Source: Oerskovia rustica | GTDB lineage: Bacteria; Actinomycetota; Actinomycetes; Actinomycetales; Cellulomonadaceae | Direction: 5' to 3' | Length of the DNA: 55,639 nucleotides | Assembly: GCF_014836555.1 (NCBI RefSeq) | Contig: NZ_JACSQQ010000016.1 | Span: forward strand, 48,706-104,344 | In this document: one piece after another, positions 1-55,639 of the stretch | How positions within the stretch are numbered: the first letter of the stretch is position 1 | Layout of the letters: every line of letters begins with the position of its first letter | The notes under the pieces: generated by a model | What the model was told of the DNA's origin: nothing | What the model saw: the letters and a program-made list of their open reading frames with translations, nothing else | Databases searched by the model: none | Position numbers and translations under genes: made by a program

Positions 1-28
1 CCCCCCCCCCCCCCCCCCCCCCCCCCCC
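1..28. repeat. Poly-C homopolymer at window edge
   Basis: The window opens with 28 consecutive C residues directly downstream of the pspA stop codon. No other homopolymer of this length was noticed in the window. It may be a real G/C tract or an artefact of poly-G sequencing at a contig end. Confidence 0.9.
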
Positions 29-46
29 GTCGGTCGGGGCCGGGGC

Positions 47-844
47 CTACCAGCCCCCGGACGGGGCGTCCTGCGTGCCGGCCTCGATCGACGTCACGGT
101 CGTGGGCGTGATCTGCGGGGCCGGGGAGGCGCCGCCGCTCTTGAGCGCCGCGAGCCGCGCCTCTACCTCGATGTTCGCCCCTGACGCCTCGAGCTCCTCG
201 AACTGGGCGTCGAGCGAGGACGCGGCGACCTCGGCCTGGCCGAGCGCCTTGGCCTCCTCGCGACGCACCTTCTCCTCGAAGCGCGACACCTCGCTCGTGG
301 GGTCGAGGACGTTGATCGAGCTGATCGCGCCCTGGACGGTCTGCTGCGCCTCGGCGGACTTCTGGCGGGCGACGAGGGAGTCACGCTTGGACTTGAGCTC
401 GCCCAGCTTGCCCTTCATCTGCGCGAGGCCGGTCTTGAGCTTCTCGACGGTCTCGCGCTGCGACGCGATGAGCGGCTCGGCCTGGCGGACCTCGCCCTCG
501 GCGGAGATCTGCCGCTGGAGCGCGACCTTGGCGAGGTTGTCGAACTTGTCGGCGCCCGCGGTGTCGCCCGACGAGCGGAAACGGTCGGCCTGCGCGGACG
601 CGGCGGCGGCCTTGTCGCCCCACTCGCGCACTGCCGCGACGTCCTCGTTGTAGTCCTGCTCGGCGAGCCGGAGGTTGCCGATGGTCTGCGCGACGGCCTG
701 CTCGGCGTCGGCGATGCTGTTGGTGTAGTCGCGGACGAGCTGGTCCAGCATCTTCTGCGGGTCCTCGGCGCCGTCGAGGAGCGAGTTGATGTTCGCCTTG
801 GCCAGCTGGGTGATGCGTCCGAAGATGCTCTGCTTCTCTGCCAT
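47..844 (-). CDS. pspA: PspA/IM30 family phage-shock protein
   Basis: Predicted 265-residue member of the PspA/Vipp1 family, peripheral membrane proteins that form ESCRT-III-like assemblies and protect the membrane under envelope stress. The N-terminus begins MAEKQSIFGRI and has the amphipathic-helix character of the family. Residues of about 25 to 220 are almost entirely charged heptad-rich coiled coil without Cys, and the tail is short and Pro/Ala-rich. The ATG was chosen because AGGAAGG lies eight bases upstream; the same frame stays open far upstream, but only by antisense to the TPM gene. It follows the TPM-domain gene by 62 bp on the same strand, so the two are probably co-transcribed, a pairing often seen in actinobacteria. 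Confidence 0.93.
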   Translation of the reverse strand: MAEKQSIFGRITQLAKANINSLLDGAEDPQKMLDQLVRDYTNSIADAEQAVAQTIGNLRLAEQDYNEDVAAVREWGDKAAAASAQADRFRSSGDTAGADKFDNLAKVALQRQISAEGEVRQAEPLIASQRETVEKLKTGLAQMKGKLGELKSKRDSLVARQKSAEAQQTVQGAISSINVLDPTSEVSRFEEKVRREEAKALGQAEVAASSLDAQFEELEASGANIEVEARLAALKSGGASPAPQITPTTVTSIEAGTQDAPSGGW

Positions 845-906
845 CGGTCGTGCCTTCCTGCTCGTGGATGGGGTGCGCGATGCTCGTGCTTGCCGTGCCG
901 TCCGAC

Positions 907-2988
907 CTAGAACCGTCCTCCTCTGCTCGAGCGGCCGCCCGAGGACCTCCCGCCCGACGAGCCCCGCGACGAGCGGCCCGACGACCCGCCGAAGCCACCG
1001 CCCCCGAACCCGCCTCCGCCGTAGCCGCCGCCGAACCCGCCTCCCGACCGGCGTCCGCCGCCCCCGCCGCGCAGGATCTGGTCGAGGAGGATGCCGCCCA
1101 GGACCATGCCGCCGACGTTGTTGCCGCCGCCTCCAGAGCCGCCGCCGAACATCCCCGCGTCGTTCTGCTGCGACTCCCACGCGGACGCGTCGCGCTGCGC
1201 GAGCTGTGCCGCGGCCTGGGCCAGCGCGTCGGCCTGCTGGGCCGTGGCGAGCGCGCGCACGGGGTCGGAGGGCTGGAGGGCACGGGCCTCGCCGAGGTGG
1301 CGGATCGCCTCGGAGAGCCGCGTGCGGGCTTCGGGCCCGACGGCGCCGCGCCGGGTCTCGATGAAGTCGTTCGTCGCGCGGATCTGGGAGTCGACGCGCC
1401 CGATGGTGTCGCGCAGGAGCGCCGCGGCGCGTGCGGCCTGCTCGGCGCTCGCGCGGAACGGAGCCAGTGCGGCGTCGATCGCGGCCTCGGCGTCGGTGAG
1501 CCGGCGCAGGGCCGCGATGGGGTCGCCACCGCTGCGCGCGGTCTGTGCCTCGGCCACTGCGGACTGCGCCTCGGTGGCGCGCGCCGACACGGTCGGGTCG
1601 GCCGGTGCGAGGCGGGCGGCGTCGGCGATGTCCGCGGTGATCGACGCGACCGCGACGTCGAGGCGCTGGCCCGCCTGCGCGAGGACCTCGCCCGCGGAGT
1701 CGATCGCGTCGAGGAGGATCATGGCCTGCCCGACGGCGTTCTCGGCGGCGCGGGCGTGCGCGACGGCGGACGCCCGGTCCTTGCCCTCGAGTGCCGACCG
1801 CCCGGCGGCGATCGCCTCGCGGGCGCCTGCGACGAGCTGGAGGGCCTGCTGGGGGTTCGCCGAGACGGAGGCGAGCGCTGCCTCGGGGTAGGTCGCGGAG
1901 AGCGCGGCGAGCGTGCTGCGGGCCGGAGCGACGCGGGCCTCGACCTCGCCCGCGCGACGTTCGACCGTGTCGAGGACCTCGGGGGCTCGGGACTGCAGGT
2001 CGCGCAGCTCGTCGAACTGGGCGGACTCGGTGTCGAGCGAACGGCTCACCTCGGTGCACAGCGCGATGATCTGCGCCATCATCGTGCGGGCCTGGGGCTC
2101 GGCCTCCGGGGTGTCGTCGTCGAGCTGCTGGCGCAGCGCGAAGGCCTGGGACACCTTCTGCTTGCCCTTCTCGAGCGCGACCTGGAACTCCTGCGTCGCC
2201 TCGAGGCCGAACTGGGCCTGCGCGAAGCCGAGCTCCTGCTCGGACGTCTTGACGGCGTCGTCGATCGCGACGAGGGCCGAGCTGGCCCGCCGGTCCAGCT
2301 CGTCGGTCGGGAGCTGGGCGAGCTCGTCGGCCTCGTCCGGTCCGCCGGGCCTCGCGGCCGTCCCGCGGCGCTTGCTCAGGATCGCGCGGACCACGAAGCA
2401 GCCTGCGATCGCGAGCAGGCCGACCACGAGGGCCACGAGCCAGCCCGAGACGCCCGAGGACGACGAGCCCGTCGCCTCGGCGTGCAGGGAGTCCGCTGCG
2501 GCGACCGCGGCCCCCGCCCAGTCGTCCTGCCTGAGCTGGTCCTCGATCGCCTCCTGGACCGTGTCGAGCGAGGCTTCGGACAGTCCGATGTTGTGGTCGG
2601 CCGACAGGTCGTACCGGCGGTCCGTGGTCGCGACGGCCAGCAGGACGTCGTCCCGGCCCAGGCCGGACAGGTTGGCCGTCGAGGTGGCCCAGGTCTGCGC
2701 GTCCTGCCCGTCGAACGTGTCGACGTAGACGACGAAGAGCTGGTACGGGGTGTCGTCCTCCAGCCGGTCCATCGCCTTCTCGATCTCGTCGGTCCGGTCC
2801 CCGAGCACCCCGGCGGGGTCGGTGATCCTGCCCGGGAGGTTGAGCGGCTGCTCGGCGGTCGCGGTGGAGCCGAGGCCGGTCAGGGTGAGCGCGCCGGCGA
2901 TCCCGAGCGACAGGACGCCGCGGAGGACGGAAAGACGCGCACGGTGCGCCGGGCGGGGGAGTGCGGGGGGAACGGACGACGAGGCCAC
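907..2988 (-). CDS. TPM-domain secreted/membrane protein with coiled coil and Gly-rich tail
   Basis: Predicted 693 residues. Order of parts: a signal peptide (hydrophobic stretch about 22-42, likely cleavage after STATA near 45), a TPM domain at about 50-170 (TDPAGVL, YQLFVVYVDT, DDVLLAVA and the RYDLSADHNIG region are family-like), one membrane helix at about 183-204, a long Ala/Glu/Arg coiled-coil region to about 600, and a C-terminal tail of GGG, GGYGGGGFGG and SSGGRSS repeats. TPM domains are linked to photosystem repair in plants and to phosphatase-like or membrane roles in bacteria; the bacterial function is poorly defined. The GTG start at codon VASSSVPP has AAAGGAT upstream; an ATG 20 codons earlier is less likely. 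Upstream partner of pspA, so an envelope-stress role is inferred. Confidence 0.88.
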   Translation of the reverse strand: MASSSVPPALPRPAHRARLSVLRGVLSLGIAGALTLTGLGSTATAEQPLNLPGRITDPAGVLGDRTDEIEKAMDRLEDDTPYQLFVVYVDTFDGQDAQTWATSTANLSGLGRDDVLLAVATTDRRYDLSADHNIGLSEASLDTVQEAIEDQLRQDDWAGAAVAAADSLHAEATGSSSSGVSGWLVALVVGLLAIAGCFVVRAILSKRRGTAARPGGPDEADELAQLPTDELDRRASSALVAIDDAVKTSEQELGFAQAQFGLEATQEFQVALEKGKQKVSQAFALRQQLDDDTPEAEPQARTMMAQIIALCTEVSRSLDTESAQFDELRDLQSRAPEVLDTVERRAGEVEARVAPARSTLAALSATYPEAALASVSANPQQALQLVAGAREAIAAGRSALEGKDRASAVAHARAAENAVGQAMILLDAIDSAGEVLAQAGQRLDVAVASITADIADAARLAPADPTVSARATEAQSAVAEAQTARSGGDPIAALRRLTDAEAAIDAALAPFRASAEQAARAAALLRDTIGRVDSQIRATNDFIETRRGAVGPEARTRLSEAIRHLGEARALQPSDPVRALATAQQADALAQAAAQLAQRDASAWESQQNDAGMFGGGSGGGGNNVGGMVLGGILLDQILRGGGGGRRSGGGFGGGYGGGGFGGGGFGGSSGRSSRGSSGGRSSGGRSSRGGRF

Positions 2989-3111
2989 CTCGTGATCCTT
3001 TCCCACGGGTGCGGGTGTCGCAATCGTGAAACGGGACAGCAGGGGCATTTCACCCGACGTGATGGTTCGAGGCGCGGGGGTGGCGCCACGGACCGTCCGC
3101 TGGGAATGTTC

Positions 3112-3122
3112 GTACGGCGTAC
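3112..3122. promoter_or_regulatory. Palindrome GTACGGCGTAC upstream of DUF5701 gene
   Basis: An 11-base palindrome (GTAC-GGC-GTAC) lies 34 bases before the ATG of the DUF5701 gene and just before CATGTTAG, which could be a -10 region. GTAC-containing inverted repeats of this kind are common TetR-family operators, but no TetR gene is in the window. Confidence 0.4.
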
Positions 3123-3156
3123 CATGTTAGAGGGACGACGTCGACGAGAGGAACCC

Positions 3157-3879
3157 ATGACGACCACGACGACCACGACGCCCGCACGAGCTGCGGCCCC
3201 GCTGGCAGCGCCGGCGACGGCACCGCGCCCGGGGGCTGCCCTACCGCCGCTCGTCGACCAGGCCGAGCGGCTGATCGCGCTCGGCGTCCATGCTCTCGCC
3301 GGGCTGTCGGCGGACGAGGTGCGCGACGCCGTCGGGCACCTTGCGCACGATGCGCCCGACGGCGGGCTGCTCGCCGTGCATCCCCGCCTCGCCCCGCCGT
3401 CCGTCCTCGCGCCGCTCACGAGGCTCGGGGACAAGGAGGGCTTCGTCGTCGTCGACATGGAGGACGTCGACCGCTTCGAGCCGATCGAGGGGCTCGTGCT
3501 CCCGGAGGGCCCGCTGTACGTCGTGACCGACGTCGACCGCGGCGACGACCTGGCGAACTGGTCCCCCGACGAGGCGCTGCCCGAGTTCGAGCGACGCGAC
3601 CGCACGCCGCTCGTTCTCGGCGAAGGGATCCACTGGGCGCTCCAGACACCCGACGTCGTCGAGCGCAACCACTGCTACATGACGATCGGCTCGCGGCTGC
3701 GCAAGGACGAGGGACGTCTCGACGCGCGGACGCCCGCAGTGTGGATCTCGAACGGCACCGGTCGCGACGGCAAGGAGCGACGCGGCGCACCCAAGGTCGG
3801 TTGGTGCTGGGCGGGCAACCGGCACACGTGGCTCGGCTTCGCGTCGGGAGCGCGTCGCGTCGGAACCCCGACGGGGTAG
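3157..3879 (+). CDS. DUF5701 family protein
   Basis: Predicted 240-residue cytoplasmic protein of unknown function. The C-terminal half carries the conserved signature of DUF5701: NHCYMTIGSRLRK, ARTPAVWISNGTGRDGK, PKVGWCWAGNRHTWLGFAS. The N-terminal 30 residues are a low-complexity Thr/Ala/Pro stretch. The ATG with GAGAGGAACCC before it was preferred; the frame is open far upstream only as antisense of the TPM gene. Transcribed alone, convergent with the XPB helicase gene, with a strong hairpin in between. No catalytic role is known to me for the family. Confidence 0.8.
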   Translation: MTTTTTTTPARAAAPLAAPATAPRPGAALPPLVDQAERLIALGVHALAGLSADEVRDAVGHLAHDAPDGGLLAVHPRLAPPSVLAPLTRLGDKEGFVVVDMEDVDRFEPIEGLVLPEGPLYVVTDVDRGDDLANWSPDEALPEFERRDRTPLVLGEGIHWALQTPDVVERNHCYMTIGSRLRKDEGRLDARTPAVWISNGTGRDGKERRGAPKVGWCWAGNRHTWLGFASGARRVGTPTG

Positions 3880-3920
3880 GGGGGGACGAACGGCCCGGGG
3901 TGGACCGTCAGGCGGGCGCA

Positions 3921-3990
3921 AGGGAGGGGGTGTGTTCTCTGCGGAGCGACGACACCTGGTGCCGCTCCGCAGAGAATACACCCCCTCCCT
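3921..3990. terminator. Bidirectional terminator with 28-bp stem
   Basis: The left arm at 3921-3948 and right arm at 3963-3990 pair over 28 bp with a single G-T wobble. The 14-base loop contains a further small palindrome (CACC-T-GGTG). The right arm ends exactly one base before the stop codon of the XPB gene (minus) and the left arm starts 41 bases after the DUF5701 stop (plus), so it fits a shared terminator of the convergent pair. There is no clear U-tract, as is usual in high-GC actinobacteria. Confidence 0.8.
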
Positions 3991-5658
3991 CTACTGCACG
4001 ACGCCCAGGTCCTCGGCGTCGACGATGCGGTACGCGTAGCCCTGCTCCGCCAGGAAGCGCTGGCGGTGCGCCGCGAAGTCCTGGTCGACGGTGTCGCGCG
4101 AGACCACGGCGTAGAAGTGCGCGGTGCGGCCGTCCTGCTTGGGCCGCATGATGCGACCCAGGCGCTGCGCCTCCTCCTGGCGGGACCCGAACGACCCCGA
4201 CACCTGGATCGCGACCGACGCCTCGGGCAGGTCGATCGAGAAGTTCGCGACCTTGCTCACGACGAGCCGCGAGATCTCCCCGGAACGGAACGCCTCGAAC
4301 AGCCGCTGGCGCTCGCGCACCGTCGTGGCCCCCGTGATGACGGGCGCGTCGAGGTGGTCGCCGAGCTCCTCGAGCTGGTCGAGGTACTGGCCGATCACGA
4401 GGACCTGGTCGTCGGGGTGCGCGGCCGCGATCTGCTCGACGACGCGGTTCTTGCCCGCCGCGGTGGCAGCGAGCCGGTACTTGTCCTCGGGCTCGGCGGT
4501 CGCGTACGCCATGCGGTCACGGTCGGACAGCGTGAGGCGCACCTCGACGCAGTCCGCGGGCGCGATGTACCCCTGGGCCTCGATGTCCTTCCAGGGCGCG
4601 TCGTACCGCTTGGGCCCGATGAGGCTGAAGACCTCGTCCTCGCGCCCGTCCTCGCGCACGAGCGTCGCGGTCAGTCCGAGGCGGCGGCGCGCCTGGAGGT
4701 CCGCGGTCATGCGGAAGATCGGTGCGGGCAGCAGGTGGACCTCGTCGTAGACCACGAGGCCCCAGTCGCGCGCGTCGAGCAGCTCGAGGTGCGTGTAGAC
4801 ACCCTTCCGCTTGGTCGTGAGCACCTGATAGGTCGCGATGGTGACGGGCTTGATCTCCTTGCGGGCGCCCGAGTACTCGCCGATCTCGTCCTCGGTGAGC
4901 GTCGTGCGCCGCACGAGCTCGTCGCGCCACTGGCGCGCGCTCACCGTGTTCGTCACGAGGATCAGGGTCGTCGTCCCGGACTTCGCCATGGCCCCGGCGC
5001 CGACGATCGTCTTGCCCGCGCCACAAGGGAGCACGACGACGCCGCTGCCCCCGTGCCAGAACCCCTCGACGGCCTGCTGCTGGTAGGGCCGCATGGCCCA
5101 GGGCTTGTCCTCGTGCGCCGGGTCGGTCGGCGACAGGTCGATCGGGTGCTTCTCGCCGTCGACGTACCCCGCGAGGTCCTCGGCGGGCCAGCCGAGCTTG
5201 AGCAGCACCTGCTTGAGGTGCCCGCGCTCGGACGGGTGCACGACCACCGAGTCGTCCCCGAGCCGGTCGCCCACCAGACCCGCGGTCCGCTTGGACTTGA
5301 GGACCTCTGCTAGCACGGCCTTGTCCGTCGCCTGGAGCACGAGCCCGTGCGTCGGGTGCGCGACCAGCTGGAGCCGCCCATAGCGCGCCATGGTCTCCGC
5401 GACGTCGACGAGCAGCGCGTGCGGCACGGGGTAGCGGCTGTACTCGAGCAGCACGTTGACGACCTGCTCGGCGTCGTGCCCCGCGGCGCGCGCGTTCCAC
5501 AGCCCGAGCGGCGTGAGCCGGTAGGTGTGGACGTGCTCGGGGGCGCGCTCGAGCTCGGCGAAGGGGGCGATCGCCCGTCGGGCGTCGCCCGAGCGGGGGT
5601 GGTCGACCTCGAGCAGCAAGGTCTTGTCGCTCTGCACGATCAGGGGGCCGTCGGCCAT
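3991..5658 (-). CDS. XPB/ERCC3-type DNA repair helicase
   Basis: Predicted 555-residue superfamily 2 helicase of the bacterial XPB group, 3'-5' DNA helicases related to the TFIIH subunit. Visible motifs: Walker A PCGAGKT at 211-217, DEVH box at 305-308, GLTATL at about 328-333 followed directly by the XPB-specific RED motif at 335-337, and the C-terminal helicase lobe with QEEAQRLGRIMRPKQ. The N-terminal 180 residues match the damage-recognition-like domain region. It lies 48 bp downstream of the helicase-associated protein gene, an arrangement conserved in mycobacteria (Rv0861c/Rv0862c), so the two probably work together in DNA repair or transcription-coupled processes. Confidence 0.95.
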   Translation of the reverse strand: MADGPLIVQSDKTLLLEVDHPRSGDARRAIAPFAELERAPEHVHTYRLTPLGLWNARAAGHDAEQVVNVLLEYSRYPVPHALLVDVAETMARYGRLQLVAHPTHGLVLQATDKAVLAEVLKSKRTAGLVGDRLGDDSVVVHPSERGHLKQVLLKLGWPAEDLAGYVDGEKHPIDLSPTDPAHEDKPWAMRPYQQQAVEGFWHGGSGVVVLPCGAGKTIVGAGAMAKSGTTTLILVTNTVSARQWRDELVRRTTLTEDEIGEYSGARKEIKPVTIATYQVLTTKRKGVYTHLELLDARDWGLVVYDEVHLLPAPIFRMTADLQARRRLGLTATLVREDGREDEVFSLIGPKRYDAPWKDIEAQGYIAPADCVEVRLTLSDRDRMAYATAEPEDKYRLAATAAGKNRVVEQIAAAHPDDQVLVIGQYLDQLEELGDHLDAPVITGATTVRERQRLFEAFRSGEISRLVVSKVANFSIDLPEASVAIQVSGSFGSRQEEAQRLGRIMRPKQDGRTAHFYAVVSRDTVDQDFAAHRQRFLAEQGYAYRIVDAEDLGVVQ

Positions 5659-5706
5659 GGGCGTCCTTCCGGGTGGTGCGCCGTGTCGTGACGCGGGTGG
5701 TGCGGG

Positions 5707-8301
5707 CTAGTCGTTCGGCGCCCCCGCCGACGCGTTCGTGGTCGCGTCGGTCGACGCGTCCTGGGTGGGGGCGGGGGCGTCGGTGAAGACGCCCGCGATG
5801 CGATGGACGGCGACGGTCAGCTCGGCGTCGCGCGCGGGGTCGAGGGCGCGCAGGCGGCCGCCCTCCAGGACGAGGGGCTTGACGCGGCGCCGGGTCGGCT
5901 GACCGGTGGGGTCGATCGTCTCGAGGACCACGTGGTCGCCCGCGTCGATCGCGTCGCGCAGGAGTCCCAACGCCGCGGGGGGTTCGGTTGTTCCGCGAGG
6001 TTCGGGCGCGACGTCCTCACGGGTCGTCGTCGTGGGAGGAGCGGCGAGCGCCGCGTCGTCGGCCGCGCGCAGACGGGGGACGAGCTCGGCGTACCGCTCG
6101 CGCCGGGCCGCGGCGTCCTCCTGGTGCACCGCCGGCCCGACGGCGGAGCGCCCCCGGGTGGCCGTGTCCAGCGGGCGGCGCCCGCCCACGCGGGAACGGA
6201 CCGTGGTGCGGAGCCGCTCGGTGCGCACGACCCGCCCGTCGGGTCCCTCGACGGTCGAGGCGAGGCCGCGGTCGCGCAGCGCGGCCTGGAGCGTCGCCGC
6301 GGGGACGAGCGAGACCAGCACGGTGGGTGCGATGCGGAACAACGACAGGTGACGCAGCGACGGGTCCTCCACGAGGCCCGTCAGGAGCGCGGCGTCCTCC
6401 GCGCGCACGTAGCTCGACGCGCTCCCGACCCGCAGCCGCCCGTGCCGGCGAGCGGTGTCGCGGACCAGGTAGTCGAGGGGTTGGGGGAGCGACGCCCGCG
6501 AGTGGCCCGCGAGGTCGGCCAGCAGGTCGTCCGCGGTGCGGCCAGCGTCGAACGCACGGGTCAGTGACTCGGGGGTGAAGCGGACCGTGATCGCAGCCCC
6601 GCGCGACTCGACCTCGGCGGCGTCCTCCAGAAGCCGTTCGAGCGCGGTGCTCGGTCGGCCCGGGACGATGCCCGTGAGGTCGCCCTGGAGCAGGAGCTCG
6701 TCGACCTCGGGCGGCAGGACCGACTCGAGTGCGGCCGCGAGCGCCGCCTCCGAGGACGTGAGCACGGGCGCGCCCGACCTGCTCGACTCCGCGGGGGCGT
6801 TCGTGCGCGCGACGGGTGCGGCGCCGTCGGGCCGCAGGAGCGCGCGGCCCGTGGGGGCGAGCGCCCCGACCCCCGTGACCCCCAGGAGGTGGGCCTCGTG
6901 GAGCAGGCCCTCGATCGCCTGGAGCGGAGGGACCGACCGGGGCGACCCCCAGCGCAGGACCTCCAGGAGGTCGCCCGAGGTCAGGGCCGTCCCGGGGCGG
7001 TCGGCGAGCGCGGACAGCAGGTCGGAGCGCAGGCGCGGCACCCACGGCCTGGTGAGGTCGGGTTCGAGCGCGGCGCGCAGCGTGCCCCGCTCGTCGCGGC
7101 TGCCGACGGTCCACGGCGTCCGGCCCGAGCCCGCCCAGGCCGCGGCGAGCAGCGCCCAGCGGGCTGCCAGGGGAAGGTCGAGCCAGTCCTCGCCCGCGAC
7201 CGTGACGGTGAACGAGGGAGGGTCTTCGCCGTCGTCGACCACGAGACCTGCGGCGAGCGCGAGCTCGGCGACGAACGCGGCCGACGGCTCCTCGACCTCG
7301 AGGGTCGTCGCGAGGCGCCGGAGGTCCCGCACGCCCAGGCCGCCCGCGCGCAGGACGCTCGGCGGAGAGGCCTGCCACAGCGCGAGGAGGTGGGCGACGA
7401 GCCGGACCGCGTCCTGCGCCGCGCGAGCGGCCTCTGCGGCGATGGTGTCCTCGGCGAAGTGCGGGGCGTCGGGCTCGGGCGGGTGGGCGAGCGGCCGGGC
7501 GTGCGTGCGGCCCTCGCGCAGGGCGAGGGCGACCTCGCGGGGCAGGACGACGTGCCGCTCGTCGGACGCGAGCAGGAGACGCTGTCGCAGGAGCCACGTC
7601 GTCGCCTCCCGGCCCACGGGGTCGGCGCGCGGCGCGACGCCCACGGGCGGCCCCCAGGTGAGGGCGTCGAGGATGCTGCGTGCACCGGGTGGCGCGTCCG
7701 CGAGGAGGTCGTCGAGGGCGGTCGTCCCGATGCAGGCCGGGCTACCGGTCGGGGTGAGGGAGTCGGCCGGACGAGCAGCGAGCGGTGACGACGGGTCGGT
7801 GGGGCCGAGCCCCGCCGGGTAGGGGCCGAGGACCTCGGACAGGCCCGGCGCGACCGCGAGGTCGGTGCGCGGCGACGGGTCGCGGTCCCACAGCAGCGCA
7901 GCCTCTTCGAGGTGCGCGAGCGCGGCCCGGACGACCGGGGCGTCCGCGTCGCTCGCGCCGAGCGCGTCGAGGACGCGGTCGACCGTCACGGCCCCGTCGT
8001 CGCCAGGGGCGCCGCGCGTGGGTCGGGTGGGTGCTGGGCGGGACGTCGGCGTCCGCGGAGGGGGCTGGTCCCCGAGGACGAGGACGGACTCGAGGACCTG
8101 GAGCTCGAGGGCGTCGAGCCGGGCGGTCGCCCGGTCCAGGCTGGTACGGCTGGTGGCGCGTGCTGCGAGCGAGCGCAGCGTCGACGGCGAAGGAGTGGCC
8201 AGGTCAGGGCGCTGCAGCAGCAGCGCGACGAGGTGCTCGTCGCTGCGGGAGCGAAGAGCCTCGGGGAAGGTCCGGCGCTGAGCCGGAGGCGTTGAGGCCA
8301 T
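5707..8301 (-). CDS. Helicase-associated domain protein (XPB partner)
   Basis: Predicted 864-residue protein of the actinobacterial family annotated as helicase-associated / helicase C-terminal domain (Helicase_C_3 type). The N-terminus RRTFPEALRSRSDEHLVALL and the phrase RPDLATP are typical of the family. It lacks Walker A and DExH motifs, so it is not itself a helicase. The middle is rich in Ala/Leu helices like winged-helix repeats; residues of about 560-700 hold the conserved block GDLTGIVPGRPS...LERLLEDAAEVESRG. Directly upstream of the XPB gene on the same strand; orthologous to the Rv0862c position in M. tuberculosis. A DNA-binding or regulatory partner role is inferred from context. 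Confidence 0.85.
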   Translation of the reverse strand: MASTPPAQRRTFPEALRSRSDEHLVALLLQRPDLATPSPSTLRSLAARATSRTSLDRATARLDALELQVLESVLVLGDQPPPRTPTSRPAPTRPTRGAPGDDGAVTVDRVLDALGASDADAPVVRAALAHLEEAALLWDRDPSPRTDLAVAPGLSEVLGPYPAGLGPTDPSSPLAARPADSLTPTGSPACIGTTALDDLLADAPPGARSILDALTWGPPVGVAPRADPVGREATTWLLRQRLLLASDERHVVLPREVALALREGRTHARPLAHPPEPDAPHFAEDTIAAEAARAAQDAVRLVAHLLALWQASPPSVLRAGGLGVRDLRRLATTLEVEEPSAAFVAELALAAGLVVDDGEDPPSFTVTVAGEDWLDLPLAARWALLAAAWAGSGRTPWTVGSRDERGTLRAALEPDLTRPWVPRLRSDLLSALADRPGTALTSGDLLEVLRWGSPRSVPPLQAIEGLLHEAHLLGVTGVGALAPTGRALLRPDGAAPVARTNAPAESSRSGAPVLTSSEAALAAALESVLPPEVDELLLQGDLTGIVPGRPSTALERLLEDAAEVESRGAAITVRFTPESLTRAFDAGRTADDLLADLAGHSRASLPQPLDYLVRDTARRHGRLRVGSASSYVRAEDAALLTGLVEDPSLRHLSLFRIAPTVLVSLVPAATLQAALRDRGLASTVEGPDGRVVRTERLRTTVRSRVGGRRPLDTATRGRSAVGPAVHQEDAAARRERYAELVPRLRAADDAALAAPPTTTTREDVAPEPRGTTEPPAALGLLRDAIDAGDHVVLETIDPTGQPTRRRVKPLVLEGGRLRALDPARDAELTVAVHRIAGVFTDAPAPTQDASTDATTNASAGAPND

Positions 8302-8365
8302 CCGTCCGATGTTACGCGGGTCGGGAGTTCTCCCGCCCCGCGCGACCTCCGCACGGACGAGATGC

Positions 8366-10333
8366 TCAGTCGAAGCTGACGCGCAGGCTCGTGAGGCTGT
8401 GGCCGTCCACGACCCGGCTGGAGACGCCGACGGCTCGCAGCGGCTCGACGTACGCGATCCACGAGTCGTCGCCGCCCGTCGCGTCGATGTTCGCGCGGGC
8501 GACCGACTCGAGCGCGTCGACGTCGAGGTAGGCCGCGTTGGCTGCGCCCTTCGCGTCGGGCACGACGGTCCGGAAGGCGCCCACGGTGCCGAGCGTCCCG
8601 TCCTGGGCGAGCCGTGCGGCGTACGCCTCGTTCGAGGCGACGACGAGCCCGTCCTTCGTGGTCGCGCTCGTGAGCTTCTCCGCGCCGGCGTCCACGAGGA
8701 TCGCGTCGATGCGGCCGAGGAGGTCCTCGAGCGCGGCCTTGTCGCCGATCGTGCGCGCGCCGAGGTCGACGTCGGCCAGACCGGTCACGGACGAGACGTC
8801 GTCGAGCCCGGCGGAGTCGAGCGCGATCACGACCTGCTCGCCGAGCAGGGTCTTGAGGTCCTCGGGCAGTCGCAGGTCGTAGGTCTTCTCGAGCTCGTCG
8901 ACCGTCTCCTGGAAGCCGAGGCCGCTCGGCAGGAGGTCGTCGGTCGCGCTGCCGGTCGACCGGTCGTCACCGAAGAGGTCTGCCTCCTCGGTGCTCTGGT
9001 AGGCGTCGAGGCCTTCGTCGAGCGCCGAGTAGTCCCCGGTGCAGCCCGCCATGAACGACTCGTCGTAGCTCCGGGTGACCTCGGCCAGCTCCTCGGGCGT
9101 GAGGCCCCAGTCCGACGCGTCCAACGCGTTCTCGGGCAGCGCGAGCAGTGCCGCGCACTCGGCCTCGGTGGCGGTGGCGAGCGTGCCTGCCGTGCGGACC
9201 TCGTGCGAGGACAGGGTCCAGTCGTCGCCGAGCAGGTCGTCCCCGGAGCCCAGGCTCCCCAGTCCGCTCGACCCGTACGCGTCGGCGAGCGTGCTCAGCT
9301 GCTCCCAGAGCTGGTCGACCGAGGCGGGGTCGATCGTCGCGGACGAGGCGAACAGGGTGCTGTCCGGCAGCCCCGTGAGGAGCGAGGTCCCCGCCCCCTC
9401 CATCGGCGCGAGGACCTTGTCGTCGGCGCCGACGGCGATCGCGATCTCCAGGTGGTCGGCGCCCGCCCGCGCCGCACCGGCGACCGAGCGGAGGCCCTGG
9501 GTGACGGCCGCGTCGAGCTCGTCGGCGCCCTCCTGCCCCTCGAGCGCGGCGATCGCGCCCTCGACGTCCGCCCAGTAGGAGATCAGCCCGGGGTCGCCGA
9601 GCGCCTTCATGTCGGCGGCGAAGAGCGGGGCGTCGGCCAACGACGCCTTCTTCGCGGCTGCCGCCACGTCGGCGGCCACGACCTTCTCGGAGGTGATCAG
9701 GGCGTACCCGTCGGCGAACGCGACCTGTGCGGGCTTCGCGCCGTCGCCGCAGCCCAGGCCGGACTCGATGGCCGCCCGTGCGGCGCCCTCGTCGTTCACC
9801 TGGAGGGCGACCACGGGCTCGGGCGCGGATCCTGCGTCCCCGGTCGCGCCCTCGACGGGCGGCAGCACGGCGATCGCGGCACGCTGGCCGATCCACGGTT
9901 CGACGTCGGTCGCGTAGTCGATCTCGCACGTCCCGCTCTTCGCGATCGCGTCGACGACGAGCTTGCGGAGGTCGGCGTCGTCGCCCAGGTCGACGTCGAG
10001 GTCCGCCGCGAGGTCCGGGAACCTGTTCGCGAGGCGCAGCAGGTTGACCTTCTGCGTGGCCGACGGGTCGAGGTCGACGCGGACGTAGGCGAACGCGGTG
10101 TCCGGGAGGGCCGCCTCGGGCTGGGCCCCACCGCCGTCGAGCGCGCTGTAGGCGAACACGCCTCCGCCGACCAGGACGAGAGCCGCGGTCGCCGCACCGC
10201 CGAGCACGAGGCCGGTGCGCAGGCGGGAGGGCCCGACGGTCGCGACCGGGGCCTGCCCGAGGGCCGCGCCACCGGCATGCTGCTGCCACGCCCCCGAGGG
10301 GTCGGCAGGGGGGAAGGTGGGCGGCGTGGTCAT
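8366..10333 (-). CDS. DUF3352 family membrane-anchored protein
   Basis: Predicted 655 residues. A Pro/Ala-rich cytoplasmic N-terminus of about 40 residues is followed by a single membrane helix (TGLVLGGAATAALVLVGGGV) and a large external domain, giving type II topology. The start of the external region, LPDTAFAYVRVDLDPSATQK, matches the DUF3352 pattern of an early strand with D-LDPS. Function is unknown; the family occurs in actinobacteria. The ATG has AGAGGG six bases upstream; an in-frame start 72 codons earlier would run into the upstream cold-shock promoter. It is 64 bp upstream of the helicase-associated gene, but co-transcription is uncertain because a small GC hairpin (about 8316-8342) lies between. 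Confidence 0.8.
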   Translation of the reverse strand: MTTPPTFPPADPSGAWQQHAGGAALGQAPVATVGPSRLRTGLVLGGAATAALVLVGGGVFAYSALDGGGAQPEAALPDTAFAYVRVDLDPSATQKVNLLRLANRFPDLAADLDVDLGDDADLRKLVVDAIAKSGTCEIDYATDVEPWIGQRAAIAVLPPVEGATGDAGSAPEPVVALQVNDEGAARAAIESGLGCGDGAKPAQVAFADGYALITSEKVVAADVAAAAKKASLADAPLFAADMKALGDPGLISYWADVEGAIAALEGQEGADELDAAVTQGLRSVAGAARAGADHLEIAIAVGADDKVLAPMEGAGTSLLTGLPDSTLFASSATIDPASVDQLWEQLSTLADAYGSSGLGSLGSGDDLLGDDWTLSSHEVRTAGTLATATEAECAALLALPENALDASDWGLTPEELAEVTRSYDESFMAGCTGDYSALDEGLDAYQSTEEADLFGDDRSTGSATDDLLPSGLGFQETVDELEKTYDLRLPEDLKTLLGEQVVIALDSAGLDDVSSVTGLADVDLGARTIGDKAALEDLLGRIDAILVDAGAEKLTSATTKDGLVVASNEAYAARLAQDGTLGTVGAFRTVVPDAKGAANAAYLDVDALESVARANIDATGGDDSWIAYVEPLRAVGVSSRVVDGHSLTSLRVSFD

Positions 10334-10562
10334 GGGGAACCCTCTGGGTCGGTGGCGGCTCGACCGGCGCGGTGCGTCGGCAGTCGCCCGAAGGCTAGTG
10401 GAGGCCGCAGGCAGGCCGCAGCCCCCTTCCATGGGGAGAACTCCCCGCCGCCGGAACTCACCCGGGCGCGCTCGTCGGGGCGCGGCCCGGTGGATGCGAC
10501 TGTGAGGGCTCTGTCCCGGTAACCTGGGAGTTCTGATTCCCACGAGCACAAACGAGGTTCAC

Positions 10563-10943
10563 GTGCCCACCGGCAAGGTCAAGTGGTTCGACACCGAACG
10601 AGGGTTCGGCTTCATCGCGAGCGATGAGGGCGACGAGGTCTTCCTGCACGCTTCCGCCCTGCCCGACGGCGCGGCCCCCAAGCCCGGTGCCCGGGTCGAG
10701 TTCGGCGTGGCCGACGGGCGGCGCGGCCCGCAGGCGCTCGCGATCAAGCTGCTCGACCCTGCGCCGTCCGTGGCGAAGGCCCAGCGCCGCCCGGCCGAGG
10801 ACCTGGGGGTCGTGATCGAGGACCTCATCAAGGTCATGGACAAGGTCGGCGGCTCGCTGCGCCGTGGCCGGTACCCGGATGCCGCGCAGGGAGCCCAGCT
10901 CGCCAAGGTGCTGCGCGCCGTCGCCGACGACCTGGAGGCATGA
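10563..10943 (+). CDS. Cold-shock domain protein with C-terminal extension
   Basis: Predicted 126 residues. The first 65 form a classical cold-shock domain with RNP1 (KWFDTERGFGFIA) and RNP2 (DEVFLHASAL) motifs, which bind single-stranded RNA/DNA. The remaining 60 residues (SVAKAQRRPAEDLGVVIEDL...) are an alpha-helical extension found in the larger actinobacterial Csp proteins. Starts with GTG preceded by ACGAGGTTCAC; a possible -10 region TAACCT lies about 40 bases upstream. It is the first gene of a four-gene operon with DUF3027 (start one base after the stop), the sacsin-like ATPase and an MFS transporter. Position corresponds to cspB in the mycobacterial neighbourhood. Confidence 0.92.
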   Translation: MPTGKVKWFDTERGFGFIASDEGDEVFLHASALPDGAAPKPGARVEFGVADGRRGPQALAIKLLDPAPSVAKAQRRPAEDLGVVIEDLIKVMDKVGGSLRRGRYPDAAQGAQLAKVLRAVADDLEA

Positions 10944-10944
10944 C

Positions 10945-11946
10945 ATGGCTGCCGTAGCCGCCGCTGAAGGTTCGACCCGTCGTGTGAGCGCGCGCGCCGC
11001 CAAGGACGCCGTGCTCACGGGCGCGGTGGATCTCGCGCGTGCTGCGGCGGAGCAGGTCGCCGAGCACGTCGGGGACGTGGGCGAGCACCTGGGGACGGTC
11101 GTCGAGGAGGACCGTCTCATCTCCCACCAGTTCGCGTGCACCATGCTCGGGTACCGGGGGTGGCGCTGGACGGTGACGCTGGCCCGGGTCCCGCGCGGTC
11201 GCACCGCGACGGTGTGCGAGGTCGAGCTCCTGCCGGGCGACGGGTCCATCCTGGCTCCCGAGTGGTTGCCGTGGTCGGAGCGTCTGCGGCCGGGGGACAT
11301 CGGCGTCGGCGACGTGCTGCCGTTCCAGGCGGACGACCCGCGCCTCGAGCCCGGCTACGTGCCGACGGGCGACGAGGAGCAGGACGCCGTCGCGATCGAG
11401 GAGCTCGCGCTCGCCCGGGCGCGGGTCCTGTCCCCCGAGGGGCGCGACGAGGCGGCTGAGCGCTGGTACCGCGGCACCCGTGGCCCCACGGCGCCGGGGG
11501 CCGTCTCCTCGGCGGCCGAGTGCGGGTCGTGCGGGTTCCTGGTCCCGCTGCAGGGCGCCCTGGGTCAGGTCTTCGGAGTGTGCGCGAACGCGTGGTCGCC
11601 CGACGACGGCAAGGTCGTGAGCCTCGACCACGGGTGCGGGGCGCACTCGGAGACGGACGTCGAGCCGCACCCGACCGACTGGCCGGCCGCGGACCCGCTG
11701 ATCGACGAGATGGACGTCGAGATCGTCCAGCTCCTGGACGCGGCCCGTGACGCGGCGAGCGCCGTACCCGGATCGGGAGAGACTCTCGCAGGCCCGACGA
11801 CCGAGCGTTCCGCGGAAGCTGCGGCGAGCATCGAGCTCGCCCTGTCGCGGATCACGCTTCCTGAGCCGGGGTCGTCGTCGGGGGCAGAGAGCACACCGGA
11901 GACCGCGCCGGAGCAGGACGCGGACCCGGACGAGCCGGCCCGGTGA
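10945..11946 (+). CDS. DUF3027 family protein
   Basis: Predicted 333-residue protein of unknown function, conserved in actinobacteria next to cspB/serC (M. tuberculosis Rv0883c). Features: helical start with RAAKDAVLTGAVDLARAA, a core WRWTVTLARVPR...VCEVELLPG, and a Cys cluster CGSCGFLVPLQG...GVCANAWSPDDG...DHGCG near 192-232 that could bind a metal such as zinc. The C-terminal 70 residues are acidic and low complexity (Glu/Pro/Ala/Ser). The ATG is one base after the Csp stop and its GGAGG lies within the end of that gene, implying translational coupling. Confidence 0.87.
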   Translation: MAAVAAAEGSTRRVSARAAKDAVLTGAVDLARAAAEQVAEHVGDVGEHLGTVVEEDRLISHQFACTMLGYRGWRWTVTLARVPRGRTATVCEVELLPGDGSILAPEWLPWSERLRPGDIGVGDVLPFQADDPRLEPGYVPTGDEEQDAVAIEELALARARVLSPEGRDEAAERWYRGTRGPTAPGAVSSAAECGSCGFLVPLQGALGQVFGVCANAWSPDDGKVVSLDHGCGAHSETDVEPHPTDWPAADPLIDEMDVEIVQLLDAARDAASAVPGSGETLAGPTTERSAEAAASIELALSRITLPEPGSSSGAESTPETAPEQDADPDEPAR

Positions 11947-14900
11947 CGACGGACGCCTTCGGGACGTCGGCTCTTCGCCGAGCCGTCACGGAGGCGTGGC
12001 TCGCGTCCCCGACTCGCTTCCGGGAGGACGCGAACACCGAGGAGGACCATGCCCGCGGCTACTACCGCGACCGGGTGGTCGTCGAGCTCGCGCAGAACGC
12101 GGCCGACGCCGCGGCACACGCGGGCTCTCCGGGCCGCCTCGTGCTGCGTCTCGCGCAGGACACCGACGGTGCGTGGTGGCTGACGGCCGAGAACTCAGGC
12201 GCACCGCTGGACGCGGAGGGTGTCGAGTCGTTGTCGTCGATGCGCGCGTCGGCCAAGCGTCCTGCCGGCCCGACGACGGAGCCCCCGTCCGCGGACGGCG
12301 CCCCCGGGCGGGTGGGCCGTTTCGGGGTGGGCTTCGCGGCCGTGCGCTCGGTCGCGGACGAGGTCTCGGTGCGCTCGACGCTCGGGGGGGTGACCTTCTC
12401 GCTGGGGCGGACGCGAGCGGCACTGTCGGACCTGGTCGCGGGGGCGCAGGCGGAAGGGGGCACCGGGGCCGCAGCGGCTGACCGGCTCGATGCCGCTGTC
12501 CGCGAGCGGGGCGACGCCCTGCCCGTGCTGCGGCTCCCGTTCGCGGCGGACGCCCTGCCCGTCGGTCCGGGCGGCCCCGACGGGGCGACCGCTCCTGCCC
12601 CGCCGGACACGGTCGTCGCCCTCCGCCTGCGGGACCGGGGCGCGCTCGACGCGGTCCGTGCCCAGCTCGACGAGGTGGACGACGCGCTGCTCCTGGCGCT
12701 GCCCGCGCTGGACGAGGTCCTGGTCGAGGTCGAGGACGACGACGGGACCCTGCGGGCGCGCCGTCTGCACGACGTCGCCGCGCGCTGGACGGTCGTGCGC
12801 GAGCGCGGGGCCTTCGACGCGGGCCTCCTGGGCACGCTCCCGGTCGAGCAGCGGCACGCCGGATGGAGCCTGCTGTGGGCGCTGCCCCGGTCGGCTCCCG
12901 CGCCGAGCGAGGTGGTCGCGGGGGTGCTGCACGCTCCGACGCCGACCGACGAGCCGTTGACCTTCGCGGCGCTCCTCGTCGCCTCGTTCCCCCTGGACCC
13001 GAGCCGCCGGCACGTCCTGCCCGGTCCGGTCACCTCCGCGCTCGCCGGGCTCGCGGGCGGTGCGTACGCGCGGCTGCTCGGGCTCGTCGCCGCCGAGCGC
13101 GGCGCGTCGGTCCTGGGCCTCGTACCGACGGGGTTGCCTGCCGGGGCGCTCGACGCCCAGGTCCGGGACGCGGTGCTCGGCGCGCTGCGCGCCACGCCCC
13201 TGCTGTCGCCGCCGCTTCCGGGGGCCGACGTCGACGGGCCGCCCGTGCTGCGCGCCGTCGGCCGGATGGTCGCGCCGCGCGATGCCCAGGTCCTCGCGGG
13301 CGAGGTCGGACGCGACGCGGCGGTGGTGGCAGTCCTCGGTCGGGCGGTGCCGGACCTCGTCGACGTGCCGCCGTCGCTGCACGCGGTCGCGCGGTCGCTC
13401 GGTGTGCGGTCCCGTGAGCTCGCGGACCTGCTCGACGAGCTGCCCGCGGGCATGGACCCGACCGCGTGGCGCGACGTCTACGCGGCCCTCGCCCCGCACG
13501 TGGGTCAGCCGGGGGTGCTCGACGCGCTCGGTGCGGTCACGGTCCCGCTCGCCGACGGCCGGACCGCGCGGGGAGCCCGCGGGGTCCTGCTCCTGGGGGC
13601 CGCCGACTCGGGCAGGGACGACGCGGCGGGGTCGGCCGGTGTCCCCGACCTCGCACGCTCGCTCGGCCTGCGGCTCGTCCATCCCGACGCCGCTCACCCG
13701 CTCCTTGAGCGGCTGGGGGCGACGCCGTCGTCGGCTCGTGGGCTGCTGACCGAGCCTGCGGTCAGGGATCATGTGCTGCACCTCGCGGACCAGGTCGCCG
13801 ACGGCGACCTGCTCGACGACCTCGACGCGGGCGGCGAGGTCCAGGACCCGGTGCCCGCCGCCGTCGGGCAGGTGCTGGCCCTCGTGCCTGCTGCGCTCGC
13901 CGAGGGAGCGCTGCCCGAGGACGTGCCCTTCTGGTGGGGCGAGCTCCCGCTGCCGACGGCCGACGGCGAGCTGTCCGCGGCGCGGGAGTGCGTCGTGCCC
14001 GGGTCGTGGTCCGCCGAGCACCTGGACGGCCTGGTCCCGCTCGCGGAGGGCGTCCTGGCGCGCTGGGGCGAGGACGTCCTGCGTGCGGTCGGGGTCCCGG
14101 CGGACGTGACGGTCCACCGGGTGCGCGACGTCCTGACGCCGTGGGACGTGGACCCGGACCTGCCCGACGACCCCGACGACCCGCAGTCGTGGCTCGACGG
14201 CTGGGCCGACTACCTCGCCTTCCTCGGCGGGCTCGTCGGGGGAGGGGCGTACGTGGGGGACCTCGACGCCGTCGCGGACCTGGACGCCGTCGCCGACGAC
14301 GCGTGGCCCGCGTTCCTCGCGCGCGTGGCCCGCGAGCCCGAGGCCCGCGCCGCCCTCCTCGCCCCCGTCCGGGCGCAGGGCGGAGCGCGGGTCGGGGACG
14401 CGCCGTCGTACACCGCGTGGTGGTTGCGCCGGCACCTGGGCGCGCCCTTCGCGGCCGAGCGAGGCGGGGTACCGTTCCTGCCCGACCCGCCCGCCGAGGC
14501 CAGCGGCCTGGACGCCGAGGTCGTGCGCGCCCTGGGCGGGGTCGCGGACCTGGGAGATCTGGCACCGGCGGACTGGCCGGACTACCTGGCCGCGCTGCCC
14601 GACGTCGGCACGCGCCTCGACCTGCCCGCCGCGCTCGCGGTGTGGCAGGGGTTGGGCGCGCTCGCCCGCTCGGCGCACGGCGGGGAGCTCGACGAGCTGC
14701 CCGACCGCCTGCCCGGTCTGCGCGGGTCCGTCGCGACCTGCGCCCGGGCCGAGGACCTGGCCGTGGCGCCGAGCGCGATGTGGGCGCAGGTGCGGACCGT
14801 GCTGCCGGTCGCCCTTGCGGGGCGGACCTCGCCGGCCGCGGACACGGGAGCGGTCCTGGCGGACCTCCTGGACCTGCCGCTGCTCCCGGCCCCGGGCGCG

Positions 14901-15212
14901 CCGGACGTCCCCCTGCCCGACGGCGCCGGCTCACCGCAGGCGCTCGACCCTCGGGTCGCGGCGCTCGTCCCGGGAGTGCCCGGCGACTGGTTCGAGCACG
15001 ACGCCCTGGCGGTGGACGGCGTCGAGGTCGACTGGTGGGTGTGCGCGGGCAGCGCGGGACCCGAGGTCCACGCCTCCACGACCGCGGGCCTGGCGCGCGG
15101 CCTGGCCGCGGTCGCCGGGCGGCCCGGGGCGCGGCACCTCCTGGAGTCCGCGCTGCTCGACCCCGCCGCGGCCGAGGACCTGCGGGCCGAGACCGCGTGG
15201 GACGGGGAGTGA
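11943..15212 (+). CDS. Sacsin/HSP90-like GHKL ATPase-domain giant protein
   Basis: Predicted 1089 residues. The first 200 hold a GHKL (HSP90/sacsin N-terminal type) ATP-binding domain: N-box ELAQNAAD at 48-55 with the conserved Asn52, a second box at about 80-86 (LTAENSG), and the glycine box GRVGRFGVGFAAV at 122-134. The rest is a long Asp/Leu/Ala/Val-rich region without a recognised catalytic motif, presumably substrate or partner binding. GTG start overlaps the DUF3027 stop (GTGA), and its own stop overlaps the next gene's GTG, so it is the core of a tight operon. A chaperone-like ATPase function is inferred from the domain; the biological role is unknown. Confidence 0.8.
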   Translation: MTTDAFGTSALRRAVTEAWLASPTRFREDANTEEDHARGYYRDRVVVELAQNAADAAAHAGSPGRLVLRLAQDTDGAWWLTAENSGAPLDAEGVESLSSMRASAKRPAGPTTEPPSADGAPGRVGRFGVGFAAVRSVADEVSVRSTLGGVTFSLGRTRAALSDLVAGAQAEGGTGAAAADRLDAAVRERGDALPVLRLPFAADALPVGPGGPDGATAPAPPDTVVALRLRDRGALDAVRAQLDEVDDALLLALPALDEVLVEVEDDDGTLRARRLHDVAARWTVVRERGAFDAGLLGTLPVEQRHAGWSLLWALPRSAPAPSEVVAGVLHAPTPTDEPLTFAALLVASFPLDPSRRHVLPGPVTSALAGLAGGAYARLLGLVAAERGASVLGLVPTGLPAGALDAQVRDAVLGALRATPLLSPPLPGADVDGPPVLRAVGRMVAPRDAQVLAGEVGRDAAVVAVLGRAVPDLVDVPPSLHAVARSLGVRSRELADLLDELPAGMDPTAWRDVYAALAPHVGQPGVLDALGAVTVPLADGRTARGARGVLLLGAADSGRDDAAGSAGVPDLARSLGLRLVHPDAAHPLLERLGATPSSARGLLTEPAVRDHVLHLADQVADGDLLDDLDAGGEVQDPVPAAVGQVLALVPAALAEGALPEDVPFWWGELPLPTADGELSAARECVVPGSWSAEHLDGLVPLAEGVLARWGEDVLRAVGVPADVTVHRVRDVLTPWDVDPDLPDDPDDPQSWLDGWADYLAFLGGLVGGGAYVGDLDAVADLDAVADDAWPAFLARVAREPEARAALLAPVRAQGGARVGDAPSYTAWWLRRHLGAPFAAERGGVPFLPDPPAEASGLDAEVVRALGGVADLGDLAPADWPDYLAALPDVGTRLDLPAALAVWQGLGALARSAHGGELDELPDRLPGLRGSVATCARAEDLAVAPSAMWAQVRTVLPVALAGRTSPAADTGAVLADLLDLPLLPAPGAPDVPLPDGAGSPQALDPRVAALVPGVPGDWFEHDALAVDGVEVDWWVCAGSAGPEVHASTTAGLARGLAAVAGRPGARHLLESALLDPAAAEDLRAETAWDGE

Positions 15213-16456
15213 GCGGTCCGACGGCGGGAACCGCCACCGGACCGTCCGGCATCTTCGACCGCCGCCTCGTGGGCGGTGTGTACGTCCCGACCTTCGTGTT
15301 CGAGGCGGGGGTGAGCGCGATCGTCCCCGTCGTGGCGCTGAGCGCCATCTCGATGGGGGCCGGGATCGCGCTGGCCGGGTTCGTCGTCGCGCTGCTGGGG
15401 CTCGGGCAGATCGCCGGTGACGTGCCGGCCGGTGCGTTCGCGGCCCGGTTCGGCGACCGGCGGGCCATGATGACGGCCGCGGCCGCCTCGATCGTCGGCC
15501 TCGTGGCGTGCGCGCTCGCCCCCAACCTGTGGGTCCTGGGCGCGGGGGTCTTCTGCGTCGGCATGACCAACGCGGTCTTCATGCTCGCCCGGCAGGCCTA
15601 CCTGACCGAGGTCACGCCCGTGCTCAAGCGGGCCAGGGCGCTGTCGACGCTCGCGGGCACGCACCGGATCGGCGCGTTCGTGGGGCCGTTCGCGGCGGCC
15701 GCGGTCCTGTGGGTCTGGGACCTGCCCGCGGTGTACTGGCTGGCGGTCGGCACGAGCGTCGTCGCCGGGCTGGTGACGGCCCTCGTGCCCGACGTCGCGG
15801 CCGGCTCGACGGCTCACCGGCGGTCCATGGCCCCCGTCAGCTTCCGCACGGTGCTGGCCGCGAACTGGCGGGTGTTCGCGACGCTCGGGATCGCGGTCGT
15901 CATGGTCGGGGCCACGCGGGCGGCCCGGCAGGTCGTGCTGCCCCTGTGGTCCGAGCACCTGGGCTTCAGCCCTGCCACCACGAGCGTGATCTTCGGGCTC
16001 TCGGGAGCCGTCGACATGCTGCTGTTCTACCCCGCGGGGAAGGTCATGGACCGCTGGGGGAGGCTGTGGGTGGCGATCCCCTGCATGGTCGTCCTCGGCG
16101 GGGCGATCGTCGTGCTGCCGCTCACGAGCACCGTCGCGGGGGTGGCCGTCGTCGCGATGGTCATGGGCTTCGGCAACGGGATCGGCTCGGGCATCCTCAT
16201 GACGCTCGGGGCCGACGTCGCACCACCGGACGTCCGTGCGCAGTTCCTCGGGATCTGGCGGCTCTTCCAGGACTCCGGCTCCGCGCTCGGCCCGCTCGTG
16301 GTCTCGGCCGGTGCCGCGCTGGGGAGCCTCGCGGGCGGGATCGTCGCCTCGGGGACGGTCGGCCTGCTCGGGGCCGTCGCGCTCGCGCGGTGGGTCCCGC
16401 GGTGGTCGGTGCACGCGAACCGGACCACGCGCCGTCGGGCGGGGATAGAGAGCTAG
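15209..16456 (+). CDS. MFS transporter
   Basis: Predicted 415-residue major facilitator with about 12 membrane helices. The loop 2-3 signature is visible as GAFAARFGDRRAMM, and the second half repeats it as PAGKVMDRWGRLW. A likely proton-driven exporter; the substrate cannot be read from the sequence. The GTG start overlaps the stop of the GHKL ATPase gene by three bases, so it is the last gene of the csp-DUF3027-ATPase operon. In M. tuberculosis an MFS protein (Rv0876c) occupies a comparable neighbourhood. A short hairpin CCCTC-GTGGCT-GAGGG lies just after the stop. Confidence 0.88.
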   Translation: MSGPTAGTATGPSGIFDRRLVGGVYVPTFVFEAGVSAIVPVVALSAISMGAGIALAGFVVALLGLGQIAGDVPAGAFAARFGDRRAMMTAAAASIVGLVACALAPNLWVLGAGVFCVGMTNAVFMLARQAYLTEVTPVLKRARALSTLAGTHRIGAFVGPFAAAAVLWVWDLPAVYWLAVGTSVVAGLVTALVPDVAAGSTAHRRSMAPVSFRTVLAANWRVFATLGIAVVMVGATRAARQVVLPLWSEHLGFSPATTSVIFGLSGAVDMLLFYPAGKVMDRWGRLWVAIPCMVVLGGAIVVLPLTSTVAGVAVVAMVMGFGNGIGSGILMTLGADVAPPDVRAQFLGIWRLFQDSGSALGPLVVSAGAALGSLAGGIVASGTVGLLGAVALARWVPRWSVHANRTTRRRAGIES

Positions 16457-16525
16457 GCCGCGTCCCTCGTGGCTGAGGGCGGGTGCGGTGCGCGTGCTGC
16501 GGCGAGAGGGCGGTGTCGCGCGCCC

Positions 16526-16783
16526 CTAGCCCTGCGAGCGGTACTCGCTCCGGTTGCGGCGTTCCCAACCGAGACCGATCATGCCGAGCACGATCCCGGC
16601 CGCGCAGGTCGCGGGGAGCTCGAACGTCGCCCGGTCGAGGACCAGGAGGACGACCGAGACCACGAGGGCGACGGCCCACAGGCTCATTCCCACCAGGATC
16701 ACGGGCTTGAGATCGACGCGCAGCGCCGGCGGGTTGGGGCGGCGCCGCTCCGGGTGGACCAGCAAGGAGATCATCGAGGGCAC
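16526..16783 (-). CDS. DUF2530 family small membrane protein
   Basis: Predicted 85 residues with two membrane helices: ILVGMSLWAVALVVSVVLLV and an Ala/Gly/Ile-rich helix before WERRNR. The start PPALRVDLKPVILVG matches the DUF2530 pattern. Function unknown; known actinobacterial neighbours include cspB, DUF3027 and MarR genes (M. tuberculosis Rv0882). A GTG at 16783 and an ATG three codons later are both possible; neither has a clear ribosome site. Convergent with the MFS gene. Confidence 0.78.
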   Translation of the reverse strand: MPSMISLLVHPERRRPNPPALRVDLKPVILVGMSLWAVALVVSVVLLVLDRATFELPATCAAGIVLGMIGLGWERRNRSEYRSQG

Positions 16784-17412
16784 GCTCGCAGTCTACGTCT
16801 CGCGAACGTCCCGTCGGGTGAAAAAGAAGTCGGTGTCGCTCGGCGCGTCGTTCCGCCCGGTGTGAAGGAGGTCGTGCTAAAAGGCGCTCCTCCGGTCTGG
16901 GGCGCCGTGGCGCGAACCGGGCAAAACCCCGTGAACCGGGCGCTGGACCAGCGGCAGCGACCGACGGTGTGTGCGACCCGCAAGGAAGACGTGCCCGTTT
17001 TCACCCGTGAGCGGCGTCACAAGACCGTCGAGGAGAGGTCTCTCCCGGGTGAGACGGGACGCGGACGGGGTTCCAGTGCGGCAACCCCAGCCGCTACGAT
17101 CCCCACTTCGCCGCTCCTCCTTCGTTGGACGGCTGTACAGGAAATTACGGGCTCGCTCGTAGCGCTGAACCGAGAGGATTCCGGTCCTCCTCGACTTGGA
17201 CATCTGTCCATCACCATTCTCCGACCTGCCGAGTCTCCCGGACCGGCGCCAGGATCGGCGGGATCCCAGGCTTGGGACTCGCCGGGCGGGCGTTCTTCTC
17301 ACCCGGGTGAAAAGGCTGGTGGGTCATTCATTTCTTTGTGCGCCGACTCTTACGATGAGGCGTTCCGGCGGTCCAGAAGCGGCCGTCGGATTGATCGAGA
17401 GGTAGCCGGGCC
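16784..17412. other. 629-bp gene-free region before the glycopolymer locus
   Basis: No convincing gene is seen on either strand. It holds four copies of a CGGGTGAAAA/TTTTCACCCG-like element (16815-16824 reverse, 16998-17007 forward, 17044-17053 reverse and partial, and a perfect 12-base palindrome TCACCCGGGTGA at 17299-17310) and TACGAT boxes near 17095 and 17350 that could be -10 elements. The last 110 bases are AT-richer than their surroundings and probably contain the promoter of the sugar transferase gene. Confidence 0.6.
17299..17310. promoter_or_regulatory. Perfect palindrome TCACCCGGGTGA
   Basis: A 12-base perfect palindrome flanked by TTC and AAAAGG, 103 bases before the sugar-transferase ATG. 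It resembles a dimeric-repressor or activator site; related half-sites occur three more times in the same intergenic region. The binding protein is unknown. Confidence 0.45.
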
Positions 17413-18930
17413 ATGGCCGGAAGCGTCATTCACGATTCGCGTCGTGGACTCCGCCACATCCTGACGACGGCGCAACCCGGGCCCCTTCGGGCGGTGCGCG
17501 CCGCGTTCGAGTCGGTCACGTGGGAGCGGTCGTACCGGATCCGCCTCGTCGTCACCGACTTCCTCGCGATCACGATCGGGGTCACCGCGGCGTACTTCCT
17601 GCGGTGGGACCAGTTCATCAGCCAGCCCGTCCGCGAGAACCTGTTCCTGCCCTACCTCGTGCTGAGCGTCCTGATCGGCGTCGCCTGGGCCGGCTCGCTC
17701 GCGTTCGCCAAGACGCGCGACGTGCGGGTCGTCGGCAGCGGGCCGACCGAGTACCAGCGGGTCTTCGACGCGTCCTGGCGACTCTTCGGCATCCTCGCGA
17801 TCCTCGCCTTCCTGCTGCGCTTCCAGGAGGCCCGCGGCTACCTGATCTTCGCGTTCCCGCTCGGCCTCGCCGGGCTGCTCCTGGGCCGCTACTTCTGGCG
17901 GCAGTGGCTGCACCGCAAGCGGGCCGTGGGTTCTCACCGGACCGCGGTCCTCGCGATCGGGCACCGGGACCAGGCCGAGCGCCTGATCCGCGACCTGAAC
18001 GAGCGGGACAGCTCCGGGTACCGGGTGGTCGCCGTGTGCACACCCAGCGGTCGCGCCGTTGAGGGTGACGCCATCCTGGGCGTGCCCGTCCTCGGAGACC
18101 TCCGCTCGGCAGGCGAGATCGCGGCGCGGGTCGGCGCCGGGTGCGTCGCGGTGAGCGGCTCGGACGCCGTGACCGCGGACGTCGTGCGCCACCTCAGCTG
18201 GGAGCTCGAGCCCTTCGGTGTCGACCTCATGCTGACGACCGAGCTGGTCGACGTCGCCGGACCCCGCATCACCATCACCCCGGCCGAGTCCGTGTCCCTC
18301 CTGCACGTCGACGCTCCTCGGTTCAGCGGCCCCAAGTTCGTGGTCAAGTCGATCTCGGACTGGTTCGGTGCGGCGATCCTGACGTTCCTCCTGTTGCCTG
18401 TCCTGATCGCGGTCGGGCTCGCGGTGCGGCTCACGAGCCGTGGACCGGTCTTCTACTCCCAGCAGCGCGTCGGGCGCAACGGCGAGACGTTCTCGATGCT
18501 CAAGTTCCGTTCCATGCGCGTCGGGTCCGACCTGGACCTCACCGCGCTCGCCGCGAACAACGAGGGGTCCGGGCCGCTCTTCAAGATCCGCAACGACCCT
18601 CGCGTCACGACCGTCGGCCGCTTCATCCGTCGCTACTCGCTCGACGAGCTGCCGCAGATCTTCAACGTCCTGCGGGGCGACATGAGCCTCGTGGGGCCCC
18701 GCCCGCCGCTGCCGCGCGAGGTCAGCACCTACGAGAAGAAGGTGCGCAGGCGCCTGCTCGTCAAGCCCGGCCTGACGGGACTGTGGCAGGTCGGTGGACG
18801 CTCGGACCTGTCCTGGGAGGAGAGCGTGCGCCTCGACGTCTACTACGTCGAGAACTGGACGTTGTTCGGCGACATCCTCATCCTGGCGCGCACGGCGAGA
18901 GCCGTCGTCTCCGGGCACGGGGCGTACTGA
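17413..18930 (+). CDS. Polyprenyl-phosphate sugar-1-phosphate transferase (WbaP/CpsE type)
   Basis: Predicted 505-residue membrane enzyme that transfers a sugar-1-phosphate from a nucleotide sugar to undecaprenyl phosphate, the first step of surface polysaccharide assembly. Layout: four to five N-terminal membrane helices (about 40-170), a CoA-binding-like Rossmann domain (about 175-300), one further helix near 320-345 and the C-terminal catalytic domain. Catalytic-domain motifs: FYSQQRVGRNGETFSMLKFR, DELPQIFNVLRGDMSLVGPR, KPGLTGLWQVGGRSDL. AGAGG lies 10 bases before the ATG. It stands first at the left edge of the glycopolymer locus; the sugar transferred cannot be told, though Glc-1-P, Gal-1-P or GlcNAc-1-P are usual. 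Confidence 0.92.
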   Translation: MAGSVIHDSRRGLRHILTTAQPGPLRAVRAAFESVTWERSYRIRLVVTDFLAITIGVTAAYFLRWDQFISQPVRENLFLPYLVLSVLIGVAWAGSLAFAKTRDVRVVGSGPTEYQRVFDASWRLFGILAILAFLLRFQEARGYLIFAFPLGLAGLLLGRYFWRQWLHRKRAVGSHRTAVLAIGHRDQAERLIRDLNERDSSGYRVVAVCTPSGRAVEGDAILGVPVLGDLRSAGEIAARVGAGCVAVSGSDAVTADVVRHLSWELEPFGVDLMLTTELVDVAGPRITITPAESVSLLHVDAPRFSGPKFVVKSISDWFGAAILTFLLLPVLIAVGLAVRLTSRGPVFYSQQRVGRNGETFSMLKFRSMRVGSDLDLTALAANNEGSGPLFKIRNDPRVTTVGRFIRRYSLDELPQIFNVLRGDMSLVGPRPPLPREVSTYEKKVRRRLLVKPGLTGLWQVGGRSDLSWEESVRLDVYYVENWTLFGDILILARTARAVVSGHGAY

Positions 18931-18953
18931 GCACTGCCGTCGCCGGGCTGCGC

Positions 18954-18992
18954 GCTCGGCGACGGGTGCTCGGCGACGGGCGCTCGGCGACC
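18954..18992. repeat. Short tandem repeat, 14-bp unit, about 2.8 copies
   Basis: The unit GCTCGGCGACGGGT/C occurs at 18954-18967, 18968-18981 and partly at 18982-18992, followed by CCGCCGACCC, which can pair with the repeat (CGGGTCGGCGG-like). It lies just after the sugar transferase stop and may fold as its terminator. Confidence 0.55.
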
Positions 18993-19057
18993 GCCGACCC
19001 GTGGGTGTCTGTCGGCGTGAGCCTTCCGCGTGTCGCGAGGCGGGACGTGACCGCGGA

Positions 19058-19076
19058 CACGTCACTAGCACGTCAC
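19058..19076. promoter_or_regulatory. Direct repeat CACGTCAC-TAG-CACGTCAC upstream of NCS2 permease
   Basis: Two identical octamers 3 bases apart, with an inverted partial copy (ACGTGAC) at about 19045 and GTGG following. They sit 47-65 bases before the permease ATG, a position suited to a regulator of purine uptake. Binding protein unknown. Confidence 0.4.
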
Positions 19077-19122
19077 GTGGACGATTCGGAAGCGCAACAC
19101 GGGATCTGGCACCATTCTCCCC

Positions 19123-20595
19123 ATGACCACCACGACTGACGAGCGCGAAGCCCCCCCGCGTTCCAGCGGCATCGACCGCTTCTTCAAGATCACCGAGCGC
19201 GGCTCGACCATCGGCGCCGAGATCCGTGGCGGTCTCGTCACGTTCTTCGCGATGTCCTACATCATCATCCTCAACCCGATCATCCTCGGGACGGCCCCCG
19301 ACGGTACGGGCCAGTTTCTGGGTGGCGGCGCGGACGGCGCGAACTTCCCGATGATCGCCGCGACCACGGCACTCGTCGCGGGCGTCATGACGATCGCGAT
19401 GGGCGTGTTCGCGAACTACCCCATGGCTCTCGCGGCCGGCCTCGGGCTGAACGCGGTCGTGGCCTTCACGATCGCGTCGATCCCCGAGGTCACGTGGGCC
19501 GACGCGATGGGCATCGTCGTCATCGAGGGCCTCATCATCCTGGTGCTCGTCCTCACGGGCTTCCGCGAGGCCGTCTTCCGTGCGGTCCCGGTCGAGCTGA
19601 AGACCGCGATCAGCGTGGGCATCGGCCTGTTCATCGCGCTCGTCGGCCTGGTCAACGCCGGGTTCGTCGCCGCGGGCGGCGGCACGCCGCTCCAGCTCGG
19701 CGCGACCGGTTCGCTCGCGGGCTGGCCGATCCTGGTCTTCGTCGTCGGCCTGGTCCTCATGATCGTCCTGTGGGTCCGCAAGGTCCGGGGCGCGATCCTC
19801 ATCTCGATCCTCGCCGCGACGGTCCTCGCAGTGGTCATCCAGGCGGTCGCGGGCGTCGGCACCAAGGGTGCGGGCGCGGCCAACGGGTGGAACCTCAACG
19901 CTCCTGAGCTCGACGGCAGCCCGGTCGCGGTCCCCGACTTCGGTCTGCTGGGTCAGTTCTCGCTGCTCGGGTCGATCGAGAAGGTCGGCATCGTCACGGT
20001 CGTCCTGCTCGTCTTCTCGCTCCTGCTCGCCGACTTCTTCGACACCATGGGCACCATGGTCGCGGTCGGTGCGGAGGGCAAGCTGCTCGACGAGACGGGC
20101 AACCCGCCGAAGTCGCGTGCGATCCTCATCGTCGACTCGGTCGCCGCGGCGGCCGGTGGCGCCGCGAGCGTCTCGTCCAACACGAGCTACGTCGAGTCCA
20201 CGACCGGCGTTGGCGAGGGCGCGCGCACGGGCCTCGCGGCCGTCGTGACGGGTATCGCCTTCCTGCTGGCGACGTTCCTTTCGCCGCTCGTCGCACTGGT
20301 CCCGAGCGAGGCCGCCGCGCCTGCGCTGGTCCTCGTCGGCTTCCTCATGATGACGCAGATCACGGGCATCAAGTGGACGAACGTCGAGGTCGCGATCCCC
20401 GCGTTCCTCACGATCGCCCTCATGCCCTTCACCTACTCGATCACCGCGGGCATCGGCGCGGGCTTCCTGGCCTTCGTGGTCATCAAGCTGGCGCTCGGCA
20501 AGGTCAAGGCGATCCACCCGCTCATGTGGGTCTCCGCGGTCGCGTTCATCATCTACTTCACCCTCGACCCGATCAGCGACGCCCTGGGCGTCTGA
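19123..20595 (+). CDS. NCS2 family purine permease (AzgA/PbuG type)
   Basis: Predicted 490-residue membrane protein with about 12-14 helices. The N-terminus FFKITERGSTIGAEIRGGL followed by TFFAMSYIIILNPIIL is the signature of AzgA/PbuG-like guanine/hypoxanthine/adenine permeases. Other family motifs: ADFFDTMGTMVAVG and SSNTSYVESTTGVGEGARTG in the substrate-binding half. No clear ribosome site precedes the ATG (CACCATTCTCCCC), so translation may depend on a short or absent leader. The purine role is unrelated to the surrounding polysaccharide genes; manA starts only 16 bases after its stop. Confidence 0.93.
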   Translation: MTTTTDEREAPPRSSGIDRFFKITERGSTIGAEIRGGLVTFFAMSYIIILNPIILGTAPDGTGQFLGGGADGANFPMIAATTALVAGVMTIAMGVFANYPMALAAGLGLNAVVAFTIASIPEVTWADAMGIVVIEGLIILVLVLTGFREAVFRAVPVELKTAISVGIGLFIALVGLVNAGFVAAGGGTPLQLGATGSLAGWPILVFVVGLVLMIVLWVRKVRGAILISILAATVLAVVIQAVAGVGTKGAGAANGWNLNAPELDGSPVAVPDFGLLGQFSLLGSIEKVGIVTVVLLVFSLLLADFFDTMGTMVAVGAEGKLLDETGNPPKSRAILIVDSVAAAAGGAASVSSNTSYVESTTGVGEGARTGLAAVVTGIAFLLATFLSPLVALVPSEAAAPALVLVGFLMMTQITGIKWTNVEVAIPAFLTIALMPFTYSITAGIGAGFLAFVVIKLALGKVKAIHPLMWVSAVAFIIYFTLDPISDALGV

Positions 20596-20611
20596 CGTAC
20601 GCTCTCAGGCG

Positions 20612-21889
20612 ATGAGCCTCCCGATCCTGCGCCTGACGCCCACCCTCCAGTCCTACGACTGGGGTTCGAGGAGCGCGCTGCACACGCTCCTGGGGTTGGA
20701 GCAGGACGGGGAGCCTCTCGCCGAGCTGTGGATGGGGGCACATCCGAAGGGCCCGTCGTCGGCTTCGGCCGACGGCGGGCCTTCGGCGTCCCTCGCGGAC
20801 CTGATCCGCAACGACCCGGTCCGGATGCTCGGGCAGCGTGTCCTCGACGACTACGGTCCACGACTGCCGTACCTGCTGAAGGTGCTCGCCGCGGAGCGCG
20901 CGCTGTCGTTGCAGGTCCACCCGCAGCCGCACCGGGCGCGTGCCGGGTTCAACCGGGAGAACCGCGAGGGCGTCCCTCGTGACTCGCCGGATCGCAGCTT
21001 CCACGACGACCAGCACAAGCCGGAGATGGTCGTGGCGGTCTCCCGGTTCGAGGGGCTCTCGGGCTTCCGTCGGCCGGTGCGGATCCTGGAGCTGCTGGAG
21101 GGGCTGAGCGGCGACCTGGTCGCCGCGATGAGGGCCGCGCTGGAGGCGCAGCGCTCGGCAGCGGGCCTGCGGGAGGCCTTCACGCTCGCCCTGCACGCGA
21201 GGACAGCGCCCGACGTCGCAGCCGACCTGGCATCGACCGTCGCCGACGTCCGGGCCCGCCTGGCAGCAGGTACGACGTCGCCGCGCGCCGACGCGACCGT
21301 GGTCGCTCTCGCGGAGCAGCACCCTGGAGACCCCGGGGCCGTGGTGTCGCTGATGCTGAACCGGGTCACGCTCGAGCCGGGGGAGTCGATGTTCGTCCCT
21401 GCCGGGCACGTGCACGCCTACCTGTCAGGGTGCGCGGTCGAGATCATGGCGAGCTCGGACAACGTGCTGCGCGCGGGGCTGACCAGCAAGCGTGTGGACG
21501 TCGAGTCGTTGCTGGCCTGCGTGACGTACGCCCCCGGGCCCGCGGCGCGGCCCCGGATCCGGCCGCTGGGGGCGGTCCCCGCACCGGGCCGCCGAGGCAT
21601 GCCCGCGGTGGAGACGGGACTGCGGGAGTACCGGGCGTCGATCGCGGAGTTCGCGCTGGTCATGGGCGAGGTCGGTGCCGAGGCCGTGCCGCTGCCTGCC
21701 GAGGGGCCGAGGATCGTCCTCGCGCTGGACGGAGACCTCGAGGTGGAGTGCCCGGACGATGCAGAAGGGGCACCGGGTGAATCCCTTCGCACCCGGCTGC
21801 GGGTGGGGGAGTCGGTCTTCGTCCCCCACGCTGCGGGAACGTTGTCGTTGCACGGATCTGGCCGGACGGTCGTCGCCTACGTGCCCTGA
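20612..21889 (+). CDS. manA: Mannose-6-phosphate isomerase, class I
   Basis: Predicted 425-residue zinc metalloenzyme interconverting fructose-6-P and mannose-6-P. Recognisable: QSYDWGSRSALHTLLG at the start, AELWMGAHPKGPS, LSLQVHPQPHRA (zinc-binding Gln-His), DDQHKPEMVVAVSRFEGLSGF (zinc-binding Glu), PAGHVHAYLSG (zinc-binding His) and a C-terminal cupin end. It supplies mannose-6-phosphate for GDP-mannose and mannosylated polymers. The gene follows the purine permease by 16 bp and may be partly read through from it. Length is usual for actinobacterial ManA. Confidence 0.95.
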   Translation: MSLPILRLTPTLQSYDWGSRSALHTLLGLEQDGEPLAELWMGAHPKGPSSASADGGPSASLADLIRNDPVRMLGQRVLDDYGPRLPYLLKVLAAERALSLQVHPQPHRARAGFNRENREGVPRDSPDRSFHDDQHKPEMVVAVSRFEGLSGFRRPVRILELLEGLSGDLVAAMRAALEAQRSAAGLREAFTLALHARTAPDVAADLASTVADVRARLAAGTTSPRADATVVALAEQHPGDPGAVVSLMLNRVTLEPGESMFVPAGHVHAYLSGCAVEIMASSDNVLRAGLTSKRVDVESLLACVTYAPGPAARPRIRPLGAVPAPGRRGMPAVETGLREYRASIAEFALVMGEVGAEAVPLPAEGPRIVLALDGDLEVECPDDAEGAPGESLRTRLRVGESVFVPHAAGTLSLHGSGRTVVAYVP

Positions 21890-21916
21890 GGGCCGTGGGC
21901 TGGGAGGGGCCTGAGA

Positions 21917-21934
21917 GCGGTACTATAGTGCCGC
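21917..21934 (+). promoter_or_regulatory. Palindromic promoter-like element GCGGTACTATAGTGCCGC
   Basis: An 18-base near-perfect inverted repeat (one mismatched pair) centred on ACTATAGT, 77-94 bases before the first glycosyltransferase start. TATAGT is a good -10 match and one of the very few TA-rich words in this area. No convincing -35 element is seen, so an activator may be needed. Likely start of the operon running to tagD. Confidence 0.45.
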
Positions 21935-22010
21935 ACTCCGTGGCTCGCTCGTTCAGGCCGGCGGCCCCGCGCAGGCGCTGGGCAAGGGTGTTCCACAGCA
22001 ACGAGCCAGG

Positions 22011-23915
22011 ATGGCAGATGTGACGACTCGCAGGGGCGGGGGACTGGGCGCGGCGCGCCGAGCCCTCTGGCATCTTCGGCACGGCGGTGTGCCCCAGCTG
22101 CGGTCCTTCTTGCGTCGTCGGCGGGTCGTGTCCCCGGGGAGCGGGCGTAGGGCGTATCGCAGCGAAGACGGACTGACGTTCGACCCGTGGGACTCCTCGG
22201 ACCGTCGGCCGTCGCGGCCGGACCTGCGCGTCGGGGTGATCCTCGACGACTTCTCCCGTCTCGCGTTCGCGTTCGAGTGGGAGCAGGTGCTCCTCGAGCC
22301 CTCGACATGGCGTCGGGTGTTGGCCGACGAGCCGATCGATCTGCTCTTCGTCGAGTCGGCGTGGAACGGCAACGGCGGGGCCTGGCAGTACCACCTGACC
22401 GGTCCATCGGCGCCCATGCCCGATGTCGTGGAGCTGATCGCGTACTGCCGCGAGCAGGGCATCCCGACGGTCTTCTGGAACAAGGAGGACCCGGTCCACT
22501 TCGAGGACTTCCTCGACGCCGCGGCACTCTTCGACCAGGTCTGCACGACCGACGTCCACCGGGTGCCGGACTACGTCGAGCGGCTCGGTCACGACCGCGT
22601 GAGCGTTCTTCCCTTCGCTGCCCAGCCCGCGATCCACAACCCGGTGCGGGCGCACGGCCGTGGCCCGGAACGGGATGTCGCGTTCGGTGGCATGTACTTC
22701 GCCCACAAGTACCCCGAGCGACGCGAGCAGATGGATCTGCTCCTGGGCGGGGCGTTCGACGTCTCCTCGCGGATGGAGCACGGTCTCGAGATCTTCTCCC
22801 GCTTCCAGGGCGGGGACCCGAACTACCAGTTCCCGGAGCCGTTGGCCGGCCGGATCGTGGGGTCGCTCGACTACGAGCGGATGCTGACCGCGTACCGCGA
22901 GTACAAGGTGTTCCTCAACGTGAACTCGATCGTCGACTCCCCGAGCATGTGCGCTCGCCGGGTCTTCGAGATCACGGCCTGTGGCACACCGGTGGTGACG
23001 ACCCCGAGCCGCGCGATCGGTGAGTTCTTCCCCGCGGACGAGGTGTTCGTGGTCTCCGACCGGGCGGAGGCCGGGAACACGGTCCGGGCCCTCGTCAGAT
23101 CTGCGGAGATGCGTGATCGTGCGACCCACCTGGGCCAACGCAGGATCTGGCGAGAGCACACGTACGGGGCCCGCGTGCAGAGCGTCCTGCACGGTGTCGG
23201 CCTGGCTGACTCTCCCGTGGTGCCGCGTGCGTCGGTCACCGCCCTGGTCTCGACCAACCGGCCCCATCAGCTCGACCACGTCCTGCGCTCGGTCGGCGGC
23301 CAGGAGGACGTGGCGCTCCAGCTGGCTCTGTTGACCCACGGGTTCGATGTCGACGAGACAGACGTGCGGATGCGCGCCAAGGAGGCGGGTATCGAGGACC
23401 TGGTCCTCCTGACCGCAGGCTCCGAGGTACCGCTCGGAGGTTGCCTCAACCGCCTCGTCGCTGCAGCCGACGGCGACGTCGTCGCCAAGATGGACGACGA
23501 CGACCTGTACGGCGCGCAGTACCTCTCCGACCAGCTGTACGCCATGGCGTACAGCGGCGCCGAGGTCGTGGGCAAGCAGGCGCACTACATGTACGTCGAG
23601 GGCATGGACGCGACGCTGCTGCGGTTCGCGGAGCGGGAGCACCGGTTCACCGACTTCGTCATGGGGCCGACGATCGTCGCCCGTCGAGACCTCGCGGCGA
23701 CGACTCCGTTCCAGGGCGTGAGCCGCGGCGAGGACTCTGCCTTTCTCCGGGACGCCGTGGACGCGGGAGCCCGTGTCTTTTCGGCGGACCGCTTCAACTT
23801 CGTCCAGGTGCGCTCCGGGTCCGGTGCGCACACCTGGACGGTGTCCGACGCCGAGCTGCTTGCGAGCGGCGAGGTGCAGTTCTACGGGCGTGCTGATCAG
23901 CACGCCTCGTTCTGA
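22011..23915 (+). CDS. Two-domain glycosyltransferase (DUF3880/GT1-like + GT2)
   Basis: Predicted 634 residues. Residues of about 70-400 resemble CgeB/DUF3880-type glycosyltransferases (VGVILDDFSRLAFAFEW, IPTVFWNKEDPVHFEDFL, DQVCTTD, KVFLNVNSIVDSPSMCARRV, FEITACGTPVVTT). Residues of about 405-630 form a compact second transferase like GT2: VTALVSTNRPHQLDHVL, the metal-binding acidic cluster KMDDDDLYG, and GEDSAFLRDAV. It probably adds sugars to a cell-surface polymer at the cytoplasmic face of the membrane. ATG at 22011 directly follows GAGCCAGG; a GTG at 22020 with better spacing is an alternative. Followed after 19 bp by wecC. Confidence 0.85.
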   Translation: MADVTTRRGGGLGAARRALWHLRHGGVPQLRSFLRRRRVVSPGSGRRAYRSEDGLTFDPWDSSDRRPSRPDLRVGVILDDFSRLAFAFEWEQVLLEPSTWRRVLADEPIDLLFVESAWNGNGGAWQYHLTGPSAPMPDVVELIAYCREQGIPTVFWNKEDPVHFEDFLDAAALFDQVCTTDVHRVPDYVERLGHDRVSVLPFAAQPAIHNPVRAHGRGPERDVAFGGMYFAHKYPERREQMDLLLGGAFDVSSRMEHGLEIFSRFQGGDPNYQFPEPLAGRIVGSLDYERMLTAYREYKVFLNVNSIVDSPSMCARRVFEITACGTPVVTTPSRAIGEFFPADEVFVVSDRAEAGNTVRALVRSAEMRDRATHLGQRRIWREHTYGARVQSVLHGVGLADSPVVPRASVTALVSTNRPHQLDHVLRSVGGQEDVALQLALLTHGFDVDETDVRMRAKEAGIEDLVLLTAGSEVPLGGCLNRLVAAADGDVVAKMDDDDLYGAQYLSDQLYAMAYSGAEVVGKQAHYMYVEGMDATLLRFAEREHRFTDFVMGPTIVARRDLAATTPFQGVSRGEDSAFLRDAVDAGARVFSADRFNFVQVRSGSGAHTWTVSDAELLASGEVQFYGRADQHASF

Positions 23916-23934
23916 GCAAGGAGAACGAAGCACC

Positions 23935-25203
23935 ATGGGCATCAGCTCGGTAGCGGTGATCGGACTGGGATACATCGGTCTCCCTACGGCAGCGATCCTG
24001 GCGTCGCAGGACGTCGGCGTCCTCGGCGTCGACGTCAACCAGCGGACCGTCGACGCCGTCAATCGCGGCGACGTGCCGTTCGTCGAGCCGGATCTCGCGA
24101 CGTACGTCGCGGGCGCCGTGACGCAGGGCAAGCTCAGTGCCGCGCTCACGCCTTCGCCGGCCGACGCCTTCATCGTGGCGGTCCCAACCCCCTTCACGGA
24201 CGACAGGAAGCCGGACCTCTCCTACATCCAGGCCGCAGCTCAGGCGATTGCCCCGCACCTGCAGGGGGGCGAGCTCCTGATCCTCGAGTCGACCTCCCCA
24301 CCCGGCACGACACAGCAGATGGCGGACTGGATCCTCGGTGCCCGTCCGGACCTGAGCCTGGACGGTTCGCAGGACCGTCCCGTCATTCATGTGGCGCACT
24401 GCCCTGAGCGCGTCCTCCCGGGCCGCGTCATGATCGAGCTCGTGACGAACGACCGGATCGTCGGCGGCCTGACGGTCGAGGCCGCCGAGCGCGCTCGTGA
24501 CCTCTACCAGCTGTTCTGCCAGGGCGAGATCCACCTGACGAACGCCGTCACCGCTGAGATGGCCAAGCTGGTCGAGAACTCGTTCCGTGACGTGAACATC
24601 GCCTTCGCCAACGAGCTCTCGGTGATCAGCGACAACCTCGGCATCGACGTCTGGGAACTGATCGATCTCGCGAACCACCATCCCCGTGTGAACATCTTGA
24701 AGCCGGGCGCCGGCGTCGGAGGGCACTGCATCGCTGTCGACCCGTGGTTCATCGTGGCATCGGACCCGAAGAACTCGAAGCTCATCAAGCGAGCACGCAA
24801 GGTCAACGACGCCAAGCCACGAAGGGTTGCCAGGCAGGTTGCCGGAATCGCGGAACGGGCGGGGCTGACGAGGATCACAGTTCTCGGGCTCGCGTTCAAG
24901 CCCAACATCGACGACATGCGAGAGTCTCCCGCGGTCCAGATCGTCGACAAGCTCGCGAGGCTCTGTCCCACGACCGAGCTGCTCGTCGTCGAGCCGCATG
25001 TCCGTTCGCTCCCCGCCAGGCTCTCCAGGCGCCCGAACGTCACCCTGGCCTCCCTCGACGAAGGGTTGGCCGGGGCCCAGCTCGTGGTGCACCTGGTCGA
25101 CCACGACGTCTTCCAGACCATCGACCCAGATGTCATGGGCGACGAGCGATTCATCAGCTTCTGTCGCCGGTCTCCCTCGGAGGATCGGCACACCCTTGCC
25201 TAG
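23935..25203 (+). CDS. wecC: UDP-N-acetyl-D-mannosamine dehydrogenase (WecC-like)
   Basis: Predicted 422-residue NAD-dependent UDP-sugar dehydrogenase oxidising C6 to a uronic acid. Motifs: Rossmann VAVIGLGYIGLPTAAILA, VAVPTPF, ESTSPPGTT, HCPERVLPGR, KLVENSFRDVNIAFANEL and the catalytic cysteine in GVGGHCIAVDPWF. The FRDVNIAFANEL and HCPERVLPG forms point to the UDP-ManNAc dehydrogenase branch rather than UDP-glucose dehydrogenase. ATG has AAGGAGAACGAAG upstream. The matching epimerase WecB is encoded at 34153-35325 on the other strand, so together they should make UDP-ManNAcA from UDP-GlcNAc. Confidence 0.9.
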   Translation: MGISSVAVIGLGYIGLPTAAILASQDVGVLGVDVNQRTVDAVNRGDVPFVEPDLATYVAGAVTQGKLSAALTPSPADAFIVAVPTPFTDDRKPDLSYIQAAAQAIAPHLQGGELLILESTSPPGTTQQMADWILGARPDLSLDGSQDRPVIHVAHCPERVLPGRVMIELVTNDRIVGGLTVEAAERARDLYQLFCQGEIHLTNAVTAEMAKLVENSFRDVNIAFANELSVISDNLGIDVWELIDLANHHPRVNILKPGAGVGGHCIAVDPWFIVASDPKNSKLIKRARKVNDAKPRRVARQVAGIAERAGLTRITVLGLAFKPNIDDMRESPAVQIVDKLARLCPTTELLVVEPHVRSLPARLSRRPNVTLASLDEGLAGAQLVVHLVDHDVFQTIDPDVMGDERFISFCRRSPSEDRHTLA

Positions 25204-28200
25204 CAGCTCGCTGCTCAAGGCGCGGCATGCGGTTGCGCGGCTCCGGCGGAGGTTCCGACGAACGAAGCGATGCACCACTCTGACTGTCGTCGTGCCCGCG
25301 TTCAACGCCGAGGAGAGCATCAACGAGTGTCTCCGGAGCATCCTGAACCAGTCGCTTCGAGACATCGATGTCGTCGTGGTGGACGACGGCTCCACCGACC
25401 GCACCGCAGCGATCGTCGAAGAGCTCGCCGCGGTCGACTCAAGGCTCCGCTTGATACGAGCCACATCCGCCGGGGCTGGTGCGGCACGCAACCTCGGGAT
25501 CTCCCACGCGCAAGGAACGTTCCTCGCGTTCGCAGACGCGGACGACGTCGTCCTGCCGGGGGCGTATGCGGCGATGGTCGAGACACTTGAGCGCACAGGC
25601 TCGAACTTCGTATCGGGCGGATACGTTCGCACCGGCGGAGCCGGTCAGCACCGACCCGCCATCGTCGAGAAGGGGCACCACGTCGATCGACGGGCGACGA
25701 CACTGGCGGCTATGCCTGAGATCTTGGACGAGCCGGTGCTCTGGAACAAGGTTTATCGGCGCACCGTGTGGGACTCGGCCGTGCCCGGAATCCCCGAGGA
25801 GGTCAACTACGAGGACCAGGAACCCACGCTACGGATGGCGTTGGCTCCGGGAACCTTCGACGTGTTGAACCGTGACGTCTACGCCTGGCGGCTACCTGAG
25901 GGGCGACGTTCCCGGTCGCAGAACAAGCAGGAGATCGCAGACCTGCGGGATCGGCTCGATGTCATCGACCGGCTGTCCCATCTTGTCGACGGGCAACAGG
26001 AGCAGGTGAGGGCGCACGTCTTCGCCAAGTGGTTGGGGTCGGACCTGGCCCTGCACGCTGGGCACGTCCCCACGTCCGACGACGAGTACTGGGACCTTCT
26101 CGCTGATGGTGCGGCGCGCATCGCGCGCCGCGCCCCTCAGGCGACATGGACGAAGATGCCGGCCCAGGAACGCATGCTAGCGGCCGTGCTCACAGAGGGG
26201 TCTCGCGTGGACGTCGAGGAGATACTCGCGACACGGTTGGAGGACACGACCAGCGTCCCGTTCGAGCCAGGTGCACGTGGGCTGGAGATCGCCCCGTCGT
26301 ATCTGGCGCGCCTTCGCACCGCGATCGCCCCTGCCCTGTTGGACGTGCAGCCGGTCGACCTGAGGCTGGCGGGCTCGGTTCGCGACGTCGAGTGGGAAGC
26401 TCCTGACGTCCTTCGTGTGCGCGGTTCGTTCTACGTTCCAGGCCTGGACCACGACGCGGTCACGGTGCCCGTCCGGATAAGGGCCATCCGCGAGGACGGC
26501 GGAGAAGTCGATCTCACCCTCGTGCCCGCGCCGGACAGTATCGTCGACGAGAGCGCCGCAGACCCCTGGCGTAGTTACGCGATGACCGGGTTCGAGGGGA
26601 CGGTGCATGTTCCACACCTGCCCGACGACGGCTCTCTCACCTTCGTCGCGTCGGCAGGAGTCGGCGAGGCCGACGTCCGCGCCTCGGTGAAGGTGCGACG
26701 AGGGCCACAACGAGTGTGGCCGGGTCCGGTGGCCGACGATCACCGGAACGTGGCCAGGACGGACCACTACGACCGGCTTGTCGTCCAACGTGTCGCGGTG
26801 CAGGTCCTGTCTCACGCCGCGACTGTTGCCGGCCGGGACGTGAGGGTCGAGGTCGAGGATCGGGACGGAGCCACGACCGAGAAGGTCGTCCTGCGACAAG
26901 GAACAGATCTTTGCGAGCTGTTACCCGTGAACGGACCGGAAGGCAAAGGTCCTCGCGTCTTCGAGGGCAGACTTCCGCCGTTGTCCGGTGCGCTCCTGGT
27001 CGCCGGGGAGAGGCGCTGGCTTGTCGAGGGAGTGGACCGCGAAGGACGTTCCCGGCGCGTTTCCTCGGGGCCGTCGTCGAGTGATCCGACCTCTCGAGGA
27101 CGTTCGGTGTCCGACGATCAGGGTTGCCTCGTCGTAGAGGAACGAGCGCGTCGCGTCAGCGTCACGAGGATCGAGGCGGGACGAGGGGAAGAGATCGTTC
27201 TCGTCGGGCGTGCCGATCCTCGACCGGAGGTGTTTCGTGTGGCCCTGTCGAGCTCTCGCGCCAGCGTTGAGCCCCATCAGGTGGAGGTGGCTGGTGACGG
27301 CCAGTTTCGTGCGCGATTCACGATCTCGACGACCGATCGGACGCAGAGGAGGGTAGCGCTGCCTTCCAACGGCTTCTTCCTCCGATGGTCGGAGCACGTG
27401 ACGGGCGAGGTGGACCAGTGGGTACGTGGCGCCGGTGAGATCGTGCGTCGAGAGTTCGAGGTCCGACTGGTTGACACCACCGTGCGCGCGGAGACTCGTC
27501 GCGACGGGTCGGTCGGTGTCAATGTCACCGCACCCTTGACGGCGGAGGAACGGACGAGACGCGGACAACGGCAGTTGCGGGCACTGGTGTCTGAACGACC
27601 ACTTCGTCCGGCCGTCCTGTTCGAGTCCTTCAACGGAAAGTCGGGGGCCGACAACCCGGGAGCAGTGCACCTCGGGCTGCGCCGAGCAGGCGTCACAGCG
27701 CCGTTCTACTGGTCGGTGACGGACCACAGCGTTCTGCTGCCGGCCGACGCCATCCCTCTGGTGACGGGATCGCGTGAGTGGCACATGGCGCTCAAGTCGA
27801 CGAAGGTCCTCATCAGCAACAACAACTTTCCGCACTACTTCTCGAAGTCGGACGGTCAGTTCTTCATCCAGACGTGGCACGGCGTCCCTTTGAAGAGGCT
27901 CCTCCTCGACCTGCCTCGCTCCAGAGTGCCGCCCACGTACCGCCGGCTGATGGAACGCCAGGTCGCACAATGGGATCTTCTGCTTGCACCCGACGAGCAG
28001 GCGGAGAAGGACCTGCGTTCCGGTCTGGGGTATCGAGGCGAGACCCTGGTCGGTCCGCAGGCTCGAGACGACGTCCTCGTCCAGGGAACTGACGGGCGAC
28101 ATCAAGAGGTTCGTTCGCGCCTGGGGATCGGGGTGGACGAGCGGATCGTTCTCTATGCCCCGACATGGCGAGACTCCGACCGGAGTTCCTGGCTTGATTG

Positions 28201-28651
28201 GACCACGCGGCTGCAGCTCGACCGGCTCGCCGCTTCCTGGGGGGCGCGTGTACTCCTGCGATCGCACCACATGACACGTGGACGGCACGGTCGAGGTCCA
28301 GGCGTCTTTGACGTGAGCAGCTATCCCAAGGCAGAGGACCTGCTCCTGGTGAGCGATGTACTCGTCACCGACTACTCGTCCATCCTCTTTGACTTCGAGC
28401 TCACCGGGCGGCCAGTGGTGCACTATGCGCCCGACCTCGAGTACTACCGTGACGAAGAACGAGGCTTCTACCGCGGCTGGCCAGGTGCCAGCACGTGGCC
28501 CATCGCCCGCGATCAGCAGGCCCTGGAACCCTTGGTGGCCGAGGCGCTTCGGTCGGTCACCGCAAAGGCGGTGACGAGCCCCACTGTCACGCTCTTCGAC
28601 GATGTTCAGACCAAGATCCACACGCGGGTCGCCGACGCACTCGGACGATGA
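25196..28651 (+). CDS. GT2 glycosyltransferase - CDP-glycerol glycerophosphotransferase fusion
   Basis: Predicted 1151 residues. Residues of about 30-270 are a GT2 transferase (LTVVVPAFNAEESINECL, VVDDGSTDRT, FADADDVVL). About 380-790 is a beta-rich region without a recognised catalytic motif. About 805-1151 is a TagB/TagF-like domain: FESFNGKSGADNPGAVH, KVLISNNNFPHYF, FIQTWHGVPLKRLLLD, VLYAPTWRD, VTDYSSILFDFELTGRPVV. TagF-type enzymes transfer glycerol phosphate from CDP-glycerol. The start is taken as TTG at 25196, overlapping the wecC stop by eight bases with GGAGG 12 bases upstream; no ATG or GTG lies in frame before the GT2 domain. TagD follows 52 bp downstream and makes its donor. Confidence 0.87.
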   Translation: MPSSSLLKARHAVARLRRRFRRTKRCTTLTVVVPAFNAEESINECLRSILNQSLRDIDVVVVDDGSTDRTAAIVEELAAVDSRLRLIRATSAGAGAARNLGISHAQGTFLAFADADDVVLPGAYAAMVETLERTGSNFVSGGYVRTGGAGQHRPAIVEKGHHVDRRATTLAAMPEILDEPVLWNKVYRRTVWDSAVPGIPEEVNYEDQEPTLRMALAPGTFDVLNRDVYAWRLPEGRRSRSQNKQEIADLRDRLDVIDRLSHLVDGQQEQVRAHVFAKWLGSDLALHAGHVPTSDDEYWDLLADGAARIARRAPQATWTKMPAQERMLAAVLTEGSRVDVEEILATRLEDTTSVPFEPGARGLEIAPSYLARLRTAIAPALLDVQPVDLRLAGSVRDVEWEAPDVLRVRGSFYVPGLDHDAVTVPVRIRAIREDGGEVDLTLVPAPDSIVDESAADPWRSYAMTGFEGTVHVPHLPDDGSLTFVASAGVGEADVRASVKVRRGPQRVWPGPVADDHRNVARTDHYDRLVVQRVAVQVLSHAATVAGRDVRVEVEDRDGATTEKVVLRQGTDLCELLPVNGPEGKGPRVFEGRLPPLSGALLVAGERRWLVEGVDREGRSRRVSSGPSSSDPTSRGRSVSDDQGCLVVEERARRVSVTRIEAGRGEEIVLVGRADPRPEVFRVALSSSRASVEPHQVEVAGDGQFRARFTISTTDRTQRRVALPSNGFFLRWSEHVTGEVDQWVRGAGEIVRREFEVRLVDTTVRAETRRDGSVGVNVTAPLTAEERTRRGQRQLRALVSERPLRPAVLFESFNGKSGADNPGAVHLGLRRAGVTAPFYWSVTDHSVLLPADAIPLVTGSREWHMALKSTKVLISNNNFPHYFSKSDGQFFIQTWHGVPLKRLLLDLPRSRVPPTYRRLMERQVAQWDLLLAPDEQAEKDLRSGLGYRGETLVGPQARDDVLVQGTDGRHQEVRSRLGIGVDERIVLYAPTWRDSDRSSWLDWTTRLQLDRLAASWGARVLLRSHHMTRGRHGRGPGVFDVSSYPKAEDLLLVSDVLVTDYSSILFDFELTGRPVVHYAPDLEYYRDEERGFYRGWPGASTWPIARDQQALEPLVAEALRSVTAKAVTSPTVTLFDDVQTKIHTRVADALGR

Positions 28652-28703
28652 GCATGCCACGACCCGTTGAAACAACTCAGTGAAGAACCTAGAGGATGAG
28701 CCA

Positions 28704-29093
28704 GTGAAGCGAGTTATCACCTACGGGACGTTCGACCTTCTGCACTACGGTCACATCAGACTGCTGGAGCGAGCCAAGGCGCAGGGCGACTACCTGATCG
28801 TCGCCCTCTCCACCGACGAGTTCAACGCCGGGAAGAACAAGAGGGCGTACTTCAGCTGGGAGGAGCGCCGAGGAATCCTCGAGGCGATCAGGTCGGTGGA
28901 CCTGGTGATCCCGGAGAAGACCTGGGAGCAGAAGGCGGAGGACATCGTCCGCTACCACGTCGACGTGCTCGTCATGGGGGACGACTGGGAAGGTAAGTTC
29001 GATGAGTTCTCGGACCTCTGTGAGGTCAAGTACCTTGCGCGTACCGCCGAAATCTCCACGAGCCAGATCAAGTCGGACCTCTCGACCCGCTAG
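28704..29093 (+). CDS. tagD: Glycerol-3-phosphate cytidylyltransferase
   Basis: Predicted 129 residues, the exact size of Bacillus TagD. It makes CDP-glycerol from CTP and sn-glycerol-3-phosphate. Motifs: ITYGTFDLLHYGHIRLLERA with the HxGH nucleotide-binding site, DYLIVALSTDEFNAGKNK, and the RTAEISTSQIK signature near the C-terminus. GTG start preceded by AGAGG; a second GTG 24 bases upstream is unlikely because homology begins at VKRVITYG. Its product feeds both TagF-like fusion proteins of the locus. Confidence 0.95.
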   Translation: MKRVITYGTFDLLHYGHIRLLERAKAQGDYLIVALSTDEFNAGKNKRAYFSWEERRGILEAIRSVDLVIPEKTWEQKAEDIVRYHVDVLVMGDDWEGKFDEFSDLCEVKYLARTAEISTSQIKSDLSTR

Positions 29094-29190
29094 CACTGCG
29101 GCGGGAGGGCGCGTTGATGCACCGCCCCGGATGGCACGGGAGCCTATCGCCATCCAGGGTGAGGGGTTCGGGGCGCCCCAGGTCGACGAC

Positions 29191-29236
29191 GACGGGCCGG
29201 ACTGCACGAGATGAGTCCCGTGCAGTCCCGCCCGTC
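29191..29236. terminator. Bidirectional terminator hairpin between convergent halves of the locus
   Basis: Arms at 29191-29211 and 29216-29236 pair over 21 bp with two mismatches around a TGAG loop. It lies between tagD (plus) and the XcbB-like gene (minus), 98 bases after the tagD stop and 19 before the other stop. A second small hairpin, GGATGGC...GCCATCC, lies at 29129-29155. Confidence 0.75.
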
Positions 29237-29254
29237 AAGCTCTTGGCGGGCCCG

Positions 29255-30301
29255 CTACACGGAGAAGAACCCGCGAGGCGTCGGCCAACCACACAAGAGG
29301 CTGTTGACCAGACTGAGCGTCGGACCGAGAGTCACTCGAGCGACATCCGGATGCGACTTGATCCGGGGACTGTCTGCGGTCATGACCGACACGACCCCGG
29401 CCAAAGCCCGGGCCGCATCAATGACGATCGGATACTGAGCCGAGCGCGGGGAGGTCACGAACAGACCTCTGGGTTCACCAGGAGAGTATGTCTCCAGGAC
29501 CTGCGCAAACAGATTGCCGAACACGGCCTGCTTGGCAGCCGGGAAGACAGGGTGTCCAGTGAAATGCGCATCCGACATCTCCTGCTCGTAGTGAGTGTCA
29601 TCGAGAATCGGATCGACCGCGACGAACGGGAGGCCGAGCCGAAGTCCGTGGAACGTGGCGCCCGTCCCTCCCTTCGACGGCCCGAGCAGGACGGCTGAGC
29701 TACGGGGGATACCCAACTCGTTGATCGTCTGCTCGATGAGCCCGGATATCACAGCCGAGTTGGTAGGCATCGCGGTCGTATCCAGGTAGAACGCGCCGAG
29801 AACACCGCCGACGTCAGCGATACGAAGAATGGCAGTGTCATCCGGTATCGATGAGTTGACGTGCTGGTAGTTTCTGGCCATGTAGCGCCACAGGCTTGCA
29901 CTAGTGGGCGGTGCGTAGATACTGCTGAAAAGAACAAGAAGTCGCCGAGGCTCCACTTCGGAGGGAAGCTCCAAGGAATAGTAGGCGCCATTGTCGCTTA
30001 CTGAGAGGTCCCCGTCGATGACGGCTTTCCACAATGTCGAAAGGCGGCGTTGATGAACAAATCGTGACTCGCCCTCGCTGGCCATGTAGTGAAGATATCC
30101 GCGTGAGGCGAGCGTCTTGACCATGGTATGGGTCTCGAGGTCCCTCACGCCGATAGTCACGAAGTTGCGTTGTGTAGATATGTCCGCGCGGCGAAGATGG
30201 AGAAAGTTGGCCTGGGGGTTTGCATCGAGCGTGTCCAGCATGACGCGGTTCGTCCATGGGTTCTCAAGTGTCGCCACGGTCGTGAGTGTCGGGCTAGTCA
30301 T
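29255..30301 (-). CDS. XcbB/CpsF-like capsule protein with alpha/beta-hydrolase motif
   Basis: Predicted 348 residues, no signal peptide or membrane helix. The second half contains SAVLLGPSKGGTGATFHGLRL: GPSKG fits the GxSxG nucleophile elbow of alpha/beta hydrolases and the strand-SKGG-helix pattern of XcbB/CpsF-like capsular polysaccharide proteins. Later parts: LPFVAVDPILDD, HPVFPAAKQAVFGNLFAQV. ATG at 30301 overlaps the stop of the upstream TPR-TagF-GT4 gene by eight bases; longer in-frame starts are antisense artefacts. Base composition is AT-richer than the rest of the window. It may modify or hydrolyse the phosphopolymer or assist its synthesis; family assignment is moderately sure, the reaction is not known. 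Confidence 0.65.
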   Translation of the reverse strand: MTSPTLTTVATLENPWTNRVMLDTLDANPQANFLHLRRADISTQRNFVTIGVRDLETHTMVKTLASRGYLHYMASEGESRFVHQRRLSTLWKAVIDGDLSVSDNGAYYSLELPSEVEPRRLLVLFSSIYAPPTSASLWRYMARNYQHVNSSIPDDTAILRIADVGGVLGAFYLDTTAMPTNSAVISGLIEQTINELGIPRSSAVLLGPSKGGTGATFHGLRLGLPFVAVDPILDDTHYEQEMSDAHFTGHPVFPAAKQAVFGNLFAQVLETYSPGEPRGLFVTSPRSAQYPIVIDAARALAGVVSVMTADSPRIKSHPDVARVTLGPTLSLVNSLLCGWPTPRGFFSV

Positions 30302-33300
30302 CGGAGCAGTCTCCAGTCTTAAGCGCGCACTGGACCAGGGCATCGAACTCGCGCTTTGATGTGGCGTTGTACTTGGGTGCAACAAAAGCCTCGGTAGAGT
30401 CGCCCCGGTGTTCGATCGTGGCGACGAGGGCGGCGGCCAGGTCGTCGCTGTTCGGCTTAACGACCGACCCGTATCCAAGGTGCGTAGCTTCTAGAATTCC
30501 AGGCGAAGGGTAAGTCACGATGGGGGTACCCAGGGTCATCGCCTCGAAGAGGACCATCGGCTGGCCTTCGTGCAGCGACGTCAAGGTGAAGACGTCTGCG
30601 AGCGCAACGAGCGGCATTGGATTGGCTAGCTGTCCGGTAAGCCGCACGTGATCGGCGAGGCCAAGCGACTGGATCGTGGCCTCGAGAGACGACTCCATCG
30701 GTCCGGACCCGACGATGAGGGCAAGGACCCTTGGGTACGTTGCCCGAAGTGTCTGGACCGCATGAATGATGTCCGCCTGGTTCTTCTCGGTGGACAGCCG
30801 TCCGACGGTCACGATCACGGGCCACCGGCTCGCAGTAGCCGATGCGACAGGTGCAGGCAGTTCCTCTTTCGCGCGAGACTGGATCGACTCCCAGTCGAGC
30901 GCATTGTGAACAGTGGAGACTTGACCGGGTCTGACGTGTCCCAAAGCCCCGAGGGTCGCCTGATTCAGTGTGGCGGTCGCACCGGAGACAGCGGCGAGCT
31001 GATCGAATCGTCGGTAGAGGCGGAAGATCCGGGCAAGCCTGGGAAAACGGACGAGAGACTCGTCAAGCATTTGGCTGTGCATGAACGCGATACTGTGGCC
31101 ATTCCTTGCGTGCGCGACACTGAAAAGAGACATCCAATACAGCGAGTATCCCTCGAATTCGATGTACACGGCAGGTAGGGGAGTTCCAAGCACCCTAACG
31201 TGTTCACGCTCATAGGCGGCATCGAACAGTTTTCGTTGTGCGAATGACATCTGACCGGTGTGGGTAAAGCGGTCGATGACCCACTGTTCCTCCGGTGTGG
31301 CCAGAAGGACCCCTTGTCTGCCGATCAACATCACGTCCTCCGGGACGAGGCGCAGCATCGCTGCTCGCCCCTCGTCTTTCGCAACCTTGTCTGGCTCGAC
31401 GATGAGCGAGATTTCGTATTTCTCCCGATCGATTGTCTTTAGGAGGCTAATCAGGGAAGTGGTGATCCCGTTCGGGATGAGAGAAGCGTAGAAAACCAAG
31501 CGAACTTTTTCGGCTGTCTGGAGCGACGGCTTCGGAGCGGAATAGAGTAGGTCGATGCACCGTTGTGCCGCATTGCCGTCTTCATGTGCGACGTACTTCT
31601 GTCGGCTGGCCCTGTAGCGAGGTCCAGGAGTGAACGTGTCATGAGAGCTCAAGAGGTCGACCAGGCTCGTCCGGTCGGTGCAGATGTCGTCGAAGGCCTG
31701 GGATGGGTGGAAATAGAGCCCTCGTTGTGCGGCATATGTGTCGATGTCCGGAGCGTAGATGATGACCCGGCGATTGGTGACGAGAAAATCGAACATGAGG
31801 CTCGAGAAGTCGGTGACGAGAACGTCGGCGGCCCCCATCACTTCGTACGTGTCGATCGCCTCGGGTACCTGAATCGCGGGAAGGTCTAGACCCTCCAGTT
31901 GGTTCTCGACAAGATGGTGCATGCGGAATAGCACGTGGGTGTCCGGCGTTCTTGCCATGGCAGTGAGGTCGTCTGTTATTGCTGCGACGTCGACGGTGCG
32001 GTCCGTGGGGGAGCCACGCCAGGTCGGGGCGTAGAAGACGATCTGGGACGTAGGACTCACTGGTAGGCCGAGCTTCTGAAGCAGCGCGGCTCGGGAATTG
32101 TGGCGGTTTGCTCCGACTACTTGGTCGAGCCGCGGTGAACCGGTCGCGATGGCGGATCCCGAGTACAGGCCGGAGATGTCGTAGTCATTGACCAGAGCGT
32201 CTCGGGTATGCTCATTCGGCGCAAATATGTGCGTAGTATTGAGAAAGTTTCGGGCGACGTTCGCGTGGTCCATGATGCCGGACTTGATGTGCTTCCCCAT
32301 GGCCTTGATCGGGGTGCCATGCCAGAGGTTCAGATACTTCTGCTCCGGACGCCTCGCGAAATATTCGACAAAGGACGTATTATTAATGAGGGTGCCCGCT
32401 GTGGCGAGCATTCGGATGTATAACTCGCTCCCATAACTGGCCAGCACCGTTCGGGGGTGCGTGAGCAGCGCCTCGGGGACGGAGGTATCGGACTTGACCG
32501 TCCAGACGAAGAGGGCATCGCGGTATCGATCATCCCTGATCATCGCCTTGTACATTGCGAGGGGGTTGCAGGAGATCTTCTCCCCCCAGTAGGACTCGAA
32601 CATGACCACCCGGTTGTTGACCGGATGGCGGCTCCAGTACTCGGCATAGAGTGCGCGACGACGCTTGTGCGTCGACGTCAGGACCTCGTCGAGCGGGATT
32701 CCGTCCGGCCGACTGAACTCGCGAGCTGCCAGTAGGACGTCGGTCGCTCCAACGTAGTCGCCTCCGGAGGCGAGCGCCTGTGCGTGGTCAGCAGCCGCAC
32801 CCAACTCGATCTCGTTCGCACGCTCCCTGTATCGAGCGAAGGCATGGATCGAGCGCTCGGGGTCGCGCGCCTCGCTGAGGAGTCGTGCGTGCCTTAGCCA
32901 AGACTCGGGGCTCGTCGGGTACTGCGCGACACCGGCCTCGGCTATGCGCAGCTGGTGTTGCAGTGAGCGGGACCGGCCCTCGGCCTTGGAAAGGGACGAT
33001 TCGTCGTCAGACCCCGAGGTCAGCTGAAGTGGCTGCGGCCTCCGTGCGAAGGCGAGGAGTGCGACGAAGGCTTCCTTGTGAGCCCCGATTCGGTCTAGGC
33101 AAAATCCCAGCCGATAGGCCCAGTCGTTTTGCTTCCATTGACCGATCTCGAGAGCTCGCGAGTAGGCATCTGCGGCCAACTCGTACTCATGGTTTCGTTC
33201 GAGTGCATGTGCCAACTTGTAGTTCCAGTAGGCCTTCTCTGGCTCGAGGACGAGGGCGGTGTTGAACCAGTGAATCGCCTCTTCCCACCTGTACTGCCGA

Positions 33301-34142
33301 TCGAGCGCGTACGCCGCTTTAAAGGCGATCAACGGAAGTCTATTGCCTTCGTTCCAGGACCTCATGTACCACTCGGAGGCCTTCTCCCAGTCGCCCTGAG
33401 CCTGAAACAACGCACCTGGACCCAGGGTTGCGGCGTCGTGCTTCGTATCGAGGCGACTGGCGACCCGGTATTCCTCGACAGCCTCGTCGACCTGCCCGAT
33501 TCCTTCGAGCGCCAGGCCGTGCGAGAGATGCGTCTGCGCCGTGCCGGACGTGATCTGGTGATACTTGGCGTACTCTGACGCGGCCAACTTGTGGTCACGC
33601 ATTGCGCTCGCGGCGCGTGCCAGTGCAAGTATCGAGTTCTCGTCAGTGAGGGTGCGCGCTGCACGTGCTACTAGGTCGAGCTTTCGCCACGCCGGGACAC
33701 CTGTTGGAACCGAGGCGAGGATCTCGCGCGCCGCGCGCTTGTTGCTCGGATCAAGCTGTAGGGCAGTCTCGAAGTGCCCGACTGCTTCGTCCCTTCGATG
33801 GAGGGCCTGGAGGCACCTTCCGGCCCTGTAATGCCACTCAGAGACGCCAGGACGGAGCGCGATCGCAGCCAAGTAGGACCCGAGCGCGGTCTCGAAGCGC
33901 TTCTTCCTCTCCTGGACGAAACCTAGCTTGTGTTGCCATTCGGCCTGCCCTGGATTCAGTTCGACAGCCGAGGCGAACTGCTGTTCAGCGGCGTCGATCT
34001 TCCCGGTCTTGAGAAGTTCCAAGCCGTACTTGTACCGTGCTGCCGCGTTGGTGGGTCGCGAAGCGGAGGCAATTGCCTTGCGCGCGACCAGCTTTGCCGT
34101 GTTTGCCGTACGTCTGGCCAGGGTATCTGTGCTGGGGATCAT
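30294..34142 (-). CDS. TPR - CDP-glycerol glycerophosphotransferase - GT4 triple-domain protein
   Basis: Predicted 1282 residues. About 35-420 are TPR-like helical repeats (KYGLELLKTGKIDAAEQQF, SAVELNPGQAEWQHKLGFV, GHFETALQLDPSNKRAARE and further copies). About 510-870 is a TagB/TagF-like domain: FESYWGEKISCNPLAMYKA, TLINNTSFVEYFARRPEQ, LNLWHGTPIKAMGKHI, VFYAPTWRG, VTDFSSLMFDFLVTNRRVI. About 877-1282 is a GT4 transferase: LVFYASLIPNGITTSLI, VTVGRLSTEKNQADII, GSGPMESSLEATI, EGQPMVLFEAMTLGTPIV. ATG at 34142 was chosen because the epimerase gene stops 10 bases before; the longer frame overlaps that gene. It may both polymerise glycerol phosphate and glycosylate, with TPRs as a scaffold. GC is lower than average. 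Confidence 0.87.
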   Translation of the reverse strand: MIPSTDTLARRTANTAKLVARKAIASASRPTNAAARYKYGLELLKTGKIDAAEQQFASAVELNPGQAEWQHKLGFVQERKKRFETALGSYLAAIALRPGVSEWHYRAGRCLQALHRRDEAVGHFETALQLDPSNKRAAREILASVPTGVPAWRKLDLVARAARTLTDENSILALARAASAMRDHKLAASEYAKYHQITSGTAQTHLSHGLALEGIGQVDEAVEEYRVASRLDTKHDAATLGPGALFQAQGDWEKASEWYMRSWNEGNRLPLIAFKAAYALDRQYRWEEAIHWFNTALVLEPEKAYWNYKLAHALERNHEYELAADAYSRALEIGQWKQNDWAYRLGFCLDRIGAHKEAFVALLAFARRPQPLQLTSGSDDESSLSKAEGRSRSLQHQLRIAEAGVAQYPTSPESWLRHARLLSEARDPERSIHAFARYRERANEIELGAAADHAQALASGGDYVGATDVLLAAREFSRPDGIPLDEVLTSTHKRRRALYAEYWSRHPVNNRVVMFESYWGEKISCNPLAMYKAMIRDDRYRDALFVWTVKSDTSVPEALLTHPRTVLASYGSELYIRMLATAGTLINNTSFVEYFARRPEQKYLNLWHGTPIKAMGKHIKSGIMDHANVARNFLNTTHIFAPNEHTRDALVNDYDISGLYSGSAIATGSPRLDQVVGANRHNSRAALLQKLGLPVSPTSQIVFYAPTWRGSPTDRTVDVAAITDDLTAMARTPDTHVLFRMHHLVENQLEGLDLPAIQVPEAIDTYEVMGAADVLVTDFSSLMFDFLVTNRRVIIYAPDIDTYAAQRGLYFHPSQAFDDICTDRTSLVDLLSSHDTFTPGPRYRASRQKYVAHEDGNAAQRCIDLLYSAPKPSLQTAEKVRLVFYASLIPNGITTSLISLLKTIDREKYEISLIVEPDKVAKDEGRAAMLRLVPEDVMLIGRQGVLLATPEEQWVIDRFTHTGQMSFAQRKLFDAAYEREHVRVLGTPLPAVYIEFEGYSLYWMSLFSVAHARNGHSIAFMHSQMLDESLVRFPRLARIFRLYRRFDQLAAVSGATATLNQATLGALGHVRPGQVSTVHNALDWESIQSRAKEELPAPVASATASRWPVIVTVGRLSTEKNQADIIHAVQTLRATYPRVLALIVGSGPMESSLEATIQSLGLADHVRLTGQLANPMPLVALADVFTLTSLHEGQPMVLFEAMTLGTPIVTYPSPGILEATHLGYGSVVKPNSDDLAAALVATIEHRGDSTEAFVAPKYNATSKREFDALVQCALKTGDCSDD

Positions 34143-34152
34143 CTGGATCGTC

Positions 34153-35325
34153 TCACTTGCGTGTGGTGCCGAAGGTGGTGGTCTGCATGTTTCCTGGGTT
34201 GGCCGATCTACGGTCGGTGTTCGACCTGAGCGCATGAAGGGAAGACTGGGCCGCGTCACCGTTCCCGTACGGGTTCGTGGAGCCCGCCATCCTGTCGTAA
34301 AGCTCTTGACTACTGAGCAACTGGCGAATCTGATGCTCGACGTCTTCTTGGCATGTTCCAATGAGTCGCGTGGTTCCAGCGGCGACGCCTTCGGGCCTTT
34401 CGGTGCTATCGCGAAGGACGAGGACTGGCTTTCCGAGGCTGGGCGCCTCCTCCTGGATGCCTCCTGAGTCTGTGACGATGAGGTAGCTTAATGACATAAG
34501 GCGGGTGAACTGACCGTAGTTCAGCGGTTCGATCGTCGTCACGTTGGCGATGTTGTTCAACGCCGGGAGTAGAGCTTCCCTTACCAGGGGGTTACGGTGC
34601 AGAGGGAGGACGATCTCGACGTCCGGAAACTCAAGCGCGATCTGGGCCAGGGCACGACCGACACCCAGCATCGCAGCCCCCCAGTTCTCCCGGCGATGGG
34701 TCGTGAGGAGCAGGATTCTTCGTCCGCTCGCAGCAAGAGCCTCCAGAGCGGGATCGTCGAAGTGGACCTCCTTCGACGCGGTCATGAGAAGTGCATCGAT
34801 AACTGTGTTCCCCGTGACCACGATCGTCGAGTCGTCCACGCCTTCGGCCAGCAGGTTCGCCCGGGACACCTCCGTCGGCGCCAGGTGGAGCGCGGCGATC
34901 TGGGTCGTGATCCTCCGGTTGGCCTCCTCGGGGAACGGCGACGAGATGTCGCCGCTGCGGAGGCCGGCTTCCAGGTGGATGACGGGGATCTGCCGGTAGA
35001 ACGCGGCGAGTGCGGCAGCCGTCGACGTCGACGTGTCGCCCTGCACGATGACCGCCGCGGGCTCCTCCTTCTCGAGGATCGGGTCCAGCCCCTCGATGAC
35101 GCGCGCGAAGATCTGCGCGAGCGTCTGCCCGTGGCTCATGATGTTCAGGTCGTGGTCCGGGACGATGCCGAACAGCTCGTTGACCTGGTCGAGCATCTCG
35201 CGGTGCTGCCCGGTGACGACGGTGACGCTCTCGAAGTCGTCACTGGCTTCGAGGGCCTTGATGACCGGGGCGACCTTGATGGCCTCCGGCCGGGTCCCGT
35301 AGACGGTCATGATGCGGGGGCGCAC
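34153..35325 (-). CDS. wecB: UDP-N-acetylglucosamine 2-epimerase, non-hydrolysing
   Basis: Predicted 390 residues. Converts UDP-GlcNAc to UDP-ManNAc. Motifs: VYGTRPEAIKVAPVIKAL, VTGQHREMLDQV, VQGDTSTSTAAALAAFY, HLEAGLRSGDISSPFPEEAN, THRRENWG, VTDSGGIQEEAPSLGKPVLV, RDSTERPEG. The last 25 residues (SNTDRRSANPGNMQTTTFGT) extend past the usual end and look unconserved. GTG start with AGGTAGCG upstream, two bases after the stop of the ABC ATPase gene. The first two-thirds have the normal high GC, while composition falls towards its 3' end. It supplies WecC and possibly ManNAc transfer. Confidence 0.95.
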   Translation of the reverse strand: MRPRIMTVYGTRPEAIKVAPVIKALEASDDFESVTVVTGQHREMLDQVNELFGIVPDHDLNIMSHGQTLAQIFARVIEGLDPILEKEEPAAVIVQGDTSTSTAAALAAFYRQIPVIHLEAGLRSGDISSPFPEEANRRITTQIAALHLAPTEVSRANLLAEGVDDSTIVVTGNTVIDALLMTASKEVHFDDPALEALAASGRRILLLTTHRRENWGAAMLGVGRALAQIALEFPDVEIVLPLHRNPLVREALLPALNNIANVTTIEPLNYGQFTRLMSLSYLIVTDSGGIQEEAPSLGKPVLVLRDSTERPEGVAAGTTRLIGTCQEDVEHQIRQLLSSQELYDRMAGSTNPYGNGDAAQSSLHALRSNTDRRSANPGNMQTTTFGTTRK

Positions 35326-35327
35326 CG

Positions 35328-36260
35328 CTACCTGCTCTCTTCTGTGTCTCGGGTGCTCTTCCGCTGCCCTCGGACGTGGCGTGGGGTGTAGAACTTCCCC
35401 GGTGGCTCTTCGATCTTGACGAAGGTGTCCTCGCGCTCTCGGAGCGCTTCTTCGATGATGGTTTTGGCTTCTTCGGGCTTGTCCTTGGCGATCGCCCACG
35501 CCCACTTGCGGTAGCGCAGGGCGACGTCCTCGGCGGGGCCGTCCAGGATGAGGCGACCGTGGTTGAGCCAGATCGCGCGGGTGCACGTCTCCTCGATGGT
35601 CTGTGCGGCGTGGCTCACCAGGAAGACGGTTCCGGCGTTCTCACGGAGCTTCTCCATCCGCACCTCGCTACGCTCCTTGAACGCGGCGTCACCCGTGGCG
35701 AGCGCCTCGTCGATCAGCAGGATGTCCGGGTTCGCCGCCGTCGCGATGGCGAAGCGGAGACGGGACCCCATGCCGGACGAGTACGTCTTCATGGGGAGGT
35801 AGATCGACTTGCCGAGTCCGGCGAGCCGGATGACGTCGGGCACCGCCAGGGCGGTCTCCTCGGGGGAGAGTCCCATGGCGAGGCAGCCGAGCCTGACGTT
35901 CTGCTCACCGGAGAGGTCGGGGACGAGGGCCGCGTTGACGCCGATCAGGACGGGGCTGCTCTCGGCGAGCACCTGGCCGCGTGCAGGCTTCTCGAGCCCG
36001 GCGATGATCCGCAGCAGGGTGCTCTTGCCCGACCCGTTCTGACCGACGATGCCGATCTGCTCACCGGACCGGGCGACGAAGGAGATGCCGGCGAGCGCGC
36101 GGACGATGACCATGGGCTGACGCCCCATCAGCGTCCTTGCCGCGCGGGTCAGCCGGTTGGAGCGCCGCCGCTCGGCCGCGTCCGTCGACGGGACGCGGTA
36201 TCGCACGTGGACGTCCTGGACCGCGACCGTGGCCGTGGCGAACGGGTCAGAGGCGACCAT
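35328..36260 (-). CDS. ABC exporter ATP-binding protein, teichoic acid/O-antigen type
   Basis: Predicted 310 residues. The ABC signature residues are Walker A GQNGSGKST, signature YSSGMGSRLRFA and Walker B ILLIDEALATGD, followed by the LVSHAAQTIEETCTRAIWL switch region. The KTYSSGM and DEALATGD forms are those of TagH/RfbE/Wzt polysaccharide exporters, as is the N-terminal VHVRYRVPS insert before the core domain. No large C-terminal carbohydrate-binding domain is present. Start overlaps the end of the permease gene by 14 bases. It energises export of lipid-linked polymer by the TagG-like permease. Confidence 0.93.
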   Translation of the reverse strand: MVASDPFATATVAVQDVHVRYRVPSTDAAERRRSNRLTRAARTLMGRQPMVIVRALAGISFVARSGEQIGIVGQNGSGKSTLLRIIAGLEKPARGQVLAESSPVLIGVNAALVPDLSGEQNVRLGCLAMGLSPEETALAVPDVIRLAGLGKSIYLPMKTYSSGMGSRLRFAIATAANPDILLIDEALATGDAAFKERSEVRMEKLRENAGTVFLVSHAAQTIEETCTRAIWLNHGRLILDGPAEDVALRYRKWAWAIAKDKPEEAKTIIEEALREREDTFVKIEEPPGKFYTPRHVRGQRKSTRDTEESR

Positions 36261-37188
36261 ACGATTCCTCCCCCTGCCAGAACACCAGGAAGCCCACGAT
36301 CACGGTGCCGAACGCCCACGCACTCAGGGCGAGCCACATCGAGCCGGCCGGGGTCTCGCCATAGAGGAGACAGTCGCGCACCATGTCCAGCACCATGAAC
36401 ATGGGGTTGGCCTCCATGAGCGACAGGACGGTCGGGTGGTCGATGAACCGCTCGTAGGAGAAGAAGACCGCCGAACCGTAGAGCCACAGCCGCATCGCGA
36501 ACGAGATGAGCTGGTTGAGGTCGGGGACCTTGGCGGCTGCGCGCGCGAGCAGCAGTGCGAGCCCGGTGCAGAAGACCACCTGGAGCGCCAGCACCCCAGG
36601 GACCAGCAGCACCCGCCATGTGATGGCCTCGGTCGGCGGCAGGACGAGGAGGATCGCGACCATCGCCCCGAGGACCGGAACCATGTTGAGCATCTCGCGC
36701 AGGATGACGGAGATGGGGAGCGCGGCTCGGGGAAACGCGAACGCACGGATGAGGTTCCGCCCGGCGGTGATGGAGCGGGCACCGCCCGTGACGCAACGCG
36801 TCGTGAAGGCGAAGAGGAAGACCCCGACGATCAGGTAACCCAGGAAGTTCTCGATCCCCCGCGAGGACTTGAGCAGCAGCCCGAAGATCAGGAAGTACGT
36901 GAGCCCGTCCAGAACCGGCTTGAGCACGAGCCACGCCGTGCCGAGCAGTGTCTCCCGGGTACCGCTCGTGACCTTGGCCCGGGCGTCGGCCCACAGGAAG
37001 TGGCGCCGGCCCCAGAGCTGGGAGACGTACTCGCCGAGCGGTGGCCGTGCTCCGACCCGCGTCAGGCGCCCTGCCGAGATGACCTCGATCTTGGTCTCGG
37101 GCCCCTGGAAGAGCATCGCGTAGAGATCCGCGGGGCTGGCCTTCCCCTCCGTCTGCCCGGTCGTCGGGGCCTTCGATGCTGCGGTCAT
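36247..37188 (-). CDS. ABC exporter permease, TagG/Wzm-like
   Basis: Predicted 313 residues with an N-terminal cytoplasmic part of about 85 residues and six membrane helices. WADARAKVTSGTRETLLGTAW and LVLKPVLDGLTYFLIFGLLL fit the ABC2 permeases of teichoic acid and O-antigen export, and EANPMFMVLDMVRDCLLYG is the typical loop before the last helices. ATG at 37188 overlaps the stop of the upstream GT4 gene (ATGA). It forms a complex with the ATPase encoded next and moves the completed lipid-linked chain across the membrane. Confidence 0.92.
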   Translation of the reverse strand: MTAASKAPTTGQTEGKASPADLYAMLFQGPETKIEVISAGRLTRVGARPPLGEYVSQLWGRRHFLWADARAKVTSGTRETLLGTAWLVLKPVLDGLTYFLIFGLLLKSSRGIENFLGYLIVGVFLFAFTTRCVTGGARSITAGRNLIRAFAFPRAALPISVILREMLNMVPVLGAMVAILLVLPPTEAITWRVLLVPGVLALQVVFCTGLALLLARAAAKVPDLNQLISFAMRLWLYGSAVFFSYERFIDHPTVLSLMEANPMFMVLDMVRDCLLYGETPAGSMWLALSAWAFGTVIVGFLVFWQGEESYGRL

Positions 37189-38933
37189 GAGGCGAATCCT
37201 AGGCAACGTCGGTAGATGCTCCGGTATGCGTCCGCGTTCTTCGCCCAGGTGCGCTCGCTCGCGAGTGCTCGACCTCGGGTGACGAGCTCCTCCGCGAGTG
37301 CCGCGTCGTGGTGCAGCGACTCGATCGTGTCGGCCCATGCGTCGACGTCGTCCGGGGCGACGAGGAGGCCGCCACGGGGAGCGTCGAGCACCTCGGCGAG
37401 AGCGGGCAGGTCGCTCGCGACCACGGGCCTGCCGATCGCCATGGCCTCGACGGGCTTGAGCGGCGTGACCAGCCGTGTCACGCGGTCGTCGCGGCGCGGC
37501 ACGAGGAACACGTCGAGCGCCGCCATGTAGAGGGAGGCCTGCTCGTGCGGCACCCGTCCCGGGAGGATCGCGTGCGCGCCCAGCCCCAGCTCGTCGGCGA
37601 GGCGCACGAGCGAGGGCCGGGAGACGCCGTCGCCCACGACGAGCGCGGTCGCGTCGACGCCTCGCTGCCGGAGGAGCGCGACGGCGCGCAGGATCGTGTC
37701 GTGCCCCTCGTACCCGACGAGGCTGCTCACGGTGCCGACGACGAACGCGGCCTCGGGCAGCCCCAGCGCCGCCCGGGCGGCGTCGGGGGCCGGGTGCTCC
37801 GACAGGAGCGAGGACCGCACGGCGTTCGGCACGACCGAGATCCGCTCGGCCGGTACGCCGCGGGAGACGAGCTCGTCGCGCATGGTCGCGCTCAGGGTCA
37901 CGACGGCGTCCGCGGACGTCGCGAGCTCGGTCTCCTTGGCGCGGAGCAACGCCCGGCGCTCGGAGCGCTCCGCGGCCTCGCGGGCCTCGGGCGTCCCGTG
38001 CGAGGCGACCCAGGTCTCCTCGGGCAGGCCGCGCACCTCGTAGACCCACGGGATCCCCAGGCGTCGCGCCGCTGCGCGGGTGACGTCCCCGTTGGTCCCG
38101 GGGGTCGTGGTGTGCAGGAGGTCGGGGGCGAAGTCCTCCGCGGACCGGACGAGCAGGTCGGTCGCGTCCGCGAACCGTCGGGCGGGATCGTTCGGCAGCC
38201 TGGACGGGATCAGTCGTCGGTACGGGATCCCGTCGACGACGTCGACCCCCCGGGCGGTCAACGACCCGATGGTCACCGGGTAGCCGGCCCGGGTGGTGGC
38301 TTCGACCCGCATCCCCGCGTCCCGCTGGGCCGTGAGGACCGCGTGGCTGCGCAGGGTGTACCCGCTCTGGGTGTGCGGCAACGAGTTGGTGAGGTGGTGC
38401 AGCACGGCGAGCGTCGCCGTCGGGCCGGGAGAGGCGGCAGGTCGCTCGCGGGGTGCGACCTCCGCGCGCGGCGCGAGGGCGTCGACCTGACCCAGCAGGC
38501 TCGCGAGGACGCGGCGCTCGGCGCGGCCCGACGCCCGTGCCGCGCGCAGGGCAGCGACGTCGCCCCGCTGCCACAAGGCGCGCAGGTGCGCAGGTCCGGG
38601 GGAGGGGAAAGCGTCCAGAAGGTCGGGACGCCCGACGGCGACGGCCACCTCGCCCCCGATCCGCGACCGCCCGCCGGACGACTCGAGGAGTCGGGTCGAC
38701 TCGTCGGCAGCACCGGCGGAGTCGCCCGCGAGGTAGCGCGAGAGAGCGCGCGGCGCCGACGGGGACGGTGCCAGGCCCAGGGCGCGCACGGCGCCGGCCC
38801 GGACCCGGGCGGGGGAGCGCCGCACGGCCTGGATCAGGAGCCAGACCGGGTCGTCGACGAGCGCGCGCGTCCCGAAGGACAGGGCGAACCGGACGTTGCG
38901 GGTGAGGTCCCGCACGGCGGACGGGCGGCTCAT
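37185..38933 (-). CDS. GT4 glycosyltransferase with N-terminal extension
   Basis: Predicted 582 residues. The first 170 form an Ala/Arg/Leu-rich helical extension (DDPVWLLIQAVRRSPARVRA) of unknown role. From about 175 a GT4 fold begins: LAVLHHLTNSLPHTQSGYTL (glycine-loop region), DLLHTTTPGTNG, ISVVPNAV, VGTVSSLVGYEGHDTILRA, VVGDGVSRPSL, and the donor-binding TPLKPVEAMAIGRPVVAS, where the second Glu of the usual EX7E motif is in EAM. Start ATG overlaps the stop of the upstream glycosyltransferase by four bases. Part of the minus-strand export and assembly operon. Confidence 0.88.
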   Translation of the reverse strand: MSRPSAVRDLTRNVRFALSFGTRALVDDPVWLLIQAVRRSPARVRAGAVRALGLAPSPSAPRALSRYLAGDSAGAADESTRLLESSGGRSRIGGEVAVAVGRPDLLDAFPSPGPAHLRALWQRGDVAALRAARASGRAERRVLASLLGQVDALAPRAEVAPRERPAASPGPTATLAVLHHLTNSLPHTQSGYTLRSHAVLTAQRDAGMRVEATTRAGYPVTIGSLTARGVDVVDGIPYRRLIPSRLPNDPARRFADATDLLVRSAEDFAPDLLHTTTPGTNGDVTRAAARRLGIPWVYEVRGLPEETWVASHGTPEAREAAERSERRALLRAKETELATSADAVVTLSATMRDELVSRGVPAERISVVPNAVRSSLLSEHPAPDAARAALGLPEAAFVVGTVSSLVGYEGHDTILRAVALLRQRGVDATALVVGDGVSRPSLVRLADELGLGAHAILPGRVPHEQASLYMAALDVFLVPRRDDRVTRLVTPLKPVEAMAIGRPVVASDLPALAEVLDAPRGGLLVAPDDVDAWADTIESLHHDAALAEELVTRGRALASERTWAKNADAYRSIYRRCLGFAS

Positions 38934-40234
38934 CGGGCCAGGTCGTCGAGCAGGGCGAGGTACGTCGCGGCGAGGACGTCGTCGTTCGCATGGATCGCGA
39001 CCCACGCGCTGGCGGCACGGCTCGCGACGGGGGCGACCCCGGACTCCGCATAGCCGGCCCAGAGGTTCGCCAGCGCCTCGACGTCCCCGGGTGGCACGAC
39101 GTCCCCCGCCTCGAGCGCGAGGACGAGCTCGGCCGACTCTCCCGCGACGCACGCGGTGACGTGGTGCCCCGAGGCCATGACCTCGTACAGCTTCGAGGGC
39201 ACGGTCCACTGGAAGGGCTCCCAGTCACGGAGCGAGACCACGAGGGTGTCCGCCCACTCGTACAGGGCCTCGATCTCGGTGTGGGGGATCGGCGGCCCGA
39301 CCGTCACCGGCGCTCCCAACGAACGAGCGAGTGCTGCGAGCTGTGCCGCGTCGTTGCCTGCTCCGACGATCCGGACCTCGATCGGCAGCCCGCGCGACTC
39401 GACCACCGCAGCGGCACGCACCGCGACCTCGAGACCCTGTGACCTGCCGAGCGTGCCTGCGTAGACGACGCGGAACGGCCGCGGCTCGAGGTCGGTCCCC
39501 GGCACCACTACGGGACGGCTGACCACGGGGAAGGCCGTGCCGTTGCGCACGACCGCGACGTTGCGGGCACCACGGGAACGGAGGACGTCGGCGAACGTCT
39601 CCGTCGTGGTCACCACCAGGTCCGCGCGCGACTGCAACCGCGTGATGACCCGGTGGGCGAGCGTCGTCGCGAAGGCGCGACCGGGACGGCGCTGGGCGAG
39701 CGAACCGGTCATGATCCCGCTCGGCCGGATGAGGTCGGGCCAGGCGTCGCGCATCTCGACCACCAGGGCCGCGCGGAAGATCCGCGCGAGCGCCCAGGCC
39801 GCGAACATGCTCGGGATCCCGGGCACGGTCCCGATCACGACGGTCGGGCGGTGGGTGCGCCGGCGCAGGCGCCGCAGACCCAGCCCGATCGAGCTGATGG
39901 CGGCCACCAGGTGGTCCGCGGTGCGTGAGACCAGGCCGGTCGTGTGCTCCCGGTAGTGCACCCGGATGATGCGCTCACCGTGCGCGCCGCGGGAGACGGT
40001 CCCCGGGCGCAGCTCGGCGGAGCCCGGAGCGAGGGTGCCCGACGGGTAGTGCGGAGGGGGGGTCAGCACGCTCACGTCGACACCCGCACTGACGAACCGG
40101 GCGACGAGAGCCCCCCAACGGCGCTGCGGCGCACCGGTCTCGGGGGCGTAGTGATGGGTCACCAGGAGGACGTGATGCCCCGACGACGGCTTCCGTCGCG
40201 CGCGGAGCGCTCCCCTCGTGCGGCGGCGGTCCAT
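38930..40234 (-). CDS. GT4 glycosyltransferase (WbuB/WcaI-like)
   Basis: Predicted 434 residues. N-terminal lobe HHVLLVTHHYAPETGAPQRR and DVSVLTPPPHYPSG are typical of WbuB/WcaI-like GT4 enzymes, often acting on ManNAc, GlcNAc or fucose acceptors. Also VVIGTVPGIPSMFAAWALAR, VEMRDAWPDLI, VVYAGTLGRSQGLEVAV, and C-terminal VPSKLYEVMASG. The acidic donor motif is present in YEVMASG. Starts at ATG 40234 or 40270 are possible; the first has AGGGGGAC immediately before it. First gene of the minus-strand operon that continues through the second GT4, TagG, TagH, WecB, TPR-TagF-GT4 and the XcbB-like protein. Confidence 0.88.
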   Translation of the reverse strand: MDRRRTRGALRARRKPSSGHHVLLVTHHYAPETGAPQRRWGALVARFVSAGVDVSVLTPPPHYPSGTLAPGSAELRPGTVSRGAHGERIIRVHYREHTTGLVSRTADHLVAAISSIGLGLRRLRRRTHRPTVVIGTVPGIPSMFAAWALARIFRAALVVEMRDAWPDLIRPSGIMTGSLAQRRPGRAFATTLAHRVITRLQSRADLVVTTTETFADVLRSRGARNVAVVRNGTAFPVVSRPVVVPGTDLEPRPFRVVYAGTLGRSQGLEVAVRAAAVVESRGLPIEVRIVGAGNDAAQLAALARSLGAPVTVGPPIPHTEIEALYEWADTLVVSLRDWEPFQWTVPSKLYEVMASGHHVTACVAGESAELVLALEAGDVVPPGDVEALANLWAGYAESGVAPVASRAASAWVAIHANDDVLAATYLALLDDLAR

Positions 40235-40350
40235 GTCCCCCTGATTTCCCTCGGCAGTGTGGGAGGACATCGGTCGGCACAGCCCGCTCGCCTTCACGTA
40301 TCGGGCGAAATGGCGTACGGAAGTCCCACGTTCTCTCGCTAAACCTCCAC

Positions 40351-40380
40351 ATTCTATCGCTGTGGTGGGTGTCCGAACGA
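40351..40380 (-). promoter_or_regulatory. Probable promoter of minus-strand glycopolymer operon
   Basis: On the minus strand TAGAAT (plus 40351-40356) is preceded at 16 bases by GTTCGG, giving a plausible sigma-70 type promoter for the seven-gene minus operon with a leader of about 110 bases. The 233-bp divergent region (40235-40467) between the GT4 and LCP genes holds nothing else I recognise. Confidence 0.45.
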
Positions 40381-40455
40381 AACACCCGTGCTGCTCAGGG
40401 GGTGAAGAGGTGCGCGAAGGGCGGGATTCCGGGCCCGAGCGATCGCCGGGTACCT

Positions 40456-40467
40456 TAGGATGCAACC
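40456..40467 (+). promoter_or_regulatory. TAGGAT -10 box placing the LCP start codon near +1
   Basis: TAGGAT at 40456-40461 ends six bases before the GTG of the LCP gene and no ribosome site is present, which suggests a leaderless transcript. A -35 element is not evident. Confidence 0.4.
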
Positions 40468-41571
40468 GTGTCTGGCAACGAGCAGCTCCCGGTCGGGACC
40501 GAGTCCACCCCTGATCCGCGCGACGTGAGCCCTGGCCGTCGTCACGTGCGCAAGCGCAAGAACAGGACGAGGACCACCCTCATCGTCCTGGGTGCCCTGG
40601 TCGCCGTGATCTGCCTCGGGGGCTTCGCCGCGGTCGTCGCGTTCCGGCAGAGCCTCGACCAGAACATCGAGAAGCTCGCCGACCCCTTCGCGGACATCAA
40701 GGACCGTCCGGCGCCGGCGCCGACGAACCCCGATGCCTCCAACGAAGCGGTCAACATCCTCGTCCTCGGCTCGGACAGCCGGATCTCGGCGGGCGATCCC
40801 TCGCAGTGGCAGGCCGGTGCCCAGCGCACCGACGCGATCATGCTCGTCCACCTGCCGGCGGACAGGAAGTCGGCACAGGTCGTCTCGTTCCCGCGCGACA
40901 GCTGGGTGCCGATCCCCGGGCACGGCGAGGCCAAGATCAACGCGGCCTTCTCCTACGGCGGGCCGGCCCTCATGATCGAGACCGTCGAGCAGCTCACGGG
41001 TGTGCGGATCGACCACTTCGCACTGACCGACTTCACGTCCTTCACGACGCTCACCGATGCTCTGGGCGGCGTGCTGATCCGCATCCCCGAGGACATCGGT
41101 GACGGGAAGAAGGTCCAGTTCACGGCGGGTGTGCACAACATGTCCGGCGAGGAGGCCCTCGCCTACACGCGCCAGCGCCACGGTCTGGCCAACGGCGACT
41201 TCGGCCGCGCGCAGCGCCAGCAGAACTGGATGCGATCGATCCTCGCGAAGGTCAACAACAACCGTAACGACGTGCCGATGATGACGTCCTTCTTCAAGGC
41301 GTTCAGCGAGTCCGTGGCGGTCGACGAGGGGCTGACCATGGATCGGATCCAGGCCCTCTACATGAGCGCGCGCGGCCTGTCGACCAACGACGTCGTCTTC
41401 CTCACCGCGCCGCACAACGGCACGGGGCGCTCCGCCGACGGGCAGTCGATCGTCGTGCTGAACCGAGAGCTGCTCGACCCGCTCATGGCGTCCTTCGCGA
41501 CCGACACGGCGGCGCCGTTCGTCGAGGAGCACAAGGCAGAGCTCGCGGTGCTCCCACCCACGGTGAAGTGA
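40468..41571 (+). CDS. LCP (LytR-CpsA-Psr) family glycopolymer ligase
   Basis: Predicted 367 residues. A basic cytoplasmic N-terminus (HVRKRKNRTRTT) precedes one membrane helix (LIVLGALVAVICLGGFAAVV), then the extracellular LCP domain: VNILVLGSDSR, QRTDAIMLVHLPADRKSAQV, SFPRDSWVPIPGHGEAKINA, ALTDFTSFTTLTDALGG, GEEALAYTRQRH and the Arg/Asp residues that bind the polyprenyl pyrophosphate. LCP enzymes attach wall teichoic acids, capsules or arabinogalactan to peptidoglycan. It is encoded divergently from the assembly operon, so it most likely performs the final ligation. Its stop overlaps the GTG of the DUF6270 gene. Confidence 0.95.
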   Translation: MSGNEQLPVGTESTPDPRDVSPGRRHVRKRKNRTRTTLIVLGALVAVICLGGFAAVVAFRQSLDQNIEKLADPFADIKDRPAPAPTNPDASNEAVNILVLGSDSRISAGDPSQWQAGAQRTDAIMLVHLPADRKSAQVVSFPRDSWVPIPGHGEAKINAAFSYGGPALMIETVEQLTGVRIDHFALTDFTSFTTLTDALGGVLIRIPEDIGDGKKVQFTAGVHNMSGEEALAYTRQRHGLANGDFGRAQRQQNWMRSILAKVNNNRNDVPMMTSFFKAFSESVAVDEGLTMDRIQALYMSARGLSTNDVVFLTAPHNGTGRSADGQSIVVLNRELLDPLMASFATDTAAPFVEEHKAELAVLPPTVK

Positions 41572-42323
41572 CCGAACACGCGGTACCTTCCGGTGCCGGT
41601 GCTCGTACGGTCCTGATCCACGGCAGCTGTGTCACCCGTGACGCCTTCGCGTTGCCGGGCGAGCCGAGGTTTCGGCTCGCCGACTACTACGCGCGCAGCT
41701 CGCTCGCGAGCGCCTTCGCCGACCACGGCCTGGAGGGGGTCGACACCGCGGTCATCCCGTCGGCCTTCCAGCGGCGCATGGTCGAACGGGATCTGACCAA
41801 GACGTTCTGGCGGGCGATGCCCACGGTGCAGGCGGACGTGATCGTCGTCGACCTCGTCGACGAGCGGTTCGGGATCCTGGTGGACGACCGCGCCGGCGTC
41901 GGGACGCCGTCGGCCGAGCTCCTCCGCGCCGGGGGACTCTCGCCCGAGCTCCACCGCGTCGCCCCCGGGTCCGTCGACTTCCTGATGGCCTGGGAGGCCG
42001 GTCGTCGTCGATTCATGGCCGAGGCACGGGCGGCCGGCCTGGTGGAGCGCATCGTCGTGCACCAGGCGCGCTGGGCCGAGCTGTGTGCCGACGGGACCCG
42101 GTTCGACTACCAGGCGTCGGCCGAGGCGAACCACCTGCTCGAGTACATGTACGGGCGGCTGCGGCTGGACCTTGCGCCGCACCAGTTCGTGCGTGTGCCG
42201 GCGCACCTCGTGGTGGGCGACCCCGACCACAGGTGGGGTCGTTCGCCGGTGCACTACGTCGAGGAGTACTACCGGTCCTTCCTCGACCTGCTCGACCGAG
42301 CGACGGCGTCGCCCCGCCGCTGA
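41568..42323 (+). CDS. DUF6270 family protein
   Basis: Predicted 251 residues, soluble, no signal peptide. The N-terminal VLIHGSCVTRDAFAL and the C-terminal DHRWGRSPVHYVEEYY are the two conserved ends of DUF6270. A nucleophile-like Ser near the first strand and an Asp-x-x-x-x-His-like end resemble the layout of SGNH hydrolases, but this is inference from motif placement only. GTG start overlaps the LCP stop (GTGA), so the two are translationally coupled and the protein probably acts on the same polymer. Reaction unknown. Confidence 0.75.
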   Translation: MTEHAVPSGAGARTVLIHGSCVTRDAFALPGEPRFRLADYYARSSLASAFADHGLEGVDTAVIPSAFQRRMVERDLTKTFWRAMPTVQADVIVVDLVDERFGILVDDRAGVGTPSAELLRAGGLSPELHRVAPGSVDFLMAWEAGRRRFMAEARAAGLVERIVVHQARWAELCADGTRFDYQASAEANHLLEYMYGRLRLDLAPHQFVRVPAHLVVGDPDHRWGRSPVHYVEEYYRSFLDLLDRATASPRR

Positions 42324-42340
42324 GCGACAGGGCGTCGCTC
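42322..42340. terminator. Short hairpin after DUF6270 gene
   Basis: GAGCGAC (42322-42328) and GTCGCTC (42334-42340) form a 7-bp stem with a five-base loop starting inside the DUF6270 stop codon, between convergent genes. Confidence 0.5.
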
Positions 42341-42367
42341 CGGGGCGAGGGGCTGCGGGGCGGTCCG

Positions 42368-42847
42368 TCAGGCTGCGGCGCCGTCGAGCACGACGAGGCC
42401 GTTCCTGAAGGTCATGCCGGCGACGCGGGTGCCGGGGTAGCGGGCCTGGAGGAGGCGCTGGACGTCGAGCGCGATCCTTGCGTCGGGCAGGACGCGCACG
42501 GAGCCGGCGGGCAGCCCCTTGGCGGCGACGACGGCCTCGATCCGGCTCGCGGCGAGCCCGAGGAGCTTGTGTGCGGGCAGGCCGCCTGCGCTCGCCTCCA
42601 CGGAGAAGGTCGCGACGCCGTCGGTCACGTCGATCACGCGGAGCGTCGCGCGGACGGTGGGTGCGAGGCGCGTCGCGAGCTTGAGGGGCGCGGGGAGGCG
42701 CTTGACCTGGCGCGGCTCCGCGACGAGGTCGAGCGCGTCGTCGCGCCCCGAGACGGACGTGATGAACGACGGCAGATTGCGGCCCATGAGGCCGAGGAGG
42801 TGAAGCGTCTCGGCGAGGGTGAGTTCCTGATGCACGGCGCACACCAT
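42368..42847 (-). CDS. Conserved-looking hypothetical protein
   Basis: Predicted 159-residue soluble protein that I do not recognise. It has no signal peptide, membrane helix or obvious metal site. Codon third positions are strongly GC-biased in this frame, which supports real coding. Visible words: LAETLHLLGLMGRNLPSFI, VRATLRVIDVTDGVATFSVE, KLLGLAASRIEAVV, YPGTRVAGMTFRNGLVVLD. The alternating strands in the middle suggest an alpha-beta domain. Start may be ATG 42847 or GTG 42835; neither has a ribosome site. Convergent with DUF6270, divergent from marR. Confidence 0.6.
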   Translation of the reverse strand: MVCAVHQELTLAETLHLLGLMGRNLPSFITSVSGRDDALDLVAEPRQVKRLPAPLKLATRLAPTVRATLRVIDVTDGVATFSVEASAGGLPAHKLLGLAASRIEAVVAAKGLPAGSVRVLPDARIALDVQRLLQARYPGTRVAGMTFRNGLVVLDGAAA

Positions 42848-42912
42848 AGCGGACGTTCGGGACGTCTCGGATCTCCGCCCGGGAGCGTTCTCACCCCACC
42901 CGGACCCTTTCC

Positions 42913-42938
42913 TTACCTAAGGTAATGAGTTAAGGTAA
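42913..42938 (+). promoter_or_regulatory. MarR autoregulatory operator and promoter
   Basis: A perfect 13-base palindrome TTACCT-A-AGGTAA (42913-42925) is followed by a half copy TTAAGGTAA (42930-42938). TAAGGT at 42931-42936 can serve as the -10 element, ending six bases before the marR GTG, so the operator covers the spacer of the promoter and the mRNA may be leaderless. Typical layout for a MarR repressor controlling itself and the downstream exporter. Confidence 0.7.
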
Positions 42939-42942
42939 CGAT

Positions 42943-43410
42943 GTGCCTCCCGCGGAACAGTCCACGCCCTCGTCCCCCACGAAGGCGCAGTGTCGGCCCG
43001 CGACCCTCGGTGGCGACCTGCGCATCGCCCTCACCCGCGTCTCGCGCGCCCTGCGCTCGCAGCGCGGAGGTGCCGACCTGCCCGAGGGCCAGTTCGGTGT
43101 CCTGACCGTGCTCCACAAGCACGGCGAGATGACCCCCGGCGCGCTCGCGACCCACGAGCGCATCCGGCCGCCGTCCATGACGCGCACCGTGAACGCGCTC
43201 GTCGAGCTCGGCCTCGTCCACAAGCTCGAGCACCCGACGGACAAGCGCCAGGTCGTCGTGGCCCTCACCGAGGCCGGCGTGCTCGAGGTCAAGGAGACCC
43301 GACGGCGCCGCGACGCATGGCTCACCCAGCAGCTGATCAGCCTGACCCCCGACGAAAGAGAGACCTTGGCCCGCGCCAGTGACCTGTTGACCCGGATCGC
43401 CGCCCGATGA
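42943..43410 (+). CDS. MarR family transcriptional regulator
   Basis: Predicted 155 residues. Winged helix-turn-helix at about 60-125: EGQFGVLTVLHKHGEMTPGA, RPPSMTRTVNALVELGLV (recognition helix), HPTDKRQVVVALTEAGV (wing with conserved D-x-R). The first 25 residues are unconserved. MarR proteins usually repress exporters and are released by small ligands. GTG start; the downstream MFS gene overlaps its stop (ATGA), so this is a regulator-exporter pair. M. tuberculosis Rv0880 is a MarR gene in the comparable neighbourhood. Confidence 0.93.
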   Translation: MPPAEQSTPSSPTKAQCRPATLGGDLRIALTRVSRALRSQRGGADLPEGQFGVLTVLHKHGEMTPGALATHERIRPPSMTRTVNALVELGLVHKLEHPTDKRQVVVALTEAGVLEVKETRRRRDAWLTQQLISLTPDERETLARASDLLTRIAAR

Positions 43411-44753
43411 GCGCGACGTTCTCCTCCCTCAAGTACTTCAACTACCGCCTCTGGTTCGGGTCCGCGCTCGTCGCGAACATCGGCACCTGGATGCAGCGCA
43501 TCGCGCAGGACTGGCTCGTCCTGACCGTCCTGACGGCGAACTCCGGCGTCGCCGTCGGCGTCATCACTGCCCTGCAGTTCGCGCCCGTCCTCGCGCTGTC
43601 CGCCTGGGCGGGCGTCCTCGCGGACCGCCTGCCGCGCCGCAAGATGCTCATGGCCACGCAGGGCGCCTCGGGTGTGCTCGCGCTCGGCCTCGGTGCCCTC
43701 GTCCTGTCGGGGCACGTCGAGCTGTGGCACGTCTACGGCTTCGCGCTCGCGCTCGGGTGCGTCTCCGCGCTCGACGGACCGGTGCGCCAGACGTTCGTCG
43801 CCGAGATGGTGCCCAGCGACAAGCTGTCCAACGCGGTGGGCCTCAACAGCGCCTCGTTCAACGCGGCCCGCCTCATCGGCCCCGGCGTCGCCGGCCTGCT
43901 GATCGCCGCGGTGGGCACCGGCTGGGTCTTCATCATCAACGGCATCAGCTTCGGCGCGACCATCCTCGCGCTCTCGCGCATGCGCACCCGCGAGATGCAC
44001 AGGCTGCCGAGCGCCTCGCGCGAGAAGGGGCAGATCCGCGAGGGCATCCGGTACGTGCGCGGCCGCTCGGACATCATCGTGATCATGGTCGTGCTGAGCG
44101 TCGTGTCGACGTTCGGGCTCAACTTCCAGCTGACGTCCGCGATGATGGCGCGCGTCGAGTTCGGGATGGGCGCGGGGGAGTACGGCATGCTCGGCTCGAT
44201 CCTCGCGATCGGGTCGCTCACCGGTGCGCTCATGGCGGCCCGGCGGGAGCGGCCGCGCGTGCGGCTCGTGATCGGGTCGGCCTTCGGCTTCGCGATCGCG
44301 ACCGGGGTCATGGCGCTCATGCCGAGCTACACGACCTTCGCGATCGCCTGCATCCCCGTGGGCTTCATGTCGCTGACCATGATGACCGCGGCCAACACGA
44401 CCATCCAGATGACGACCGACCCCGTCATGCGCGGGCGCGTCATGTCCCTGTACATGATCGTGTTCCTGGGCGCGACGCCCGTCGGCGCGCCGATCGTCGG
44501 CTGGATCGCCGAGGCCTACGGGCCGCGCTGGGCGATCGGGATCGGTTCCATCACGGCGCTCCTGGTCTCCGTCGGGGCCGCGATCTGGGCCATGCGGAAC
44601 TGGAAGTTCACCGTCAGCTACCGCGTGACCCGACGCCCGCACCTCGTGGTCACCTACCCCGAGGGCGGGACCCCCAAGGAGCGCAACGCACGCAGCGAGA
44701 CGCGCCGTCGGCTCGGTGTGGACGACGCCGAGGACGCCGCGTCGGCCGCCTGA
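43407..44753 (+). CDS. MFS exporter controlled by MarR
   Basis: Predicted 448 residues with about 12 membrane helices, of the enterobactin-exporter/Tet(V)-like MFS_3 group: FSSLKYFNYRLWFGSALVAN, IGTWMQRIAQDWLV, WAGVLADRLPRRKMLM, LDGPVRQTFVAEMVPSDKL, NAVGLNSASFNAARLIGPGV. These are characteristic of multidrug or siderophore exporters of this group. The C-terminal 65 residues are a cytoplasmic basic tail. Coupled to marR by a four-base overlap. It ends nine bases from the convergent serC stop without a visible terminator. Confidence 0.92.
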   Translation: MSATFSSLKYFNYRLWFGSALVANIGTWMQRIAQDWLVLTVLTANSGVAVGVITALQFAPVLALSAWAGVLADRLPRRKMLMATQGASGVLALGLGALVLSGHVELWHVYGFALALGCVSALDGPVRQTFVAEMVPSDKLSNAVGLNSASFNAARLIGPGVAGLLIAAVGTGWVFIINGISFGATILALSRMRTREMHRLPSASREKGQIREGIRYVRGRSDIIVIMVVLSVVSTFGLNFQLTSAMMARVEFGMGAGEYGMLGSILAIGSLTGALMAARRERPRVRLVIGSAFGFAIATGVMALMPSYTTFAIACIPVGFMSLTMMTAANTTIQMTTDPVMRGRVMSLYMIVFLGATPVGAPIVGWIAEAYGPRWAIGIGSITALLVSVGAAIWAMRNWKFTVSYRVTRRPHLVVTYPEGGTPKERNARSETRRRLGVDDAEDAASAA

Positions 44754-44762
44754 GCCGCGGGG

Positions 44763-45896
44763 TCAGACCAGCGCGTCGACCACGAAGTCGATGCTGCGCG
44801 TGAGCAGCTCGACGTCGGTGGGCTCGATCGCCGGGAACATCCCGATGCGGAGCTGGTTGCGCCCGAGCTTGCGGTACGGGAACACATCGAGGATCCCGTT
44901 GGCGCGCAGTGCGGTGATGACCTGCGTCGCGTCGATCGACTCGTCGAGGTCGATCGTCCCGACGACGGTGGACCGGTCCTCGGGGCGTGCCACGAAGGGG
45001 GTGGCCCAGTCGCGGGACTCGGCCCACGAGTACAGGGTCCGGGCCGACGTCGCGGACCGCTCGCTCGCCCACGCGAGGCCCCCCTGCTCGTTGAGCCAGT
45101 CCACCTGCTCGGCGAACGTCACGAGCGTCGCGACGGCCGGGGTGTTGAGGGTCTGGTCCTGGCGCGAGTTCGTGATCGCCGCGCCGAGCGAGAGGAACTC
45201 GGGGACCCAGCGGTCGCCCGACTCGATCTCCTGGGCGCGCGCGACGGCGTCGGGCGACATGATCGCGACCCACAGCCCGCCGTCGGACCCGAAGACCTTC
45301 TGGGGCGCGAAGTAGTACACGTCGGTCTCCGCGAGGTCGACCGGGAGGGCGCCCGCGCCCGACGTCGCGTCGACCAGGGTGAGCGCGCCCTGCTCGCGCG
45401 AGCCCGGGACGCGGCGCACGGGGGCCATGGCCCCGGTGGAGGTCTCGTTGTGGGGCCAGGCGTAGACGTCGATCCCGTCCGCGGCCTCGGGGACGGCCAC
45501 CGACCCGGGGGGAGCGGTGATCACCTGCGAGGGCGCCAGGAAAGGGGCGCGCGTCGTCGCGGTCGCGAACTTGGCGCCGAACTCGCCGAACGCGGCGTGC
45601 TGGGCGCGCTCGCGCACCAGGCACAGCGTCGCGACGTCCCAGAACGCTGACGAACCGCCGTTGCCCAGGACGACCTCGTAGCCCTCCGGGGCGTCGAAGA
45701 GCTCGGCCAGGCCGGACCTGATCCGACCGACCAGCGACTTGACGGGTGCCTGGCGGTGAGAGGTCCCCAGCAAGGACGTCCCCGCCTCCGTGAGTGCGCG
45801 GACCTGCGCCTCACGGACCTTGGAGGGACCGCAGCCGAAGCGGCCGTCGCTGGGCAGCAGGTTCGGGGGGACGGTGATCTGGGTGGGCTCAGGCAC
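44763..45896 (-). CDS. serC: Phosphoserine aminotransferase
   Basis: Predicted 377 residues, PLP-dependent enzyme of serine biosynthesis converting 3-phosphohydroxypyruvate and glutamate to phosphoserine. The actinobacterial type is shown by LLPSDGRFGCGPSKVREAQV, GTSHRQAPVKSLVGRIRSGL, LGNGGSSAFWDVA, HNETSTGAMAPV, LVDATSGAGALPVDL and the PLP lysine in VYYFAPQKVFGSDGGLW. GTG at 45896 was chosen by family start (VPEPTQITVPPNLLP); the extra 16 codons upstream are unlike it. It is the mycobacterial Rv0884c equivalent and anchors the right side of the conserved neighbourhood. Confidence 0.95.
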   Translation of the reverse strand: MPEPTQITVPPNLLPSDGRFGCGPSKVREAQVRALTEAGTSLLGTSHRQAPVKSLVGRIRSGLAELFDAPEGYEVVLGNGGSSAFWDVATLCLVRERAQHAAFGEFGAKFATATTRAPFLAPSQVITAPPGSVAVPEAADGIDVYAWPHNETSTGAMAPVRRVPGSREQGALTLVDATSGAGALPVDLAETDVYYFAPQKVFGSDGGLWVAIMSPDAVARAQEIESGDRWVPEFLSLGAAITNSRQDQTLNTPAVATLVTFAEQVDWLNEQGGLAWASERSATSARTLYSWAESRDWATPFVARPEDRSTVVGTIDLDESIDATQVITALRANGILDVFPYRKLGRNQLRIGMFPAIEPTDVELLTRSIDFVVDALV

Positions 45897-46029
45897 GGGC
45901 CAACGATAGTCCGGCCTGGCGCGAACACCGCTCGCCGTCCACAATGTCGGTGGCTCGGACCTAAACTAGTGGTCAGCGGCCCGCCGGTGCGGCAGGTGCC
46001 CCCAAGCCCCCAAGCGACAGGAGCGCGAC

Positions 46030-46746
46030 GTGACCGACCTGATCGACACCACCGAGATGTATCTGAAGACCATCTACGAGCTCGACGAGGAGGGGATCGT
46101 CCCTCTGCGCGCGCGCATCGCGGAGCGTCTCGGCCACTCGGGGCCCACCGTCTCCCAGACGGTGGCGCGCATGGAGCGTGACGGTCTGGTCGTGGTGACG
46201 GGCGACCGTCACCTCGAGCTCACCCCCGACGGCCACGCCAAGGCGCAGCGCGTCATGCGCAAGCACCGCCTCGCCGAGCGCCTCCTGACCGACGTCATCA
46301 AGCTCGACTGGGAGTTCGTGCACGTCGAGGCCTGCCGGTGGGAGCACGTGATGAGCGAGCTCGTGGAGAAGCGCCTCATCGGCCTGCTCGACCACCCGCA
46401 CTACGACCCGTACGGCAACCCCATCCCGGGCCTGTCGGAGCTGGGCGAGCAGATCCAGGAGATCGAGTACCTCGACGGCGTCGTGTCGCTGCCGACCTAC
46501 GTGGCCGCCGCGGACCGTGCGGGGCGCGCGCCGGGCGAGCTGCGCGTCGTCGTGCAGCGCATCGCGGAGCCCCTCCAGACGGACACGGACCTGCTCGCGC
46601 GCCTCGCGGCCGCCGGCATCCTGCCCCGCCAGGAGGTCGCGGTCACGCCGGAGGCCGGGTCGTTCACGGTGTCCGCGGAGGGCGCGGAGACGGTTCTTGA
46701 CCTGCCCGACGACGTCGCTCGCCACATCTTCGTCACGGCACCCTGA
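46030..46746 (+). CDS. DtxR/IdeR-family metal-dependent regulator
   Basis: Predicted 238 residues with the three domains of DtxR/IdeR: DNA-binding wHTH (DTTEMYLKTIYELDEEG, RIAERLGHSGPTVSQTVARM), metal-binding/dimerisation domain (VHVEACRWEHVMSELVEKRL with the Cys and Glu ligand positions, HPHYDPYGNPIPG) and a C-terminal SH3-like domain. The Cys-x-x-x-x-His arrangement CRWEHV is the iron-type metal site. GTG start with CAGGAGCGCGAC upstream; TAAACT at 45962-45967 could be the -10. Iron- or manganese-responsive repressor. Divergent from serC and upstream of the cell-wall hydrolase gene, which has its own promoter. Confidence 0.95.
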   Translation: MTDLIDTTEMYLKTIYELDEEGIVPLRARIAERLGHSGPTVSQTVARMERDGLVVVTGDRHLELTPDGHAKAQRVMRKHRLAERLLTDVIKLDWEFVHVEACRWEHVMSELVEKRLIGLLDHPHYDPYGNPIPGLSELGEQIQEIEYLDGVVSLPTYVAAADRAGRAPGELRVVVQRIAEPLQTDTDLLARLAAAGILPRQEVAVTPEAGSFTVSAEGAETVLDLPDDVARHIFVTAP

Positions 46747-46765
46747 CAGGGCGCACCACGGCCGA

Positions 46766-46807
46766 CGCCGCCCCCGTGCCGCCGCTCCGGCTGGCACGGG
46801 GGCGGCG
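46766..46807 (+). terminator. Terminator of the dtxR-family gene
   Basis: Perfect 15-bp stem (46766-46780 with 46793-46807) around a 12-base loop, 20 bases after the stop codon. No U-tract. Confidence 0.8.
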
Positions 46808-46867
46808 CTGTGCCCGGGGTGGTTCGTCCTGGTCCGGCACGGTCTGCGAGCTCGTCGTGATGGGAAC

Positions 46868-46896
46868 GTGACATTCTCCGAGCGGTCCTGTACGGT
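46868..46896 (+). promoter_or_regulatory. Promoter of the riboswitch-NlpC/P60 transcript
   Basis: GTGACA at 46868-46873 and TACGGT at 46891-46896 are separated by 17 bases, a good housekeeping-type promoter. Predicted start near 46903 gives a leader of about 220 bases containing the riboswitch. Confidence 0.6.
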
Positions 46897-46934
46897 CGGT
46901 TCTGCTTCACGGAAGACTCATTCGTCGAAGCCCT

Positions 46935-47118
46935 CGCGCGGAACGCCTAACCCTGTCACCGCGAGAGGAACACCACGACCCGCTGACAGGGACGGGGGAC
47001 CCAAATTCGGGTACCGGCAACGGTGCCCTTGGGGTGAAGCCAGAAGGACCTCGGTCCGGACGGCCGGGTGATTCTCCCACCCGAACCCGACAGCTGACCT
47101 CGCAGGCGTCCAGGAGAG
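46935..47118 (+). promoter_or_regulatory. Cyclic di-AMP riboswitch (ydaO-yuaA type)
   Basis: Matches the ydaO class element by its conserved words in order: AACGCCTAACCCTGTCA near the 5' end, CTGACAGGGACGGGGGACCC in the first core, CTTGGGGTGAAGCC, CCACCCGAACCCGACAGCTG in the second core, and GACCTCGCAGGCGTCC at the 3' end, whose GGCGT pairs with ACGCC at 46943-46947 to close P1. It ends next to AGGAGAGG, the ribosome site of the NlpC/P60 gene. In actinobacteria such elements usually precede secreted peptidoglycan hydrolases. High cyclic di-AMP is expected to turn the gene off, either by hiding the ribosome site or by termination. Confidence 0.93.
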
Positions 47119-47125
47119 GTAACTA

Positions 47126-47920
47126 GTGAACGCAGTGACGAACGGCGCACGCCATCGTGCAGCACGACGCCCGCTTTCCACCCTTGCTTCGGCGGCGACG
47201 GCTTCCTCCGTCGGCCGCCGCACCGCTGTCGTCGCTGCCTCGTCGGGACTCATCGTCTCGATGCTGGGCGGTACGGCTGCCAACGCAGCACCGGTCGAGC
47301 AGGACTCGACCAAGCTCAACACCGTCGACCTGAACGCGCTCACGGCTCAGGCCCGCGCCGCGCTCGAGTCCGCGCCGGCCGTCACGGTCGCCGCCGAGGC
47401 CGGCTTCGCGATCGAGAGCGCGGCCGTCGCCGTGACCCCCGCACCGGAGCCCGTCGTCGAGCGAGTCGTCGAGACGCGCGCCACGCAGACCCCGTCGCGC
47501 TCCAACCAGCGCACCTCGACCGCGGCGTCCAGCGCGACCACCGCGACGACCGAGAAGGCCGCGCCCGTCCAGGTTCCGGCCTCGGCCGCCGGCTCCGCGA
47601 TCGTCTCGATCGCCACCCGCTACGTGGGCGTCCCCTACGTCTACGGCGGCACCTCGCCCGACGGCTTCGACTGCTCGGGCTTCACCCAGTACGTCTTCGC
47701 CCAGGCCGGCATCAGCCTGCCGCGCACCTCGAGCGCTCAGGGCGGCGTCGGCACCAAGGTGTCGGCCGCCGACGCCCAGCCGGGCGACCTCATCTGGACC
47801 CCCGGTCACATCTCGATCTACGCCGGCGACGGCATGCAGATCGACGCACCGCGCCCCGGCAAGACCATCCAGGTCCGCCAGATCTGGCAGTCGAACCCGA
47901 CGTTCATCCGCGTCGCCTGA
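47126..47920 (+). CDS. Secreted NlpC/P60 (C40) peptidoglycan endopeptidase
   Basis: Predicted 264 residues. A twin-basic N-terminal part followed by a hydrophobic signal peptide (AVVAASSGLIVSMLGG, cleavage near AANAA at about 56), an Ala/Thr/Val-rich linker, then a C-terminal NlpC/P60 domain from about 153: IATRYVGVPYVYGGTSPDGF, catalytic Cys in FDCSGFTQYVFAQAG, and catalytic His in TPGHISIYAGDG. It cleaves the stem peptide of peptidoglycan. GTG start with AGGAGAGG at correct spacing. Regulated by the cyclic-di-AMP riboswitch directly upstream and ended by a hairpin downstream. Confidence 0.95.
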   Translation: MNAVTNGARHRAARRPLSTLASAATASSVGRRTAVVAASSGLIVSMLGGTAANAAPVEQDSTKLNTVDLNALTAQARAALESAPAVTVAAEAGFAIESAAVAVTPAPEPVVERVVETRATQTPSRSNQRTSTAASSATTATTEKAAPVQVPASAAGSAIVSIATRYVGVPYVYGGTSPDGFDCSGFTQYVFAQAGISLPRTSSAQGGVGTKVSAADAQPGDLIWTPGHISIYAGDGMQIDAPRPGKTIQVRQIWQSNPTFIRVA

Positions 47921-47960
47921 GACCACCCGGAACAGCGGAAGAGCTTCCGCGAACCGGCCG

Positions 47961-48001
47961 AGAACCCCGTCCTTCTGCTGCGTGCAGAGGGGCGGGGTTC
48001 T
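47961..48001 (+). terminator. Terminator of the NlpC/P60 gene
   Basis: AGAACCCCGTCC (47961-47972) pairs with 47990-48001 over 12 bp with one wobble, followed by TCTGCGTCCG. It lies 41 bases after the stop. Confidence 0.7.
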
Positions 48002-48037
48002 CTGCGTCCGCCCCGTCCTCGGTGTGCGCGCGCCGGT

Positions 48038-48065
48038 GTGACTTTGCCAGTTCTTTCGATAGGTT
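48038..48065 (+). promoter_or_regulatory. Promoter of universal stress protein gene
   Basis: GTGACT at 48038-48043 and TAGGTT at 48060-48065 with 16 bases between. The region between is T-rich compared with its surroundings. The predicted start is about 35 bases before the ATG. Confidence 0.55.
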
Positions 48066-48106
48066 TGTCTCAGGATGGACGTTTGCCCTCGGAAGGAGAC
48101 GGAACC

Positions 48107-49051
48107 ATGACCCGTGCGGAGATCGTGCTCGTCGGCGTCGACGGATCGACCCCCAGCCTGCACGCGCTGGACTGGGCGGCCGCGTACGCGCGCCAGGTCG
48201 GATGGCCCCTGCACATCGTGTGCTCGTACTCCCTCCCGTCCTTCACCGCGGCTTCGCTCGACGGCGGCTACGCGGCCCTGGACGACACCGCGATCCAGGA
48301 AGGGGCCAAGGCGGTCCTCGCCGAGGCCACCCAGCGGGCCGAGGCGGCAGGTGTCAGGACCACCGCGGCGATCGCCACCGGGGACGCCGCAGGAGTGCTC
48401 GTCGAGCTCTCGAAGGACTACGGCCTGGTCGTGGTCGGTACGCGAGGGCGTGGCGGCTTCACCGAGCGTCTCCTGGGCACCGTGTCGTCGGCGCTGCCCG
48501 CCCACTCGAGGTGCCCCACGGTCGTCGTGCCGCTCAAGAGCGGACCGGACGACAACACGGAGCTCCCTGCCGTGAACCCCCTCAAGCGGATCGTGGTCGG
48601 CGTCGACGGGTCGCCGTCGGCCGACATCGCGCTGCGCCACGCGATCAAGCAGGCCCGGGCGTGGGGGGCCGAGCTCGTCGCCGTGGCTGGAGTCCCCGTG
48701 GGCGCCGGTGCAGGGCTCCTCGCGTGGCTGCCCGCCTCGATCGACCACCAGCAGGTGCTCGACGACATCACCGAGGGGCTCAACGTCATCGTGGACCGCC
48801 ACGAGGCCGAGAACCCCGACGTGACGATCAAGCGCATCGTCCTGGACGGCACCGGCGCCGAGCTGCTCACGGAGTTCTCCACCGCGTCGGACCTCATCGT
48901 CGTCGGGTCGCGGGGTCGCGGAGGCTTCACCGGCCTGCTCCTCGGGTCCACGAGCCAGGCCGTGCTGCACCACTCGGCGTGCCCCGTGATGGTCGTGACC
49001 AAGCGCTGCGAGGACGACAAGGCCCCCGCGGCCGACGACCAGGCCGGCTGA
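48107..49051 (+). CDS. Tandem universal stress protein
   Basis: Predicted 314 residues with two UspA domains. Domain 1 (about 5-145): EIVLVGVDGSTPSLHALDWA and the ATP-binding GTRGRGGFTERLLGTVSSAL. Domain 2 (about 158-300): RIVVGVDGSPSADIALRHAI and GSRGRGGFTGLLLGSTSQAV. Both keep the G-2x-G-9x-G-S/T ATP-binding pattern, so the protein likely binds ATP and helps survival under starvation or hypoxia as in mycobacteria. ATG with GGAAGGAG upstream. Transcribed alone and followed by a very strong hairpin. Confidence 0.93.
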   Translation: MTRAEIVLVGVDGSTPSLHALDWAAAYARQVGWPLHIVCSYSLPSFTAASLDGGYAALDDTAIQEGAKAVLAEATQRAEAAGVRTTAAIATGDAAGVLVELSKDYGLVVVGTRGRGGFTERLLGTVSSALPAHSRCPTVVVPLKSGPDDNTELPAVNPLKRIVVGVDGSPSADIALRHAIKQARAWGAELVAVAGVPVGAGAGLLAWLPASIDHQQVLDDITEGLNVIVDRHEAENPDVTIKRIVLDGTGAELLTEFSTASDLIVVGSRGRGGFTGLLLGSTSQAVLHHSACPVMVVTKRCEDDKAPAADDQAG

Positions 49052-49067
49052 CGACCGTTCCGCAACC

Positions 49068-49109
49068 TGTCAGGGCGGGCGTGACCTCAGGGTCACGCCC
49101 GCCCTGACA
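49068..49109. terminator. Bidirectional terminator, perfect 19-bp stem
   Basis: Arms at 49068-49086 and 49091-49109 pair perfectly around the tetraloop TCAG. It sits between the convergent usp (plus) and ABC permease (minus) genes, 17 and 20 bases from their stops. Confidence 0.88.
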
Positions 49110-49128
49110 CGTCGGGGGGCGCGCAGGT

Positions 49129-49971
49129 TCAGTTGCGCGTCCGGTACAGGTGCATCGTGATCGGCGCGAAGATCGCCGTGAGCACGACCGAGGCCAGCAG
49201 CACCCACCCGATCTGGTCGAACGTCGCCGTGCCGGCCATGAGGGCGCGCACCGCGGTGGCCAGGTGGCTCACCGGGTTGATCTCGGCCCAGGCCTTGAGC
49301 CCCGAGGGCATCGTGTCGGGGTTCACGAAGATGTTCGACGCGAAGGTCAGCGGCATGAGGACCAGCATCGAGACGCCCATCACGGCGTTGGGCGTGCGCA
49401 TGACGAGGCCCAGGATCGTGAAGATCCAGCTGATCGCGAACGCGAAGACCAGCAGCAGCGCCACGGCCAGGAGGACGCCGACCACGCCGCCGTCGGGCCG
49501 GAAACCGATCGCCAGCCCCAGCCCGACCGTGATCGCCGACGCGATCGTGTAGCGGACCGTGTCGCCCAGGAGCGCCCCCACGATCGGGGCCGGGCGCCAG
49601 ATGGGCAGCGAGCGGAACCGGTCGAACACTCCCTTGGTGATGTCGGTGTTGAGCGTGAAGCCCGTGTACACCGTGATGATCAGGACGGTCTGCACCAGGA
49701 TCCCGGGCAGCAGGTACTGCAGGTACGTCTCCGGGTCCCCGGCGATCGCGCCGCCGAACAGGTACGTGAACATGAGCGTGAAGATGATCGGCGTCAGGGT
49801 GACGTCGAAGAGCTGCTCGGGAACGTGCTTGATCTTGAGCAGCGCGCGCCACGCGAACGTGAAGGTGTTCGCGAGCGGCGAGGGCCGTGTCGGGTGCTGG
49901 TCGATCGCGATCGCCGCGCGGAGGACCTGCGCCTCCGGGGTCGTGATCACCTCGGTCTGTGTCGCGGCCAT
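49129..49971 (-). CDS. ABC-2 type permease, DrrB-like
   Basis: Predicted 280 residues with six membrane helices. TPIIFTLMFTYLFGGAIAGD, YLLPGILVQTVLI, GVFDRFRSLPIWRPAPIVG and the end NPVSHLATAVRALM are characteristic of daunorubicin-resistance-type (DrrB) permeases. Start ATG overlaps the ATPase stop (TGATG). It forms an exporter with the adjacent ATPase; the substrate (drug or lipid) cannot be read. Confidence 0.93.
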   Translation of the reverse strand: MAATQTEVITTPEAQVLRAAIAIDQHPTRPSPLANTFTFAWRALLKIKHVPEQLFDVTLTPIIFTLMFTYLFGGAIAGDPETYLQYLLPGILVQTVLIITVYTGFTLNTDITKGVFDRFRSLPIWRPAPIVGALLGDTVRYTIASAITVGLGLAIGFRPDGGVVGVLLAVALLLVFAFAISWIFTILGLVMRTPNAVMGVSMLVLMPLTFASNIFVNPDTMPSGLKAWAEINPVSHLATAVRALMAGTATFDQIGWVLLASVVLTAIFAPITMHLYRTRN

Positions 49972-50960
49972 CAGGCCACCTCCTCGTGGTCGGTCTGCTC
50001 GTCCTCGTCGACCGGCTGGCCCGTGAGCGCCAGGAACACCTCGTCGAGGCTCGGCTGCCCCAGCGTGAACTCTGGTACCGCGATCCCGGCCTCGGCGAGG
50101 GCCGGCAGGAGCTGTGCTGCGAGGTCCGCGCCGTCGTCGGGCACGCGCGCGGAGAACGCGTACGGGTCCTGCGCGAGCACGACCTCCGCACCGAGCACCC
50201 GCTCGACGATCTCCGCGGCCCGGCCGCGGTCGCCCGACGAGGCGAGCCGCAGGGACACCGACCCCTCGCCGACCGAGCGCTTGAGCTCGGTCGCGGTGCC
50301 CTCGGCGATGACCTTGCCGTGGTCGATCACCGCGATGCGGTCCGCGAGCTGGTCGGCCTCCTCGAGGTACTGGGTCGTGAGCAGGACGGTCGCGCCGTCG
50401 GCCACGAGGACGCGGACGATGTCCCACACCTGGTTGCGGCTGCGGGGGTCGAGGCCGGTCGTGGGCTCGTCGAGGAACAGCACGCGCGGGCTCATGACGA
50501 GGCTCGCGGCGAGGTCGATGCGGCGGCGCATTCCGCCCGAGTACGTCTTGACGGGCCGGTTCGCGGCCTCCGCGATCCCGAAGGCCTCCATGAGGTCCAG
50601 GGCGCGGCGCTTCGCCGCGAGCGTCGAGAAGCCGTACAGGCGCGCGATGACGATGAGGTTCTCGGCGCCGGTGAGGTCCTCGTCGACCGACGCGTACTGG
50701 CCCGTGAGGCCCACGAGCGAGCGAACCGCATCGGGCTGGGTGAGGACGTCGTGGCCCAGGACGTGGGCAGTCCCGGCGTCGGGGCGCAGGAGCGTCGTGA
50801 GCATGCGGACGGCGGTGGTCTTGCCGGCGCCGTTGGGGCCCAGGACGCCGTAGACGGTGCCGGTCGGGACGGCGAGGTCGATCCCGTCGACGGCCCGGGT
50901 CTCCTTGAAGTGCTTGACGAGGCCGTGGGCCTCGATCGCCAGGTCTGGTGCGCTGGTCAT
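49971..50960 (-). CDS. ABC transporter ATPase, DrrA-like
   Basis: Predicted 329 residues. Walker A GPNGAGKTT, Q-loop GLTGQYASVDEDLTGAENL, signature YSGGMRRRIDLAASL and Walker B VLFLDEPTTGLDPRSRNQVW are those of DrrA daunorubicin/multidrug ATPases, together with the DrrA-specific C-terminal extension. MTSAPDLAIEAHGLVKHF is the start. First gene of the pair; the 261-bp region upstream (50961-51221) contains only the terminator of the next gene and no gene. Confidence 0.94.
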   Translation of the reverse strand: MTSAPDLAIEAHGLVKHFKETRAVDGIDLAVPTGTVYGVLGPNGAGKTTAVRMLTTLLRPDAGTAHVLGHDVLTQPDAVRSLVGLTGQYASVDEDLTGAENLIVIARLYGFSTLAAKRRALDLMEAFGIAEAANRPVKTYSGGMRRRIDLAASLVMSPRVLFLDEPTTGLDPRSRNQVWDIVRVLVADGATVLLTTQYLEEADQLADRIAVIDHGKVIAEGTATELKRSVGEGSVSLRLASSGDRGRAAEIVERVLGAEVVLAQDPYAFSARVPDDGADLAAQLLPALAEAGIAVPEFTLGQPSLDEVFLALTGQPVDEDEQTDHEEVA

Positions 50961-51163
50961 GCGTGCTCCCTGTGTCGTGGGTGGTGCACGGGTCTGTCCA
51001 GTGTTCGACCGTCCGGGGCGTGGGAACTCATCGGTGCGAGGGTCGGCCGGGACGCCGAGCGGGCCAGGTGTGCCCGGGACCCGACGGCGAGCGATCCCTC
51101 CATCATGCGACGACGGGCGGCCGCCGGCCCGGGGGCCGGGGGCGCCCGTCGGGAGCAGCGCTC

Positions 51164-51203
51164 GTCAGGACGAGCGTGGACCAGAGGTCACGCTGGTCCT
51201 GAC
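51164..51203 (-). terminator. Terminator of aspartate aminotransferase gene
   Basis: Arms at 51164-51178 and 51189-51203 pair over 15 bp with one mismatch (GTCAGGAC...GTCCTGAC), 18 bases after the stop on the minus strand. Confidence 0.7.
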
Positions 51204-51221
51204 AGCTCCGGGAGGAGGAGG

Positions 51222-52493
51222 TCAGGCGTCCGCAGCCGCCTTCTCGGCCGCCGCGAGCAGGACGCACGTCGCGACGCCGTCGATCGCGACCCGGACCTCG
51301 TCGAGCGGGGGCAGGGTCGGTGCCAGGCGGATGTTGGCGTCGTGGGGGTCCTTGCCGTACGGGAACGTCGCGCCCGCGGGAGTCAGGGCGATCCCCGCCT
51401 CCTTGGCGAGCTGGACGACGCGCGCCGCGGTCCCGGGGACGACGTCGAGCGACACGAAGTATCCGCCGAGCGGCGCGGTCCACGAGGCGCCGGAGTCGGT
51501 TCCCAGGCGCTCGCGCAGGATGGTGTCGACGGCCTCGAACTTGGGGGCGATCACGTCGCGGTGCTTGCGCATGTGCGCGCGCACGCCGTCGGCGTCCCCG
51601 AAGAACTGGGCGTGGCGGAGCTGGTTGATCTTGTCCGGGCCGATCGACTGGGCCGCGAGGTGCTTCTTGTACCAGGCGACGTTGGCGGGGGACGCACCCA
51701 GGAAGGCGACGCCCGCGCCGGGGAACGTGATCTTGGAGGTCGACGCGTAGAGCAGCACGCGGTCCGGGTTCCCGGCCTCGGCCGCCAGGGCCAGGGCGGG
51801 TGCGGACTCGGTCTCGACGTCGGTGAGGTGGTGCACCGCGTACGCGTTGTCCCACATGATGCGGAAGTCCGGGGCCGCAGCGGGCATCGAGACGAGGCGC
51901 TGGGCGACCTCGCGCGAGACCACGGAGCCGTCCGGGTTGGCGTAGGTCGGCACGACCCACATGCCCTTGATGGTGGGGTCGTCCGCGACGAGCGCGGCCA
52001 CGGCCTCGGCGTCGGGGCCGTCGGCCGTCATGGGGACAGTGACCATCTCGATGCCGAAGGCCTCGCACAGCGCGAAGTGGCGGTCGTAGCCCGGGACCGG
52101 GCACACGAAACGCACCTTCTCCTCGCGCGACCACGGCCGCTCGGAACCAGGCAGACCGAACAGCATGGCGAACGCGAGCGTGTCGTGCATGAGCGTGAGG
52201 CTCGCGTTGCCGCCCGCGAGGAGCTGGGCGACGGGGACGTCGAGGAGCTCGGCGAAGATGCGGCGGACCTGCGGCAGGCCGTCGAGCCCGCCGTAGTTGC
52301 GCACGTCGGTGCCGTCGGCGTCGGTGACCGTTCCTGCGCCCGGAAGTGCCAGGAGGGCGTCGGAGAGGTCGAGCTGCTCGGCGGAGGGCTTGCCGCGGGT
52401 CAGGTCGAGCTTCAGGCCGAGGGACTGCAGGTCGGTGTAGGCCTGCTGCCACTCGGCGAGGCGGGTGGAGGTGTCAGAGGCAGGAGTGGTCAC
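51222..52493 (-). CDS. Aspartate aminotransferase, class Ic-like
   Basis: Predicted 423-residue PLP enzyme of the actinobacterial AspT/MocR-domain-like family. Characteristic words: SLGLKLDLTRGKPSAEQLDL, VRNYGGLDGLPQVRRIFAEL, GGNASLTLMHDTLAFAM, VCPVPGYDRHFALCEAFGI, VVPTYANPDGSV, WDNAYAVHHLTD, and the PLP lysine in LYASTSKITFPGAGVAFLG. The same family includes the Corynebacterium aspartate aminotransferase. GTG start with GGAGG immediately before it, an unusually close spacing. Ten bases downstream of rocD on the same strand, so probably one operon with rocD and ddaH. Confidence 0.92.
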   Translation of the reverse strand: MTTPASDTSTRLAEWQQAYTDLQSLGLKLDLTRGKPSAEQLDLSDALLALPGAGTVTDADGTDVRNYGGLDGLPQVRRIFAELLDVPVAQLLAGGNASLTLMHDTLAFAMLFGLPGSERPWSREEKVRFVCPVPGYDRHFALCEAFGIEMVTVPMTADGPDAEAVAALVADDPTIKGMWVVPTYANPDGSVVSREVAQRLVSMPAAAPDFRIMWDNAYAVHHLTDVETESAPALALAAEAGNPDRVLLYASTSKITFPGAGVAFLGASPANVAWYKKHLAAQSIGPDKINQLRHAQFFGDADGVRAHMRKHRDVIAPKFEAVDTILRERLGTDSGASWTAPLGGYFVSLDVVPGTAARVVQLAKEAGIALTPAGATFPYGKDPHDANIRLAPTLPPLDEVRVAIDGVATCVLLAAAEKAAADA

Positions 52494-52503
52494 CCTCCGG
52501 ACT

Positions 52504-53775
52504 CTACCGATCCGCGGCGAGCTGCGTCAGTGCGTCACGCAGAGCGGCCATCCCGAGGTCGAGGTCTGGACGGTCGACGACGAGCGGGGGGGCCAGACGG
52601 ATGGTCGAGCCGTGCGTGTCCTTGGCCAGGACGCCCCGCGCGAGCAGCGCCTCGCACAGGTCGCGGCCCGTCCCGCGGGCCGGGTCGAGGTCGATCCCGG
52701 CCCACAGCCCGACACCTCGGACACCTGTCAGCAGACCGTCGTCGACCAGGCTCGCGAGCCGAGCGTGCAGGTGCGTCCCCAGGTCACGTGCCCGGGCCTG
52801 GTGCTCGCCCGTCTCGAGGAGGGCGACGACCGCGAGCCCCACGGCGCACGCGAGCGGGTTGCCGCCGAACGTCGACCCGTGCGTGCCGGGCGTCAGGACG
52901 CCCAGGACGTCGCTGCGCCCGACGACCGCCGACACGGGGACGACGCCGCCGCCCAGCGCCTTGCCGAGCGTCACGAGGTCCGGCCTCACGTCCCACAGCT
53001 CGCACGCGAGCGTGGTCCCCGTCCGGCCCAGTCCTGACTGGATCTCGTCCGCGATCAGCAGGACGCCGCGCTCGTCGCACACGCGGCGCAGCGTCGGCCA
53101 GTAGTCGTCGGGCGGCACGACGACGCCCGACTCTCCCTGGATCGGCTCCATGAGGACGGCCACGGTGGTCTCGTCGATCGCGTCCGAAACGGCGCGGGCG
53201 TCGCCGTAGGGCACGAGCCGGAAGCCGGGCGTGAACGGGTCGTAGCCGTCCCGCGCGTCGGGGTCGTCGGAGAACGACACGATGGTCGTGGTGCGCCCGT
53301 GGAAGTTCCCGTGCCCGACGACGATGCTCGCCTGCCCGGCCGGCACGCCCTTGACCTCGTAGCCCCACTTGCGGGCGACCTTGATCGCGGTCTCGACGGC
53401 TTCGGCGCCGGTGTTCATGGGGACCATCATCGGGGTCGCGCCGGGGCCGCCGTCCCTGACCAGCGGACCGATCAGCTGCGTCAGGCGGTCCGCGAACGGG
53501 TGCAGCAGGTCGTGGTCGAACGCGCGCGAGGTCAGGGTCACGCGCCCGAGCTGCTCGGTCGCGGCCTCGACGAGCGCCGGGTGGCGGTGCCCGAAGTTCA
53601 GCGCCGAGTACCCGGCGAGCAGGTCGAGGTAGCGCCGACCGTCGACGTCGGTGACCCAGGCGCCCTCGCCCGTGGCGATGGTCACGGGCAGCGGGTGGTA
53701 GTTGTGCGCGAGGTGGTCGGGTGCTGCACCGGCAGTGGTCGCGGAGGCGGGGGCCGTCTGGCTCTGGGCGCTCAC
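52504..53775 (-). CDS. rocD: Ornithine aminotransferase
   Basis: Predicted 423 residues. Converts ornithine and 2-oxoglutarate to glutamate-5-semialdehyde and glutamate. Visible: HNYHPLPVTIATGEGAWVTD, DGRRYLDLLAGYSALNFGH, NTGAEAVETAIKVARKWGY, HGNFHGRTTTIVSFSDDP, MEPIQGESGVVVPP, ADEIQSGLGRTGTTLA, PLP lysine in LVTLGKALGGGVVPVSAV, and HGSTFGGNPLACAVG. The first 20 residues are a poorly conserved Ala/Thr/Gln stretch. GTG start overlaps the ddaH stop by four bases (GTGA), a coupling that links it to guanidino/arginine catabolism. Confidence 0.95.
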   Translation of the reverse strand: MSAQSQTAPASATTAGAAPDHLAHNYHPLPVTIATGEGAWVTDVDGRRYLDLLAGYSALNFGHRHPALVEAATEQLGRVTLTSRAFDHDLLHPFADRLTQLIGPLVRDGGPGATPMMVPMNTGAEAVETAIKVARKWGYEVKGVPAGQASIVVGHGNFHGRTTTIVSFSDDPDARDGYDPFTPGFRLVPYGDARAVSDAIDETTVAVLMEPIQGESGVVVPPDDYWPTLRRVCDERGVLLIADEIQSGLGRTGTTLACELWDVRPDLVTLGKALGGGVVPVSAVVGRSDVLGVLTPGTHGSTFGGNPLACAVGLAVVALLETGEHQARARDLGTHLHARLASLVDDGLLTGVRGVGLWAGIDLDPARGTGRDLCEALLARGVLAKDTHGSTIRLAPPLVVDRPDLDLGMAALRDALTQLAADR

Positions 53776-54722
53776 GAGCGGATCTCCAGCGTGCAGCACT
53801 TGGCGCCGCCGCCGCCGCGCAGGAGCTCGGACGTGTCGACCGCGAGCGTCTCGTAGCCGCGCTCGGCGAGGGCGCCCGCGAAGTGGGTCGCTGCCGGGGC
53901 GTGGACGACGTGCCGCCCGTCGCTCACCGCGTTGAGGCCGAGCACCAGGGCGTCGGCCTCGGTCGCGTGGTGCGCGTCGGGGAAGCGCTCGGCCAGGAGC
54001 TCCTGGGACGCGGGCGAGAAGGCCGGCGGGTAGTACGCGAGGTCCACGGGCACCTCGACCGCAGCACGAGCCGCGCCGGGGTGCGGCGGGTCGAGGGGGT
54101 GCGCGGCGCCGTCGGGCAGGGGAGTGAGGAACGGCGGCGGCGTGCCGCCCGGCGCGACACGCGGCGCGCCCTCGCTGCCGCGCAGGACGACGAGCGCGGT
54201 GTCGAGGTGGTAGAAGCGCGGGTCGACGAGCTCGAGCGTGACGACCTCGCGGCCCCACAGGTCGGCTGCCTCCTGGTGCGCGCTGCGCTCGGTGCGGAAC
54301 CCGGTCCCGGCCAGGACGACGTCGCCTGCGACGAGGAGGTCGCCCTCGCCCTCGTTGACGTGGTCGGCCGTGTGGGTCACGTACCCGCGGTCGGCGAACC
54401 ACTTGAGGTAGGCCGGGCCCTCGGGCGCCCGCTCGGGGTGGCGGAACAGGGCCGAGTAGACCAGGCCGTCGACGACGGTAGCGCCGTTGGCCGCGTAGAC
54501 CATGTCGGGCAGGCCGGGCTCGGGGTCGATCTGCTCGACGCGGTGCCCGAGGTCGAGGTAGACGTCACGCAGGCGCTCCCACTGCGAGACGGCGAGCGCG
54601 GTGTCGACCGGGCGGGCGCGGTCCATCCACGGGTTGATCTCGTAGCTGACCGTGAAGTACGTGGGGCGGCACATCAGGTAGTGCCGGGGGACCTGCGTGG
54701 GTCCGGGCGTGCTGGTCGTCAT
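53772..54722 (-). CDS. ddaH: Dimethylargininase / arginine-hydrolase family protein
   Basis: Predicted 316 residues of the amidinotransferase-fold guanidino-hydrolases. Key residues: HYLMCRPTYFTVSYEINPWM at the start, EGEGDLLVAGDVVLAG (acidic substrate-binding residues), FYHLDTALVVLRG with the catalytic His, and the catalytic Cys near the C-terminus in GGGGAKCCTLE. This matches the DDAH-like form found next to rocD in actinobacteria. The product would be citrulline plus (di)methylamine or, for arginine, ammonia. ATG at 54722 has AGAGG six bases upstream; the longer frame adds a Pro/Thr-rich non-homologous piece. True substrate uncertain. Confidence 0.88.
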   Translation of the reverse strand: MTTSTPGPTQVPRHYLMCRPTYFTVSYEINPWMDRARPVDTALAVSQWERLRDVYLDLGHRVEQIDPEPGLPDMVYAANGATVVDGLVYSALFRHPERAPEGPAYLKWFADRGYVTHTADHVNEGEGDLLVAGDVVLAGTGFRTERSAHQEAADLWGREVVTLELVDPRFYHLDTALVVLRGSEGAPRVAPGGTPPPFLTPLPDGAAHPLDPPHPGAARAAVEVPVDLAYYPPAFSPASQELLAERFPDAHHATEADALVLGLNAVSDGRHVVHAPAATHFAGALAERGYETLAVDTSELLRGGGGAKCCTLEIRS

Positions 54723-55109
54723 CTGCGCCTCTGTCTGGTCCGGAGCGGGCGTGGGACGTGCGACGGTGCGGGGTGTGCGTCGTTGCACGGTGACTGCTGA
54801 GCGACTGCCGGTCCCGTGGCGCGAGTGCCCGGGGCCTTCCCGTCACTGTACGACCTGGACGGTTCCCGCGCGGGCTCCGCAACCCGATCGAGATCCGGGG
54901 TTGACTATCGATACGTCAACGATATATCTTTAACTCATCGACGCGGAGAGTGCGGCACAGGCTGCGCAGCGTCGACGACCCGGATGCCAGGCCGAGGACC
55001 CGTCGGAGGACCGACGAGAACCCGCCGGCACCCGTCCCCCGAGCCCATCGCTCGGCATGCCCCTGCGGAGGGGCCCCCACAGACACACGGACTCGTCAGG
55101 AGACACCCC
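54723..55109. other. 387-bp divergent intergenic region with padR promoter
   Basis: No gene seen. It contains the AT-rich promoter at 54901-54930 described separately, in otherwise GC-rich sequence, and a probable 5' leader of padR of about 175 bases. The ddaH promoter was not identified. Confidence 0.55.
54901..54930 (+). promoter_or_regulatory. padR promoter with PadR-like operator
   Basis: TTGACT at 54901-54906 is followed after 16 to 18 bases by TATATC/TATCTT, a near-consensus promoter. The inverted repeat TATCG-N9-CGATA (54906-54910 and 54920-54924) lies between the boxes, as expected for autorepression. It is the most AT-rich stretch of the right end. Confidence 0.65.
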
Positions 55110-55639
55110 ATGCGTACCCCCCATCAGCACCCAGACTCTTCCCGCCCGCCCCGCGACCGCTCCGGCCGCGCCGGCGCCTTCGACCCCTTCGGGGGCCGAC
55201 CCCGTCGCCGACGCGACGACTTCCCCCAGCCCGAGGGCTTCGGACCCGACGCTGACTTCCCCGGTGGCCCGCGCGGCGGCCGCGGCGGACGACCCGACGG
55301 GGCCGGTCCTGACCGTGCCGGTCGTCCTGACGGGTCCGCCCGTCCTGACGGGCACGACCATCACGACCACCCGGGCCACCCGGGCCACCACGGCCACGAC
55401 GAGCGCTTCGACGACCGCTTCGAGGGCCGCGGCCCCCGCGGACACCGCGGCGGGCCGGGCGCCGGCCCTGGTGGCCCCGGCGGCGGCCCGCGCGGTCGCG
55501 GACACCGCGGCCCCGGTGGCCGCGGACCGGGCGGTCGTGCCGGGCGCGGCGACATCCGCGCCGCGATCCTGCTCCTCCTCGCCGAGGGGCCCATGCACGG
55601 CTACCAGGTCATCCAGGAGATCGGCGAGCGCACCTCGGG
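55110..55639 (+). CDS. PadR family regulator, truncated by window end
   Basis: Open reading frame from ATG (AGGAG eight bases upstream) running off the window after 176 codons. The last 32 residues begin the PadR winged-helix domain: RGDIRAAILLLLAEGPMHGY and QVIQEIGERTSG. The preceding 145 residues are low complexity, rich in Gly, Arg, Pro, His and Asp, with GRGGRPDG, DGHDHHDHPGHPGHHGH and RGHRGGPG stretches; His-rich runs could bind metal. Such N-terminal extensions are known in some actinobacterial PadR proteins. The antisense frame is also open but only because of the GC-rich composition. Confidence 0.88.
   Translation, partial: MRTPHQHPDSSRPPRDRSGRAGAFDPFGGRPRRRRDDFPQPEGFGPDADFPGGPRGGRGGRPDGAGPDRAGRPDGSARPDGHDHHDHPGHPGHHGHDERFDDRFEGRGPRGHRGGPGAGPGGPGGGPRGRGHRGPGGRGPGGRAGRGDIRAAILLLLAEGPMHGYQVIQEIGERTS

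Follow-up and report, generated by a model that had tools for sequence, protein, structure and literature searches.

The locus described here joins three fields, namely those of ManNAcA-containing teichuronic polymers, glycerol teichoic acids and the TagF-like polymerases of Gram-negative capsules. The teichuronic acid of Micrococcus luteus requires UDP-ManNAcA, which WecB and WecC are expected to supply at our locus, and is attached to the wall via a linker oligosaccharide with phosphate, a feature that we count as a further likeness; it consists of glucose and ManNAcA and, unlike the polymer predicted here, lacks glycerol phosphate (PMC3005890). A two-GT complex makes its repeat of ManNAcA and glucose. 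The teichuronic-teichoic conjugate of Streptomyces griseus (utr genes) likewise combines uronic-acid and teichoic polymers in an actinobacterial wall, and it has core genes with a content that varies between species, as in our locus; it differs in that its teichuronic chain, with ManNAc3NAcA, forms the outer part and is borne on ribitol phosphate (PMC13274773). The TagF-like polymerases of group 2 capsules, such as Cps3D and Cps7D of Actinobacillus pleuropneumoniae, have a TPR, TagF and GT-B (GT4) domain order that is also found here (PMC5974469, PMC8262930, PMC11666461), and Actinobacillus capsule loci share with ours a GT-A/TagF enzyme, TagD (their CpsB) and an XcbB/CpsF-family gene. Finally, TagD, TagF domains, a TagGH-like exporter, an LCP ligase and WecB are held in common with the wall teichoic acid (Tag/Tar) systems of Bacillota.

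In the soil actinobacterium Oerskovia rustica, the window (the whole stretch of 55,639 nucleotides analysed here) contains a wall-polymer island of about 20 kb, with a proper span of 22011-42323 that perhaps extends to 42847; the frame responsible for this extension matched no Pfam family. A preliminary description of the window had let the block begin at 17413 and had included a priming transferase. All the genes that it listed were recovered by family searches, but the priming transferase lies outside the island. That is, the polyprenyl-phosphate sugar-1-phosphate transferase (17413..18930, + strand; Bac_transf, PF02397, E=6.3e-66, plus CoA_binding_3; TIGR03025 above cut-off), a xanthine/uracil-type permease (19123..20595, + strand; PF00860; 94-99% identity in 6 other Oerskovia genomes) and the mannose-6-phosphate isomerase ManA (20612..21889, + strand; TIGR00218 above cut-off) together occupy 17.4-21.9 kb and are also present in both island-less sister genomes. 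A start at 17413 was therefore rejected, these being core genes, and manA forms the left border of the island. The transferase is nonetheless a candidate primer; besides this core enzyme the genome encodes two PF00953 proteins, both outside the window. Borders of a mobile-element kind were ruled out because no tRNA was found across the window and the two island ends share no words of 10 or more bases.

Comparison of 7 Oerskovia genomes, including that of the window, revealed three states of the site, the island occurring between manA and marR either as a block or not at all. The whole block is absent in 2 of the 7 (G005 and G002), in which marR directly follows manA. A WecC chassis without TagF occupies the site in three others (G003, G001 and G004, the last seen in part, its contig ending after the marker glycosyltransferase gene, wecC and another marker-like gene), and in the remaining two, the window genome and O. 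turbata, a TagF/TagD cassette lies between wecC and wecB. Sliding DNA identity placed the approximate borders of this cassette (24800..34750) inside wecC and wecB. On the left, identity to G003, G001 and G004 is about 76-93% before it falls within wecC to 58-59%, and then to 41-48% from 24.8 kb; on the right, over 34.15-34.75 kb within wecB, identity to G003 and G001 rises from 33-35% to 81-83%. No drop was seen against the same-cassette genome G006 (74-93% over the break region). With the loss of identity to the sisters beginning in wecC and ending in wecB, a cassette of roughly 10 kb looks to have been exchanged. The G+C content of the cassette is low (tagD 0.599, cpsF 0.595, TPR giant 0.604, GT2-TagF 0.658) relative to the flanks (0.68-0.785).

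The chassis begins with the marker glycosyltransferase (22011..23915, + strand), in which a CgeB-like domain (PF13524, E=1.1e-20) is combined with a GT2-like domain (weak PF00535) and a DDDD motif whose columns are invariant across 7 sequences. Next comes wecC (23935..25203, + strand; likely start 23935, internal to a long frame), the 3' third of which falls on the cassette side of the recombination break; its product, a UDP-ManNAc dehydrogenase, has an invariant GGHC motif and scores 563.8 bits on PRK11064 (cut-off 459). The same protein reaches only 139.9 bits on TuaD (cut-off 700), a comparison made at this locus only, and assignment to the Bacillus-type teichuronic acid (tua) systems was rejected. 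Beyond the cassette, wecB (34153..35325, - strand; likely start 35325, internal to a long frame), which contains the right break in its 3' half, encodes a non-hydrolysing UDP-GlcNAc 2-epimerase (TIGR00236, 458.7 bits, cut-off 210.15). It is followed by a TagH-like ABC exporter ATPase (35328..36260, - strand; PF00005) and a TagG/Wzm-like permease (36247..37188, - strand; PF01061, E=2.3e-07), which would form an exporter of the TagGH/Wzm-Wzt kind with both subunits below the cut-offs of their best named models (189.1 bits against 538 on PRK13545 for the ATPase, 54.8 bits against 380 for the permease, which is below the cut-off of galactan_ABC_perm). Two GT4-family transferases (37185..38933, PF13692, E=4.6e-27, and 38930..40465, PF13692, E=1.5e-13, the latter probably with an internal true start; both - strand), an LCP-family glycopolymer ligase (40468..41571, + strand; PF03816, E=3.5e-47) and, at the right end, a DUF6270 protein (41568..42323, + strand; PF19786, E=3.8e-58) complete the chassis.

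Within the cassette, the first giant protein (25196..28651, + strand; likely start about 25196, internal to a long frame) has a GT-A/TagF architecture, with a GT2 domain (PF00535, E=4e-34), an unassigned middle and a TagF domain (PF04464, E=2.1e-62) whose nearest relative is the Staphylococcus epidermidis TagF (3l7i, E=1e-59) and whose WHGVP, RSHH and DYSS motifs are intact. TagD, a glycerol-3-phosphate cytidylyltransferase, follows (28680..29093, + strand; TIGR01518, 187.2 bits, cut-off 165.4), and then a gene (29255..30301, - strand; likely start 30301, internal to a long frame) matching PDB 9hvz, 'XcbB/CpsF family capsular polysaccharide biosynthesis protein' (E=5.6e-38), the product of which is possibly a polymer acetyltransferase. 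The second giant (30294..34142, - strand; likely start 34142, internal to a long frame), of 1355 amino acids, carries TPR, PF04464 (E=7e-73) and PF00534 domains in this order and matches the Actinobacillus capsule polymerase Cps3D (PDB 8qoy) with E=8.5e-163 over both catalytic domains. The alignment retains the WHGTP, FRMHH and DFSS motifs, including the TagF active-site His, as well as the EX7E motif of GT4 and, read by eye, 10 of 11 residues that PMC11666461 lists for CgoT, the exception being F391, which is Y. Having the motifs, the attached GT domain (GT-B, or GT-A in the first giant) and the TPR region that characterize Cps3D and Cps7D, this protein is, by its sequence, a TagF-like capsule polymerase of the Cps3D type. 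Since the product of Cps3D is a poly(glycosyl-glycerol phosphate), the same kind of polymer is predicted for the island. Of the enzymes named in the preliminary description, WecB, WecC and TagD thus pass curated cut-offs, PF04464 is present in both TagF giants, and the LCP and Bac_transf assignments are sound, whereas the exporter is of the right kind yet below the named-model cut-offs. The XcbB/CpsF gene, the 22011-23915 glycosyltransferase, the two GT4 genes and DUF6270 were absent from that description.

The locus is thereby predicted to encode the supply of both UDP-ManNAcA and CDP-glycerol, and it is the only place in the genome with WecC or TagD above cut-off or with TagF. The preliminary description proposed a teichoic/teichuronic hybrid, which can be read as a polymer with ManNAcA and glycerol phosphate in the same repeating unit. 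The presence of both supplies in one block agrees with this, as does the ManNAcA found in the main chain of M. luteus teichuronic acid (PMC3005890), and a further sugar might in principle be accepted by the second GT domain of the TagF-like polymerases; galactose, however, is the sugar used by the closest relative of the main polymerase with a solved structure (PMC11666461). Moreover, wecC and wecB are retained where the entire polymerase cassette differs, and therefore ManNAcA does not track the repeat-making genes. With the two halves separable, the ManNAcA half being conserved and the TagF half exchangeable, a hybrid repeat is not the preferred explanation and we regard it as rather unlikely; the proposal is partly supported, in that one locus is predicted to supply both precursors. 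We lean instead, with some reserve, towards an island made of a conserved chassis and an exchangeable polymerase cassette, whose product would be a type-II-like teichoic acid carried by a stem that contains ManNAcA. Put in terms of function, the island probably builds a cell-wall polymer in which an exchangeable glycerol-phosphate chain is loaded on conserved ManNAcA-using machinery.

This reading was confronted with 198 genomes of the order. The marker glycosyltransferase was detected in 46 of them at E<=1e-20; WecC above cut-off occurred in 39 and the long marker in 35, with both in 34 and both within 30 kb in 32. Neighbourhoods were compared for the best 30 of the 46 marker genomes besides our own, leaving out 15 weaker ones, with gene presence set by bit thresholds of our choice and with three neighbourhoods (G114, G134 and G162) ending at contig ends. 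They contained wecC in 27 cases, wecB in 25, tagG and tagH in 28, the two GT4 genes in 26 and 24, respectively, DUF6270 in 25, TagF in 5 and TagD in 3. TagF is mostly absent near the WecC chassis across the order, lying within 25 kb in at least 6 of 40 chassis genomes, and only a minority of the neighbourhoods (5 of 30) combine it with the chassis. As WecC and the marker co-occur, mostly without TagF nearby, we infer from this gene comparison a conserved stem with ManNAcA in it and a glycerol-phosphate chain that varies. TagF is found near the chassis modestly more often than expected by chance (5 genomes observed, 1.14 expected; P=0.006, or P=0.03 when the weak case G082 is dropped, relatedness not being controlled). 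TagD was present in 22 survey genomes. The chassis occurs in 16 of these (Fisher P=1.5e-8); as 10 of the 16 belong to a single genus, this co-occurrence was not counted as evidence.

The WecC and TagF halves do recur together in other families of the order, which makes a shared pathway reasonable. In G185, a member of another family, wecC, a GT2-TagF gene, tagD and a TPR-TagF-GT4 gene accompany the same exporter and glycosyltransferases, the fetched stretch being without wecB. Several relatives, on the other hand, have TagD and TagF at a locus separate from the WecC chassis (in G048, TagD is near 3.44 Mb and the chassis near 0.69 Mb). This would fit two polymers, a ManNAcA teichuronic acid from the chassis and a glycerol teichoic acid from the cassette, whose exporter and ligase are common or whose genes are mere neighbours; Bacillus subtilis makes both a teichuronic and a teichoic polymer. 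We hold this to be unlikely for O. rustica, where the island has a single exporter pair and a single LCP, the genome lacks any other TagF and any other above-cut-off TagD or WecC, and both Oerskovia with TagF have the cassette placed between wecC and wecB.

The whole genome gave 0 matches to GT26 (WecG/TagA, PF03808), for which 7 of 14 control genomes were positive. Membership of the enterobacterial common antigen systems was consequently rejected despite the presence of WecB and WecC, and the comparison with that antigen drawn in the preliminary description fails at the transferase. Membership of the classic wall teichoic acid linkage systems was rejected on the same ground: TagD and the CDP-glycerol glycerophosphotransferase are there (TIGR01518; PF04464 twice) and TagA is not. 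Epimerases of the WecB type also serve classic wall teichoic acid by supplying the ManNAc for its linkage units, and WecB/WecC could accordingly serve an ordinary ManNAc-GlcNAc linkage unit or another pathway, with WecC incidental. We consider this very improbable, because without the TagA/WecG family there is no classic linkage unit and because WecC is present in 34 of the 35 long-marker genomes and is hence not incidental. Further differences from the Tag/Tar systems are that the polymerases are GT fusions, that WecC is present and that the adjoining priming transferase is of the Bac_transf type. Relative to the Gram-negative capsules, the host is a Gram-positive actinobacterium, the chassis has WecB/WecC, a TagGH-like exporter and LCP, and the Pfam matches of the block included no poly-Kdo anchor genes.

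In the pathway that we propose, UDP-ManNAcA would be formed by WecB and WecC, and undecaprenyl phosphate would receive a primer, the enzyme being either the core transferase at 17413 or a WecA-type protein encoded elsewhere. The conserved glycosyltransferases would then build a stem containing ManNAc(A), on which the GT2-TagF giant would start the chain. With CDP-glycerol from TagD, the TPR-TagF-GT4 giant would alternate glycerol phosphate with an alpha-linked hexose, yielding the poly(glycosyl-glycerol phosphate), which the CpsF-family protein and DUF6270 may decorate. The TagGH-like exporter would recognise the conserved stem and move the polymer out, and LCP would join it to peptidoglycan. 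Several points weigh against this reading: the genome has no GT26 protein that would use UDP-ManNAcA; the conserved glycosyltransferases could equally build a ManNAcA main chain; TagF on the chassis is restricted to a minority with a modest excess over chance; and the exporter scores below model cut-offs. The conserved glycosyltransferase group is the place to seek the missing ManNAcA transferase. More tentatively, the ManNAcA stem could be a common adaptor for interchangeable polymers across the order, recognised by the TagGH-like exporter and LCP, with polymer type in Oerskovia switched by wecC/wecB recombination and one cassette type bearing a Gram-negative-style capsule polymerase.

A constant stem with an exchangeable chain would provide a testable rule for actinobacterial walls, comparable to capsule serotype loci. 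Our literature search did not find the island's gene combination in print. The idea of a hybrid has a precedent in the S. griseus conjugate, and the earlier statement that ManNAcA and teichoic polymers are usually not combined has to be qualified by this published exception, in which a teichuronic-like chain is carried on ribitol teichoic acid (PMC13274773). Genes for ManNAc3NAcA (sugar aminotransferase, oxidase and N-acetyltransferase) were absent from the Pfam results for the block proteins. The marker glycosyltransferase was also present in 45 of 120 genomes from the family to which G201 belongs, assumed, on the basis of synteny with Arthrobacter, to be Micrococcaceae.

Scanning of the block proteins against Pfam and NCBIfam bore out most of the gene content that the preliminary description had proposed. 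That is, WecB, WecC and TagD all scored above the curated cut-offs (458.7, 563.8 and 187.2 bits, respectively), the LCP protein and the Bac_transf priming enzyme were both recovered, and PF04464 was found in both of the giant proteins said to carry a TagF domain, which have the domain order GT2-middle-TagF (+ strand) and TPR-TagF-GT4 (- strand). The proposed TagGH exporter stood in part: the genes encode an ABC pair of the TagGH/Wzm-Wzt kind, scoring below the cut-offs of the best named models. The block (22011-42323, between manA and marR) also holds genes that had not been listed, i.e. a marker glycosyltransferase (GT; 22011-23915) with a CgeB-like and a GT2-like part, two GT4 genes (GT4a, 37185-38933, and GT4b, 38930-40465), a DUF6270 gene, and a gene at 29255-30301 that, when compared with solved structures at E values up to 1, matched nothing but the XcbB/CpsF capsule family (9hvz, E=5.6e-38). 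Both TagF matches in the genome lie at this locus, as do the single TagD and the single WecC match among the matches listed; the WecG/TagA family gave no match in the whole genome, and was found in 7 of 14 control genomes.

The equivalent site was located in all seven Oerskovia genomes through the permease adjoining the block, and the neighbourhoods were then compared. In G005 and G002 the entire block is missing, marR following manA directly (gaps of 51 and 98 bases), and the priming transferase, permease and manA are kept. G003 and G001 have a block with the marker GT, wecC, wecB, the exporter, both GT4 genes, LCP and DUF6270, with no TagF or TagD in the compared stretch at the island site, while in G004 the marker and wecC could be followed up to the contig end. 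Only the window and O. turbata (G006), which also gave the best match in a WecC search of named genomes (92%), showed the TagF cassette. No TagF was found in the whole genomes of G002, G003, G004 and G005, and the three matches in G001 were all away from the island site. The cassettes found instead in G003, G001 and an Isoptericola locus are free of TagF; they encode transferases of the GT2/CgeB type, DUF6270 and a second sugar dehydrogenase, and also gave a weak heparinase-like match. As separate observations, G001 has off-island TagF-like genes on contig C3 and one more such gene, as well as a TagGH-like pair, on contig C44. In the window, DUF6270 and marR are separated by a 159-aa frame (42368-42847, - strand) whose base composition is coding-like and which matched no Pfam family; the manA-marR gap of the two empty-site genomes is too small for such a frame, and the DUF6270-marR gap of G003 is only about 0.2 kb.

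Sliding DNA identity gave approximate cassette borders. On the left side, the window shared 70-93% identity with G003, G001 and G004 over the marker GT and two thirds of the way into wecC; the value then dropped to 58-59% (from 24.8 kb) and to 41-48% (from 25.0 kb). On the right side, identity to G003 and G001 was 33-35% at 34.15 kb, 66-72% up to 34.75 kb and 78-92% beyond, as far as 36.35 kb. No drop was seen against O. turbata (80-93% left, 74-94% right). Since, in addition, the last third of WecC is divergent at the protein level as well, and the G+C content of the cassette (0.595-0.658) is lower than that of its flanks (0.68-0.785), we read the pattern as a probable homologous exchange of the cassette through wecC and wecB. 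A C-terminal DTRG motif common to six other aligned WecC homologues is missing from the WecC of the window (23935-25203) and of O. turbata, because the cassette border falls within wecC.

The - strand giant matched Cps3D of Actinobacillus pleuropneumoniae (8qoy) with 547 bits (E=8.5e-163). With the same program, a relative in G185, from another actinobacterial family, reached 589 bits, and the four highest-scoring others among 296 sampled genomes of the class 311-344 bits. By these scores, this protein is about as close to a gammaproteobacterial capsule polymerase as to the best actinobacterial relative found outside its own family. In an alignment read by eye, the CgoT residues named in PMC11666461 were kept except F391, replaced by Y; as this alignment stops short of the GT4 end, that end was judged from the motifs GRLSTEK and EX7E. 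According to PMC11666461 and PMC8262930, in the two characterised capsule systems glycerol phosphate and alpha-galactose are added in alternation by CpsD, CDP-glycerol comes from CpsB, and separate transition transferases make the linker on a conserved glycolipid, believed to be the recognition target of the exporter. The TagF part of the + strand giant is closer to true TagF (3l7i, E=1e-59), and this protein may be the chain starter.

Among 198 genomes of the order, 35 had the long marker GT, 39 WecC above the cut-off and 34 both, within 30 kb of each other in 32 of the 34; WecC occurred without the long marker in five genomes and the marker without WecC in one. In a non-actinobacterial comparison, a marker-like GT was present at one (L018) of 27 loci. 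Among the best 30 neighbourhoods of the 46 marker-bearing genomes, O. turbata apart, wecC was found in 27, the remaining three being truncated by contig ends, tagG and tagH in 28, GT4a in 26, wecB and DUF6270 in 25 each, GT4b in 24, LCP in 15, TagF in five and TagD in three. In G185, wecC, GT2-TagF, tagD and TPR-TagF-GT4 accompany the same exporter and GTs, with no wecB in the compared stretch; two GT2-TagF genes occur in G025, along with tagD and two genes of CpsF-like type, and two Arthrobacter loci have a GT2-TagF gene after wecC. With relatedness ignored, TagF near the conserved genes was in modest excess over random placement (5 observed against 1.14 expected; P=0.006, or P=0.03 when G082 is left out).

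WecB and WecC travel with the exporter, ligase and GTs and are retained when the polymerase cassette differs. The simplest reading places ManNAc(A) in the constant part, as a reducing-end stem, with the chain set by the cassette. The same conserved GTs may instead make a ManNAcA main chain, to which the cassette adds side chains or a block, or the locus may make two separate polymers. No paper on TagF-like capsule polymerases combined with a WecB/WecC set in actinobacteria was found in the literature searched, which was covered for most papers as listings and lies mostly outside the subscription journals, the main outlet of actinobacterial wall chemistry. The idea of an actinobacterial teichoic-teichuronic conjugate is already known, since a teichuronic-like polymer on ribitol teichoic acid is described for S. 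griseus in PMC13274773; the teichuronic acid of M. luteus has, according to PMC3005890, a repeat with ManNAcA and a linker with phosphate.

Three further observations came from individual genomes. A contig filed under Sporosarcina beigongshangi (Bacillota) carries an Arthrobacter-type set of the conserved genes (40-66% identity to the window, similar to the Arthrobacter loci), a candidate for mis-binning or transfer. In G192, a TagD scoring above the cut-off (G192:C3:44604) is separated from the marker GT and WecC by about 4 kb, and the TagF genes among the matches listed are on a different contig. The single 4.02-Mb contig of G134 (C1) has marker GT matches of equal score close to its two ends (about 7.3 kb and 4.01 Mb), suggesting that the overlap of a circular chromosome was left untrimmed.
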